Source: an uncultured Desulfovibrio sp. (GTDB lineage Bacteria; Desulfobacterota; Desulfovibrionia; Desulfovibrionales; Desulfovibrionaceae). From it: DNA of 51,459 bases. The first letter of the stretch is position 1. Each line of letters opens with the position of its first letter. The position numbers and the translations under genes are program-made. Below the pieces are notes generated by a model. The model did no database searches and was not told the DNA's origin. It saw only the letters and a list, made by a program, of their open reading frames with translations. The stretch is taken from the NCBI GenBank assembly GCA_949291675.1, contig CASEWR010000112.1:1-51459 (forward strand). The letters are read 5' to 3'. This document shows, piece by piece, positions 1 to 51,459 of this stretch.

Positions 1-2
1 TG

Positions 3-1055
3 CCTCTGGGCATGGAGGTATCGAACGAAGGTCTTGCCTGCTGGCTGCGCCACAGGAAACTTCCTCAAAACAGGGCCAATATCCACTCGCTCCTGGCAAA
101 GTTCGGTTTGTCTGCAAATAGTACTATGGCCATCATAGAACTCTGCACAGGACTCTCCCTTGCTGATTGCTACTGGGTAGTCCCAAAAGGCTTTGAGAAG
201 AACTTTGACCAGTGTAACCTCTTTGAAAACAGGTTCAGTACAGTGCTGGCCTCTCTTGCTTTTACCGGCAATGGCAGCATTGTACGCAGATCTTTGCTCT
301 CAAGTCCGGAATTCACAACCAATGGTATGTTGCCAAAGTGCTGGAGACGGCAGTCTGGACGAATTTGTTTGTACAAGGGCGGTACCGAGGGCGCTTCCAA
401 TACGGGCAATGAGCCATATTCAGAGTTCTATGCCTGGCAAATTGCCGAAGTGCTTGGCGTGAAGGCCATTCCCTATACTCTCAACCGCTGGAAATCGAGG
501 CTGTGCTCTGTCTGTGAGCTCTTCACCAGCAAGGAACGTTCCTTCGTTCCTGTTGGTCAGGTGGTGAGGAGTGGCGGGATGCAGGCTGTCATCAACTATT
601 ACGCAGGTCTTGGGGCAGTCTATCGAGACATGCTTGAGGACATGTTTGTTTTCGATGCTGTCATTGCCAATACCGATCGCCATCTGGGCAACTTTGGTTT
701 TCTTGTGGATGCCAGAAGCAATACCCTGGCAGGACCGGCACCCCTTTTCGACCACGGAAATGCGCTGTTCAACTATGCCTCGCCCCTGGAGCTCGCGAAC
801 AGACAGGCTTTTTTTGCCTTTGCCGATGCGCAGTTTCCTGCGTGCCACAACGATTTCTTCTCTGCGGCGCGAGCATGCATAAAACCCCGACATCGCGAGG
901 GGCTGCGCCGCCTGCTGAACATCCGGCTGAAAAGGCATCCCCGCTACAATCTTGCCCCGAAGCGTCTGACTTTCCTTGAAGAAGCCGTGCAGCAGAGGGC
1001 GTCTCGTCTGCTTGAGGGGACAAAGCAGAGCACATGTGAACTGACTTTCTGGTAG
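3..1055 (+). CDS. HipA-like protein kinase, 5' end cut by window edge
   Basis: Likely a HipA/CtkA-related kinase-fold protein. The reading frame is open to the left edge, and the first Met in the window (position 12) has no Shine-Dalgarno sequence. Relatives carry some tens of extra N-terminal residues, so the true start is probably outside the window. Family signs: a GLSLADCYWV segment near residue 48, a phosphate-loop-like LYKGGTEGASN segment, the catalytic-loop motif IANTDRHLGNFGF (Asp and Asn of HipA-type kinases), and a DFG-equivalent PLFDHG. HipA kinases phosphorylate translation or signalling targets and often sit in toxin-antitoxin loci, but no antitoxin partner is visible here. It converges on the ABC transporter operon and is probably unrelated to the biosynthetic cluster. 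Kinase fold well supported; biological role unknown. Confidence 0.75.
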   Translation, partial: PLGMEVSNEGLACWLRHRKLPQNRANIHSLLAKFGLSANSTMAIIELCTGLSLADCYWVVPKGFEKNFDQCNLFENRFSTVLASLAFTGNGSIVRRSLLSSPEFTTNGMLPKCWRRQSGRICLYKGGTEGASNTGNEPYSEFYAWQIAEVLGVKAIPYTLNRWKSRLCSVCELFTSKERSFVPVGQVVRSGGMQAVINYYAGLGAVYRDMLEDMFVFDAVIANTDRHLGNFGFLVDARSNTLAGPAPLFDHGNALFNYASPLELANRQAFFAFADAQFPACHNDFFSAARACIKPRHREGLRRLLNIRLKRHPRYNLAPKRLTFLEEAVQQRASRLLEGTKQSTCELTFW

Positions 1056-1232
1056 CCGGAAGGCCTCTGACAGTCCTGTGCTGTGCAGAACTGAGGTTGT
1101 TACATGTGTGATTGGCTCTCATACTCTTGTCAGCAAAACTTCGATCACATCACCCCAGGACAACAGACCAGTCAGGGACAGCAGGAGCCCGGTTCTGTCG
1201 TCATGTGTGTTGCGGGCTGCAGCCGGCACAAA

Positions 1233-1268
1233 GGGGCGCACCAGGCAACTGTTCACCCGATGCGCCCC
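1233..1268. terminator. Hairpin between convergent genes, possible terminator
   Basis: GGGGCGCA (1233-1240) pairs perfectly with TGCGCCCC (1261-1268) around a 20-nt loop. It lies between the convergent ends of the HipA-like gene and the ABC operon, where a bidirectional terminator would be expected. There is no T-tract on either side, so intrinsic termination is not proven. The rest of 1056-1314 shows no gene. Confidence 0.3.
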
Positions 1269-1314
1269 TGCAGGCTGGAGCCTCGCCTGCTGTCAGCAAG
1301 CCCGGCTTTACACA

Positions 1315-3042
1315 TCAGCCGAGCTGCCAGGATTTGATGGTGTTCTGCAGCTCCCAGAGGCGGGCATAGGTGCCCTTACCTGCCAGCAGCTCCTCATGGC
1401 TGCCCTGCTCTGTGATGCGGCCCTTCTCCAGCACCAGGATGGAGTCCGCATACCTGATGGTCTCCAGCCTGTGGGCTATGACCAGCAGGGTCCTGCCGGA
1501 CAGAAGGGCATTGAGGCCCTCCTGGATACTGAGCTCGTTTTCCGGGTCCAGAGAGGCTGTGGCCTCATCGAGAATGATGATGGGGGCATCCTTCAAAATG
1601 GCCCTGGCTATGGACAAACGCTGCTTCTCGCCCCCTGAGAGCCTGGCTCCGCCCTCGCCCACTCTGGTCTCATAGCCCTGCTCAAGCTTGTCTATGAAGT
1701 CCTGGCAGCGGGCCAGGCGGGCAGCCTCACGGACTTCCTCTGCTGTGGCATCAGGTCGGGCCATGTGGATATTGTTGAAGATAGTGTCGTCAAAGAGCCA
1801 GACATCCTGGAAGACAACGCTGAACTGTCTGTACAGATCCTCCTGGGAGAAGGAACGTATGTCTGCACCTCCAAGGGTAATCCTGCCTTCGCGCACATCC
1901 TGAAAGCGCAAAAGCAAATGGGCTATGGTGCTCTTGCCAGCGCCTGATGGGCCTACCAGGGCAGTGACACTGCCTTCAGGCATGGTAAAGGAGACTGCGT
2001 GGAGAATGTCCCTGCCGTCTTCATAGGCAAAGCTCACGTTTTCAAAGCACACGGCATGCCCTGTCACAGGCTCTGCCGGCAGGGTCTGCGGCACCGGTTC
2101 TGCCAGCATGCCGGAAAGCTTGTCTGCGGCAGCAAGGCAGTTGCGCATTTCAGGCAGCACCATGCCGAAGTCCCGCACTGGCTCCACAAAGCGGCTGCCC
2201 ACAATGAGAAAGAACATGAAGCTGGCCAGGCCCACACTCTTGTTCTCCACCATGGACAGGCCCAGCATGAGGGTTGCCAGAAAGCCTGCATCCAGCACTG
2301 CGGAATACGCCAGCGTGAGCAGACCGTACTTCCCTTCCATCTTCACGCTCAGCTTCCCGTAGCGCTGCCAGCTTGTGATGAGGGGCGTATAGCGCAGGCC
2401 AGTGAGGTTCACGGCCTTCAGCTCCCTGATGCCGCCCACATACTCCATGAGACTGGCATAGGAGGCATCCCTGGCCTCGCGATACTCAGGCCCGAGGGCA
2501 GCAGTGACGCGGCAGGCCCAGAAGACCAGGGGCAGGGCCAGAAGCGTTGCCAGTATCAGTATCCCTGTCACCTGCCAGCTGACAAAGAGCATGACAAGGC
2601 AGAGCAGCACAGGAAAGACAAGGCATGCTGACATGTCAAAAAGATACATGCCATAGAGCCCTTCCATGCTCCTGATGTCATCAATGAGGGCCCCGGAGAC
2701 AGCCCCGGCATCTTTTTTGCGGAAAAAGGCCAGGGAGAGTTTGCGTACATGATCGCACAGTCTGAGCCGCAGGCCGGCAGCGATGGCATAGCAGCCTGTG
2801 TAGGCGCTGATAAGGTAGCGCAGATTGAAGAAGGCAAAGGCCAGGGCCAGAATGACGAGCACTATGACCCAGACAAGCCAGTCCCAAGTTCCTCCTTCTG
2901 TCTGGAGGAAGAGGGTCTGCAAGAGGAAGAAGGCAGCAATATAGGAGAGCTGCTGTGCGCCCAAAAAGCAGAGGTTGAGCACAAAGGTGCGGCGCAGGGC
3001 TGCTGCGCTGTCACCGGCAAGGGCAAGAAGCATCTTCAGCAT
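1315..3042 (-). CDS. ABC half-transporter, YbtQ-like (TMD-NBD)
   Basis: Type-1 exporter-fold ABC half-transporter, about 575 aa: N-terminal six-helix domain, then an ATPase domain with Walker A GPSGAGKST, signature LSGGEKQR, Walker B IIILDEATASLD and switch IAHR. YbtP/YbtQ-type pairs are inner-membrane heterodimers that import ferric-siderophore complexes despite their exporter fold. I placed the start at 3042 (MLKMLLALAG) because GGGAGG lies 7 nt upstream; an earlier in-frame Met at 3099 would overlap the upstream gene by 64 nt instead of 7. Last gene of the receptor-ABC-ABC minus-strand operon. Siderophore uptake is inferred from context; export of the product cannot be excluded from sequence alone. 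Confidence 0.85.
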   Translation of the reverse strand: MLKMLLALAGDSAAALRRTFVLNLCFLGAQQLSYIAAFFLLQTLFLQTEGGTWDWLVWVIVLVILALAFAFFNLRYLISAYTGCYAIAAGLRLRLCDHVRKLSLAFFRKKDAGAVSGALIDDIRSMEGLYGMYLFDMSACLVFPVLLCLVMLFVSWQVTGILILATLLALPLVFWACRVTAALGPEYREARDASYASLMEYVGGIRELKAVNLTGLRYTPLITSWQRYGKLSVKMEGKYGLLTLAYSAVLDAGFLATLMLGLSMVENKSVGLASFMFFLIVGSRFVEPVRDFGMVLPEMRNCLAAADKLSGMLAEPVPQTLPAEPVTGHAVCFENVSFAYEDGRDILHAVSFTMPEGSVTALVGPSGAGKSTIAHLLLRFQDVREGRITLGGADIRSFSQEDLYRQFSVVFQDVWLFDDTIFNNIHMARPDATAEEVREAARLARCQDFIDKLEQGYETRVGEGGARLSGGEKQRLSIARAILKDAPIIILDEATASLDPENELSIQEGLNALLSGRTLLVIAHRLETIRYADSILVLEKGRITEQGSHEELLAGKGTYARLWELQNTIKSWQLG

Positions 3043-4811
3043 GAGCAGGCCTCCCGTGTCCGTATGCTCCAGGACCTGGCCTTGTGATGGGCCTGCCACA
3101 GCGAAGCATAGACACCTCCTTTTTCCAGCAGGTGCTCATGACTGCCCTGCTCCACCAGTTCCCCTTCCTGCAGCACCAGAATCTGGTCTGCCCTTGCTAT
3201 GGTGTGCAGCCTGTGGGCCACCACGATGACCGTGCGATCGCGCAAAAGACCGGACAGGGCTGCCTGTATCTCTGCCTCGCTCTCAGCATCGGCAAAGGAG
3301 GTGGCTTCATCCAGCACTACAATGGGGGTTGCCCTGTAGGCCATCCTGGCCAGGGCAATGCGCTGCTTCTGGCCGCCGCTCAAATGCACCTCGCCGCCTT
3401 CCCCGATGCGCGAGGCATAGCCATTGGGCAGAGCCTCGATGAACTGGCTGCAGTGCGCCCTTCTGGCAGCTTCTTCCACTGCCCTGATGTCCGGGTCCTG
3501 CACGCCCAGGGCGATGTTTTCAGCAATGGTGCCGGAAAAGATGTGCGGAGACTGAAAGACAGTGGTGATCAGGCTGGCAAATTCGTGTTCCGGGAAGGCA
3601 GAGATGGGATAGCCGTCAATGCTGACTGTGCCGGAGCTGATGCGTTCAAGGCCTGTGATCGCGCAGGCCAGGGTGCTCTTGCCTGAGCCGGAAGCACCCA
3701 CAATGGCTGTGGTGGTGCCCGGCTCAGCCGTAAAGGAGATATTGTTGAGCGCAGTCTTCTCACCATAGCACACGCGGAGATTGCACACCTGCATCCTTGC
3801 CTTGCGCACCACCGAGGCTGTGAAGGAGCCTGTCTCCTCCACAGGGGCTGCCAGGATGCTCCTGAGTCTGGCTATGCTCTGGGTGAGCTCCGAGGCAATG
3901 CCAGCCAGGCGCACCAGCCGTGTCAGCGGAGAGAGGCAGACGCAGCCAAGCATGAGGAAGAGCGTCACTTCCGAGAGGGTGGCATACCCTGCAAGATACA
4001 GAGGGGCTCCCGCCACAGCAGCCACGGTGAAGGGCAGCAGCGTCAGGGTGGAGAACAGGGCCCAGCGAGGTGCAAAGGTTCGATAGCCCTGGATCTGTAT
4101 GTCTCTGAACACCTCCACGCAGTGCTGCATTTTGGAGAAGGAATTCAGGCCTCTGTTGAAGAGCTTGATGACAGGCATGCCGTGGGTGAACTCTACCACT
4201 GCCGAGTTCAGTTCTTCCAGGGCCGCATTGTAGCGCTCGAGAACACTGCCCTTGAGCATGCGTGCGTAGCTTGACAGCTGCACCACAAGGCAGAGGACAA
4301 AGAGCAGCACAAAGCAGGCTCCGAGATAGCCGTTGACCAGCACAAGGCAGATCAGGGAAGCCACAGGCAGAAGCAGGGCAGAAACGGCATCCGGGATATG
4401 ATGCGCCAAAAAGCCCTCAATCTGTCCTATGTCGCTTGTGAAGACCTTCTTGAGGCCGCCAGTGGTCTGGCTGGCATGCCAGGACATGGGCAGCCTGCCC
4501 AGGTGTTCCAGCACCCTGGTGCGCACATCTGTGGCAACAACCATGGCAGCCAGATGGGAGAGGGCCGTTGCGATAAAGGAGGCCAGCCAGCGTGCCAGTA
4601 CGGCAAGCAGGGCCCACAGGCACAGCTGTTCAGGCCCGGCAAGCAGAGACTGGGGCCAGAGGGGATTTCCGCTCAATTGCTCAAGCATGAGCCAGGCAAC
4701 TAGGCAGGGAACGGGAAGAAGCAGTGTCGCCACTGCACCAAAAACAAGAGCACTGGCCAGCAGCAGTCTGACCAGTGGTGTAACCCGGATGACAGTGACC
4801 TGTGTATCCAT
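3036..4811 (-). CDS. ABC half-transporter, YbtP-like (TMD-NBD)
   Basis: 591-aa ABC half-transporter with an N-terminal membrane domain (hydrophobic segments from about residue 12 to 310) and a C-terminal ATPase: Walker A GASGSGKST, Q-loop VFQSPHIFSG, signature LSGGQKQR, Walker B IVVLDEATS, switch VAHR. The Walker B region ends DEATSFAD rather than the usual DEATSALD. It overlaps the next half-transporter by 7 nt, so the two are probably translationally coupled and form a heterodimer. It lies 84 bp downstream of the TonB-dependent receptor gene, the arrangement expected for uptake of a ferric complex first across the outer and then the inner membrane. YbtP-like by organisation and length; substrate inferred. 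Confidence 0.85.
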   Translation of the reverse strand: MDTQVTVIRVTPLVRLLLASALVFGAVATLLLPVPCLVAWLMLEQLSGNPLWPQSLLAGPEQLCLWALLAVLARWLASFIATALSHLAAMVVATDVRTRVLEHLGRLPMSWHASQTTGGLKKVFTSDIGQIEGFLAHHIPDAVSALLLPVASLICLVLVNGYLGACFVLLFVLCLVVQLSSYARMLKGSVLERYNAALEELNSAVVEFTHGMPVIKLFNRGLNSFSKMQHCVEVFRDIQIQGYRTFAPRWALFSTLTLLPFTVAAVAGAPLYLAGYATLSEVTLFLMLGCVCLSPLTRLVRLAGIASELTQSIARLRSILAAPVEETGSFTASVVRKARMQVCNLRVCYGEKTALNNISFTAEPGTTTAIVGASGSGKSTLACAITGLERISSGTVSIDGYPISAFPEHEFASLITTVFQSPHIFSGTIAENIALGVQDPDIRAVEEAARRAHCSQFIEALPNGYASRIGEGGEVHLSGGQKQRIALARMAYRATPIVVLDEATSFADAESEAEIQAALSGLLRDRTVIVVAHRLHTIARADQILVLQEGELVEQGSHEHLLEKGGVYASLWQAHHKARSWSIRTREACSC

Positions 4812-4895
4812 GATGTGCCCTCTGCAAAGTGTCCCCGCAGGACAGCATGACAGGGCTTTTTGCCTGCAGTACTGCCTGCGGGGACGTATGTTGCA

Positions 4896-7046
4896 TCAGA
4901 AGGTATACTTGAGCTGCACGCCGATTTCACGCGGGCGGGCCATCATACCGTATTTTGTGCTGGGAGTGTAATAGTTGAGGTACTTGGTGTCTGTCAGGTT
5001 GTTGCCATAGACATAGACAGCAAAGGGCTCGAACTCATAGCCGACACGGGCATTGAGCAATGTCACAGGATCCCTCTTGGAGTCATTGTCTTCAGTCCAG
5101 TACATCTGACCGTAATGCAGCACTTCACCCCTGGCAAAGAAGCCTTTTTCATGGCGGTACTGCAGGGCAAAGCTGGCTGTATAGTCCGGCGTATAGGGTA
5201 TCTTGTTGCCTGCATAGTCATTGCCCTGGTGGGTATAGTCATCCAGCCTGGTCCACAGGTAGCCGAAGCTGAACTCCGCATCAAGACCGGGTAGAAGGCG
5301 GGCCACAGCATCAAGTTCTGCGCCATAGATTCTGGCAGAGCCGGCATTATCACTGACGTAGCCGCCTGTAGACATATCAAATTTGATGACCTGCAGGTCC
5401 TGGACAGAGGAGTGGAAGAGGGCCAGGTTCAGGAGCAGACGCTTGTCAAACCATTCTGTCTTGGCACCGATTTCATAGTTCCAGGCAGTCTGAGGATCAT
5501 AGGTCATATTGACGCCTGTCTGTGTGGCATTATTGAAGCCACCGGGAATGAAGCTGCGGTTCACGCCGCCGTAGACCATGACATCATCCGTGATCTCATA
5601 GCTGACATTGAACTTGGGCAGCAGCTCAAACCAGCTGTCTGACCTTGTGCGACTCATATCCGGAGCTATGGGTACGCCCATCATATTGCCTGTGTAGTTC
5701 ACATCGATCTTCTTGTGCGTCTGCTGGGCACGCAGGCCAAGGGTCACCTTCAGCTTTTCAAACAGAGGAACGGTGATTTCGCCAAAGGCTGCATAATCCT
5801 CGGTATATTCGCGACTCGGCTGATCCGTCCACATAATTCGCTGCGAATACCCACTCATTGAACTGGCCACATCCGAATAGGATTCCAGGATGTTCATGTC
5901 CGTATAGCCGCCAAAGACACCAAGCAGCCACTGCACGCCATCCTTCTTACTGTCCGGAGAACGCAGACGGAATTCCTGGGTAAATTCCTTGCGGGTATTG
6001 CTGCGGCCGGTATCAGCATAATCAATACTCATTATGGGATATGCTGCTGCATAGGCTGCCTGCATGTCTATTCCATAGTCCAGATTCTCAGTGCGATAGG
6101 TAGTGATGGACTCAAAGGTTGCTGCATCAAAGGAAAATGCCATGTGCAGGGCCATGTTCCAGATGTCGGAATGCAGATAGTCATCTTTATTGGCTGAGGA
6201 ATCCAGAGTCGGATCATCATCGCCCCAGATCAGACTTGAAAAACCATCTCTGCGCGCGGTGTAGTTCAGATGGAAGCTGATATCAATGTCTTCTGTGGGC
6301 GTGAAACGCAACTGTCCCTTGAAGCGCTCTGTGCGCTCGATATTTCCATGCCAGACGTCATCGTGATTCATGTAGCCTGTGCTGGAATAGTGAGATCCTG
6401 ACAGCGCAAGATAGAGTTTATCTTCAATAAGGGGACCGCTGATGGCAGCGCCATAACGCTGAGTATTGAAGGAGCCGTACTCTGCCTGCAAGGTGCCGTG
6501 CCACTCATTGGTAGGCTTGCGGGAAATGATATTGATAACACCACCCATGGCGTTCTTGCCGTAAATGGCACTCTGGGGGCCGCGCAGCACTTCCACGCGC
6601 TCCACGTCCATGAGCGGGGCATCCAGGTTGAAGAAGGTATCCACAGGCACGCCGTCTATATACATGATAATGGGGCTGGTTGATGTGCCTGCCGAGGTAG
6701 TCATGCCGCGCAGGGACATGTAGTTCACACCGCCGAAACCAGGACTGAAGTTCAGGTTGGGAACGCGCTGCAACACCTTCTCGATGGTGTCTATGCTGGC
6801 ATCCTCAAGTTTGGTCCTGTTCATGACCGTGATGGACGTCGGTGTCTTCTGGACATCGGTCTCTCTCTTCTCAGCTGTCACAGTCACTGTGGGCAGCTGA
6901 TAGACGTCGTCGGACGCAGTTCCTTCTTCTGCTGTGGCCGGTGCGGCAAGCAGCAGGGAAAGTGCGCAGACAAGAACGCCTGTTTTGAGCCTGGAAACGC
7001 TCCTCTTCGTAGCGCGGCTTTTCCTTTTCAGTGTGCGAGGCGGCAT
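4896..7046 (-). CDS. TonB-dependent outer-membrane siderophore receptor, FyuA-like
   Basis: 716-aa outer-membrane receptor. An Arg/Lys-rich n-region and hydrophobic core end in a signal-peptidase-like site near Ala39. A TonB-box-like LPTVTVTAEK follows, then a plug domain (about residues 60-175) with RVEVLRGPQSAIYGKNAMGG, and a 22-strand-type barrel ending in the C-terminal aromatic LKYTF. It recalls FyuA, the yersiniabactin/pesticin receptor, in architecture and length. A strong ribosome-binding site (GAAGGAG, 5 nt before ATG) supports the start. First gene of the minus-strand uptake operon, divergent from the biosynthetic operon, with a Fur-box-like promoter upstream. Expected to import the metal complex of the compound made by the neighbouring NRPS/PKS; TonB-dependent type is certain, ligand inferred. 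Confidence 0.92.
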   Translation of the reverse strand: MPPRTLKRKSRATKRSVSRLKTGVLVCALSLLLAAPATAEEGTASDDVYQLPTVTVTAEKRETDVQKTPTSITVMNRTKLEDASIDTIEKVLQRVPNLNFSPGFGGVNYMSLRGMTTSAGTSTSPIIMYIDGVPVDTFFNLDAPLMDVERVEVLRGPQSAIYGKNAMGGVINIISRKPTNEWHGTLQAEYGSFNTQRYGAAISGPLIEDKLYLALSGSHYSSTGYMNHDDVWHGNIERTERFKGQLRFTPTEDIDISFHLNYTARRDGFSSLIWGDDDPTLDSSANKDDYLHSDIWNMALHMAFSFDAATFESITTYRTENLDYGIDMQAAYAAAYPIMSIDYADTGRSNTRKEFTQEFRLRSPDSKKDGVQWLLGVFGGYTDMNILESYSDVASSMSGYSQRIMWTDQPSREYTEDYAAFGEITVPLFEKLKVTLGLRAQQTHKKIDVNYTGNMMGVPIAPDMSRTRSDSWFELLPKFNVSYEITDDVMVYGGVNRSFIPGGFNNATQTGVNMTYDPQTAWNYEIGAKTEWFDKRLLLNLALFHSSVQDLQVIKFDMSTGGYVSDNAGSARIYGAELDAVARLLPGLDAEFSFGYLWTRLDDYTHQGNDYAGNKIPYTPDYTASFALQYRHEKGFFARGEVLHYGQMYWTEDNDSKRDPVTLLNARVGYEFEPFAVYVYGNNLTDTKYLNYYTPSTKYGMMARPREIGVQLKYTF

Positions 7047-7295
7047 TGTTTCTCCTTCATGCAGTGCTGCAAGTGCTGTGCAGGGACATCCTGCTGTGGT
7101 CCCGGGGCAGCTCGAAGCTGCCGGCAGACATACCTTTCTGAAATGGGCTGCACTGTTCTGCGGCGCAGGCTTGCGGTGGCAAAACCCCTGGTTTCCCCAA
7201 ACATCCGCCGCAGCCAGACAGGTCTTGTGCTGACTCTGATACGTCTGATCCCTGATACTTCTTCTTGTGCGGGAAATATCCTCTGCATAGCAGCA

Positions 7296-7325
7296 TTTAT
7301 GCCGTTATTTGAAATTCGTTTTCAA
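7296..7325 (-). promoter_or_regulatory. Predicted Fur-repressed promoter of the receptor/ABC operon
   Basis: The 17-bp imperfect palindrome TTGAAATTCGTTTTCAA (7309-7325) matches the Desulfovibrio-type Fur consensus WTGAAAATNATTTTCAW at all but two positions. On the minus strand its edge is a -35-like TTGAAA (7325-7320), followed after 18 nt by a -10-like CATAAA (7301-7296). Fur with Fe(II) bound here would block the -35 region. Consensus recalled from memory, promoter called by eye. Confidence 0.6.
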
Positions 7326-7581
7326 TTTTGTCCGGATCAAGACAGGCAATTTCAGGCCGATAGCACTGGAAAAGCTGTGTATTCATGCAGAGTTACCATG
7401 TTGATCCGCCGCAGAGAAAACGCTGCACCGGATCATGCTTTTTGCAGATTTGCTACCTGCAATACAGCAGCGGGCAGACCCGGGGAGACAGGGGGTGTGC
7501 TGCCAGAAAGCTCCTGCCTGGCTTTTCTTTTGCCGCCATGGCGCAGGTACCGGATAGAAGAGTCAGCCCTGGCACGCTGGA

Positions 7582-7619
7582 ACACAAAAATTGAAAACAG
7601 TTTTCAACTTTTGTGTACT
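7582..7619 (+). promoter_or_regulatory. Predicted Fur-repressed promoter of the biosynthetic operon
   Basis: TTGAAAACAGTTTTCAA (7591-7607) is a perfect 8-1-8 palindrome. It extends outward to a 35-bp near-perfect palindrome (7582-7616), the outer arms ACACAAAAA and CTTTTGTGT differing by one mismatch. The core fits the Fur consensus WTGAAAATNATTTTCAW except at the two central-flank positions. Its left edge is a -35-like TTGAAA (7591-7596), followed 17 nt later by a -10-like TGTACT (7614-7619). A repressor here would occlude the promoter of panD and the following operon. Confidence 0.62.
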
Positions 7620-7780
7620 TAAACTTCTCCTGCGGGCAACGACATCATTCCAGAGTGACTAAGTATGCTTCAGGGAGCACTGCATGGTGTCCCAGTCTGG
7701 CCAGCGCGCCGCACGGTTCTCCCGGAAATGATGTGACTGCCTGCAGCCTGTGTCGCGGCAGGCACGAAGGAGCAAAGACA

Positions 7781-8200
7781 ATGATGGAAGTTGTTCGGGC
7801 CAAGCTTCACGGCATCCACGTGACAGGATGCGAGCTGGAGTATCATGGCTCTGTCACCCTTGACCCGCTGATCTGCCGTCAGGCTCGGATTTACCCACTG
7901 GAGTTCGTGTACATCTGGAACAAAAACAACGGTCAGCGCCTTGCCACCTACGTCCTGTACGGCACACCGGGGTCACGATGCTGCGTGCTCAACGGAGCTG
8001 CTGCCCGCTGCTGCCAGCCCGGTGATGAAATGATTATCTGCGCTTCCGAGTACCTTGCAGATCGCAGGGAACTCTACACCGTGCAGCCGCAGGTACTGAC
8101 CTTCGACAAAGAGAATAACGTTGTCCATCATCTCCAGTATGATGTTCTTTCCTCGCCTGAGTGCGATTTTGACTTCAGAATTTCCCATATCAATGCCTGA
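7781..8200 (+). CDS. panD: Aspartate 1-decarboxylase (PanD)
   Basis: Pyruvoyl-dependent enzyme converting L-aspartate to beta-alanine and CO2. All key features of E. coli PanD can be aligned: AKLHG with Lys8 (K9), the self-cleavage site HGS at Gly23-Ser24 (G24-S25), Arg53 and Thr56-Tyr57 (R54, T57-Y58), and the VLNGAAA motif. At 139 aa it is slightly longer than the usual 126 or so, with a C-terminal extension. I chose ATG 7781 because AAGGAG lies 8 nt upstream; the frame is open further left but shows no homology. First gene of the NRPS/PKS operon, 5 nt before the phosphopantetheinyl transferase. In this setting it probably supplies beta-alanine as a building block, since a downstream A domain has a beta-alanine-like pocket; support for pantothenate/CoA synthesis is the alternative. 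Confidence 0.9.
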
Positions 8201-8205
8201 GAGAC

Positions 8206-9030
8206 ATGCATGACAATCATGTCTTTCTCTTTCTTGCAGACGTGGAAAAGGCACTTGCAGGCAGGGAACATGAGATGGCTTCCCTGCGCAGACAGCACAT
8301 TTCCGCCTTTTCCCCGCATGCGTCACAAAGCCCCAGCAGCCCTGGCGGGCTCTTTGTAAGGCTCCTCCCCTGCCTGTCTGCCGAGGAACAGGAAAAGGCG
8401 GAGCGCTTTCATCATGCCAGGGACAGTCTTCTCTATGCAGCAGCACATGCCCTCCTGCGTCTGAGTCTGAGCCATTTCTTTCCAGTGTGCCTGCCTGCAG
8501 ACTGGCAGTTTGTCACAAACCGCTGCGGCAGACCGCTTCTTCGCCCGCATCTGCAGCAGCGCATGCGTCTTCCCTGCTATTTCAGTCTCTCGCACTCCTG
8601 GCCATACATTGCCCTTGCCCTGACCAGGTGCGGTCACTGCGGAACGGACATTGAAGCTGCCCGGACGCCTGCAGACTGGCAGGGACTGGCCCGCATGGCC
8701 TTTCACCCCGGAGAATGCGCACATCTCTTCTCCTCTTCTGCACAGGAAGTGTTCTTTCTTCGCCTGTGGACACACAGGGAAGCTGTCTGCAAGGCACTGG
8801 GCTGCGGTCTTCCCCGCGGCTTTCCTCTGCTTGAGATACGTACTTTCGGCCAGGAGATCCTTCTCAACCAGCGCAAACTCTCTGCACATATCCTTGAAGT
8901 TACCAGCCCCGCCCTTGTGCTGTGCACATGCATCCTGACCCGCAGACAAAACATGCAGTCCTCTCTGCACTGGTTTGATTTTTCCGCATCCGACTATCAC
9001 CGCAACTTCCGGGAGGTCAGCACATCATGA
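8206..9030 (+). CDS. Sfp-type 4'-phosphopantetheinyl transferase
   Basis: 274-aa enzyme expected to move the 4'-phosphopantetheine arm of CoA onto the conserved Ser of the carrier domains encoded downstream. Family motifs: GTDIEA (residues 146-151, with the Mg-binding Asp148 and Glu150) and LWTHREAVCKALG (187-199). The last corresponds to W-x-x-K-E-A-x-x-K-x-x-G but has Arg191 in place of the usual Lys before the catalytic Glu192. Length fits the larger Sfp/EntD group. The stop overlaps the next start (ATGA at 9027), so it is probably co-translated with the loading module. Pairing with panD suggests a self-contained kit for activating carriers and supplying beta-alanine. Confidence 0.88.
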   Translation: MHDNHVFLFLADVEKALAGREHEMASLRRQHISAFSPHASQSPSSPGGLFVRLLPCLSAEEQEKAERFHHARDSLLYAAAHALLRLSLSHFFPVCLPADWQFVTNRCGRPLLRPHLQQRMRLPCYFSLSHSWPYIALALTRCGHCGTDIEAARTPADWQGLARMAFHPGECAHLFSSSAQEVFFLRLWTHREAVCKALGCGLPRGFPLLEIRTFGQEILLNQRKLSAHILEVTSPALVLCTCILTRRQNMQSSLHWFDFSASDYHRNFREVSTS

Positions 9031-10817
9031 ATGCCACTGCCCCTGCACAATCACCATTGATCAGGCGCATGGATGCTCTTTTTGCAGCGCATGCGGATGC
9101 TGTTGCCGTGATTGACAACGAGCACACGCTGACCTTTGCCCGCCTTGAGGCTGCAGCAAATGCCCTGGCCGGGGAGCTGCTCAGGCGTCACATCAGTGTT
9201 GTGGGCCTGTACATGACCCGCAGTGCTGCCAGCGTCGTGGCTGCCGTCGCTGCAGCCAGGGCAGGTGTCGCCTACGTGCCCATGGGGCTCGACTGGCCTG
9301 CTGCCCGCTGCCGGCGCATTGCCGAACGCTGCGGCCTTGCAGCCGTATGTGTTGCAAAGGCTGATGCTGCACACTGCACCTGGGCAGGGGACCTGCCCCT
9401 GCTTGACCCTGCTGACTTTCTTGCCTGCACCATGGCGCAGAAGCCGGACTGCAGCCCTTGTGCAGACACAATTCTCTACATCATGCACACATCAGGCTCC
9501 ACCGGAGAGCCCAAGGGCGTGCGTGTGCATCATGCAGGCATACACTCCATTTTCTCGGCAGTCTCTCACCTCGGCTATGTCCCAGGTCAGCGCATGGTCC
9601 ATGCCGCCTCCATGACCTTCGACATGTCCATCATGGAGCTGTGGGGCGGCCTGCTCAACGGCTGCACCCTCTGCATCAGCACTCCCGAAACCCTGCTTGA
9701 TGCACGCGCACTTGAAAACTTTCTTGTCGCACACAGCATTGGCCTGCTGCTTCTGCCCACAAGTGTCTTCCATGCCGTTGCCTCACAGGACCCCGCTGTC
9801 TTCCGCTCCCTCCACCATCTGTGCTTTGGCGGGGAAATGCCAGGCAGGGCTGCCATTGCCGCAGTGCTGCAGGCCTGCCCCAATCTGCACCTGCACAACT
9901 GCTACGGCCCCACGGAATGCAGCGTCTTTGTGGCGGCAGCAACGCTGACACCCCGGATGCTGCAGGAGAGACATATCCCTGCCGGCAGGGCTGTGGGGGC
10001 AGGACACTTTCTCATTGTTGATGACAACACTGCGCCGCTTGCCTGCGGTGAGGAAGGAGAACTGCTCATCTGCGGTCCCTGCGTGGCCCTGGGGTATGTG
10101 CAGGAAGAAGAGAAGAACAAGGCCTTCCTCACCCTTGCCGACGGGACCAGAGCCTACAAAAGCGGCGATCTTGCCTGCCTGCAGGAGGACGGCACGCTGT
10201 ACGTCCTTGGCCGCAAAGACGATCAGATCAAGATTTCCGGCTGCCGCATCGAGCCCGGCGAAGTCTGCGCAGCTCTGCAGAGGGCCGAAGGCGTCCGCAT
10301 GGCCCATATCGGCGTGCTGCGCGGACAGCAGACGCACCTTGCAGCCTATGTTGTGCCTGCCGACACCCAGGCTGACACCAGTGCGCTGGAAGCTCATCTG
10401 CGCACCTTCCTGCACTCTCAGCTGCCGGACTACATGGTCCCGCGCCACTTTTTCTTTCTGGACGAGCTTCCCCTCACCTCCAGCGGCAAAATTGACAAAG
10501 CTCGTCTGCCAGGCCTGCCCAAACTGCAGGAAGCCGCCCCTGCCACGCACGATCCTGTGCTGCATATCTTCCGCACAGTGCTGGAGAATCCCTCCTTCGA
10601 GCAGACGGACTCCTTTCTTGAGGCCGGCGGCAGCTCCATCATGGCTGCCAGACTCATTGCCGCCCTGCGCGAGCACTCGGGCATTGCCGTCCCCTTCTCC
10701 CTGATTCTGGAGCCGCACACTGCCGCCAGAGCCAGTCTGTACATCGAAAATGCCAGACTGGCACAGCAGCAGCATTCAGACACTTCTGCACCTGACATCA
10801 TCACGGCGAGGATCTGA
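9027..10817 (+). CDS. NRPS loading module, A-T
   Basis: 596-aa initiation module with no condensation domain. Adenylation domain about residues 10-500: A3 HTSGSTGEPKG (154-164), A5 CYGPTE, A7 YKSGD, A8 GRKDDQIKISGCRIEPGE, A10 SSGKIDK. Carrier domain near 510-580 with the phosphopantetheine site EAGGSS (Ser537). The A4 region reads SMTFDMSIMELW, keeping the Asp that binds an alpha-amino group, so the starter should be an alpha-amino acid rather than salicylate or 2,3-dihydroxybenzoate. By-eye pocket D-M-M-L-C-G-C-V-F-K matches no code I know. Its stop overlaps the next start (TGATG at 10815-10819). Domain assignment secure; substrate unknown. Confidence 0.88.
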   Translation: MNATAPAQSPLIRRMDALFAAHADAVAVIDNEHTLTFARLEAAANALAGELLRRHISVVGLYMTRSAASVVAAVAAARAGVAYVPMGLDWPAARCRRIAERCGLAAVCVAKADAAHCTWAGDLPLLDPADFLACTMAQKPDCSPCADTILYIMHTSGSTGEPKGVRVHHAGIHSIFSAVSHLGYVPGQRMVHAASMTFDMSIMELWGGLLNGCTLCISTPETLLDARALENFLVAHSIGLLLLPTSVFHAVASQDPAVFRSLHHLCFGGEMPGRAAIAAVLQACPNLHLHNCYGPTECSVFVAAATLTPRMLQERHIPAGRAVGAGHFLIVDDNTAPLACGEEGELLICGPCVALGYVQEEEKNKAFLTLADGTRAYKSGDLACLQEDGTLYVLGRKDDQIKISGCRIEPGEVCAALQRAEGVRMAHIGVLRGQQTHLAAYVVPADTQADTSALEAHLRTFLHSQLPDYMVPRHFFFLDELPLTSSGKIDKARLPGLPKLQEAAPATHDPVLHIFRTVLENPSFEQTDSFLEAGGSSIMAARLIAALREHSGIAVPFSLILEPHTAARASLYIENARLAQQQHSDTSAPDIITARI

Positions 10818-13800
10818 TGACTTCTCCCACCCTTCAGGATTACGACGACCTCTCCTTCCTGCTGGCCCTGCGCAAAAAGGGCGTTGTCCTGTGCGCAGAA
10901 GGCGAGGACCTGGTCTGCAGAGGCAATGCGCAGGCTCTGACAAAGGAGGTGCTGGCAAGGCTTCGCAGCCGCAAGAGCGCCATCATGGCCCTGCTCGCAC
11001 AGGAACAGCGCGCAAGCGATCTGCCGCAGCTTGTTGCGGACCCTGAGCAGCGCTTTGCCCCCTTTCCCCTGACCGAGAACCAGCAGGCCTACTGGCTCGG
11101 CCGTGACACCTCCATGGCCTTCGGCAATGTCGGCATCCATGTCTTCTTTGAGATCGAGCTGCAGGACTTTTCCAGACAGCGCTTCGAGGATGCCTGGAAC
11201 TGCCTTCTCAGGCGTCATGACATGCTGCGGGCCAGGGTGCTGCCGGATGGCACACAGCAGGTGCTGGCCAGTGTGCCAGCCTTTCACCTTGCCGTCACGG
11301 ACCTGCGCGGACTTTCTCAAACTGAGCAGAACAGCCTGCTTGCCGTGCATGCCGACAGGCTTTCCCATACCTGCTACGCTCTTGAGCACTGGCCGCAGAC
11401 AAGCTTTCAGGCCTTTGTGCTGCCAGACGGCAAAACAAGGCTCATGGCCAGCATCGACTGCTGGTGCCTGGACGGACACAGTCTGCAGATCCTCATGCGC
11501 GAACTTGCTGCCCTGTACAGGGGCGAGGAACTGCCTCCTGCACCTGCCTGCACCTTCCGCGACTATGTCCTGGCCCTCACCTCGTTTCGCACAAGCAGGC
11601 TGTGGCAGCAGAGCCTTGCCTACTGGCACAGAAAACTGCAAACCCTGCCTCCTGCCCCTGTGCTGCCTGGCAGACAGGCCTCGCACAGACCTGATGCATT
11701 GTCTGCCAGACCCGTTTTCCGGCGCCTTGAAGACGTTGTTGCCGCTGACGCGTTTGCAGCCCTTGTCAGCCGCCTGCGCTCGCACGATCTCACGCTCTCG
11801 GCCTTTTTGCTCACCTGCTATGCGGAAGTACTGGGCCACTGGAGCAGCGAGCCGCGTTTCACCATCAATGTGCCCCGCAGCAACAGACTGCCGCTGCACA
11901 AGGACATTGACGCATGCGCAGGGGAATTTGCCAGCTTTTCCCTGACAGCCATGGACCTTTCCGATCCGCAGCAGACCTTCCTTGCCAGGTGCAAGGCTGT
12001 GCAGAAGCAGGTCTGGGAGGATCTTGAGCACGATCATGTCTCCGGCGTCACAGTCCTGCGGGCCTGGAGGCAGCAGACAGGCGCCGGCACACAGACTGGC
12101 ATGCCCTTTGTCTTCACAAGCGAGCCCGAAAGCGGCGGCAGGGGCAGGGACTCCTCCTGGATTGCCGCCCTGGAGCAGATGGGCACAGTGTGCCGGACCC
12201 TGACCACAACTCCGCAAGTCTGGCTCGATGCCCAGTACGGCAGAATCAGAGACAGACTGCACCTGTCCTGGGATGTGCTGGAGGGCGTCTTTGCAGCCTC
12301 GCTTCCCGAGTGCATGTTTGCCGCCTGCGTGCGCCTCATCCGGGCCATGGCAGCAGATGACGCCCCCTGGCAGCAGCCGCACCCTCTCTGCACCGCTGTC
12401 ACAACAGGCTGCAGCTACAGTGTGGAAAACGGCCCGGTCCTTCCCCTGCGCGAGGAAGGCTGCCTGGACATTCTGGCAGCACGTGCCAGCACCCGCGGCC
12501 ATGAAACTGCCCTGACAGACAGCGCAGGCTCCCTGACCTGGCAGGAAAGCCTTGCGGTGGTGCGCAGTCTTTGCAATGCCCTGCACAGCGCAGGCTGCGG
12601 CAGGGGCTCGCGCGTGGGCCTGCTGCTGCACAAGGGACGCTGGCAGGCACTGGCCTCCTTTGCCGTGCATGCTGCAGGCGGCATCCTTGTCCCCCTGGAT
12701 GCGGATGCGCCCGAAAGCCGGCTGCGCAGCATGCTGCACAGCTGCGGTGCAGGTCTTGTGCTCACGGACGGCAGCGATCTTGCCGGCCTGAGCACTGTCC
12801 TGGACCTGCCGGCCTGCCATCTGCCCGCTGCCTTTCTGTCCGCTGAGTTCAGGGACATGCCGGCCCTGCGTCCCGCAGACCCTGTCTGCGAAGAGGAGCT
12901 GTTTGCCCTGATCCATACCTCTGGCAGCACAGGCACGCCCAAGGCCGTCATGGTGCCCTGCAGGGGCGTTGTCAATGCCATGGAAGGCTTCAGGCGCATG
13001 GCTGACCTCGGCCAGGACACACCTGCCCTTGCCCTGTCTCCCTTCCATCACGACATGGCCATGCCGGACTACATGGGCAATCTGCTGCTGGGCATTCCCC
13101 TGGTCTATCCTGAGCATGTAAGGCGCAAGGATCCGCAGCACTGGCTTGAACTCATCACCAGACATGCTGTCGGCTTCTGGAACAGCGTTCCTGCCATGAT
13201 GACCATGCTCATGGAATACATGGCTGCCCACGACAGCAGCCCCCTGACCAGCCTGCGCCTTGTGACCCTCGGAGGCGACTGGCTGCCTCTGGCCACAGTT
13301 GCTGCCCTCCTTGCCCGTGCTCCCCGGGCAAGGGTGTACAGCATCGGCGGGCCCACGGAAATTTCCCTGGCCAATATCTGCTTCCCTGTCACAGCCATTG
13401 ACCCTGCCTGGACCTCCATTCCCTATGGCAGACCCTTCCCCAATACAGGCTATGAGGTGCGCAATGCCCTCGGACAGCTCTGCCCCAGGGGCGTGGCTGG
13501 AGAATTGTGCTGCACAGGAGCGTTCATGTCGCCAGGCTACCTTGGCGATGCCGAGCGCACCCGCAGGGCCTTCACAGTCACGCAGGACGGCAGACGTCTC
13601 TATCACACAGGCGACATGGGCCGCATGCGCGAGGACGGAGTCATTGAATTTCTGGGCAGAAAGGACACCCAGGTCAAGATTCACGGCTACCGCATCGAGC
13701 TGAGCGAAATCGAGCATGTGCTGCGCTGCCACACGCATGTCCATGAGGCTGTTGTCTGCCTCCACGAGAGCAGCAGACTGTGTGCCTGGATTCAGACAGC

Positions 13801-16800
13801 GTCGGGCGTTGTCCTGCCGGAGCAGGAGCTGCGCAGCTTTGCGGCAGACAGACTGCCATCCTACATGGTCCCTGCCTTCTTCGGCTTCTGCCAGGCCTTT
13901 CCCCTGACTGCCAACGGCAAGCTGGACAGACGCACCATTGCCGGCTGGCCGGCAGTGCAGAAAGCTGCTGTCTGCAGCCCGCAGACTGCGGCAGAGCGCA
14001 GTGTCTGCGCTGCCTGGAAGGAAGTCCTCGGCCATGCTCCCGCCTCTGTGCACAGCAATTTCTTTGAGGCAGGCGGCGACTCCCTGTCTGCCATACGGCT
14101 TTTGAACCTCCTGCATGCCCGGGGATCCTCCTCCCTCTCGGTCATGGATATCTTCAGATATCCCACCCCGGCTACGCTTGCGCAACGTGTGCAGGGCAGT
14201 GCCGCAGACGAGGCAGACCTTCCGCCCCTGCGCCCCTGCGCAGGCAGAAACAGCCCCTCTGCTGACGGCACACTGACTGTCCCTGCCACCAGTGCCCAGG
14301 CCAGACTGTGGCTTGAGGCACGCACACGGCCCGATGCTGCCTACATTCTGCCCTTCAGATTCAGGGTCAGCGGCAGCATTGATCCGCTGCTGCTTGAGCA
14401 GGCCCTCAATGCCGTGCTGCTCAGACACGAGGCCCTGCGCACCACAGTGCACGGCTGCCCCAGGCCTGCAGCAGAAGGCCAGCCGGACAGTGCCGGGCTG
14501 CACATTGTCCAGAAGGTGCACAGGGACTGCCGCCTTGTCCTGCAGAAACGGGATCTGCGCGGCTCAGACCAGGCAGGACAACAGGCCGATGCCTTCTTCC
14601 GCGAACTTGCCACTGTCCCCTTTGACCTTGAGCAGGCACCGCTGCTGCGGGCTGGCCTTGTGCTTCTTGCTGCCAGCGAGGCAGAGCTCATCCTTGTCTT
14701 CCACCATGCCATCTTCGACGGCTGGTCCATGCAGATTGTTCTGCGCAGCCTGCAGGAAGCACTGCAGCATGCCCAGAAAACCCCACAGAACGCTCAGGGT
14801 GCCCAGGGCGCTTCCCAACACATGGTGCAGGACAAGGCATGCACACACGCTGCCGCCCCTGCTGCCCGCAAAACGCCTGACTATGCGGACCTTGGCGAGT
14901 GGGAACAGTCCGCAGCAGTGCAAAAGGCCTGCGCAAAGCGCCTGCGCACGCTCACAAAAGCCCTTGCCAGGGTGCAGGCCCCGCAGCTTCCCGACTGGAA
15001 GGCCCTGTCCCGCACATCAGAGACGTGCGAGGCCACGCTCTTTTGCGAGCTGACGCTCTCTCCTGCCTGCGCACAGCTTCTGCAGGCGCGTGCAGCCTCG
15101 GCAGGAATCACCCCCTTCATCTTCGGCCTTGCAGCCTTCACCATTCTGGTCTCGCGCATCAGCGGCGAGGAGAACCTGCTGCTCGGCACCTATGCAGCCC
15201 TGCGCAGCAGACCGGAGTTTGAAACCATAGCAGGCCTGCTGGTCAACCCTGTCCCCCTGATTGTGCCCGCAGGCAGTGCCAGCAGTACAGCCGACATCCT
15301 CAGCCTGTGCCGCACGGCTGTCATTGAGGCAGCTGAGTGCGCAGTCCTGCCCTTTGATCGCCTGGTCAGGGAAGTGGCACCAGAGCGCAGGCCTGGCAGG
15401 CATCCTCTCTTTGAACTTGCCTTCAGTCAGGACAATACCGGGGACGCTGTCATCAGCGCTGCAGGCATGCAGCTTGAGCTTCTCCCCGGCGGACGTCACG
15501 GCACTGCCATGAGCCTTGAAGTGGCCATGCGCAGCGGCGAACACCCTGCCTTTGAGGCAGTGGCAGATGGCAGACTGTGGACAGAGGAGGCCCTGCAGGC
15601 CTTTGTGCAGCGGCTTTCCTTCGTGCTGGAACAGATTCTGCACAAGCCTGACCTGCCCCTGGCAGACATCAGCCTGTGCACAGACACAGAAAAAGCAGCG
15701 CTTGCGGCCAGTTCCACCACAGCCCCACTGCCCGGGCTCTGGCCCTCCCTGTGGGAGCGCTGTACTGCCATTGCCGCGGCAAAGCCGCATACCATCTGCC
15801 TGTTCGGCAGAGAGGAATGCACCTATGCCGAACTGATCGACAGGGCAGGACAGCTTGCAGCGCACATGGAACGGGCAGCAGCCCAGGGCTGCATTGCCCT
15901 CTTTCTTGCGCGCGGTCCCGCACTTGTGGCTGCCATGCTTGCAGCCTGGCGCAATGGCCGCTGCGTCCTGCCCCTGAGCAGGCTGCAGCCTGTGCTGCGC
16001 AACAGACAGATGCTGACCATGGCTGCTCCGGGCCTGCTGGTCACGGACAGCACAGAGCAGGCAGCAGCTCTCCTTGGCAGCATGGACAGTTCTCTCTGCC
16101 CTGTGCTTGTTCTGGACGAGCTGCAGCACGGGCTTTCGGACGAGAGACAGGACAAGCCGCGGGGCAATCTGCAGAACGAGCTGCAGGACAATCTGCAGGA
16201 GGGCCTGCCGGACGAGATGCAGGCTGCGGCAGGTCTGCAGCAGGGGGCAGGGACGGATGACGCAGCCGCGCTGATGCTGTTTACCTCCGGCTCCACAGGG
16301 ACCCCCAAGGGCGTGGTTATTGGCAGCAGAGCGCTTGTGAACAGACTGCAGTGGGCTGGAGAAGTCCTGCCCTATGCCGCAGATGAGCGTGCCTGCGCCA
16401 GGGCAGACATAGGCTTTATTGATGCCACAACAGAGCTCTTCGGGCCGTTGCTGCACGGTATTCCTGTACATGTGCTGCCTGACGAGGACATTGTGCATCT
16501 CGATCGCCTCTTTGCACTGTTGCATGCTGCAGACATTACCAGACTTGTGGCAGTACCTGGCGCTCTGCGTACCCTGGCAGCCCTGGCCAACCTGAAAAAG
16601 CGGCCTCTTGCAGGGATTCGTGTCCTCATTTCCAGCGGAGAACCGTTGTACGGGCCCCTTCTTCAGGAGCTTCAGCAGGCCTTCCCCAATGCCCGCATCT
16701 GCAATTTCTACGGCAGCACGGAAATGACCGGCGAGGCTGCCTGGCACAGTACCACCAGGGAGGATGCACACCATGCCGCAGTCCCCCTGGGGCGGCCCCT

Positions 16801-17707
16801 GGCAGGCACAACTGTGCATGTCCGCGACACGCAGGGACGCATTCTGCCCTGGGGCATCCCCGGAGAACTGTATGTGCAGGGAGCAGCCCTGGCCCTTGGC
16901 TATCTTGCTGCAGACGGGAGCGTGCGCGACTTTGCCACAGGCCCTGTCAGGGAACTGGCCACCGGCGACCTCGGCTGCCGCACCTCTGACGGGCTGCTCC
17001 TGGGTCTTGGCCGCAGGGACAGACAGCTCAAGATTCGCGGCCAGCGCCTGGCTCCCAGGGAAGTGGAGCTGGCGCTGGAAAGCATGGCGGACATTGAGGC
17101 TGCTGTCGTGTTCACCATCCGTGTCCGGGACGGACAGGACGGGCTGGGCGGACAGGACGGAACTGGCGGGAAGGACAAGCCGTGCGAATATGGCGAGGAC
17201 ATTCTCTGTGCCTGCATCAGCGGCACAACCCGCCCGTCAGACCAGGCAATACGCGCACACCTTTCCGCCCGCCTGCCCCAGGCCTTCCTCCCCACCCTGA
17301 TCCTCCACTGCCGGGAATTTCCCGCCACTGCCAGTGGCAAGGTGGACACAGAAGCCCTCAGAGCCCGTGCAAGGGCGCTGTCTCAACAAGACACATGTGC
17401 GCGTGCACAGGCAGCTTCTCTTCCCCTGGACGAGAGCCAGGACACCTTCACAGGCAGACTGGCAGGGCTGTGGCGCACTGTGCTGCACAAACCTGCCCTG
17501 CCAGACAGCCATTTCTTCCTTGAAGGCGGCCATTCCCTGCTGGCTGTCCGCCTGGCCGCACTTGCCGCGGCACAGCTTCCTGTGGCCTGCGAGGCACAGG
17601 ACATCTTCCTGCACCCGGTCTTTGCGGACCTGGCAGACTGCCTGCAGGCCCGCGCAGCTGCCGGCATGCCGTGCAACAACGACATCTGCTCCTGGGAGGA
17701 GGTCTAG
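10817..17707 (+). CDS. NRPS, docking-Cy-A-T-C-A-T (dimodular)
   Basis: 2296 aa. Order: TubC-like N-terminal docking domain (1-65); heterocyclization domain (about 75-500) starting PLTENQQAYWLGR with the Cy motif DCWCLD (214-219) in place of HHxxxDG; A1 (A3 HTSGSTGTPKA at 700-710); carrier with GGDS (Ser1089); condensation domain with intact HHAIFDG (1296-1302); A2 (A3 FTSGSTGTPKG at 1822-1832); carrier EGGHS (Ser2240). A1 resembles Cys-type A domains of cyclizing modules (FWNSVPAM, GGDW) but its pocket D-M-P-N-T-G-I-L-A deviates, so Cys, Ser or Thr are all possible. A2 reads GFIDATTELFG, with Asp shifted one place as in beta-amino-acid A domains. Should form one thiazoline/oxazoline ring, then add a beta-amino-acid-like unit. 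The docking domain suggests acceptance of the chain from the A-T protein. Confidence 0.88.
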   Translation: MTSPTLQDYDDLSFLLALRKKGVVLCAEGEDLVCRGNAQALTKEVLARLRSRKSAIMALLAQEQRASDLPQLVADPEQRFAPFPLTENQQAYWLGRDTSMAFGNVGIHVFFEIELQDFSRQRFEDAWNCLLRRHDMLRARVLPDGTQQVLASVPAFHLAVTDLRGLSQTEQNSLLAVHADRLSHTCYALEHWPQTSFQAFVLPDGKTRLMASIDCWCLDGHSLQILMRELAALYRGEELPPAPACTFRDYVLALTSFRTSRLWQQSLAYWHRKLQTLPPAPVLPGRQASHRPDALSARPVFRRLEDVVAADAFAALVSRLRSHDLTLSAFLLTCYAEVLGHWSSEPRFTINVPRSNRLPLHKDIDACAGEFASFSLTAMDLSDPQQTFLARCKAVQKQVWEDLEHDHVSGVTVLRAWRQQTGAGTQTGMPFVFTSEPESGGRGRDSSWIAALEQMGTVCRTLTTTPQVWLDAQYGRIRDRLHLSWDVLEGVFAASLPECMFAACVRLIRAMAADDAPWQQPHPLCTAVTTGCSYSVENGPVLPLREEGCLDILAARASTRGHETALTDSAGSLTWQESLAVVRSLCNALHSAGCGRGSRVGLLLHKGRWQALASFAVHAAGGILVPLDADAPESRLRSMLHSCGAGLVLTDGSDLAGLSTVLDLPACHLPAAFLSAEFRDMPALRPADPVCEEELFALIHTSGSTGTPKAVMVPCRGVVNAMEGFRRMADLGQDTPALALSPFHHDMAMPDYMGNLLLGIPLVYPEHVRRKDPQHWLELITRHAVGFWNSVPAMMTMLMEYMAAHDSSPLTSLRLVTLGGDWLPLATVAALLARAPRARVYSIGGPTEISLANICFPVTAIDPAWTSIPYGRPFPNTGYEVRNALGQLCPRGVAGELCCTGAFMSPGYLGDAERTRRAFTVTQDGRRLYHTGDMGRMREDGVIEFLGRKDTQVKIHGYRIELSEIEHVLRCHTHVHEAVVCLHESSRLCAWIQTASGVVLPEQELRSFAADRLPSYMVPAFFGFCQAFPLTANGKLDRRTIAGWPAVQKAAVCSPQTAAERSVCAAWKEVLGHAPASVHSNFFEAGGDSLSAIRLLNLLHARGSSSLSVMDIFRYPTPATLAQRVQGSAADEADLPPLRPCAGRNSPSADGTLTVPATSAQARLWLEARTRPDAAYILPFRFRVSGSIDPLLLEQALNAVLLRHEALRTTVHGCPRPAAEGQPDSAGLHIVQKVHRDCRLVLQKRDLRGSDQAGQQADAFFRELATVPFDLEQAPLLRAGLVLLAASEAELILVFHHAIFDGWSMQIVLRSLQEALQHAQKTPQNAQGAQGASQHMVQDKACTHAAAPAARKTPDYADLGEWEQSAAVQKACAKRLRTLTKALARVQAPQLPDWKALSRTSETCEATLFCELTLSPACAQLLQARAASAGITPFIFGLAAFTILVSRISGEENLLLGTYAALRSRPEFETIAGLLVNPVPLIVPAGSASSTADILSLCRTAVIEAAECAVLPFDRLVREVAPERRPGRHPLFELAFSQDNTGDAVISAAGMQLELLPGGRHGTAMSLEVAMRSGEHPAFEAVADGRLWTEEALQAFVQRLSFVLEQILHKPDLPLADISLCTDTEKAALAASSTTAPLPGLWPSLWERCTAIAAAKPHTICLFGREECTYAELIDRAGQLAAHMERAAAQGCIALFLARGPALVAAMLAAWRNGRCVLPLSRLQPVLRNRQMLTMAAPGLLVTDSTEQAAALLGSMDSSLCPVLVLDELQHGLSDERQDKPRGNLQNELQDNLQEGLPDEMQAAAGLQQGAGTDDAAALMLFTSGSTGTPKGVVIGSRALVNRLQWAGEVLPYAADERACARADIGFIDATTELFGPLLHGIPVHVLPDEDIVHLDRLFALLHAADITRLVAVPGALRTLAALANLKKRPLAGIRVLISSGEPLYGPLLQELQQAFPNARICNFYGSTEMTGEAAWHSTTREDAHHAAVPLGRPLAGTTVHVRDTQGRILPWGIPGELYVQGAALALGYLAADGSVRDFATGPVRELATGDLGCRTSDGLLLGLGRRDRQLKIRGQRLAPREVELALESMADIEAAVVFTIRVRDGQDGLGGQDGTGGKDKPCEYGEDILCACISGTTRPSDQAIRAHLSARLPQAFLPTLILHCREFPATASGKVDTEALRARARALSQQDTCARAQAASLPLDESQDTFTGRLAGLWRTVLHKPALPDSHFFLEGGHSLLAVRLAALAAAQLPVACEAQDIFLHPVFADLADCLQARAAAGMPCNNDICSWEEV

Positions 17708-17709
17708 CA

Positions 17710-20700
17710 ATGGAGCATTCTGCATTCCTCAATGATGCCGCACTGCTTGACCTGTGTGCCAGACGCGGCGCCAGGCTGGATCTGCGCGACGGGAAACTGC
17801 TGATCAAGGCTGCCCCTGATGCCCTGTCCGAGGACGAGCGCCTGCTTGTGCGCACAAGAAAGTACTCCCTCATGCGCACCCTTGCACGGCGCCGTGCTGC
17901 CGACAGTGTGCAGACTGCCTGGGCTGAGCGCGAGCGTACAAGTGCAGCTGTCTGCCCGCTTACCCCCTGGCAGGAGATCTTTGCCCTGCTCACCAGACAG
18001 GGCGAGCATGCCGTTGTCAACCAGACAGCTGTCCTTGATGTGCACCTTCCCTGCCCGGACCCGGACGGCCATCTTGTCCGCAGGGCCCTGCAGGCGCTCA
18101 TGGAACGCCACCCCATGCTCAGGATGCAGGTGACAGCACTCGGAGACAGAGAAGGACAGCAGATTCTGCCTTCCTGCCCCCTGCCGCTGCGCATTGTCCA
18201 TGTGCAGGACGGGACAGGCGGGGAAGCAGTGAACGCCGGGAAAGCCGCAGACGCCAGGGAAACAGCTGTGGAGGCCTGCAGAAAAGAGTTTCGCGCCAGA
18301 GCCTGCGACCTGACCAGGGCGCCCTTGTGGCAGGCAGCATTCTTTCCCGCTGCGGACAGCTGCACAGGCATTCTTGTCCTGGGGCTGCATCACATCATCA
18401 TGGACGGCTGGTCCATGGGCCTTCTTGCCAGGGACCTTGCCAGGCTTCTTGTCTGCATGGCCGAGGGAACCATGCCCGCTGCACCTCCTGCAGTGACCTA
18501 CGCTGACTACGCAGCCTGGCTGGACAAAACTGGCCTTGCCCGTATCCGCCAGGCCCAGACTGCATGGTGGAACGACACAGTGCATGGCGTTCCCCAGCGC
18601 CACAGAATCAGCACAGATTACCTGCGCGGCACACAGCACGGCAGACAGACGTTGTGCAGACTGCAGCTTGAGCCAGAGGTCCTGCAGCGCCTGCACAAGA
18701 CTGCTGCCAGACTTGACTGCAGCCTGTTTGCCGCCCTGCACACAGCTCTGCGCCAGCTCCTCTGGCGCACTGCCGGACAGACCCATGCCCCTGTGCTCAC
18801 AGTGGCTGCCAACAGGCAGCTTGCCGGGCTTGAGGACGTGGTCGGCTGCTTTGTCAACGTGCTCCCCCTGGTCGCACCCCTTGATCCCGCTGCCCCTGCA
18901 GCAGAGAGCATACGCCAGAGCCAGGCCTGCCTCATGGAAGCCATGGAGCATCAGATGCTGCCCTTCCAGGACATTGTCGCTGCAGCACGTGTCAGACGGC
19001 AGCATGTGCGCCATCCCCTCAGTCAGATCTTCCTGACCCTGCAGAATGCCTTTGCCGGCGGCCAGACAGGCTGCGTCACAGCCCGCCTGCCTGTCGAGCC
19101 CATCTCTGCCTATGATCTGGCCTTCCTTGTCTGGGACTACGGTGACAGGGGCTGCATCATCCACCTGGAATACGACGCAGGCCTTTTCAAAGAGGAGCGC
19201 ATGCAGGCCCTGCTTGCGGAATTTGCCACCTGCATCCGCGAGCTCTGCGCCTGCGAACTTGAACAGGCACAGGCTGAGGAGACAGACAGGCAAAGGGGCC
19301 AGGACGCAGTGCAACAGGACACAGCCCAGCCGGAAACAGTGCAGCAGGAGAGTGTACAGCCGGACACAGCAGGCCGGAACACAGCTTGTCAGGACCAGGC
19401 TTCCCCCGGCACAGTTTCCCCGGATACTGGCCTGCAGGACACGGCTCAGGCACGTCTTGCCCGCGCCCTGAACCTTGGCAGCAACACCACTGTCCTGTTT
19501 GCAGAGCCAACAGTGCTGGACAGTCTGCTCACTGCAGCCTGCACTCTGAGCGGCTGCACCTGCTGCACCGGCTCCTCTGCCCCTGCACAGCCCGGCCAGC
19601 CTGTGCTGCGCATCCTGACACACTGGCCTGCAACACATGAGACTGCAGCCGGGCACACGCCTGAAGCACAGTCCGGATCTCGCCCTGAATCCCGGTCTGG
19701 TTCTCTGTCTGGTTCTCAGCCCGGCCCGCTGTCTGCCCCGCAGACTGACGTTCAGCCCCAGGACCATCTGCTCCTCGTCAATCACCTGCCGCCGGCAGGG
19801 CAGCTTGTTCAGGCAGCTGCTCTTGCAGCCTCGGTCCGCTTCCTTGTGCAGGATCCCGTACGCGGGGATGTGCTTGTTGCCGATGCCGCAGATCTTGCCT
19901 CGGACAGGGACACCACCCTGCCTGCCACGCTGCTGCTCTCTGCAAATGAGGCACAGGCCCTGGCCTGCCAGGAGCCTGCCGCATTCAGGCCATCTTGCCG
20001 GCCATTTTCCCAGTCATCCCAGTCATCTGCCCAGTCATCTGCCCAGTCATCTGTCCAGTCATCTCCCCTGAGCTCTTCCCAAAACGCTTTCACGGACGTT
20101 TCCCGGCTTTCCTCCCAGCGCCTGCCGGGCAGGGACAGGGCGCGCTTTGCCCTGCCCCTGCCCGGGGGAACAAGCCCCCTGCTCTGGCGCCACGGCCATG
20201 CCGTACATCTGGATCAGCTGGCCATGCAGGCAGCCTGCGTGCGGACACCCGAAGAGGCCGACCTTGCCCTGGGACTGCTTGTCCCTGCCCATGCCTCGGC
20301 CCTGAGCTCCGTTGTCCATGCGGACGGCGAGCTGGTGGCCTGGACAGGCAGAGGCTTTGTCCTGGACGAGGCACACCTTGCCAGGCTGCCCGAGGCCCTG
20401 CGCCCGCGTCATGTCATGCCTGTGGACCATGTCCCGCGACGCAGCGACGGCACTGTCTGCCGGGAGAGCCTGCTGGATATTCCCTTCTACAGCGAGGACT
20501 TTGTCCGGCGCGGCATACCCCATGCCTGGCTGCGCACAGCTGACCAGAGATCGTCTGCAGGTTCGCCTGCAGGCAGTGCAGACTGGCTGCATGTGCCGGC
20601 AGAGCGCCCCTGGAGCATGACAGGCCTGCCAGTCGCACCAGGACAGCACACAGGACAGCGCACAGGACAACACGCCGGGCCGTACTCCGGGCATACCTGC

Positions 20701-21834
20701 CTCTTTGCCAGTGACAAGCCCTGCCTTGTGCATTTGTCCGGCACAAGTCTGGACAGCCTCTGCCTGCATCTGCTCCTGCACAGCTGTGCAGGCAGCTTCC
20801 TGCTGGCAGGCGACAACGCAGACATGCTGTGCTCCTTTCTGAACAGCCCGCGTCTTGCCCCCTGGCAGGCCTCCTCTGCCGCTCCCGTGCACAGCGCTGT
20901 GCAGATTATCCCGGAAAAAGGCCCTGTTCCCCAGGCTCTTCCCGCCTCTGCCCCGGGCTGCCCCTGCCTGTGCTGGGTCGTCTTTGACACCAGCCGTACA
21001 GACAGCATCAGCACGGCCCGCAGGGCAGGGCTCTTTGCCTCCCTGTGCGCCCTGGCCCGCACCTGCAATGCCGCCTCACCGCACACGGCCCTGGTGCTGG
21101 GCATGCCCTGCTGGAACTGTGCTGCAGGCACTGCAGGCCAGGGGCTGACGCTCCAGCGTGCAGGCGAGCTCTTGCACACTGCCCTTGCAACAGGCAGGGA
21201 TATGGCGCTGATCGGCCTGGAACCAGAGGACATAGGCTGGAAAAGCCTGCATTTTCGCACGCCGCACCCCTGCTGCGAGCTTGTGTGCACACAGCCTGTC
21301 TCACCCCAGACCCTGCCCTATCCCCTGCGCACGGCCTTTTGCGAGACAGGACCCCTGCATATGCTGGCCGGCTCCTCTGAGCGTCACGACGGGCCAGGCT
21401 GCCCACAGGCGCAGTCTGCCGGCACTGCCACAGCGCACAGCACGCAGCGTCCGGCTGACGAACATGCAGGCGGACACGCTGGCGGGCAGGCCGTTGCCCA
21501 GACCATGGCCGCCATCTGGAACAGCATTCTGCAGACAGAGAATGCTGACCCGAATGCCAGTTTTTTTGACCTTGGCGGAACCTCCGTCATGGCACCCCTC
21601 ATGCAGCAGCGCATTGCCTCTGCCTTTCAGGTGGACATCGGCGTTGCCGGTGTCTTCCTCTACCCGAGCCTGCACGAGCTGACCATGGTTGTCCTCACTG
21701 CCCTAGAAAGCCGGCACAATGCTCAGGCTGATACCCGCTCTTCAGCACACATGCAGGCCAGGCAGGCTGCTGCACGGGCCATGCGCACTGCACGCAAACA
21801 GGAGAGGAAAATCCATGTCGCACCCCTGGTCTGA
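17710..21834 (+). CDS. NRPS, docking-C-(A missing)-T with degenerate middle
   Basis: 1374 aa. ATG 17710 is preferred because GGGAGGAGG (17694-17702) precedes it; an earlier in-frame start would overlap the upstream gene. TubC-like docking domain (1-60), condensation domain (about 80-510) with intact HHIIMDG (227-233), and a C-terminal carrier DLGGTSVM (Ser1292). Between them lie about 700 residues with no A3 SGTTGxPK, no A5 or A8 core and no KR nucleotide motif. They are rich in Ser/Gln/Pro repeats. A stretch near 870-930 (LPEALRPRHVMPVDHVPRRSDGT) resembles the end of an A domain, and residues around 1090-1180 faintly recall the end of a ketoreductase. I read it as a decayed A or A-KR module; the carrier would need loading in trans or the module may be skipped. 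Confidence 0.8.
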   Translation: MEHSAFLNDAALLDLCARRGARLDLRDGKLLIKAAPDALSEDERLLVRTRKYSLMRTLARRRAADSVQTAWAERERTSAAVCPLTPWQEIFALLTRQGEHAVVNQTAVLDVHLPCPDPDGHLVRRALQALMERHPMLRMQVTALGDREGQQILPSCPLPLRIVHVQDGTGGEAVNAGKAADARETAVEACRKEFRARACDLTRAPLWQAAFFPAADSCTGILVLGLHHIIMDGWSMGLLARDLARLLVCMAEGTMPAAPPAVTYADYAAWLDKTGLARIRQAQTAWWNDTVHGVPQRHRISTDYLRGTQHGRQTLCRLQLEPEVLQRLHKTAARLDCSLFAALHTALRQLLWRTAGQTHAPVLTVAANRQLAGLEDVVGCFVNVLPLVAPLDPAAPAAESIRQSQACLMEAMEHQMLPFQDIVAAARVRRQHVRHPLSQIFLTLQNAFAGGQTGCVTARLPVEPISAYDLAFLVWDYGDRGCIIHLEYDAGLFKEERMQALLAEFATCIRELCACELEQAQAEETDRQRGQDAVQQDTAQPETVQQESVQPDTAGRNTACQDQASPGTVSPDTGLQDTAQARLARALNLGSNTTVLFAEPTVLDSLLTAACTLSGCTCCTGSSAPAQPGQPVLRILTHWPATHETAAGHTPEAQSGSRPESRSGSLSGSQPGPLSAPQTDVQPQDHLLLVNHLPPAGQLVQAAALAASVRFLVQDPVRGDVLVADAADLASDRDTTLPATLLLSANEAQALACQEPAAFRPSCRPFSQSSQSSAQSSAQSSVQSSPLSSSQNAFTDVSRLSSQRLPGRDRARFALPLPGGTSPLLWRHGHAVHLDQLAMQAACVRTPEEADLALGLLVPAHASALSSVVHADGELVAWTGRGFVLDEAHLARLPEALRPRHVMPVDHVPRRSDGTVCRESLLDIPFYSEDFVRRGIPHAWLRTADQRSSAGSPAGSADWLHVPAERPWSMTGLPVAPGQHTGQRTGQHAGPYSGHTCLFASDKPCLVHLSGTSLDSLCLHLLLHSCAGSFLLAGDNADMLCSFLNSPRLAPWQASSAAPVHSAVQIIPEKGPVPQALPASAPGCPCLCWVVFDTSRTDSISTARRAGLFASLCALARTCNAASPHTALVLGMPCWNCAAGTAGQGLTLQRAGELLHTALATGRDMALIGLEPEDIGWKSLHFRTPHPCCELVCTQPVSPQTLPYPLRTAFCETGPLHMLAGSSERHDGPGCPQAQSAGTATAHSTQRPADEHAGGHAGGQAVAQTMAAIWNSILQTENADPNASFFDLGGTSVMAPLMQQRIASAFQVDIGVAGVFLYPSLHELTMVVLTALESRHNAQADTRSSAHMQARQAAARAMRTARKQERKIHVAPLV
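20011..20066 (+). repeat. 12-bp tandem repeat within NRPS linker
   Basis: About 4.5 copies of a 12-bp unit close to CAGTCATCTGCC, encoding QSS-(A/V) repeats inside the degenerate region of the C-T protein. The unit keeps the reading frame, so copy-number change would only lengthen or shorten a linker. Confidence 0.85.
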
Positions 21835-24580
21835 CGAAACCTGCCCCAATGCCGTTGCCGTCATCGGCATGGCCGGACGATTCTGCGCTGCTCCTGACCT
21901 TGACGCCTTCTGGCACAATCTCTGCGAGGGCGTTGAGGCTGCCAGACGCATCAGTGCGCAGGAGCTTGCGGCAAACGGCTGCCAGCAGGCCTATGCCTCG
22001 CATCCGTCCTTTGTGCCGGTCTGCGCGCAGATGGAGGACGTGGACAAGTTCGATGCCGCCTTCTTCGGCCTGAGCAGCTGCGAGGCCAGGGACATGGACC
22101 CGCAGCTGCGCCTCATACTGGAAACATCCTGGCATGCCTTTGAAAACGCAGGCTATGCCCCGCAGCAGGTGGAAAATGACAGCACCAGGGTCGGCGTCTT
22201 TGCCGGAGCTGCACCAAGCTCGTACTGGCTGTGCAACGTGGGCCCGGATGCCTTCAATAATACCGGCACAGCCTTTCACAGGGCTGCCATTGTCAACGGC
22301 CAGGACTTTCTCAGCTCCTGGATCTCGTACAAATTCGGCTTCACAGGCCCGAGCCTGAACCTGCAGACTGCCTGCTCCACAGGCCTTGTGCTCATTGCCG
22401 CTGCCTGCCAGCACCTGCTGGATTTCAGCTGCGACATTGCCCTGGCAGCCACGGCCTCGGTTATCAACCCCAGGGGCTGGGGCTATGTTGCCGAATCCGG
22501 CGGCATTCTTGCCCCTGACGGACACTGCCGCCCCTTTGACGCAGCAGCAGGGGGCACCCTGCCTGGTGAAGGCGCAGGAGCTGTGGTGCTCAGGCGCCTT
22601 GAGGACGCGCTCCGGGACGGGGACCGCATTGAAGCCGTGATCCGCGGCTACGGCATCAGCAATGACGGCAGCCGCAGGGCAGGCTTTGCAGCTCCCAGTG
22701 CCGACGGACAGGCCCTGGCCATCAGTCTGGCCCTGAGCATGGCAGGGCTGGAAAGCCGCGACATAGGGTATGTGGAAGCCCACGGCACAGGCACCTACCT
22801 TGGAGATCCCATTGAAATTGCAGGGCTTTCCAAAGTCTTTCAGTCCCGCCCGGCACCCTGCCCCACAGGTTCCCTCAAGGGCAACCTCGGCCACCTCGGC
22901 AATGCCGCAGGCATGGCCTCCCTGCTCAAGGTCATCCTCATGCTGCGGCACAAACACATTCCGCCCACCATCAATTTCCGCACGCTCAACCCGGCCCTCA
23001 ACCTGGACAGCGCGCGCTTTGTCATTGCCGCAGAAAACATGCCCTGGGACAAGCCCCCTGCCAATGCTCCCCGCCGTGCCGGCATCAGCTCCTTCGGCTT
23101 CGGCGGCACCAACTGCCACCTCATTGTCGAGGAGGCGCCCACCCGCACAATGGCAGCCCCTGCTTTGTGCCGGGAACGTGTGCCTCACGCCTCCTCCCTG
23201 CAGTCTGCTGCCTGCGAAGAGGCAGACACGGCCCTTGTCATCAGCGCACCGGACCAGGAAGGGCTGCAGCGCTGCCTCAAAACCTGGGGAGAGTTCTTTC
23301 TGGCCAACCCGGACCTGCCTCTGCAGGAACTGGCCTGGAATATGCGCCATACCCGCACCCTCTTTGCCTGGCGCTGCGTGCTGAGTTGCACAAACCTGCT
23401 CAGTGCAGGCAGAGCACTGCTTGCTCAGGGAACAGCCATGGCCCCTGCCTCCGGCGCGGACGGCACACGCATACTGTGTGCCCACTGCCCGCAGCGGCCG
23501 CTGCTTGTCCTGGTCGTTGAGCAGAGCCTTGCTGCACAAAGCCCTGCAGCACAGAACCACGCTGCGCAGAACATCGCAGAACAGCGTCTCGTTGCACAGC
23601 CCCCTGGCGCACAGCAGCTGGCACAACTTGCCGCAGTGCTTGCCAAAGCTGCCATCAGCCCCCTGTGCGCCCTTGTGACGAACACGGAACAGGTGCGCGC
23701 TGCACCGTCTTCCTGCGCCACACTGAAGGCTGATGCCCCGGGAACGGACACCTCAGAGACGGACAGCCCGGCAACTGATGCCACAGGAACTGGTGCTGCT
23801 GGGCCTGATGCCACAGAGACGCATACGCTGACGGACACGCTGCTGCAGACCCTGCAGGCGCTGCTGCCGCAGACACTGCTCTCTGCCCCTCTGCAACGTC
23901 CGGCACCCCTGGCCCTGCCGCCCCTTCTGCCAGGCACGGAGCTTGTACTTTTGCATGTGAGCCCGCAGCAGGCAGGGGCCGGCGAAGAGAGCGTGCGGCT
24001 CGTTGCAGCCGATGCCCTGCGCAAAGCCTGCTGCCTTCCCGAAGACTACAGCCGGCTGCCCTGCAGGGCAGTGCATCTTGCCCTTTCCCCGGCACAGCCC
24101 CTGCCCTGCACAGCACTCATGGCACATCTGCTTGCCTGCGGCCTTGCTCCGCACTGCGCCTGCAGCACGGGCAGCAGGCCCCGCAGACTGGAACTTCCCC
24201 TCTATCCCTTTGCCCGCACCTCGTACTGGCTGCCGCTGCGCCAGCACGGACAGGCAGAGACTGCCAGCACCCAGGCCTGCACCTGCACACAGGAAGCTGC
24301 GCACGATGCAGGACCTGACAGCCCGCAGCCAGGCCCTGATGAGGTTGTGCTGGCCATCTGGCGGGAAGCCTTTGAACAGGAAGACCTTGCCATGGATGCC
24401 GACTTCTACGCCCTGGGCGGCAGTTCCATGACTGCCGTGCAGATCCTTGCTGATGTGGAAAGCGTCTTCGACATCAGGGTGTCCATGAACCAGTTTTCAG
24501 GCATACGCACCCCTGCCCAGCTGCTCGCACTGCTGACCAGGATGGCCGAGCAGACACAGGACACAGAGCGCACCCCTTGA
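21815..24580 (+). CDS. PKS module, KS-(AT lost)-ACP
   Basis: 921 aa. The start at 21815 follows GGAGAGG and overlaps the previous gene by 20 nt; an in-frame start 96 nt upstream lacks support. The ketosynthase (about 10-440) is intact: DPQLRLILE, active-site TACSTG (Cys187), EAHGTGT (His323), KGNLGH (His360), and the terminal FGFGGTNCH. Where an acyltransferase should follow, residues 460-800 contain no GHSxG or HxFH motif and are full of Ala/Gln and Thr/Asp repeats; only a post-AT-linker-like LPLYPFARTSYW survives. ACP with ALGGSS (Ser871) at the C-terminus. It should add a C2 unit without reduction if loaded in trans, perhaps by the AT of the protein starting at 33434. No KR, DH or MT is visible. 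Confidence 0.85.
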   Translation: MSHPWSDETCPNAVAVIGMAGRFCAAPDLDAFWHNLCEGVEAARRISAQELAANGCQQAYASHPSFVPVCAQMEDVDKFDAAFFGLSSCEARDMDPQLRLILETSWHAFENAGYAPQQVENDSTRVGVFAGAAPSSYWLCNVGPDAFNNTGTAFHRAAIVNGQDFLSSWISYKFGFTGPSLNLQTACSTGLVLIAAACQHLLDFSCDIALAATASVINPRGWGYVAESGGILAPDGHCRPFDAAAGGTLPGEGAGAVVLRRLEDALRDGDRIEAVIRGYGISNDGSRRAGFAAPSADGQALAISLALSMAGLESRDIGYVEAHGTGTYLGDPIEIAGLSKVFQSRPAPCPTGSLKGNLGHLGNAAGMASLLKVILMLRHKHIPPTINFRTLNPALNLDSARFVIAAENMPWDKPPANAPRRAGISSFGFGGTNCHLIVEEAPTRTMAAPALCRERVPHASSLQSAACEEADTALVISAPDQEGLQRCLKTWGEFFLANPDLPLQELAWNMRHTRTLFAWRCVLSCTNLLSAGRALLAQGTAMAPASGADGTRILCAHCPQRPLLVLVVEQSLAAQSPAAQNHAAQNIAEQRLVAQPPGAQQLAQLAAVLAKAAISPLCALVTNTEQVRAAPSSCATLKADAPGTDTSETDSPATDATGTGAAGPDATETHTLTDTLLQTLQALLPQTLLSAPLQRPAPLALPPLLPGTELVLLHVSPQQAGAGEESVRLVAADALRKACCLPEDYSRLPCRAVHLALSPAQPLPCTALMAHLLACGLAPHCACSTGSRPRRLELPLYPFARTSYWLPLRQHGQAETASTQACTCTQEAAHDAGPDSPQPGPDEVVLAIWREAFEQEDLAMDADFYALGGSSMTAVQILADVESVFDIRVSMNQFSGIRTPAQLLALLTRMAEQTQDTERTP

Positions 24581-24791
24581 AGCACAGCGTCTTTTGCCTG
24601 CACCAGGAGTGCGTCTCCCTGCCCTGCAGGAGCGCAGACCGGCAGGGACAGCAGCCTGGAGCCCGGCAGGGAGTGCGGGCCAGTCAGGAGACAGGACCAT
24701 CCGGACGACAGACCATCAGAACACAGGCCTTCGGGACAGCCCATCAGAACACAGACATCAGGCCTTCAGCACAACAGACCACCAGGTCACA

Positions 24792-24829
24792 GGACACTCA
24801 GGATACTGGACACTCAGGATACAGGACAC
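24792..24829 (+). repeat. Short tandem repeat immediately before an NRPS start
   Basis: Two and a half copies of GGACACTCAGGATAC(T) end three bases before the ATG of the Cy-A-T gene. Further left (about 24710-24770) CCATCAGAACACAG occurs twice. The 252-bp spacer 24581-24832 otherwise holds no gene, and no clear ribosome-binding site precedes the ATG. Confidence 0.8.
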
Positions 24830-24832
24830 CCC

Positions 24833-27800
24833 ATGCTTCAGCCACCACCCGGACATGCGGCGCTGGCAGCCAGGGCTGCAGCCCGCAAGAACAGACAGGA
24901 CAGCCCCTTCCTTGTTTCACGACCTGACGAACGCTATCAACCCTTTCCGCTCAGTGACATGCAGCAGGCCTACTGGATAGGCAGATCTGCAGATCTGCAG
25001 GGTGGCGGTGTTGCCATGCAAAGCTGCGTGGAACTGGACTGCCCGGCACTGGACACCGGCCGCTTTGAGCAGGCGCTCACTGCCCTTGTCGAGCGCCATG
25101 ACATGCTGCACGCAGTGGTCACAGAGGATGGCAGGCAGCGCGTGCTGCCCCTGCCGGTCCACTTTCCTCTCACCATCAGGGATCTGTCCGCACTGGCCCC
25201 GGAGGAGCAGGAGCGGCAGATAGCCATGCATGCTGCCCGCATGGAAACATGGGTGAGCGATCTGAGCAGATGGCCGCAGTCCGAAGTGCACTTCTTCCTG
25301 CTCGGGCGCAACCAGGACGGCACGTGCCGCGGTGTGCTGCATTTTCGCTGGGATATGTGGGCCACTGACGGGCGCAGCTTTCAGATCCTCTATGAGGACC
25401 TTGCAGCCCTCTACCTTGACCCGCAGGCGCAGCTCCCACCCCTGCCCGTGACCTTTCGCGACTACATGCTGGCCCTGCAGGCCCATGAGTCCTCGCCAGC
25501 GTTTCAGCGCAGCCTGCGCTACTGGCTGAAGGAACTGCCCGCACTGCCGCCAGCCCCTGTCTTTCCCGCAGTGCAGGATAACGGCGGCACCACAGGCACT
25601 GCCGTCAAACGCTACACAGCTGTGATCAGCAGGGAGGAGACGGACTTTCTTGTCCGCCACTGTGCAGGGCACGGCCTCTCGCTGACTGCCCTGCTGGCAG
25701 CCCTCTACAGCGAGGTCACAGGTCTGTGGAGCGCCTCACCGGCCTTCACCCTGAACATGCCCCGCTTCAACCGCAATCTGCACTGGCATGCCAGCCTCAA
25801 CCACGTCATGGGCGAGTTTGCCACCTTCACCCTTGTGCCCGTGAACCTGCGTGACGGCAACTGCCTGCTGGAGCGGGCCAGAGCCCTGCAAAAGACGCTG
25901 TGGAACTGCCTTGAGCATGCAGATGTCTCAGGTGTGCGCCTGCTGCGCGAGCTTGCGCGCAGCAGAGGCGGCCTTGCCGCTGATGCCATGCCTGTCATCT
26001 TCACGGCCATGCCGGCCCGCAAAAGCTCGGACAAGGGAGTGGAACAGGTGCTCAGGGCCTTTGGCACAGTGCGGGCAACCCACGGCTCCACACCCCAGAC
26101 CACCCTGGACTGCCAGTACACCCTGTTCAATGACTGCCTGCACCTCTACTGGGACGCCAGGCTCTCTGCCTTCCCGCCAGGCATGACTGATGCCATGTTT
26201 GCCGAATTTGTGCGCATTGTGCGCTGTGCAGCCACAGATGCCGCAGCCTGGACAGTGCCGCATCTTGCTGCCCTGCCAGAGGACCAGGCAAGGGTGCGCA
26301 GGCTGCGCAACAACCGCCCCCTTGCCCTGCCTGATGAGACCGTATGCATGAGCTTTGTGCGCAGGGCCATGGCAGACCCGCATGCCCCTCTGCTCTATGA
26401 CGACCAGCTCTGCCTGAGCTGCGGACAGGTGCTGACACATGCCCTGGCAGTGCGCAGAGCTGTGCTGGACAGCATCAGCACGCACCGTGTCAGCCAGGGC
26501 CACAGCGCTGCCAGTAGTGCTGCGGCTGGCACTGCCGGCGCTGAACATGGAGACGTGGCACCGCTCTCGGTTGCCCTGCTCATGGAACGCGGCTGGAAGA
26601 GCATTGTCTGCATCCTGGGCATACAGCTTGCCGGCCTGGCCTACCTGCCCCTTGACTGCACAAATCCTGGTCCGCGCCTGCACCATATGCTGCGCAGCGG
26701 CAGGGCTTGTGCTGTCATCAGCGAGGAAGATGTCCGCCAGCGCCTTGATCCTGCAACACTGGCCAGGGACGGCATTGTGCATCTGCATGCTGAAAGGATC
26801 TGCCCTGCTGCTGCACTGCACTGTGACAGCTTTGCCGCAAGCCTGCCTGCAGAACTTGCCGCAACGGCAGCAAAACGCACGGATCCTGCCTACATTCTGC
26901 TGACCTCAGGCACCACCGGCACGCCCAAGGCCGTGGTCGTGAGCCAGGACAATGTGCTCAATCTCTGCACTGCCACCAATGCAACCTTTGCCATGACAGC
27001 CAAAGACCGCATTCTTGCCGTCACTGCCCTGCATCATGACCTCAGTGTCTATGACATTTTTGCAGCCCTGAGCACAGGTGCAGGCCTGGTGCTGCTGCCA
27101 GGGGAGCAGGCAAGGGACCCGGACACCTGGATAGAATGCATGTTGCGGCACAGGGTGAGCTTCTGGAACAGTGTGCCGGCCTTTCTCAAGCTGCTTGCCC
27201 AGCGCTGCGAGGAGAAGGGGGTGCGCCTGCCTGTCCGCATCTTCACTGCCGGAGGTGACTGGGTGGAGGCAGCCCTGCCGGCCCGTCTGCGCGCCATTGC
27301 CCCTGATGCTGCCTTCTATTCCATTGGCGGCCCCACGGAAACCACGGTGTGGAACATCATGTACAAGGTGGAAGACAAGCTTCCCCAGGGCTGGAGCGTC
27401 ATTCCCTACGGTGCTGCCACGGAGAACAACAGCTATTACCTGCTTGACGATGAGCTGCGCGAGGTCCCGGACTGGGTGACAGGAGAAATGTACTGCGCAG
27501 GGGCCAATGTCTGCCTGGATATTCTTTCCGACAAGCCGGAGCAGCGCTTTGCGGTACACCCGCAGACAGGTGAGCGTCTCTACCGCACAGGGGATGTGGG
27601 ACGCTTTCATCCCGACGGGCTCATTGAAATCCTGGGCCGCACGGATTTTCAAATCAATATCGGCGGCTACCGCCTTGATCCTGCAGAAATCGAGACCACA
27701 TTGCTGCGCCATCCGGCAGTGGAGCGGGCCATTGTGGTGCCTGCAGGCCAGAGAAGCGGCCATTCCGGGCATGTGCTTGCTGTCTTCATCCTGCCTGCAC

Positions 27801-28330
27801 CGCAGCATGCTGCCCCGGGGTCAGGCGCTCTGGAAGCGGACGCAGCAACCTCTGGCACCCCGAAGGCCGGCGTCCTGAACGCTGACGCGCTGGAAGTCGA
27901 ACTGACAGCCTGGCTCAAGGAACATCTGCCCGTGCAGATGCTTCCCAGGCTCTGGTGCTTTACGGATACCCTGCCCCTGACAGCCAACGGCAAGGTGGAC
28001 AGAAAGGCTCTTGCTGCAGAGCTTGCACACCGGCAGTCCCTGGTTGTGCAGGAGAGCACGGACAAGGGACCGCAGACCCCGCTGGAGCGCCTGCTTTGCG
28101 AGCTGTGGCAGGAAGTGCTGGGCAGCCCTGTCCCTGGTGTGCAGGCCAATTTCTTCCGCCTTGGCGGAGACTCCCTCAAGGCTGTGCAGATTCTCACCAG
28201 ACTGAAGGAAAAACTGCCCGTTCCCCTGTCCCTGGCAGCCTTCTTTGCCACGCCCACTGTAGAAGGCCTGGCACAGACCATCATCGCCCGCATCAGTGCC
28301 GTCACGAGCAGGGCGTGCGGGGAGAACTGA
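24833..28330 (+). CDS. NRPS, Cy-A-T (Cys-like)
   Basis: 1165 aa. Heterocyclization domain (about 40-470) beginning PFPLSDMQQAYWIGR with Cy motif DMWATD (174-179), a full adenylation domain (A3 LTSGTTGTPKA at 690-700, A7 YRTGD, A8 GRTDFQINIGGYRLDPAE, A10 TANGKVDRK), and a carrier RLGGDS (Ser1114). The A4 region ALHHDLSVYDIF and FWNSVPAF match cysteine-activating A domains; by eye the pocket is D-L-Y-N-T-G-I-V-W-K against the Cys code D-L-Y-N-L-S-L-I-W-K. This module should add Cys and cyclize it to a thiazoline onto the acyl chain from the KS-ACP protein. No epimerase, reductase or methyltransferase. The start codon is uncertain: no clear ribosome-binding site, and the frame is open upstream. 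Confidence 0.87.
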   Translation: MLQPPPGHAALAARAAARKNRQDSPFLVSRPDERYQPFPLSDMQQAYWIGRSADLQGGGVAMQSCVELDCPALDTGRFEQALTALVERHDMLHAVVTEDGRQRVLPLPVHFPLTIRDLSALAPEEQERQIAMHAARMETWVSDLSRWPQSEVHFFLLGRNQDGTCRGVLHFRWDMWATDGRSFQILYEDLAALYLDPQAQLPPLPVTFRDYMLALQAHESSPAFQRSLRYWLKELPALPPAPVFPAVQDNGGTTGTAVKRYTAVISREETDFLVRHCAGHGLSLTALLAALYSEVTGLWSASPAFTLNMPRFNRNLHWHASLNHVMGEFATFTLVPVNLRDGNCLLERARALQKTLWNCLEHADVSGVRLLRELARSRGGLAADAMPVIFTAMPARKSSDKGVEQVLRAFGTVRATHGSTPQTTLDCQYTLFNDCLHLYWDARLSAFPPGMTDAMFAEFVRIVRCAATDAAAWTVPHLAALPEDQARVRRLRNNRPLALPDETVCMSFVRRAMADPHAPLLYDDQLCLSCGQVLTHALAVRRAVLDSISTHRVSQGHSAASSAAAGTAGAEHGDVAPLSVALLMERGWKSIVCILGIQLAGLAYLPLDCTNPGPRLHHMLRSGRACAVISEEDVRQRLDPATLARDGIVHLHAERICPAAALHCDSFAASLPAELAATAAKRTDPAYILLTSGTTGTPKAVVVSQDNVLNLCTATNATFAMTAKDRILAVTALHHDLSVYDIFAALSTGAGLVLLPGEQARDPDTWIECMLRHRVSFWNSVPAFLKLLAQRCEEKGVRLPVRIFTAGGDWVEAALPARLRAIAPDAAFYSIGGPTETTVWNIMYKVEDKLPQGWSVIPYGAATENNSYYLLDDELREVPDWVTGEMYCAGANVCLDILSDKPEQRFAVHPQTGERLYRTGDVGRFHPDGLIEILGRTDFQINIGGYRLDPAEIETTLLRHPAVERAIVVPAGQRSGHSGHVLAVFILPAPQHAAPGSGALEADAATSGTPKAGVLNADALEVELTAWLKEHLPVQMLPRLWCFTDTLPLTANGKVDRKALAAELAHRQSLVVQESTDKGPQTPLERLLCELWQEVLGSPVPGVQANFFRLGGDSLKAVQILTRLKEKLPVPLSLAAFFATPTVEGLAQTIIARISAVTSRACGEN

Positions 28331-28348
28331 AGGGAAGCTGGGGGAAAC

Positions 28349-28403
28349 CTGAAGGAGATCCTGAAGAAGATCCCGAAGGAGCGCTGAAGGAGCGCTGAAG
28401 GGA
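28349..28403 (+). repeat. Purine-rich tandem repeat upstream of C-A-MT-T gene
   Basis: Degenerate 11-12-bp units of CTGAAGGAG(A/C)(T/G)(C) repeated about five times. Several copies contain AAGGAG-like Shine-Dalgarno cores, although the nearest useful site for the next gene is GAGGAG at 28441. No gene in 28331-28454. Confidence 0.8.
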
Positions 28404-28454
28404 AGCCGAAAGCCCGCCAAAAGACCGCGAAGGAAAGCCAGAGGAGAGCTGACC

Positions 28455-31400
28455 ATGAACACACACGCACCCCTGCAGGCAGTTTCCGGGCAGAGCACTG
28501 CCCCCGGGACCGCGACGGCCAGGGACAAGGCTGCTTCTGCTCAGGGGCAGCAGGCAGCACCTGCAGACCTTGCCATGCTGGATATTGACGCCCTGGCAGG
28601 ATTGCTTGCACAGCACACGCACACTCAAGACGCTGAGCCGGACATCCCGGACATTGCCGCCTTTGCCGGGCAGGAGCCCTGCCTCTCCCTTGCCCAGGAG
28701 CGGCTGTGGTTCATGGACAGACTTGTCCCTGGCAACCCCTTCTACAATATTCCCTTTGCCTTCCGCCTTGAGGGTCCTGTGCAGGAAAAGGCTTTGTGCG
28801 CAGCCTGGCAGGACGTTGTGCAGCGCCATGAAGGACTGCGCATCAGCATTGCCGCCACAGACACAGGCACAGCCGTGGTGCGCTGCAGGCCTGCTGAAGA
28901 CTTTCCCCTGGTGGTGCAGCGCAATGTCTCCCGGGAGGGCCTGGCAAGGCTCATGCACCATGAGGCAGCCACAGGCTTTCATCTGGAAAAGGATCCCCTG
29001 CTGCGTGCCAGCCTGTGCTTTTGTGAAGACGCAGGCTGCGTGCTTGTGTTCACAGCCCATCACATTGTCTTTGACGGCTGGTCCGTCGGCATCTTCCTTG
29101 CCGATCTGAACAGGGCTTACAGTGCCCGCTGCCACAATGTCTGCCCCGACGTTGCTCCGCCTGCTGTCAGCTATTTCCAGTACGCTGCCTGGCACAGAGC
29201 CCTTGTGCAGAAAAACAGGGCAGCGCAGGCTTCCTGGTGGCAGGAACACCTGGCCAACCTGCCGGACTTTGAGCCGCAGACGGACTTTCCCAGGCCTGCT
29301 GCCCAGACCTTCCACGGTGCTGTGCACAGCCTGCACATCGACGCTGACATCACTGCTGCCATGGACGAGCTGGCAGCACGCGAGCAGGTCACGCCCTATG
29401 CGCTGTGGCTGACACTCTTTGCCCTGACTGCAGCCCGCTTTGCAGCACAGCAGGACTTTGCCATAGGCTCTTCCTTTGCCGGGCGCACCCTGCCTGCCAC
29501 CGAAGATCTGGCCGGCTTCTTTGTGGAAAACCTGACCGTACGCATGCACATTGACCCGCAGCTGACCCTGCATGAGCTGGTGCACAGGGTGCAGGAAGAA
29601 AGCCTTGCCACCATGGAGCATGCCCTCCTGCCCTTCCAGATGCTGACCGAGGCCCTTGGCAGAGAGCGCGATCTGAGCCGCAATCCCGTCTATCAGCTGG
29701 CCTTCAGCTATCAGAACATGCACACTCTGACGGACACTGCCACAGATCAGGACGGCCTGCGCCTCACTGCCCTGCCTGTGCAGGGACTGACCACGCACAT
29801 GGACCTGGAGCTGCTGGCCTGGCCGGGACGCGAGGGCATGGCATGCCAGTTCCTCTATGCCACGGATCTGTTCCAGCCTGCCACCATTGCAGCCTTTGCC
29901 GAAAGTTTCCGGGCACTTGCCACATCTCTTGCAAGGCAGGCCGAGCAGGGCGACCGTACAGCCAGACCTGTGCACAGCCTTGGCCTTGATGCAGGCCGCC
30001 TTTCCCTGAGCTTTGGCAGCAGACGCCGCCATGCCCTGCTTTCTCCCTGGCAGGACTTTGCCAGCCTGTGCGCTGCCGATCCTGATGCCGAGGCCCTGCG
30101 CGTCATCAGCTTTGCAGGCGGCACAGAACAGCTGGAACGCTTTTCCCGCAGGCAGCTGCAGGAAAAGGCTGAACAGCTGAGCAGACAGCTGCATGCAAGA
30201 GGCGTGCAGATGGGTGACGTTGTCCTGCTGTGTCTGGACCCGGGGGCGGAGCTTCTTGCCGCCATTCTGGCAGTCTGGCGCCTTGGCGCAGTCTTCACCA
30301 CCCTGGCCACGGACCATCCGGCTAGTCTTGCCCGCTGGCTGTGCGAGGATGCCAGGGTTGTCTGCGTTCTCAGCCAGCGCAGGGACTGGCAGGGAGACCC
30401 TGCCCTGCTGCTTGAGCCGGACGCAGGCAGGGCAGCAGATTCCGGTGCTCCTGCCCATGCAGACTTGTGTGCCCCTGCGGCAGAGCTTCTGCCGCCCCCT
30501 CCCGAACCAGCTCCTGAGACCTGCGTCTGCATCCTCTACACCTCCGGCTCCACAGGCAGGCCCAAGGCTGTGCGCCTGAGCGCAGCTGCCCTCTCCAACC
30601 GCCTGCACTGGATGTGGGAGCAGTTTCCCATGCAGCGCGCCGAGGTCTGCTGCCAGAAAACCTCGCCTGTCTTTGTGGACTTTCTCTGGGAAGCCCTGGG
30701 CCCGTTGCTTGCCGGCGTGCCCCTGCTCTGCCTGCCGGACAGAAAGACTGCTGATATCCCCTGGTTTTTGCAGACCCTGGAGAGGCACAAAGTCACCCGC
30801 CTTGTTCTTGTGCCCTCGCTGCTGGCCCTGATGCACCGCGTTGCCAATGGTCTGGAGGGCAGGCTCACCTCCCTGCGCATACTGACTGCAAGCGGCGAAA
30901 CCCTGCCCGGGGATCTGGCTGCAGCCACCCTGGAGCGTCTGCCTTCTCTGCGTCTGCTCAACCTCTACGGCTCCACGGAAGTCATGGGCGATGCCACCTT
31001 CCATGAGGTGCAGCATGCACAGACAGGCAGTGTCCCCATCGGCATACCCGTGCACAATACTGTGGCAGCCATCCTGGATGCCGCAGGTGCACTCCTGCCC
31101 CAGGGAGCCACAGGGCGCCTGTATGTGGCAGGCACCTGCCTGGCCACTGGCTATGGCGGTGCTGCAGCTGCCATGAACAACGTCTGGCTCACCCCTGAAC
31201 AGCATGAGGGCATCCCGGATGCTGCCTTTGCAGCCCTTGTGCGGCAGAGCGGAGAGAGCCGCTGGTTTGCTACCGGCGATCTTGCCCGCATGGACGAGCA
31301 GGGACTGCTCCATCACTGCGGCAGGGCTGACAGGCAGATCAAGCGCAGAGGCGTGCGCATTGAGCCGGAACAGATTCAGGCTGTGCTGGAACGGCATGCC

Positions 31401-33437
31401 AGGGTGGCAGAAGCCCGCGTCCTGGCAGTCACAGGCCCTGCAGGCAGTGAGCGGGAGGGCATACGCCCGGAACCGCGCCTTGTGGCCTACATTCTTCCAG
31501 CCCGGGGCGGTGCGCAGTGCAGCAGCGAGAAGGAAAGCCGTGCAGCCTGCCTGCAGCAGTGGGCCAGCCTCTATGACAGCATGTATGCCAGTGTGCGCAG
31601 ACAGGGCCATATTCTGGACAACTTCCTCATCTGGGAAAGCAGCTACACAGGCAGGCATCTGCCCGCAGAGGACATGCGCGAATGGCTCGCCGAAAGCCTT
31701 GCCTCCATCCATGCCCTTGCACCGCGCAGCGTGCTGGAAGTGGGCTGCGGCCAGGGTTTCCTGCTCATGGACCTCATCCGCAGCTGCGACAGGTACGCAG
31801 GCATTGATATTTCCCGCGAGGCCCTGGCCTGCCTTGAAGAAGTGCTTGCGCAGGAGAAGAGTCAGGAACAGAGCCTGGAGCAAAGCCCAGAGCAGGAACA
31901 GGAGCAGGGCCGGGGCCGGTACCGTGCACGCTTGAGCCTGCATGTGGGCGAAGCTGCAGATCTGTCCGTCCTGGACGGACAGGAGCCCTTTGATACCGCC
32001 ATCTTCAATTCCGTTGTGCAGTATTTTCCCGATGCTGCTTACTGCATCGAGGCCGTGCGCAAGGCTGTGGAGCACCTGGAGTATGGCGGCAGGGTCTTTC
32101 TTGGCGACATACGCAACCTGGCAGGTCTTGATCTTTTGCACCTTGCCATCCAGGCCCACCGCTGCCCGGGCACTGCCACAGCCAGGGAAGTTCTGGACAG
32201 GGCAAACAGCAGAAAGCGCCTGGAAAGCGAACTTGTGCTGGCACCTGCCTTCTGGCATGCGCTGCAGCGCCTCATTCCCCGCATTGCGGCAGTGCAGACA
32301 GCCCCCAAACGCGGCACATGCGCCAATGAGCTGACCGAGTTCCGCTATGAAGTGGTCCTGTACTGCGACACCAGCCCCTTTGTGCCCTTTGCAGGCCGGC
32401 TCCATGTCTGGGGAAGTCCCTGCCCCGGCCCGGCCTGCCAAATGACTTCTGAAACCCCTGAGTCTCCTGTTGCCCGGGCCTGCCCGGATTACCTGGATTG
32501 CCCAGATGCACTGGACGCTCTGCTGGCCGCCTTTGCCGCAGAAGAGAGCCAGTCCCTTGCCATAGCCTCCATCCCCCAGGCCCGCATTGCCCGCTACCGC
32601 GCCCTGCAGGAGCTGGCAGAAGAAAGCATGCTCAGGCAGACCCAGGACAGTCTGGAAACGCTGAAGGCACGGGCAGCCGCACAGGTGGACGCAGCACCTG
32701 CTGCCAGAGGGCTGACGCCTGAAGAACTGCACAGCCTGGCCGCACGCCACAACCTTGCCCTCTCCCTCAGCCTGGATCGCTGCGACGGCCAGAACCTCAA
32801 TGCCCTCTTCTTCCGCAATGGCGCACAGCCTCCCCTGCACGCTGTGCCCTGGCCCGGAGCAGACACAATTCTGCCCGAGCCTGCAGCCCTTGCCAGCACG
32901 CCTGCCACAAGCCGTGACGAGAGCTCCCTGCGTGCAGAGCTGCGCAGCTTCCTTGCCGCAGAGCTGCCGCAGAACATGCTGCCGGATGTGCTCATGACCG
33001 TCCCTGCCTGGCCCAGAACGCCCTCGGGCAAGATTGACTGGAAGCGCCTGCCTGCGCCGGGCACCAGGTACCTTGCCAGTGTGCAGGGCATGCAGCTGCC
33101 GTCCACAGCGGATGAAAAATGCCTGGCTGACATCTGGAAGCTGGTCATAGGCCTGGATGAGGTCAGCGTGCACGACAATTTCTTTGAAACAGGCGGCACC
33201 TCCCTGCTGCTCACGCAGGTGCATCAGCTGATCCAGACACGGCTCGGGCTTTCCTTCCCCCTGTCCGTGCTCTTCCAGTACCCGACCATTCATGGCCTCT
33301 CCGGCTGGCTTGCCGGCCGGGGCGGGAGCAGTGCAGGTGCAGCAGCCGCCGCCCCCGCAGCTTCCCGGGCTGTTGCCAGAACACGCCGGGGCAGACGTCC
33401 CCTGCGCCAGTCTCCCACCGAAGGAGGAGTATCGTGA
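28455..33437 (+). CDS. NRPS, C-A(beta-alanine-like)-MT-T
   Basis: 1660 aa. Condensation domain (about 75-510) with HHIVFDG (202-208); A domain (A3 YTSGSTGRPKA at 695-705, A8 GRADRQIKRRGVRIEPEQ); an SAM methyltransferase inserted between A8 and A10, the usual N-methyltransferase position, with SSYTGRHLP and SAM motif VLEVGCGQG starting at 1093; then A10 TPSGKIDWK and a carrier TGGTS (Ser1583). The A4 region SPVFVDFLWEALG puts V-D where most A domains have D-x. My hand-aligned pocket V-D-W-V-T-S-L-G-D-K is close to the recalled beta-alanine code V-D-W-V-I-S-L-A-D-K. With panD heading this operon, the likely unit is N-methyl-beta-alanine. Good ribosome-binding site (GAGGAG); the stop overlaps the next GTG. 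Confidence 0.88.
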   Translation: MNTHAPLQAVSGQSTAPGTATARDKAASAQGQQAAPADLAMLDIDALAGLLAQHTHTQDAEPDIPDIAAFAGQEPCLSLAQERLWFMDRLVPGNPFYNIPFAFRLEGPVQEKALCAAWQDVVQRHEGLRISIAATDTGTAVVRCRPAEDFPLVVQRNVSREGLARLMHHEAATGFHLEKDPLLRASLCFCEDAGCVLVFTAHHIVFDGWSVGIFLADLNRAYSARCHNVCPDVAPPAVSYFQYAAWHRALVQKNRAAQASWWQEHLANLPDFEPQTDFPRPAAQTFHGAVHSLHIDADITAAMDELAAREQVTPYALWLTLFALTAARFAAQQDFAIGSSFAGRTLPATEDLAGFFVENLTVRMHIDPQLTLHELVHRVQEESLATMEHALLPFQMLTEALGRERDLSRNPVYQLAFSYQNMHTLTDTATDQDGLRLTALPVQGLTTHMDLELLAWPGREGMACQFLYATDLFQPATIAAFAESFRALATSLARQAEQGDRTARPVHSLGLDAGRLSLSFGSRRRHALLSPWQDFASLCAADPDAEALRVISFAGGTEQLERFSRRQLQEKAEQLSRQLHARGVQMGDVVLLCLDPGAELLAAILAVWRLGAVFTTLATDHPASLARWLCEDARVVCVLSQRRDWQGDPALLLEPDAGRAADSGAPAHADLCAPAAELLPPPPEPAPETCVCILYTSGSTGRPKAVRLSAAALSNRLHWMWEQFPMQRAEVCCQKTSPVFVDFLWEALGPLLAGVPLLCLPDRKTADIPWFLQTLERHKVTRLVLVPSLLALMHRVANGLEGRLTSLRILTASGETLPGDLAAATLERLPSLRLLNLYGSTEVMGDATFHEVQHAQTGSVPIGIPVHNTVAAILDAAGALLPQGATGRLYVAGTCLATGYGGAAAAMNNVWLTPEQHEGIPDAAFAALVRQSGESRWFATGDLARMDEQGLLHHCGRADRQIKRRGVRIEPEQIQAVLERHARVAEARVLAVTGPAGSEREGIRPEPRLVAYILPARGGAQCSSEKESRAACLQQWASLYDSMYASVRRQGHILDNFLIWESSYTGRHLPAEDMREWLAESLASIHALAPRSVLEVGCGQGFLLMDLIRSCDRYAGIDISREALACLEEVLAQEKSQEQSLEQSPEQEQEQGRGRYRARLSLHVGEAADLSVLDGQEPFDTAIFNSVVQYFPDAAYCIEAVRKAVEHLEYGGRVFLGDIRNLAGLDLLHLAIQAHRCPGTATAREVLDRANSRKRLESELVLAPAFWHALQRLIPRIAAVQTAPKRGTCANELTEFRYEVVLYCDTSPFVPFAGRLHVWGSPCPGPACQMTSETPESPVARACPDYLDCPDALDALLAAFAAEESQSLAIASIPQARIARYRALQELAEESMLRQTQDSLETLKARAAAQVDAAPAARGLTPEELHSLAARHNLALSLSLDRCDGQNLNALFFRNGAQPPLHAVPWPGADTILPEPAALASTPATSRDESSLRAELRSFLAAELPQNMLPDVLMTVPAWPRTPSGKIDWKRLPAPGTRYLASVQGMQLPSTADEKCLADIWKLVIGLDEVSVHDNFFETGGTSLLLTQVHQLIQTRLGLSFPLSVLFQYPTIHGLSGWLAGRGGSSAGAAAAAPAASRAVARTRRGRRPLRQSPTEGGVS

Positions 33438-36400
33438 GCAAGACCTACCCGTACGATGAGCACTGCATTGCCGTCATCGGCATGGCTGCCAGGCTGCCCG
33501 GAGCAGACAGTGTCCAGGCCTTCTGGGACAACCTTGTGGCAGGCCGCCAGAGCATGGAGCCCATTCCTGACGACATCCTGGCTGCAGGGCTGCATGCCGC
33601 ACTTCGCCATGAGCCGGACTACGTGGCCATGCGCAGCAGCCTTGCGGACTTTGATCTCTTTGACGCAGAATTCTTCGGCTTCTCGCCCAGGGACGCCAGC
33701 ATCATGGACCCGCAGCACAGACTGGTGCTCGAATACGCCTGGCGGGCCTTTGAAAACGCTGGCTATGTGCCCGGTGACACAGACGGCCTGCGCACCGGCG
33801 TCTATGCCAGTTCGGACATGAGCGGCTATCTCACCGGCTGCCTCTATCACCATATTCTCTCCGGTGCCGTTGATGTCACCGAGGCCGTCATCGGCTGCGA
33901 CAAGGACTATCTGGCCACCCGCATTGCCTACAAATGCAACCTGCACGGTCCTGCCATGGCCGTGCAGTCCTCCTGCTCCTCCTCGCTGTTGAGCGTGCAT
34001 ACAGCCTGCCAGGCCCTGCTTGCCGACGAATGCGACCGCGCCCTGGTCACTGCCTGCACTGTCATGCTGCCGGAAAACCTGGGCTATATCTACCTGCCCG
34101 GCGGCATGCGCTCCCCGGACGGACGCTGCCGCCCCTATGATGCAGGGGCAAACGGCACCATCTTTGCCAACGGCGTGCTGGCTGTGCTGCTCAAGCGCCT
34201 TGCTGACGCTGTGCACGACAGGGACACAATCCTTGCTGTGGTCAGGGCCACGGCAGCCTCCAATGACGGCTGCGACAAGGTCGGCTACACAGCGCCGAGC
34301 ATCCATGGCCAGGCCATGGCCATATCCTCAGCCCTGGAGCTGGCAGGTGTGGACCCTGCTGATGTGGATTTTGTGGAAGGCCACGGCACTGCCACTCCCC
34401 TTGGCGATCCCATTGAAGTGGCTGCCCTGCACAGGGCCTATGCCGGCGACACAACCAGTCAGGCCAGAGAACCCCGGGCAAAGCCCATCCTTCTCGGCTC
34501 GCTCAAGGGCAATATCGGCCATCTTGATGCTGCTGCGGGCCTGGCCAGCTTTGCCAAGGCAAGCCTCTGCCTGCATCACCGCACCTTCCCCGGCACTGCC
34601 AATTTCGAGCGTCCCAATCCGGCCTTCGGCGACCTTGCCCCCTTTGCCGTCTCAGGCAGCACGGTCAGGCTGCCCGAAACAGGCTGCCTGCTCGGCGGGG
34701 TCAGTGCCTTCGGCATCGGCGGCACCAATGTCCATGCCATTTTGCAAAGTGCCCCGGACAGACCCCAGCGCACCCCAAAAACAGGGCGCCTGCCCCTTCT
34801 CTTTTCCGCACACAATGAAGAGGCCTTTGCAAAGACACAAGCCGGGCTTCGCACCTTTTTGCACACACAGGCCAGCCAGGAGGAGACCAGCACCCATGCC
34901 GGGCCATACTTTGCCGATACTGCTGCCACCCTTGCCAGGGGCCGCAAGGCACAGCCTGTACGCGGCAGTGTCACTGCCGCCTCCCATGCCGATGCTGCAG
35001 CCCTGCTTGCAGACGATATCCTGCCCCGCTGTGTGTCAGAAACAGACTGCCCCCTGGCCTTCCTCTTCCCTGGCCAGGGCAATCTGCACCCGGACATGGC
35101 CCGCTCCTTTTACGCGCAGGAAGAAGGCTTTCGCAGCGCATTCAGGGAGCTGAACACCATCTGCACAGCAGCCGCAGGGCCGGATCTGGAAAAGCTTCTG
35201 ACACAGTGCTGGAACGGGGAGGAGGCAGCCAGGGCTGCCCTGTGCCGCACAGACACTGCCCAGCCCCTGCTCTTTGCCCTGGAGCTCTCCCTGGCCAGGC
35301 TGCTCATGCAGCGCGGTGTGACCCCTGACTGCCTCATCGGCCACAGCCTTGGCGAATACACTGCAGCCTGCATTGCAGGCGTCTTCTCCCCTGAAGACGG
35401 CATGCGTCTTGTCACACAGCGCGGCGCGCTCATGCAGACTGCGCCGCAGGGCAGAATGCTGGTCGTCTCCCTGCATCCTTCCAGGGTACGCGATGTGCTC
35501 GGCCCTGCCTTTGCCGGCGTGGAGATTTCCCTCATCAACAGTGCCGCCAACTGCGTGCTTACCGGCGACGATGCCGCCCTGGAGGCCTGCGCGCGCATTG
35601 TGGCAGAGCACGGCCAGCGCGCCACCTGGCTTGCGACCTCCCATGCCTTCCATTCGGCCAGCATGGAACCTGTCATGGATGCCTTTGGCGAGCTTGTGGC
35701 AGGCCTGACGCTTCATGCGCCAGAGATTCCTGTGGTGAGCAATCTGACCGGCACCTGGGCAGGGGCAGAGATGGCCACTGCAGACTACTGGGTCAGACAT
35801 CTGCGCAGCACTGTGCAGTTTGCCAGAGGCCTTGCCACACTGCGCACCAGGGTTACGACCGGTATCGAGGCAGGTCCGGGCAATGTGCTGCGCTCCCTGG
35901 CCACCCAGCAGCCCGGGGACAAGCTGCGCGTTGTGCCTGGCCTGGATCCCCTGAAATCCGCCACTGGGACTGCTGAGCGCTGCCTTGCCGACATTGCCGC
36001 AGAGTGCTGGCTGCAGGGAGCAGGGATTGACTGGGATGCCTTTTTTGCACCCTGTGAGCCCTGGCGCTGCCCTGTGCCGGAAACAGTCTTCACGCCCAGG
36101 CGCTACTGGATTGCACCTGGTGCTGCAGTGCAGGTGCAGGGCCAGGCCGAATGCGTGCAGCTGCCGGACATGCAGGACAACAGCGGAGCAGAATCAGGCT
36201 CAGGCCCGGGAAAATACGCCCGCAGCTGCCGTACAGCCTATGCACAGGCTGGCACAGAGGTGGAGCGCATCCTGGTCAGCCTCTGGGAAGAGCTGCTCTT
36301 CATGGATCAGGTGGGCATTGACGATGATTTTGTGGAGCTGGGCGGCAATTCCATTCAGGTCATGCAGATGGTCCGCCAGGCAGCTGGCCTTGGGCTGAGC

Positions 36401-37879
36401 TTCTCCTCAAAGGACGTCTTTGAGGCTGCAACCATCCGCAACCTTGCCGGGCGGGTGCAGCGCAGTGCAGCTGTGCGCTCTGTGCGCCCCGGCCCTGTGC
36501 CTGTGCCGGCCTTTCTGGCCCCTGCCCTTCGCCACGGCACGGATGCCCTTGCCGCGTATCAGCTCTTTGCCTGCCCGCAGGGCTTTGCAAGGGCACAGGC
36601 AGGCGACCTTGCCACTGCTCTTGCCAGGCGCCATGACGCCTTGCGCATGAGCTGGCAGGGCACTGCCCTGCGCCTTGACAGTGCCGGTGCCTGCGAGTGG
36701 GGCAGCAACAATGTGGAGGCCGCACATGCTGTGTGCGACGACGACGGCAGACCTGATGCGGCCCGCGTTCAGGCCGAGTGCCTGCGCCTGAGTGCAGGCC
36801 TGCAGCCCGAGCATCACAGAGCCTGGCTGCTGGGCCTGTGCGCGGACAAAGTCCCGCACCTTGTCCTGCTTGTGCACACAGCCCTGGCAGATCAGCAGAG
36901 CATGGACATCCTTGGCCGCGACATCCGCCATTTCCTGCAGCATGGCGTGCTGCCGGAAGAAGCAGACAGCCTGCAGCAGCATTCCTGGAAACTCTGGCTG
37001 GAAGACCTTGCAGCCGGGCCTGACAAGGATGCGTCTGGCAAGGGTGCGCATGCCGAGGAAGCGCCTGGCTGGAATGCGTCTGGCAAAGCAGCCGGGGCCG
37101 CCCCTGCCCGTTCCGCCTGCGAGGAGCGGGACGTGCGCACCATGACCTGCCTGCTTGACAAAGAGCTGACAGAAGCGCTCGCCGAGGCTGCCACTGCCTG
37201 CCGGGCTTCCTGCGGGGAACTGCTGCTGGCAGCAGTCAGCCTGTGCCTGAAAAAGGCCGGCAGCCCTGACGTTGCCCCTGGCGTTGCCCCTGACTTTGCC
37301 CCTGACTGCATCCATTGCCTGTGCAGTGGCCGCCACCTGCCCCTGCCCTGCCCGAACCCGGATGACATTGTCGGCCTCATGGCCTGCTACCATCCTGTTG
37401 CCCTGCCTGCAGAAGACACAGCTGCTGCCAGCATCCCGCATGTCAAACAAGGTCTGCGCGCCTTTGCGCAGCAGCCGGCTGCATGCTGGCGCGCAGGGAC
37501 AGTGCAGCGCCCGGTTGCTGTGACCTTCAGCTGCAGGGAAAGCGAGGGAAGCCGGGAAGCATGGGCAGGCACTGAAGACGGCTGCCTGCACTGCCAAGGC
37601 CGGGTCAGCCCTGCAGAAAGGCAGCTGGACAGCCTGCTCGACTGCCGGGTCAGATGGAGCGCTCAGGGCACAGAGCTTGTGCTGCGCTGCGCACCTGCTG
37701 CAGAGACTGCAGCTGCGTTCCTGTGCCACAGCCTTGCAGACCAGGCTGGCGAACTGGCCCTGCTGGCCAGGACCAGCCCTGACGCCCAGCGCTACCTTGT
37801 GGAAGAATTCCCGGATTCCGAACTGACGCAGGCCGACCTCGACATCATTCTCAACCAGCTTGCCGGAGTGCAGTCATGA
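33434..37879 (+). CDS. PKS, KS-AT-ACP with C-terminal decayed E/C-like domain
   Basis: 1481 aa, GTG start after a strong AAGGAGG, overlapping the previous stop by 4 nt. Ketosynthase: SSCSSS (Cys181), EGHGTAT (His317), KGNIGH (His363). Acyltransferase: FPGQGN, GHSLGEY (Ser638) and HAFH (737-740), the malonyl-CoA-type signature. Carrier ELGGNS (Ser973). The last 450 or so residues look like an epimerization/condensation domain that has lost its catalytic motif: LVLLVHTALADQQSMDIL has H-T-x-x-x-D-Q (His1148) in place of HHxxxDG. This is the only recognisable AT in the window, so it may also load the AT-less KS-ACP protein. No KR or DH, so a beta-keto unit is expected. The stop overlaps the next ATG (ATGA). 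Confidence 0.88.
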   Translation: MSKTYPYDEHCIAVIGMAARLPGADSVQAFWDNLVAGRQSMEPIPDDILAAGLHAALRHEPDYVAMRSSLADFDLFDAEFFGFSPRDASIMDPQHRLVLEYAWRAFENAGYVPGDTDGLRTGVYASSDMSGYLTGCLYHHILSGAVDVTEAVIGCDKDYLATRIAYKCNLHGPAMAVQSSCSSSLLSVHTACQALLADECDRALVTACTVMLPENLGYIYLPGGMRSPDGRCRPYDAGANGTIFANGVLAVLLKRLADAVHDRDTILAVVRATAASNDGCDKVGYTAPSIHGQAMAISSALELAGVDPADVDFVEGHGTATPLGDPIEVAALHRAYAGDTTSQAREPRAKPILLGSLKGNIGHLDAAAGLASFAKASLCLHHRTFPGTANFERPNPAFGDLAPFAVSGSTVRLPETGCLLGGVSAFGIGGTNVHAILQSAPDRPQRTPKTGRLPLLFSAHNEEAFAKTQAGLRTFLHTQASQEETSTHAGPYFADTAATLARGRKAQPVRGSVTAASHADAAALLADDILPRCVSETDCPLAFLFPGQGNLHPDMARSFYAQEEGFRSAFRELNTICTAAAGPDLEKLLTQCWNGEEAARAALCRTDTAQPLLFALELSLARLLMQRGVTPDCLIGHSLGEYTAACIAGVFSPEDGMRLVTQRGALMQTAPQGRMLVVSLHPSRVRDVLGPAFAGVEISLINSAANCVLTGDDAALEACARIVAEHGQRATWLATSHAFHSASMEPVMDAFGELVAGLTLHAPEIPVVSNLTGTWAGAEMATADYWVRHLRSTVQFARGLATLRTRVTTGIEAGPGNVLRSLATQQPGDKLRVVPGLDPLKSATGTAERCLADIAAECWLQGAGIDWDAFFAPCEPWRCPVPETVFTPRRYWIAPGAAVQVQGQAECVQLPDMQDNSGAESGSGPGKYARSCRTAYAQAGTEVERILVSLWEELLFMDQVGIDDDFVELGGNSIQVMQMVRQAAGLGLSFSSKDVFEAATIRNLAGRVQRSAAVRSVRPGPVPVPAFLAPALRHGTDALAAYQLFACPQGFARAQAGDLATALARRHDALRMSWQGTALRLDSAGACEWGSNNVEAAHAVCDDDGRPDAARVQAECLRLSAGLQPEHHRAWLLGLCADKVPHLVLLVHTALADQQSMDILGRDIRHFLQHGVLPEEADSLQQHSWKLWLEDLAAGPDKDASGKGAHAEEAPGWNASGKAAGAAPARSACEERDVRTMTCLLDKELTEALAEAATACRASCGELLLAAVSLCLKKAGSPDVAPGVAPDFAPDCIHCLCSGRHLPLPCPNPDDIVGLMACYHPVALPAEDTAAASIPHVKQGLRAFAQQPAACWRAGTVQRPVAVTFSCRESEGSREAWAGTEDGCLHCQGRVSPAERQLDSLLDCRVRWSAQGTELVLRCAPAAETAAAFLCHSLADQAGELALLARTSPDAQRYLVEEFPDSELTQADLDIILNQLAGVQS

Positions 37880-39240
37880 CCACATCGCAGCCCGTTCTTC
37901 CCTACAGACTCACGGACATCTTTCCGCTGTCTCCGGTGCAGACCTTCATGCTGGATGTTTCCAGACAGACACCCAGCGGTCTGGCCTTCCAGCAGCAGTA
38001 TACCTACTACCTTTCCGGCAGCATTGAGCCGGAGCTCGTGCGCAGGGCATGGGAGCATATCTGCGCACGCCACCCTTCCCTGCGCACCTCCTTCCACTAT
38101 GCCGGCACAAGCAAACCCTTTCAGGCAGTGCATGACACAAGCTCCCTCTGCTTTGTCTTCAGGGATTTGCGCGCCCTTGCCCCGGAGGAACGCAATGCAG
38201 CGGCCTTTGCCTGGCTCATGGAGGATGCAAAAAAGCCCTTCAACCTCCTTGTGCCCCCGCTCATGCGCATAGGCCTGCAGCAGATGGAGGAGACCACCTT
38301 TCTGCTCACCCTCACCATGAGCCATCTGATCTTTGACGGCTGGTCCCTTGGTGCAGCCTTCGGGCTTTTCGGCAGGACCTATGCCGACCTTGCCGGGGGC
38401 AGGGAGCCTGACAGCACCATCTTTCCCTCCCTGCATCAGTACGTCTCCTGGTACAGACAGCGCGATGCTGCCAGGGAGACGGCCTGGTGGCAGGAACAGC
38501 TGCATGATGCTGTCATGCCCAGACTGCCCTTCATGAAGATGCCGGAACAGCAGGGGCCGGTTGAGGCGGATCAGATCCATCACCTGGTCTTCACGCAGGA
38601 GGAGACCGCAGCTCTGGAGGAGGCAGCACGGGACACAAACGTGACCCTCAACGTCCTCTATCAGGCGGCCTGGGCACTTATCCTCTCCCGCCTTTCCCCG
38701 CAGCGCAGGGCGCTCATGCTGACCGTTGCCGCCTCACGTCCTGTGGAGCTGGCAGACATTGATCAGGTCTTCGGCCTGCTCATAGACGGCATCCCCTACA
38801 ATCTGCACTGCCCCGGCGACACAACAGTCCGCTCCTGGCTCAGGGAACTGCGCGCCCTGCAGCTGGAGAGCCTGGAACATCAGTACTGCCCCATACAATC
38901 CTGGCTGCAGACAGGAAAAGAACCCGGCGTCATTCCCTACAATTCCTATCTGATCTTTGAAAATATGGCCACAGGAGAAGGCGCCAGAGAGGATACGGAC
39001 CTTACCCTGCAGGCTGCCTACATGAACTCCAATCTGAGTTTTCCCCTGTCCATGATGGTCTTCCCGGGCAAGGCCCTGCGTGTCGCCATCATCTACAGCC
39101 GGGACTTCTTCACAGAAGAGAAGATTGTCGCCTTTGCCGGGCGTTTGCGCGAGACACTGAACACCCTGGCAGCACATCCTGATGCCAGCCTTGATGCCAT
39201 CAGTGCCATGGCCCTGCTTGATGAAGAACATCTGAGCTGA
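37876..39240 (+). CDS. Free-standing condensation domain protein
   Basis: 454-aa single condensation domain, starting DIFPLSPVQTFML and carrying SHLIFDG, in which the first His of HHxxxDG is Ser but the catalytic second His (His150) and the DG are kept. Other C-domain signs: RHPSLRTSF, the DQVFGLLIDGIPYNL segment, and SLEHQYCP. There is no carrier or A domain. Free-standing C domains such as VibH join a carrier-bound acyl chain to a free amine or act in trans. Being last before the thioesterases and after an E/C-like decayed domain, this one could complete the terminal condensation, release the chain onto an amine, or replace the lost function of its neighbour. ATGA overlap with the upstream PKS implies coupled translation. 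Confidence 0.85.
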   Translation: MTTSQPVLPYRLTDIFPLSPVQTFMLDVSRQTPSGLAFQQQYTYYLSGSIEPELVRRAWEHICARHPSLRTSFHYAGTSKPFQAVHDTSSLCFVFRDLRALAPEERNAAAFAWLMEDAKKPFNLLVPPLMRIGLQQMEETTFLLTLTMSHLIFDGWSLGAAFGLFGRTYADLAGGREPDSTIFPSLHQYVSWYRQRDAARETAWWQEQLHDAVMPRLPFMKMPEQQGPVEADQIHHLVFTQEETAALEEAARDTNVTLNVLYQAAWALILSRLSPQRRALMLTVAASRPVELADIDQVFGLLIDGIPYNLHCPGDTTVRSWLRELRALQLESLEHQYCPIQSWLQTGKEPGVIPYNSYLIFENMATGEGAREDTDLTLQAAYMNSNLSFPLSMMVFPGKALRVAIIYSRDFFTEEKIVAFAGRLRETLNTLAAHPDASLDAISAMALLDEEHLS

Positions 39241-39488
39241 CCGGCCGGACGCAGGTGCGTCTCCCGTACTCCTGTGCGGCAAATGTACTGACGAGCCCAT
39301 CCTGTACTGCCGTGCGGCAAATGTGCGGCAAAGACTGTCGTTTGCCGCCTCCCCTGTCCCAATGCCCCTGCTTCATAAGCCCGGTTCCAGAGACCCTGAC
39401 GAAGGGCCCTGCTCTTTCCCACACTGCTTTGAAAGAAGCGGACAGCAACTGCCCGCTTCTTTCAAGGCCAAGCCCTGCGAGAGTCCGC

Positions 39489-40349
39489 ATGCCTGAGATG
39501 ACTACGGCTTCTGCCTCCCCTTCTGCACAGCCTGCTTCCGCCTGGCTGCCCAATATGCCGGACAGGCGCGCCTGCCTGCCCAGACTCTTCTGCTTTTCCT
39601 ATGCCGGCGGCACAAGCGAGCTTTTCCGGCAGTGGCAGAGCGGTCTTGCCGATACCTGCCTCATCTGCCCTGTGGAGCTGCCAGGCAGGGGCACACGCAT
39701 GGATGAACCCTTTGCCGCAAGTCTTCCTGAAGCAGCCAGGCAGGCGGCTCAGGCCATCCTGCAGCACACAGCCTTCCCCTATCTGCTCTTCGGACACAGC
39801 CTTGGCAGTGTCCTTGCCCTGGAGACTGCCCGCTTTCTGCAGGAATGTTGCGCACAGCCTCCACTTGCCCTGCTTGTCTCCGGCAGATACCCGCCACACC
39901 TGCCTGCCAGGCGAAGGAATCTGCATGACATGCCCGACGCGGCCCTCATTGACGAGATGCGCAGGCTTGGCGGCACAACAGAAGACATTCTGGACAATCA
40001 GGAGCTGCTGGACATGATGCTGCCCATTGTGCGCGACGATTTCCGCCTGCTTGAGACACACAGCGCAAGTCCTTCCCCCTGCCTGCACATCCCTGTGCAT
40101 GTCTTGTGCGGCAGGGAGGATGACGATTCTCCCCTGGAGCTGCTGGCCTGCTGGCAGGATGTAACAGACGCGCCCTGCTCCATAGACCTTTTTGACGGCG
40201 GCCACTTCTACATCCATGAGAGCAGGGCACAGCTGCTGCGACGCCTGCGCGCCCTGATACACAAGGACCTGAGCAGGGACCAGAGCAGGGACATGCATAA
40301 TGATCTGCATACTGCTCTGCACAAGGGCCCCTGCCCCACATCTGCCTGA
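39489..40349 (+). CDS. Type II thioesterase (Ser nucleophile)
   Basis: 286-aa alpha/beta-hydrolase of the GrsT/YbtT type: LFCFSYAGG oxyanion segment, nucleophile GHSLGS (Ser104), acid region CGREDDDSP and catalytic His in GGHFYIHE (His239). Type II enzymes remove wrongly loaded acyl groups from carrier domains. Because no NRPS or PKS protein here ends in a thioesterase domain, this one or the next could also release the product. Start chosen at ATG 39489, after CGAGAG; ATG 39498 is also possible. The 248-bp spacer before it (39241-39488) repeats TGCGGCAAATGT and shows no gene. Confidence 0.85.
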   Translation: MPEMTTASASPSAQPASAWLPNMPDRRACLPRLFCFSYAGGTSELFRQWQSGLADTCLICPVELPGRGTRMDEPFAASLPEAARQAAQAILQHTAFPYLLFGHSLGSVLALETARFLQECCAQPPLALLVSGRYPPHLPARRRNLHDMPDAALIDEMRRLGGTTEDILDNQELLDMMLPIVRDDFRLLETHSASPSPCLHIPVHVLCGREDDDSPLELLACWQDVTDAPCSIDLFDGGHFYIHESRAQLLRRLRALIHKDLSRDQSRDMHNDLHTALHKGPCPTSA

Positions 40350-40367
40350 AGCACAGGAATGACCGTC

Positions 40368-41120
40368 ATGGATGCACCTGCCATTGCCCGCTGGCTGCCT
40401 GTCCAACCCGCAGCCTCCGCACTGCCCGTCTTCTGCTTCCCCTTTGCCGGCGGAGGCATTTCCCTGTTCCGCACCTGGCAGGAGAAGGTGCCCGAACCTG
40501 TACAGATCTGCCCCGTTGCCCTGCCAGGCAGGGAAAAAAGACTGGCAGAGCCTTCCATAGCCTCGCTGGAAGAACTTGTTGCAACCATCTGCACGCTGCT
40601 GCAGCCCTGGCTGCACCGCCCCTTTGCCCTCTACGGGCACTGCTTTGGCGGCAGCCTGGCCTTTGCCGTGACCCTGGCCCTGCAAAAGCAGGGGGCTGCT
40701 CCCGCCCTTCTGGCTGTCTCTGGCTGCAGAGCTGCACACCTGCCCCCGCCCTTTTGCATCGCAGATCTGCCGGAAGAGGACTTCATCGAGGCGCTGCGCC
40801 GCTTCAGACTGACGCCCGAGACCGTGCTCTCCATCCCGGAGCTCCTTGCCCTCTTCCTTCCTGCCCTGCGCACGGACTTCGCCCTGGACGAGCGCATCCG
40901 CTGCTTTGCCAAGCGCCCTGTGCTCTCTGCTCCCCTCCTTGTCCTGCACGGCACCGGGGATGCCATCATTCCCCGGGAGGCTGCCCTTGCCTGGCAGGAC
41001 TACAGCACAAAGGGATGCGATATTGTGCAGGTGGAAGGCCCGCACATCTTCTTTGCTGACGATCCCGGTCTTGTGCTGCGGCCTCTGGTCGAAAAACTCC
41101 TGGCACTGGAAGGCTGCTGA
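40368..41120 (+). CDS. Thioesterase with Cys nucleophile (GHCFGG)
   Basis: About 250-aa thioesterase of the same family as its upstream neighbour: VFCFPFAGGG, GHCFGG, acid in GTGDAIIP (Asp198) and His in EGPHIFF (His226). The nucleophile elbow GHSxGG has Cys92 instead of Ser. Thioesterase domains with Cys nucleophiles are known but uncommon and give longer-lived thioester intermediates; some form strained rings. It may be the true release enzyme while the Ser-type neighbour does editing, or it may have altered hydrolytic activity. I prefer ATG 40368, with AGGA 9 nt upstream; ATG 40359 directly abuts AGGA and is less likely. Last gene of the biosynthetic operon. Confidence 0.85.
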   Translation: MDAPAIARWLPVQPAASALPVFCFPFAGGGISLFRTWQEKVPEPVQICPVALPGREKRLAEPSIASLEELVATICTLLQPWLHRPFALYGHCFGGSLAFAVTLALQKQGAAPALLAVSGCRAAHLPPPFCIADLPEEDFIEALRRFRLTPETVLSIPELLALFLPALRTDFALDERIRCFAKRPVLSAPLLVLHGTGDAIIPREAALAWQDYSTKGCDIVQVEGPHIFFADDPGLVLRPLVEKLLALEGC

Positions 41121-41728
41121 CGCTGGAAGGGTGCTGCCACAGGATGCCAGCGGGCTGCCTGCGACACAGGATGCTTCTGACAAAGGACGCTTGTACCAGG
41201 GAACGCTACTGCAAAGGGCGTTTCCTCAGGAAACTGTCAGTGCAGCTTTTCTGTCTGCAACTGAGGCACTGTTCTTCTCCCTGTGTATCTGCATTTTCCA
41301 TTTTCCACAGAAATCTCACATATACTTTACAAGTTACAGAACACAAGTGCAAAAATTGCATTTTTATATTGAAGGAATTCTGTCTTTTCTGTATGCAATG
41401 TCTGATCTCTCACACACGACGTTCTCTTCCAGGCGCTCTTCCTGCTGCCACATCCAGCCCTCTTCTGCTGCCAGTCAGCCTGCGGGACACAGATGTCCCG
41501 CATATCCCTCTGCATTTCAAAGTATTACGCTCATCAAACTCATAGTTACAGCTCACAGGTACAGCTCACAGGTACCGCTTGCGTGAAGACTGTACGCAGC
41601 CTGCCGGCTGTCGCGCTGCCCCATGCACAGACTGTTTGTCTGCGCCATTTCAGGAAGAAGCCCGGATGCAGGTACATCCCCTGCATCAGCAGAACACAAA
41701 AGGCCATCCGAGAGTCAGGAACAACGCG
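41121..41728 (+). promoter_or_regulatory. Intergenic region upstream of the AraC-type regulator
   Basis: About 600 bp with no supported gene. It contains an AT-rich island at 41285-41400, unlike the surrounding GC-rich sequence, including TGCAAAAATTGCA (41348-41360) and TATATT (41365-41370). A small palindrome GTTTCCTCAGGAAAC lies at 41220-41234, and a 13-bp tandem direct repeat at 41548-41573. The AT-rich part is the likeliest promoter area, but no good -35/-10 pair with 17-nt spacing stands out. Confidence 0.4.
41548..41573 (+). repeat. 13-bp direct repeat (ACAGCTCACAGGT x2)
   Basis: Two perfect, adjacent copies of ACAGCTCACAGGT, 156 bp before the chosen start of the AraC-type regulator. 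AraC proteins often bind direct repeats, so this could be an autoregulatory site, but adjacent 13-bp spacing is closer than the usual helical-turn spacing. Simple duplication is equally likely. Confidence 0.5.
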
Positions 41729-42808
41729 ATGACAGAACATTCTGAAAAACCCAGCTCTGAGAAACCCAGCTCTGAGAAATTCTGCTCTGAAAAACTCTGT
41801 TTTGAACACAGTCTTGTCCAGGACGCTTTGCTTGCGTGCCCTGGGCCTTCTCCTCTCTACAGGCTTGCAGAACGGGAACTGCAGGCCGCTACTGCTGCAG
41901 ACCATGCAGCGCCCCTTCTCAAAGCCTGCATGCCATTCCCTGGCATCAGGCTCGAACTGATGAACAACTGCCCCCTTGCCCAAAAAAGCCAGCTTTCCTT
42001 TGCAGGTGCAGGGGACATCGTTCTTTTTTCCCTGCGCCTTGCCGGGACAGGCAGCATGCTGCTGCACGGACGCACCGACAACATGCTGCACAGCAGCGGT
42101 CAGCTTGCCGTGTGCTATGTTCCGGCCTGCAGAGGAGCAGTCACCTTCCAGCCCGGCACATACAGTTTTGTCAATGTGCTGGCCTGCAGGGAGGTTCTGA
42201 GCAGAACCATGCCAGAGCAGACAGCCTCTGTGGGCAGACTGCTGCGCATGGATGAGCAGGAAGGCTATGTCCTGCGCATGATGACTGCCTCAACAGCTCT
42301 TATGCTGACAGCCTCACAGCTGTTCACCCCTCCTTCGTCCGAATATACACAGCATCTCTTTGTCCAGGGAGGGGTATTGAAATTCATTGCGCTTGCCATT
42401 GATACCCTGCATGCCTTTCTTCTGCACGGTGATACCATCAGGCTGACGCGAAAGGACATTACCACGCTTTCCAGAGTCAAGACCTATCTGGAAAACAATA
42501 TTGTTGAACCACCGAGTCTCGAAGTCCTCTGCAAGAAATTCTACATCAACAGCTTCAAACTCAAAAAGGGTTTCAAGCAGATCTACGGCATGGCCATCTC
42601 CAGATACATTCAGTTCTATCGCCTGCACTCTGCCTACAGCCGTTTTCTGACCGGGGACACAAACGTCAGTGAATGCGCATGGGCTGTGGGCTACACCAAT
42701 GTCAGTCACTTCATTGCCGCCTTCCGCAGACAGTTCGGCTTCACTCCCGGGGAATGCATCCGCAATCACAAGGAAGGACTAAGCTGCCTGCACTACTCCA
42801 GAGGCTGA
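41729..42808 (+). CDS. AraC-family transcriptional regulator, YbtA/PchR-like
   Basis: About 359 aa from ATG 41729 (AGTCAGGA 8 nt upstream); in-frame ATG 41666 and TTG 41579 are alternatives. The N-terminal half is a probable ligand-sensing domain without motifs I recognise. The C-terminal two-helix-turn-helix domain is clear: SLEVLCKKFYINSFKLKKGFK and the second helix pair NVSECAWAVGYTNVSHFIAAFRRQFGFTPGE. YbtA and PchR sense the ferric siderophore and activate receptor and synthesis genes, and repress themselves; the same role is inferred here. Oddity: the first codons are a 15-bp tandem repeat encoding SEKPS units, unlike known relatives. It stands between the synthesis operon and the efflux operon, on the same strand. 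Confidence 0.88.
   Translation: MTEHSEKPSSEKPSSEKFCSEKLCFEHSLVQDALLACPGPSPLYRLAERELQAATAADHAAPLLKACMPFPGIRLELMNNCPLAQKSQLSFAGAGDIVLFSLRLAGTGSMLLHGRTDNMLHSSGQLAVCYVPACRGAVTFQPGTYSFVNVLACREVLSRTMPEQTASVGRLLRMDEQEGYVLRMMTASTALMLTASQLFTPPSSEYTQHLFVQGGVLKFIALAIDTLHAFLLHGDTIRLTRKDITTLSRVKTYLENNIVEPPSLEVLCKKFYINSFKLKKGFKQIYGMAISRYIQFYRLHSAYSRFLTGDTNVSECAWAVGYTNVSHFIAAFRRQFGFTPGECIRNHKEGLSCLHYSRG
41741..41800 (+). repeat. 15-bp tandem repeat at the regulator's N-terminus
   Basis: Four copies of a 15-bp unit close to TCTGAGAAACCCAGC, encoding SEKPS/SEKFC. The unit is a whole number of codons, so slipped-strand changes would alter N-terminal length without a frameshift. It lies directly after the chosen start codon. 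Confidence 0.85.
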
Positions 42809-42977
42809 TACCTGTCCAGCATACCTGTCCGTCATACCCGTCCGTCACCCCGTCTTGTCTGCACCGGAGCCTTGTGCGTGACGCACCCCAGGCATTGGGG
42901 TGCGCAGCTGCAGGGCCCCGGACTCTCCTTTCCTGCACCGAGTGTTCTGCGCAGAATACTTCCTACCGGAGGACTCC

Positions 42978-45857
42978 ATGCACCTTGTCCGGGCACTTCG
43001 CCGCCATCTCGGCTCCCTGCTTCTGCTTGCCGGTCCCATTCTCCTGTCCCAGTATGCCTATCTTGCCTCTGGCATGGCCGATACCGTCATGTCCGGCATG
43101 CTTGGAACAGTCTTCCAGGCAGGCGTTGCAGTGGGCGCCGCAGTCTGGGTCCCTGTACAGATGTTCATCACCGGCGTCCTCTACAGCGTCATGATTATCG
43201 TCTCCCAGCACTTTGGTGCAGGAAGGCATGCAGAAAGTGTGCAGACTGCCAGGCAGGGACTGTGGCTGGCCCTTGTGCTCGGCCTTCTTGCCAGCCTTCT
43301 TCTCTGGCTGCTTGCCCCGCACCTGACCTTGTTCGGGGTCACGGAAGACGTGGCTGAAAAGGCAGCCTCCTATCTGCGGGCCCTGGCCTGGGGCCTGCCC
43401 TTCTCCAGCATGGCCGTGGCCATACGCTTCTTTTGTGACGGCCAGAAGAACGTTGTGCCGGCAACGGTCATTGCCCTCATCGTGGTCCTGGTCAACATTG
43501 TCCTCAACTACTGCCTCATGTTCGGCAAACTGGGGCTGCCGGCCATGGACGTGGCAGGCTGCGGCCTTGCCACCGGCATCAGCATGGCGCTCTCCCTTGT
43601 GCTCTTTGTCCTCTATGTGTGCACAACGCCACGCTACCAGGCTCAGCGCATCTTTGCCGCCCTGACAGGCCCCTGCGCACGGCAGCTCAGGGAACTGGCC
43701 TCTGTGGGTCTGCCTGTGGGCATTGCCATGGTCTCGGAATTTCTGGTGCTCTCCGTCATTGCCCTGTGCATCAGCACCACAGGCGCCACAGCCATTGCTG
43801 CCCATCAGATTGCCTACAACTTCATGATGATTCTCTTTGCCATTCCCACCAGCCTGGCCATGGGCACCAGCATCATGGTGGGTAATGCCAGGGGCAGCGG
43901 CAGCAGGCAGACGGAACGGGACGTGGTGCTCACCTCGATCAGTGCCGGTCTTGTTGTCGGCTGCCTGCTCACCATTGGCATGTGGCTTGGTGCAGAGCCT
44001 GTGGCACGGCTCTACTCGCACGACAGCGCAGTCATTTCCCTGGCTGGACAGCTGCTTGTCATCGCTGCCTTCTTCCAGCTGGTGGATGCCGTGCAGATCT
44101 GCCTCAATGGTGCCTTGCGCGGCATTGAGGACACTGTTGTGCCCTTCTTCATCACCAGCGGCATCTACTGGCTTGTGGCCCTGCCTGCAGGCTATGTGCT
44201 TGCCGGCATGCCCCTGCCCTTCGCGCTCGAAGCGCCATTCCCGGACCTTGGCGTTGCGGGCTGGTGGCTTGCCCTGGTACTGGGCATCTTTCTTGCCGCC
44301 CTGGCGCTTGCCCTGCGTGTCAGAAAGCTCTTCTTTGCTGCAGCAGACACTGTCAGCATGCCGGGCATGTTGTCTGTCCAGTCATCTGCACCGTCAGCCG
44401 GCCCGTCTGCTGCAGCCCCAATGGATGCCAGCTCTGCAGACGACGCTGCTGCGGCTGAACCTGCAGGGCAAAAGGCAGAGCTGGCCCGGGAAGAACCAGG
44501 TGCGAAACAGTCAGCACAGACTGCACAGACTGCACAGGACAGGCCAGAAGCCCTGACTGCAAAAGGAGGACGGCTGCGCCAGCGCTGCCAGGCCCTGCTC
44601 GCCCTGCTGCGCAGGCATCCGAAAAAAAGCATTGTGCTCCTGCTGCTGCTCGTGCTTGTGAGCATGTCTTTCTCCGGCCCGGAAGAGACTGTACGCGTGC
44701 ACAGCATGGAAGAGGCGAGTGTGCGCACCCTGCGCCAGGAATTTCCCGTGACAGGCATCATCAAGCCTGAAGAAGGCGCTGAAGTCAAAACAGGCAGCCG
44801 CTTCACAGGGGTCATTGAGCGTTTGCACGTGCGCCTTGGCGATGCCGTGACCAGGGGCCAGGTCATCGCCGAGCTGGACAACAGAGAGCAGGTGGCCGAA
44901 TGCCAGCGCCTTGAGGCCACCATACGCAAGCTCAAGGCCGAGCTGGAAATGGCCCGCAAGACCTATCCCCTGCAGATTCAGGAAACCCAGGCGCAGCTGG
45001 ACGCGGCCAGAGCCGAGCGTTTGTACACCCAGAAAAAGCTCAGGCGGGTCGAGAGCCTGCACAGAGCCGCTGCCGTCTCCAGGGATGAGGCAGAGCGGGT
45101 GCGCCAGGAAGCGGATGTGGCCCATGCAGCCAGTCTGCAGCAGAAGACTGCCAGGGAGCGCCTGGAAGAAGAGTTTTCCCTGCGCACCATCTACCTGACA
45201 GAAGCCATTGCCGAGGCTGAGGCCGAGCTTGCCACAGCCACCATCAGGCGCTCCTATGCCACCATTGTCAGTCCCATGGACGGGGTGGTGAGTGAGATCA
45301 CTGCCCAGGAAGGCGAGACCCTGGTTGCCGGCCTGCAGGTGGCCTATCTCATCACGGTGCTGGACCCGCGGCGTCTGGAGCTGCAGATGTTTGTGGATGA
45401 AAACGACATTGGCAGGGTGCAGCCAGGGACCAGAGTTGTCTTCACTGTGGAATCCTTTCGCGACAAGGTGTTTGAAGGCAGGGTGGACCTTATCCATCCG
45501 GGACCTGAAATACGCAACAATATCGTCTATTACCGTGCCCTTGTCCGCCTGGACCCCGAGACTGCCCTGTCCCTGCGCCCGGAAATGACAGCCCGCTGCA
45601 CAGTCATTGTCAGCGAGAAGGACAATGTGCTCTGCATTCCCAATGCTGCCTTCAAGTGGATCCAGGACAAAAAGGTGGTCTTTGTGGAGGACGGCCAGTC
45701 TGTCCGCCCCATCCTCGTGCGCACAGGCATTGAAGGCCTGACACACACCGAAGTGCTCGACGGCCTTGTCAAAGGCCAGAAGGTGGCCACAAGCCTTGAG
45801 CTGCCCTCGCCGCTGCCTGAAGAATGGGCGGCCCTTGCAGCCGGGACAGCGCAATAA
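42978..45857 (+). CDS. MATE transporter fused to HlyD/MacA-type membrane-fusion adaptor
   Basis: 959 aa in one uninterrupted frame; start ATG 42978 after GGAGGA. Residues 1 to about 455 are a 12-helix MATE-family multidrug/metabolite exporter (GPILLSQYAYLASGMADTVM near the N-terminus, AAHQIAYNFM around 280). A low-complexity Ala/Ser/Gln linker (about 456-545) leads to one more transmembrane helix (552-565), and then a periplasmic adaptor: a lipoyl/barrel half (IIKPEEGAEVKTGSRFTGVI), a long coiled-coil hairpin (about 634-734) and the return lipoyl half (SPMDGVVSEITAQEGETL). The topology is sensible: the cytosolic C-terminus of the MATE part plus one more helix puts the adaptor in the periplasm. 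It heads an operon with an ABC ATPase and two MacB-like permeases. Likely exports the cluster product. I know of no such fusion. Confidence 0.88.
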   Translation: MHLVRALRRHLGSLLLLAGPILLSQYAYLASGMADTVMSGMLGTVFQAGVAVGAAVWVPVQMFITGVLYSVMIIVSQHFGAGRHAESVQTARQGLWLALVLGLLASLLLWLLAPHLTLFGVTEDVAEKAASYLRALAWGLPFSSMAVAIRFFCDGQKNVVPATVIALIVVLVNIVLNYCLMFGKLGLPAMDVAGCGLATGISMALSLVLFVLYVCTTPRYQAQRIFAALTGPCARQLRELASVGLPVGIAMVSEFLVLSVIALCISTTGATAIAAHQIAYNFMMILFAIPTSLAMGTSIMVGNARGSGSRQTERDVVLTSISAGLVVGCLLTIGMWLGAEPVARLYSHDSAVISLAGQLLVIAAFFQLVDAVQICLNGALRGIEDTVVPFFITSGIYWLVALPAGYVLAGMPLPFALEAPFPDLGVAGWWLALVLGIFLAALALALRVRKLFFAAADTVSMPGMLSVQSSAPSAGPSAAAPMDASSADDAAAAEPAGQKAELAREEPGAKQSAQTAQTAQDRPEALTAKGGRLRQRCQALLALLRRHPKKSIVLLLLLVLVSMSFSGPEETVRVHSMEEASVRTLRQEFPVTGIIKPEEGAEVKTGSRFTGVIERLHVRLGDAVTRGQVIAELDNREQVAECQRLEATIRKLKAELEMARKTYPLQIQETQAQLDAARAERLYTQKKLRRVESLHRAAAVSRDEAERVRQEADVAHAASLQQKTARERLEEEFSLRTIYLTEAIAEAEAELATATIRRSYATIVSPMDGVVSEITAQEGETLVAGLQVAYLITVLDPRRLELQMFVDENDIGRVQPGTRVVFTVESFRDKVFEGRVDLIHPGPEIRNNIVYYRALVRLDPETALSLRPEMTARCTVIVSEKDNVLCIPNAAFKWIQDKKVVFVEDGQSVRPILVRTGIEGLTHTEVLDGLVKGQKVATSLELPSPLPEEWAALAAGTAQ

Positions 45858-45935
45858 CACCCTGCCTGATTATGCCTGCCTGATGACGCCCGCCTGATGA
45901 CGCCCTGTGCCTTGCACTGCCCGCAGGAGCAGACC

Positions 45936-46658
45936 ATGGACGAACACTCCCCAAGCCCTCACAGTCCCGCCAGCCCCCAGGCTCCTCTCATTGATCTGCA
46001 GCACATAGGCAAGACCTTTGTCCAGGCAGACATACAGACCCAGGTCCTGCACGACATCACCCTGCAGGTCAGGCCGGGAGACTTTCTTGCCCTCACAGGC
46101 AGCTCAGGCTCCGGCAAGTCCACCCTGCTCTACATCATGGGCCTGCTCGAACAGGCAAGCCAGGGCAGCTATCATCTGCAGGGCCATGACGTCTCCACCC
46201 TGGACGACACTGCTGCCAGCGCCTTTCGCAACAGTCTCATCGGCTTTGTCTTTCAGAGCTTCTTCCTCATTCCCTATGCCTCGGCCCTTGAGAATGTCCT
46301 TCTGCCAGGCATGTACAGCCAGCAGCATGGCAGCCGGCTGCGTCAGCGGGGCGAGGAGCTGCTGCAGCTGGTAGGCCTTGCCGACCGCATGCAGCACAAG
46401 CCCTCCCAGCTCTCAGGCGGCCAGCAGCAGCGCGTTGCCCTGGCCAGGGCCCTGCTCAACAAGCCGGCCCTGCTGCTGGCAGACGAGCCCACAGGCCAGC
46501 TCGACACAGTCACCAGCAACTCCATTCTGGAGCTGTTCACAAAGATCAACGACAGCGGCACAACCATCATCATGGTGACCCACAGTGCGGAAACCGCAGC
46601 CTGTGCCAAACGCCGCATTGTCATGCGCGACGGGCGCATTCATGCAGCCTCGGACTGA
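45936..46658 (+). CDS. ABC transporter ATPase, MacB/LolD-like
   Basis: 240-aa cytoplasmic ATPase: Walker A GSSGSGKST (55-63), Q-loop VFQSFF, signature LSGGQQQRVALARAL, Walker B LLLADEPTGQLD and switch VTHS. The LolD/MacB/FtsE subgroup is marked by the ADEPTGQLD sequence. ATG 45936 has AGGAG 6 nt upstream. It would power the two FtsX-type permeases that follow, with the adaptor portion of the preceding fusion as periplasmic partner. The 78-bp spacer before it repeats GCCTGATGACGCC twice. Confidence 0.92.
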   Translation: MDEHSPSPHSPASPQAPLIDLQHIGKTFVQADIQTQVLHDITLQVRPGDFLALTGSSGSGKSTLLYIMGLLEQASQGSYHLQGHDVSTLDDTAASAFRNSLIGFVFQSFFLIPYASALENVLLPGMYSQQHGSRLRQRGEELLQLVGLADRMQHKPSQLSGGQQQRVALARALLNKPALLLADEPTGQLDTVTSNSILELFTKINDSGTTIIMVTHSAETAACAKRRIVMRDGRIHAASD

Positions 46659-46761
46659 GCTGTCCTCTGTTTCCCTGCCCGGACCATGTCTGACACAGTC
46701 AGACCTGCACAGCCAGGCATCTGTCCGACCTTCTTCATTTGCACAGCACATCGGGGTACCC

Positions 46762-48000
46762 ATGACCTTGCGTCTGTTTTTCCGTCTCCTTGCGCAGGCA
46801 GCCATGGCCATCAGGGCGTACTGGACCAGCAGCCTGTTCATCATTGCAGCCATCAGTCTGGGCATTGCCGCCCTGACTGTCATTCTGGCGTCCATGGAGG
46901 GTGCAAACCGCAAGGCGGAAGAACTTGCCTCCAGATTCGGTCCCACCTCCATCAACATCATTGGCGGCAATCTGGTCGAACAGGCCATGTCCTCAAGGCC
47001 CATGACCCTGACCTGGGAGGATGTGCGCCGCATTCAGGAACACATGCCAGGCGCAGAGCGCGTCTCGCCTCTGCTGCTGAAAAGTTCCGTGCAGGTGCTT
47101 GCCGGCACAGCACGCCACACGGCTGACACCCTGGTGGGAGCCGGAGCTGCACACGGGCCCTCCTGGGGCTGGTATCCTGCGCAGGGCAGGGATTTTACGG
47201 ACGAGGATATTGAAGAGCGCCGCAGTGTCTGCCTCATAGGGGCCAGGACTGCTGATGTGCTCTTTGGCAATGAGAACCCGCTGGGCAGGATCCTGGTGGT
47301 GGACAAGGTCCCCCTGGTGGTGACAGGCGTGCTGACCCGCCAGGGCCTGTCTTCTGGTGACATGGACTTTGATGACAGAATCACAGTTCCCATTTCCACC
47401 ATGATCAGCCGCTTCAACCTCTCACGGCACTATCTCTCGCAGATACGGGTGACCTTTGCCAGCACAAGCACGCCCGAGCTCATGGCCGAATACAGTGCCG
47501 AGCTGCGCGGCCTTCTGCGCTCCCTGCACGGCATACCAGACAAAGGTGAGGACGACTTTCTGCTGGTGACCATGCAGGACATCATGGACTTTGTGGACGT
47601 GATCAAGGGCAGCATCGTGATCTTTCTGGGGCTTGTGGCAGTGGTCACCATGTTCACAGGCGGTTTCACCCAGGCCAACCTCTTCTACCTGGCTGTTGCA
47701 GACAGGTCTGAGGAAATTGGCCTGAAAAAGGCCCTCGGGGCCTCATCTGCGGCCATTTTCGTCCAGTTTCTGCTGGAAGCCATGCTGCTGGCCTTGCTGG
47801 GCGCCCTGTGCGGCCTTGTGCTTGGTGCCCTTTTCGGCCTTGCCTTGAGCAGCTTCAATCTGCTCACCATCAGTCTGTCCCCTGTTGTCTTCTGCACGGC
47901 TGTTGCCATTGCCTGCGCCATAGGCTGTGCCTTTGGCGTGCGTCCTGCCCGCAGGGCAGCCTCCCTGCCCCCTGTCACAGCCCTCAAAGGATTGTCATGA
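46762..48000 (+). CDS. ABC permease, MacB/FtsX family (first)
   Basis: 412-aa permease in the MacB arrangement: one N-terminal helix (about residues 20-45, SSLFIIAAISLGIAALTVIL), a large periplasmic domain (about 50-280), and three C-terminal helices with SEEIGLKKALGASS, the coupling segment typical of FtsX/MacB/LolC proteins. I placed the start at ATG 46762; upstream in-frame Mets would overlap the ATPase gene and precede no recognisable sequence, though the ribosome-binding site (GGGG) is weak. Partner of the next permease, probably a heterodimer driven by the upstream ATPase. Confidence 0.87.
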   Translation: MTLRLFFRLLAQAAMAIRAYWTSSLFIIAAISLGIAALTVILASMEGANRKAEELASRFGPTSINIIGGNLVEQAMSSRPMTLTWEDVRRIQEHMPGAERVSPLLLKSSVQVLAGTARHTADTLVGAGAAHGPSWGWYPAQGRDFTDEDIEERRSVCLIGARTADVLFGNENPLGRILVVDKVPLVVTGVLTRQGLSSGDMDFDDRITVPISTMISRFNLSRHYLSQIRVTFASTSTPELMAEYSAELRGLLRSLHGIPDKGEDDFLLVTMQDIMDFVDVIKGSIVIFLGLVAVVTMFTGGFTQANLFYLAVADRSEEIGLKKALGASSAAIFVQFLLEAMLLALLGALCGLVLGALFGLALSSFNLLTISLSPVVFCTAVAIACAIGCAFGVRPARRAASLPPVTALKGLS

Positions 48001-49385
48001 TGTCCGGCCCCTCCCCCCTGCAGTTTCTTCTGCCCGGCTCAGGGCGGCTGCACATGCTTCTGACCGTCCTGCGCCGCAATCGTCTTCGCTCGGTTCTGGC
48101 CACCCTGGGTGTGTTTCTTGGTGCCCTGCTGCTCACTCTCATCCTGCATGTGCTTGAGTCGGTCAACATCATGCTGGAGAAAGAAGCACGCAAACTGGGC
48201 TCCCATGTCATTACCCTTACTGCAGCACCTGTGGATTTTGTGCGCGAAAACAGCACGCAGACAGACAGTGAACAGACACAGGACAGCACAGGACTCTCGG
48301 AAACAGCCAGTTCTGCCGCAGAACAGAGCGAAGAAGAACGCCTGCTGGAAGAACTTCTCACAGAAACAGGCGATGAAGCCTGGCGTACAGCACCCCCTCC
48401 GGCAAATGCTGCCCTGACCACAGACGATGTCAGGGCTCTTGTGGAGGCCCTGCCCACGCTGACAGCTGCTGCGCCCTTTGTGCTCACAAGCGGTCAGGCT
48501 GCCAGCGGGACCCTGCTCGGCAACTGCCAGCTGCTGGGCACAAGCACAAGCTTTCCAGCCCTGCGCCACTTTGCCCCTGCCATAGGGCGCTTCTTCAGCG
48601 CTGAGGAAGAACAGCACAGAGCCAGAGTCTGCCTGCCTGGTCACGCCCTGGCACAACGCCTCTTCGGCTCCCCTGAGGCAGCCCTGGGAAAAACTGTCAC
48701 AGTGGACAAATGCACCCTGACCATCATCGGCGTCATGGAAGAAAAGGGCATGGACCCCAGCGGTCTGCGTGCGGATGAATGCCTCATCATGCCGGTCACC
48801 ACCTACTGCCAGCGCATTGCCAGGCAGGACCACATTTCCGGAGCCTGGATAGGCATCAGAAGCCGCAACAACCTGCAGCAGACAGAAGAGGACATTCTGC
48901 GCATCCTGCGCACCCGCCATCACCTGCCAGAGGGCGGCAGAGACTGCAGCCTGGCCTTTGCCGAACAGGTGGATGAGCTTGTCACCAATGCCCTGGATCT
49001 CATCCGCACCCTGGGCATCATTGGCTCGGGTCTGTCCTTTGCCATCGGCACCCTGGGCATTCTTTCCATCATGACCCTGCTGGTCCGCTCCCGCAGGCTG
49101 GAAATCGGTCTGCGCCGCGTCGTCGGGGCAACCCGCACAAGCATCATGCTGCAATTTGTCAGTGAGGCTGCCTTCCTCTCCTCCACAGGTGGCATTCTCG
49201 GCGTGCTCACGGCCCTGGGCCTTTGTGCGCTTACAGCCGCCACAGGCATCCTCCCCGGCTTCTTCAGTCCAGCCATCACCACAGGCGTTCTTGTGCTTTC
49301 CATTGTGTGCGGCATCCTGGCCGGGACCTGGCCTGCCTGGAAGGCTGCACATACCGACGTGTTAAAGACGCTGCGTGAGCTCTGA
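47997..49385 (+). CDS. ABC permease, MacB/FtsX family (second)
   Basis: About 462 aa, same topology as the preceding gene: N-terminal helix (about 35-60), periplasmic domain with an acidic Ser/Glu/Gln-rich insert (about 85-140), and three C-terminal helices with RRLEIGLRRVVGATRTSI. Start ATG 47997 overlaps the previous stop (ATGA) and follows AAAGGA by 5 nt; an adjacent ATG at 48000 is equivalent. No outer-membrane TolC-like gene is in the window, so a complete efflux path would need one encoded elsewhere. Confidence 0.87.
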   Translation: MMSGPSPLQFLLPGSGRLHMLLTVLRRNRLRSVLATLGVFLGALLLTLILHVLESVNIMLEKEARKLGSHVITLTAAPVDFVRENSTQTDSEQTQDSTGLSETASSAAEQSEEERLLEELLTETGDEAWRTAPPPANAALTTDDVRALVEALPTLTAAAPFVLTSGQAASGTLLGNCQLLGTSTSFPALRHFAPAIGRFFSAEEEQHRARVCLPGHALAQRLFGSPEAALGKTVTVDKCTLTIIGVMEEKGMDPSGLRADECLIMPVTTYCQRIARQDHISGAWIGIRSRNNLQQTEEDILRILRTRHHLPEGGRDCSLAFAEQVDELVTNALDLIRTLGIIGSGLSFAIGTLGILSIMTLLVRSRRLEIGLRRVVGATRTSIMLQFVSEAAFLSSTGGILGVLTALGLCALTAATGILPGFFSPAITTGVLVLSIVCGILAGTWPAWKAAHTDVLKTLREL

Positions 49386-49471
49386 GTCTTCACACCGGCT
49401 GCCCCCTGCAGTCCCCGCAACATTCGCATCACACACAAACATTCGCTGCCAGCCTGCCCATGGAGGATAGC

Positions 49472-50734
49472 ATGGCCATCTCCCTGAACAGATTCGAACG
49501 CCTGGAAAACCTTTTTGCCGGACTGCAGAACGATGCAGCAGACCGGGAATATCCCTGCGCATCTGCACGACCTCTCAGACATATCATGCCGCTTGACGCC
49601 AGTGCCCTGACACGCAACTGGGACGTGCTCAAACGCCATACCACGCTGAATGACGAGGACAGGGAACATCTGGCAGACAGCCAGACTGTGGCTACCATAG
49701 ACAGGTACAGCAAGAATATCGAGAACTGCGTGGGCACCCTCAAGCTGCCTGTGGGGGTGGCCGGGCCGCTGCGCATTGACGGCCTGTTTGCCAGGGGCGA
49801 GTTCTATGTCCCCCTGGCGACGACGGAAGCAGCCCTGGTGGCCTCATACCATCGCGGCGCACGACTCATCACCGCTGCAGGCGGCTGCAGGGCCATGCTG
49901 TGCGACAATGCTGTCACCAGAGCCCCGGGCTTTGCCTTCCGCTCCCTTGCCGAAGCGCGGACCTTTGTGCAGTGGGCTGGCAGGAATTTTGACAATTTCC
50001 GCGCCCAGGCGGCCACAAAAACACGCCACGGAGAACTTGTGGACATGCGCATCACTGTGGAAGGCAATCATGTCTATCTGAATCTCGACTATTATACAGG
50101 GGAGGCTGCCGGACAGAACATGGTCACACTGTCCACAAAGGCCATTATTGACTGGATCTGCGACCACACACCAGTGCACCCTGTCAGTGTCTTTGTGGAA
50201 GCCAACCTCTCCGGCGACAAGAAGGCCACCTTTCTGTCCTTTACCTCTGTCAGGGGCAAGAAAGTCACAGTTGAGGCATCACTCCCGGAAGACCTTGTCA
50301 GAAAGTATTTGCACATTGCTCCGGCAAAGATTTTCAAGATGTGGCTGATGACCACCATGGGCGGGCTCATGAGCGGCTGCATGGGCTCTCAGGCCCATTG
50401 TGCCAATGGTCTTGCGGCCCTCTACCTTGCCACAGGCCAGGATGCAGCCTGCGTCTCAGAGTCCAGCATCGGAGTGCTGCGCATGGAGCTTGAGGAGACT
50501 GGCAACCTCTATGCAGCCCTGACCCTGCCCAATATCATTGTCGGTGCAGTGGGCGGAGGCACAAAACTGCCCTCTCAGTCCGTCGGCCTCAAGATGCTGC
50601 AGCTGCCAGAAAAGGGGGCTGCCTTTGCACTGGCCGAAGTGTGTGCTGCGCTCTGTCTTGCCGGGGAGCTCTCCATCATTGGCGCTGTTGCTGCAGATCA
50701 CTTTGCCGCTGCCCATGAACGCCTTGCGCGCTGA
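49472..50734 (+). CDS. HMG-CoA reductase, class I-like
   Basis: 420-aa hydroxymethylglutaryl-CoA reductase, which makes mevalonate from HMG-CoA with NAD(P)H. Catalytic residues are all visible: Glu119 in ATTEAAL, the Lys pair in SGDKKAT (250-251), Asp324 in TGQDAA and the late His415 in AAAHERL. Other family blocks: ENCVGTLKLPVGVAGPL, GQNMVTLSTKA, GAVGGGTKLPSQ, LAGELSIIGAVAADH. These resemble class I (eukaryotic/archaeal-type) more than class II enzymes. ATG 49472 has GGAGG at 5 nt; the upstream ATG 49460 contains that site itself. No other mevalonate-pathway gene is present, so its tie to the cluster is unclear: tailoring of the product, isoprenoid supply, or independent cargo. Confidence 0.88.
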   Translation: MAISLNRFERLENLFAGLQNDAADREYPCASARPLRHIMPLDASALTRNWDVLKRHTTLNDEDREHLADSQTVATIDRYSKNIENCVGTLKLPVGVAGPLRIDGLFARGEFYVPLATTEAALVASYHRGARLITAAGGCRAMLCDNAVTRAPGFAFRSLAEARTFVQWAGRNFDNFRAQAATKTRHGELVDMRITVEGNHVYLNLDYYTGEAAGQNMVTLSTKAIIDWICDHTPVHPVSVFVEANLSGDKKATFLSFTSVRGKKVTVEASLPEDLVRKYLHIAPAKIFKMWLMTTMGGLMSGCMGSQAHCANGLAALYLATGQDAACVSESSIGVLRMELEETGNLYAALTLPNIIVGAVGGGTKLPSQSVGLKMLQLPEKGAAFALAEVCAALCLAGELSIIGAVAADHFAAAHERLAR

Positions 50735-50925
50735 ACGTCGCATCTGTCTGCGCGAAACCTGTGCCCCGGGGACACTGTCACACACCAGCCTGAGCGTTAC
50801 GGCTGGCATCAGCGTGGCTGGCATCAGGGTGACAGGAACTTTGAAAGAGCTTGTTTTTGCCGGCAATGCCTGTCACTATGGCAGCAATTCTGCCAACTTC
50901 AGCTTTTGCATTCAGGGAGAAGTCC

Positions 50926-51231
50926 ATGGCGCGTTTCACTCCGAAAAAGGGCCAGCCCTTCTGCTACCGTCTCAAGATCACCCTTGTCTCCAGCTGCTGG
51001 AAGAGCCGCTACAAAGGCATATCCAGGACCATTGATATGCTTTCCACTGCGACATTCGAAGACCTGCACAATGCGATCTTTGATCTTTTTGACAGATTTG
51101 ACGGGCATATGTGGCAGTTTGTCTTCGGTGCCGGCTCTCCCTGGTCCGGAAACGCCTTTCTGCTTGTCGATCCGGATGCCTACGCGTATGATCTTGACAT
51201 CCTCCCCTGCCTAAAGGCAGGGGATTCCTGA
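50926..51231 (+). CDS. pRiA4b ORF-3-like protein, truncated by IS end
   Basis: About 101 aa, ATG 50926 after AGGGAGA. It contains YRLKITL, FEDLHNAIFDLFDRFDGHMWQF and DPDAYAYD, matching the N-terminal half of the plasmid pRiA4b ORF-3 (IS1096 TnpR-like) family, whose members are commonly longer (about 150-200 aa). Its function is unknown. The last ten or so residues (ILPCLKAGDS) are encoded by the palindromic end of an IS200/IS605-type element starting about 51194, so the gene is interrupted. The 191-bp spacer before it has a near-duplicated GCTGGCATCAG and no gene. Confidence 0.75.
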   Translation: MARFTPKKGQPFCYRLKITLVSSCWKSRYKGISRTIDMLSTATFEDLHNAIFDLFDRFDGHMWQFVFGAGSPWSGNAFLLVDPDAYAYDLDILPCLKAGDS

Positions 51232-51459
51232 CTTTAGACGGTGAGGTTCCTGCTGCGGAAAGAGCGAAAGACACAAGTCGCTAAGACGTGCGTTCCCGCT
51301 TCTCCCCCTTTGTCTCCAGCACAATCTTTTAAAGCCAAGTGCACACTTGTCTTTAACGTCACCTCATACCGGGACCAGGCATGTACCCGTACATTGTACA
51401 CTGTTACGGGTACTCGGGGCTGACCGCCCCTACGGAATTGACTGAGGCTACTCTGCACG
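51194..51459 (-). mobile_element. IS200/IS605-type (IS1341-like) element right end, probable omega-RNA
   Basis: Read on the minus strand, 51230-51194 gives AGGAATCCCCTGCCTTTAGG followed by CAGGGGAGGATGTCAA, the typical 3' end of tnpB-carrying IS605-family elements: hairpin CCCCTGCC/GGCAGGGG and terminal TCAA. Sequence just inside (GCAGCAGGAACC on the minus strand) also resembles these ends. In such elements this end is transcribed as the guide omega-RNA for TnpB. No recognisable tnpB coding sequence is in the remaining 220 bp; it should lie beyond the window, or the end may be a solo remnant. Element boundary inferred by recall of related ends. Confidence 0.6.

Follow-up and report, generated by a model that had tools for sequence, protein, structure and literature searches.

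A hybrid NRPS/PKS assembly line headed by panD, carried by a gut-type sulfate-reducing bacterium of the genus Desulfovibrio, forms with its neighbouring transport genes what is very probably a Fur-repressed unit for the biosynthesis, export and uptake of a peptide-polyketide metallophore, and its domain content suggests that the product likely belongs to an undescribed metallophore family. In the window, by which we mean the whole 51,459-nucleotide stretch analysed (genome G000), Pfam/NCBIfam searches and motif scans locate twelve intact genes at positions 7781–41120, with panD first and all biosynthetic genes open on the plus strand (Table 1); the domains lie where a preliminary description of this operon had placed them, and both of the PKS proteins that it claimed (PKS1 and PKS2) were recovered. 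Matches to NCBIfam whole-protein NRPS names (MxcG, AusA and others) fell far under their cut-offs and were not used.

The FyuA-like receptor and the YbtPQ/IrtAB-like ABC pair lie beyond this interval, divergent from the panD-headed genes; though outside it, they and the AraC-family regulator are members of the biosynthetic unit. The unit holds modular NRPS/PKS genes with carrier-protein activation, as in Fur-controlled NRPS/PKS metallophore systems, together with a TonB-dependent receptor and an inner-membrane importer that would be cognate to the product. Orthologous clusters, conserved as one unit, occur in four further genomes of the genus, with variants in two more (G151 and G042). Chance or artefact as the origin of the gene cluster is ruled out by its open frames and its recurrence in the four further genomes.

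Table 1. Features of the window with predicted functions and supporting matches
Feature	Position	Strand	Evidence
ABC half-transporter 2, YbtQ-like putative importer of exporter fold	1315..3099	-	YbtQ 6p6i_B, E 1e-96; 74% identical in G041
ABC half-transporter 1, IrtA/YbtP-like	3036..4811	-	IrtA and YbtP, E about 1e-75; 72% in G041
TonB-dependent outer-membrane receptor, FyuA-like	4896..7046	-	TIGR01783 above cut-off; 80% in G041
Predicted Fur box towards receptor/ABC genes	7309..7325	.	TTGAAATTCGTTTTCAA; zero mismatches to TTGAAA-N5-TTTCAA; 14/16 to dFUR box
Predicted Fur box 173 bp upstream of panD	7591..7607	.	TTGAAAACAGTTTTCAA; 14/16 to dFUR box
panD, aspartate 1-decarboxylase (beta-alanine supply)	7781..8200	+	PF02261, E 2e-37
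4'-phosphopantetheinyl transferase	8206..9030	+	PF01648, E 2e-13
Loading protein A-PCP, alpha-amino acid	9027..10817	+	PF00501, PF13193, PF00550; A code DMMLCGCVFK
NRPS1: TubC-Cy-A-PCP (Cys-like) - C-A-PCP (beta-amino-acid type)	10817..17707	+	A codes DMPNTGILAK and IDTVISFGEK
NRPS2: C - A-KR relic - PCP	17710..21834	+	Pfam, G151 comparison
PKS1: KS - AT relic - ACP	21815..24580	+	Domain and motif scans; AT kept in G151
NRPS3: Cy-A-PCP, cysteine	24833..28330	+	A code DLYNTGIVWK
NRPS4: C-A-MT-PCP, N-methyl-beta-alanine	28455..33437	+	A code VDWVTSLGD, Lys beyond MT
PKS2: KS-AT-ACP - degenerate C	33434..37879	+	
Free-standing condensation domain	37876..39240	+	PF00668, E 8e-68
Thioesterase 1, Ser nucleophile	39498..40349 (start possible at 39255)	+	PF00975; motif GHSLG
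Thioesterase 2, Cys at nucleophile position	40359..41120	+	PF00975; GHCFG
AraC-family regulator	41666..42808	+	PF12833, E 2e-17
MATE exporter fused to MacA/HlyD-type adaptor	42978..45857	+	Start placed by homology
MacB-type ABC ATPase and two FtsX/MacB permeases	45897..49385	+	68-82% in G041/G048

Substrate codes and beta-alanine supply

Adenylation codes were read against the PheA sequence and numbering, which we took as the reference. The loading A domain retains Asp235, in keeping with the alpha-amino-acid loading module proposed earlier, and both Cy domains that had been reported carry DxxxxD motifs. A Cys-specific A domain is also present, in NRPS3, where seven of the nine listed positions agree with the published Cys code family and departures occur at 299 (Thr) and 322 (Ile). 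We know of no closely similar code for the loading A domain or that of the first Cy module, so the substrate calls for the first amino acid and the first heterocycle stay provisional.

The beta-alanine code is VDxVISxADK. NRPS4 and the second A domain of NRPS1 have both lost Asp235 and carry Asp at 236 with a V-x-S core, the pattern of beta-amino-acid adenylation that the preliminary description had recognized, and an N-methyltransferase domain sits inside the predicted beta-alanine module. Across the window, G041, G048 and G055 the codes read VDWV(T/S)SL(G/A)D in NRPS4 and (I/V)DTV(I/V)SFGEK in NRPS1, the latter with Glu instead of Asp at 331, so that this domain may accept another beta-amino acid.

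The aspartate decarboxylase had been described as dedicated to the pathway. PanD itself is confirmed, its Gly-Ser processing site being present in all five copies compared; its dedication is less certain, as a genus-wide survey of panD and panC directed at this question found the cluster copy to be the only panD in G000, where it may therefore serve CoA too. A second panD, which would mark the cluster copy as dedicated, occurs in two of the five cluster-bearing genomes (G041 and G055), the sole copy lying inside the cluster in G000, G048 and G108.

Promoter boxes and transport genes

The E. coli-type Fur 19-mer matches at most 13 of 19 positions in the window, none of it in the promoter, and the delta-type box fits instead. 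Rodionov 2004 (PMC545781) reports that an E. coli Fur profile yielded no candidates in delta-proteobacteria, and derives the dFUR box from feoAB and fur. Across the 51 kb, the two sites closest to this published box, WTGAAAATNATTTTCAW, both fall in the divergent promoter, each at 14 of 16 scored positions with the next best at 12, and the best site in each of 20 shuffles, which preserve base composition only, reached 11–13 (plus strand scored; the box is palindromic). A palindrome like the panD-proximal box also lies upstream of panD in G041, G048, G055, G151 (by eye) and G108; these predicted boxes, common to relatives, accord with the Fur-type label given earlier. Similar boxes precede the genome's two feoB loci, the one for the contig 49 feoB run standing 675 bp from the run's first gene with 13 of 16 positions. 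The pattern occurs at 14 sites genome-wide, several of them intragenic or beside unnamed genes, so that a single site is weak proof, and we restricted the Fur-site evidence to the feoB loci and the cluster. An open reading frame at 7059–7622 was rejected as a gene: Pfam finds nothing in it and tblastn no counterpart in the stretches of the relatives, and it is probably promoter DNA.

The best PDB sequence match of the receptor is FyuA/pesticin receptor 4epa (E 9e-42), and YbtQ, IrtA and YbtP are the best half-transporter matches of the ABC pair in the PDB, with full-length P-gp/ABCB chains ranking above them; these assignments coincide with those of the preliminary description. Counting against an importer reading, the fold of the ABC pair is that of a large class whose exporters top the score ranking.

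Downstream of the thioesterases, the AraC-family regulator may have a YbtA/PchR-like role; homologues 49–61% identical adjoin the cluster in G041, G048 and G108 (contig end), with no match within the G055 stretch. The MATE exporter and its adaptor, fused in G041 and G048 and separate in G055 and G246, could possibly export the metallophore, and the MacB-type ATPase and permeases may also function in export.

Module loss in related clusters

Comparison with relatives suggests that several modules of the line have been remodelled. No A or KR domain is found in NRPS2 by Pfam at E<=1, and its counterpart in G151 is C-A-KR-PCP; the intervening region matches the G151 KR-PCP region by profile, and the flanking C and PCP are better conserved than this relic. 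The C-PCP module of NRPS2 accordingly reads as a relic of C-A-KR-PCP: the module tentatively called skipped in the preliminary description is now refined to an eroded A-KR between conserved C and PCP. The most likely starts of NRPS2 (17710) and PKS1 (21815), taken at the first in-frame ATG, correct earlier coordinates. In PKS1, Pfam/NCBIfam and motif scans find no recognizable AT, a point absent from the preliminary description, while G151 retains recognizable A, KR and AT. PKS1 appears to have lost its AT, so that the AT of PKS2 probably serves it. A-KR relics are found in the window, G041, G048, G055 and G042, and AT relics in the window, G041, G055 and G042, and also in G048 as far as the alignment reaches.

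BLAST, motifs and, in part, Pfam show that G151 and G042 share with the window a loading A-PCP, Cy-A-PCP-C-A-PCP, C-..-PCP, KS..ACP, Cy-A-PCP, C-A..PCP, KS-AT-ACP, receptor and ABC pair; unlike the window, they end in C-A(beta-amino code)-PCP-thioester reductase, with an MT between A and PCP in G042. The free-standing C domain shares 32% identity with the C domain in the terminal C-A-PCP-R protein of G151 and is probably a remnant of such a terminal C-A-PCP-reductase module, a change that would imply altered release. The Cys of thioesterase 2 is present in all five orthologous clusters; in the G042 counterpart of this protein we looked for a thioesterase nucleophile motif and found none. These losses, in which the A-KR has died, an AT has disappeared and a single C domain is left of the terminal reductase module, amount to a natural experiment on product change in assembly lines. 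Among the four further genomes is An276, which we take to be a cultured isolate; its record bears no MAG label.

Known systems, proposed product and alternatives

In the yersiniabactin (ybt) system of Enterobacteria, a salicylate starter and Cy domains build the product, FyuA and YbtPQ transport it, and an AraC-type regulator and Fur boxes govern expression. The present cluster resembles ybt in its Cy thiazoline formation on an NRPS/PKS, its FyuA-like receptor, its YbtPQ-like ABC pair, its AraC-type regulator and its Fur boxes, but differs in having alpha-amino-acid loading, two beta-amino-acid modules, panD, PKS modules with no detected KR or C-MT, a free-standing C, and no above-cut-off salicylate starter genes. 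The salicylate synthase and DHB-AMP ligase models TIGR03494 and TIGR02275 match nothing above their curated cut-offs in the genome, which is 98.6% complete; only weaker hits occur, consistent with the lack of salicylate genes claimed earlier. The nearest characterized cluster that we found in print is bil of Bilophila, likewise of the class Desulfovibrionia, a Cy-containing NRPS-PKS line with a type II thioesterase and proposed metal binding, from which shunt products alone were isolated; according to its published description (PMC11934131), it is aryl-primed and different, with a 2,3-DHB/salicylate starter via BilI, remaining A domains all predicted to use Cys, KR and C-MT, and four modules, whereas our cluster has neither a DHB/salicylate AMP ligase over cut-off nor all-cysteine modules. 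The Fur/FoxR regulon of Rodionov 2004 (PMC545781) has, like our unit, the 17-bp dFUR box, YbtA/PchR-type AraC regulators and predicted siderophore transport, yet its authors noted, with surprise, that they had found no known biosynthesis pathway in Desulfovibrio; the cluster is a candidate for such a pathway, present in different species of the genus, and this candidate biosynthesis-and-uptake unit makes the question raised in 2004 testable. Among the matches listed in the open-access full-text literature there was no description of a cluster of the same build, and by literature comparison we could not match the predicted product to any described metallophore.

Read colinearly, the domains and A codes support the order alpha-amino acid, Cy residue (Cys-like), beta-amino acid, C-PCP, malonyl, Cys-thiazoline, N-methyl-beta-Ala, malonyl, in agreement with the order put forward earlier. 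PanD would furnish beta-alanine and the A-PCP protein would load an alpha-amino acid; the first Cy would condense and cyclize a Cys-like residue, to be followed by a beta-amino acid; the C-PCP of NRPS2 would hand the chain onward or be loaded in trans; PKS1 would add malonate with the PKS2 AT working in trans, the second Cy a cysteine thiazoline, NRPS4 N-methyl-beta-alanine and PKS2 malonate. VibH releases its chain onto a free amine, and the free-standing C, like VibH a separate C domain ending a line and bereft of its own A-PCP, might do likewise, unless a thioesterase effects release. With no KR or DH found, both ketides should remain beta-keto; the metal would then be bound by thiazoline nitrogens and by the oxygens and nitrogens of 1,3-dicarbonyl or enaminone groups, and its complex would re-enter through the receptor and ABC pair. 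The cluster genes scanned include no O2-dependent enzyme, in keeping with an anaerobic lifestyle. We tentatively propose, as an idea with less than even prospects, that the cluster supplies the biosynthetic arm hitherto missing from Desulfovibrio siderophore physiology. Its product would form a new structural class that lacks catechol, phenol, hydroxamate and hydroxy-carboxylate; the metal would be chelated by two thiazolines together with beta-dicarbonyl/enaminone units, with beta-alanines as spacers, no oxygen chemistry would be needed, and release by the free-standing C would have followed loss of an ancestral reductase module.

Since the promoter boxes are Fur boxes, iron would be the likeliest metal. 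That the physiological metal is instead Zn, Ni, Co or Cu, taken up in sulfidic gut contents with Fur merely the available regulator, seems rather unlikely to us: thiazoline-N and enaminone ligands do favour borderline metals, and neither catecholate/phenolate starter genes above cut-off nor, among the cluster genes scanned, hydroxamate genes were found, but the promoter boxes match the dFUR box of feoAB and fur, as given by Rodionov 2004 (PMC545781). A metallophore of sulfide-producing gut bacteria, if real, would bear on gut metal competition. It is improbable that the product serves chiefly as an antibacterial thiazoline peptide, with the receptor and ABC pair incidental or for xenosiderophores and the MATE-adaptor and MacB proteins for self-protection; efflux genes do lie immediately downstream, and certain Bilophila bilothiazoles are antibacterial according to PMC11934131, yet the uptake genes diverge from panD in the window, G041, G108 and G151, with a Fur-like box between them in all four cases, and lie within the cluster itself in G055 and G042.

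Membership of the aryl-thiazoline siderophores (yersiniabactin, pyochelin and the bilothiazole pathway), to which the Cy domains, receptor and ABC pair might point, deserves almost no credence, given that the genome has no above-cut-off match for salicylate synthase or DHB-AMP ligase, that the loading domain keeps Asp235 and that there are beta-amino-acid modules. A further alternative is that the line is decaying and makes nothing, as its dead A-KR, dead AT and lost terminal module might suggest; this we hold to be very improbable, for the identical relics are common to several species, the adjacent KS (83%), PCP (88%) and C (59%) are conserved relative to G041, and the frames in the window are open.

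Gene order and relatives

The genome measures 3.07 Mb at 98.6% completeness, and the window is its contig 112. Twelve + strand genes, several overlapping by a few bases, run panD, PPTase, A-PCP, Cy-A-PCP-C-A-PCP, C-x-PCP, KS-x-ACP, Cy-A-PCP, C-A-MT-PCP, KS-AT-ACP-C', C, TE, TE. A receptor and two ABC genes occupy the opposite strand, and an AraC-family regulator, a MATE-adaptor fusion and MacB-type genes lie downstream; these parts, and the regulatory sites, are read directly from the sequence.

A genome scan confirmed three loci among 33 pattern matches, in Desulfovibrio sp. An276, Candidatus Desulfovibrio intestinipullorum and an uncultured Desulfovibrio, the same genomes as G041, G048 and G108; with G055, these hold the orthologous clusters, all in the window's genus. 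Nearly the whole set occupies a single contig in G041 and G055, the latter with no AraC match; in G108 it is split across two contigs, both ends matching, and in G048 it stops at panD near the contig end, leaving the receptor side unseen. The free-standing C matched in 13 of 288 family genomes (E<=1e-30), a group of five that includes the window's own at 59-100% identity and the others at 26-33%, and in 10 of 348 genomes of a class sample (E<=1e-40), the same five included. G151 and G042, also Desulfovibrionaceae, carry distinct, clearly related lines, and G246 only part of the line, with different enzymes.

Features of the window and of related loci
Position	Feature	Remark
12-1055	HipA-like protein, left edge	Pfam matches below cut-off; no tblastn match in stretches of seven relatives
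7309-7325	Fur-like box	14/16 positions
7591-7607	Fur-like box	14/16 positions
7781-41120	Twelve-gene cluster	
10817-37879	Assembly-line proteins NRPS1-4, PKS1-2	
37876-39240	Free-standing C	
40359-41120	Second thioesterase	
42900-45857	MATE exporter and MacA/HlyD-type periplasmic adaptor in a single open frame	Fused also in G041 and G048; two genes in G055 and G246
49460-50734	HMG-CoA reductase (PF00368, E 1e-106), directly after export genes	81% identity and same gene order in G041
G000:C49 (L056, own genome) 206-5250	TonB receptor-like gene upstream of feoA-feoB, behind Fur-like box	Receptor and feoA assigned by eye, feoB by search
L032:4094-10591, L033:448-2895	C-A-PCP in G246, a partial relative in another genus	Beside it: 2-hydroxyacid dehydrogenase, acetaldehyde dehydrogenase, HMGL-like and citrate-lyase-ligase-type proteins
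L034:11752-17463, L064:1-4404	Related Desulfovibrionaceae lines ending in a beta-amino-acid module with thioester reductase	

Fur-like boxes and panD

The window's two best matches to the delta-proteobacterial Fur box WTGAAAATNATTTTCAW of Rodionov 2004 (PMC545781) are followed by one of 12/16, the best per shuffled window being 11-13 (20 shuffles). A similar palindrome was seen by eye upstream of panD in G041, G048, G055 and G151, and G108 has two boxes between panD and the receptor. With up to two mismatches, the box pattern recurs at 9-22 sites per genome among the matches listed for six relatives (reversed control, 0-4). In the window's genome, TTGAAA-N5-TTTCAA with at most one mismatch gives 14 sites versus 3, most of those beyond the cluster and feoB being unaccounted for; by the same consensus, the receptor-feoA-feoB run on contig 49 has a box of score 13 at 675 bp upstream, and a feoB match on contig 152 has one of score 14 at ~500 bp upstream.

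The window's panD is the sole one found in its genome, where panC is present. Across 79 genomes of the genus, the five cluster genomes among them, panD occurs in 51 and panC in 75; among the 55 good genomes, panD occurs in 39 and panC in 54, and the 16 without panD suggest another source of beta-alanine, since at least 15 have panC without panD, unless assembly gaps hide it. A second panD lies outside the cluster in G041 and G055, so the cluster's decarboxylase is a likely candidate for a role dedicated to the pathway, as the preliminary description proposed, although in the window's genome that role is inseparable from CoA supply.

Substrate codes and domain motifs

Codes of A domains were read by alignment to PheA, in PheA residue numbering. 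The loading domain (DMMLCGCVFK; shared unchanged by G041 and G048 and altered at one position in G055) is, as judged from its code, of alpha-amino-acid type. At the first Cy module, DMPNTGILAK keeps N278, a residue it shares with Cys codes; the G151 code at this module is DLFNLGSGWK. Two codes are of beta-amino-acid type: IDTVISFGEK in NRPS1-A2, and VDWVTSLGD over the aligned stretch of NRPS4, which resembles the beta-Ala code and whose final Lys, present as SGKID, falls after the MT, beyond that stretch. These modules and the adjacent panD are consistent with each other. The NRPS3 code, DLYNTGIVWK, fits at 7 of 9 positions, with misfits at 299 and 322, the Cys family given in PMC12283262 (Asp235, Leu236, Tyr/Trp239, Asn278, Leu/Met299, Leu/Met322, Ile/Val330, Trp331, Lys517).

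Motif scanning gave DCWCLDG and DMWATDG for the two Cy domains, HHxxxDG for the C domains of NRPS1 (second), NRPS2 and NRPS4, and no motif of this type for the PKS2 C'; the free-standing C has SHLIFDG, its second His retained. Both PKS proteins retain intact KS Cys and His motifs, and only PKS2 has the AT motif GHSLG. In all five orthologous clusters the second thioesterase reads GHCFG, Cys replacing Ser at the nucleophile position, and the first retains Ser; the scan found no match in the second enzyme's G042 counterpart. The Cy domains, alpha-amino-acid loading module, beta-amino-acid-type A domains and two PKS proteins of the preliminary description are thus borne out; it was right in observation and largely right in interpretation.

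Module decay, product and comparison

The G151 counterpart of NRPS2 reads C-A-KR-PCP, and an AT is present in the PKS1 of that genome. Pfam found neither the NRPS2 A-KR nor the PKS1 AT in the window, G055 or G042, and motif scans found no A motifs in NRPS2 of G041 and G048 and no AT motif in G041 PKS1; G041 NRPS2 has two loose glycine-motif matches outside any apparent KR, and G048 PKS1, outside that scan, aligns with the relics in its C-terminal half. Profile alignment pairs the NRPS2 relic with G151's KR-PCP stretch at a probability of 98.8, most strongly over the PCP. Between the window and G041, identities are 59% (C), 48% (relic) and 88% (PCP) in NRPS2 and 83% (KS), 37% (AT relic) and 66% (ACP) in PKS1, compared with 77% for the AT and 49% for the degenerate C of PKS2; against G055 they are 49%, 31% and 64%, and 78%, 34% and 66%. 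The domains flanking the relics are therefore under more constraint.

The free-standing C shares 32% identity with the opening C of the terminal C-A-PCP-reductase protein of G151, whose G042 counterpart is C-A-MT-PCP-reductase (both reductases above the TIGR01746 cut-off); from this match, the window seems to have retained the terminal C and lost the A, PCP and reductase. The related lines, with their terminal thioester reductase, should release an aldehyde or alcohol.

We infer the order of module use, trans-AT loading, release and metal ligands. Without KR, PKS modules would leave keto groups at the beta position. When a beta-keto thioester cyclises with cysteine, the result is an acylmethyl-thiazoline, whose enaminone tautomer is a good N,O ligand; such groups may be the product's chelating groups. 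The cluster yields a specific, testable structure prediction and ties to a question raised in 2004.

No description of this cluster appeared among the matches listed by full-text searches of mainly open-access literature. The system resembles yersiniabactin in mode of uptake and thiazoline assembly but probably has no aryl starter, yersiniabactin's defining feature: as first noted for salicylate genes, no salicylate synthase or DHB-AMP ligase scored above cut-off in the window's genome. The nearest characterised cluster found in print, bil, is set apart by its starter, modules and tailoring, as described in PMC11934131.
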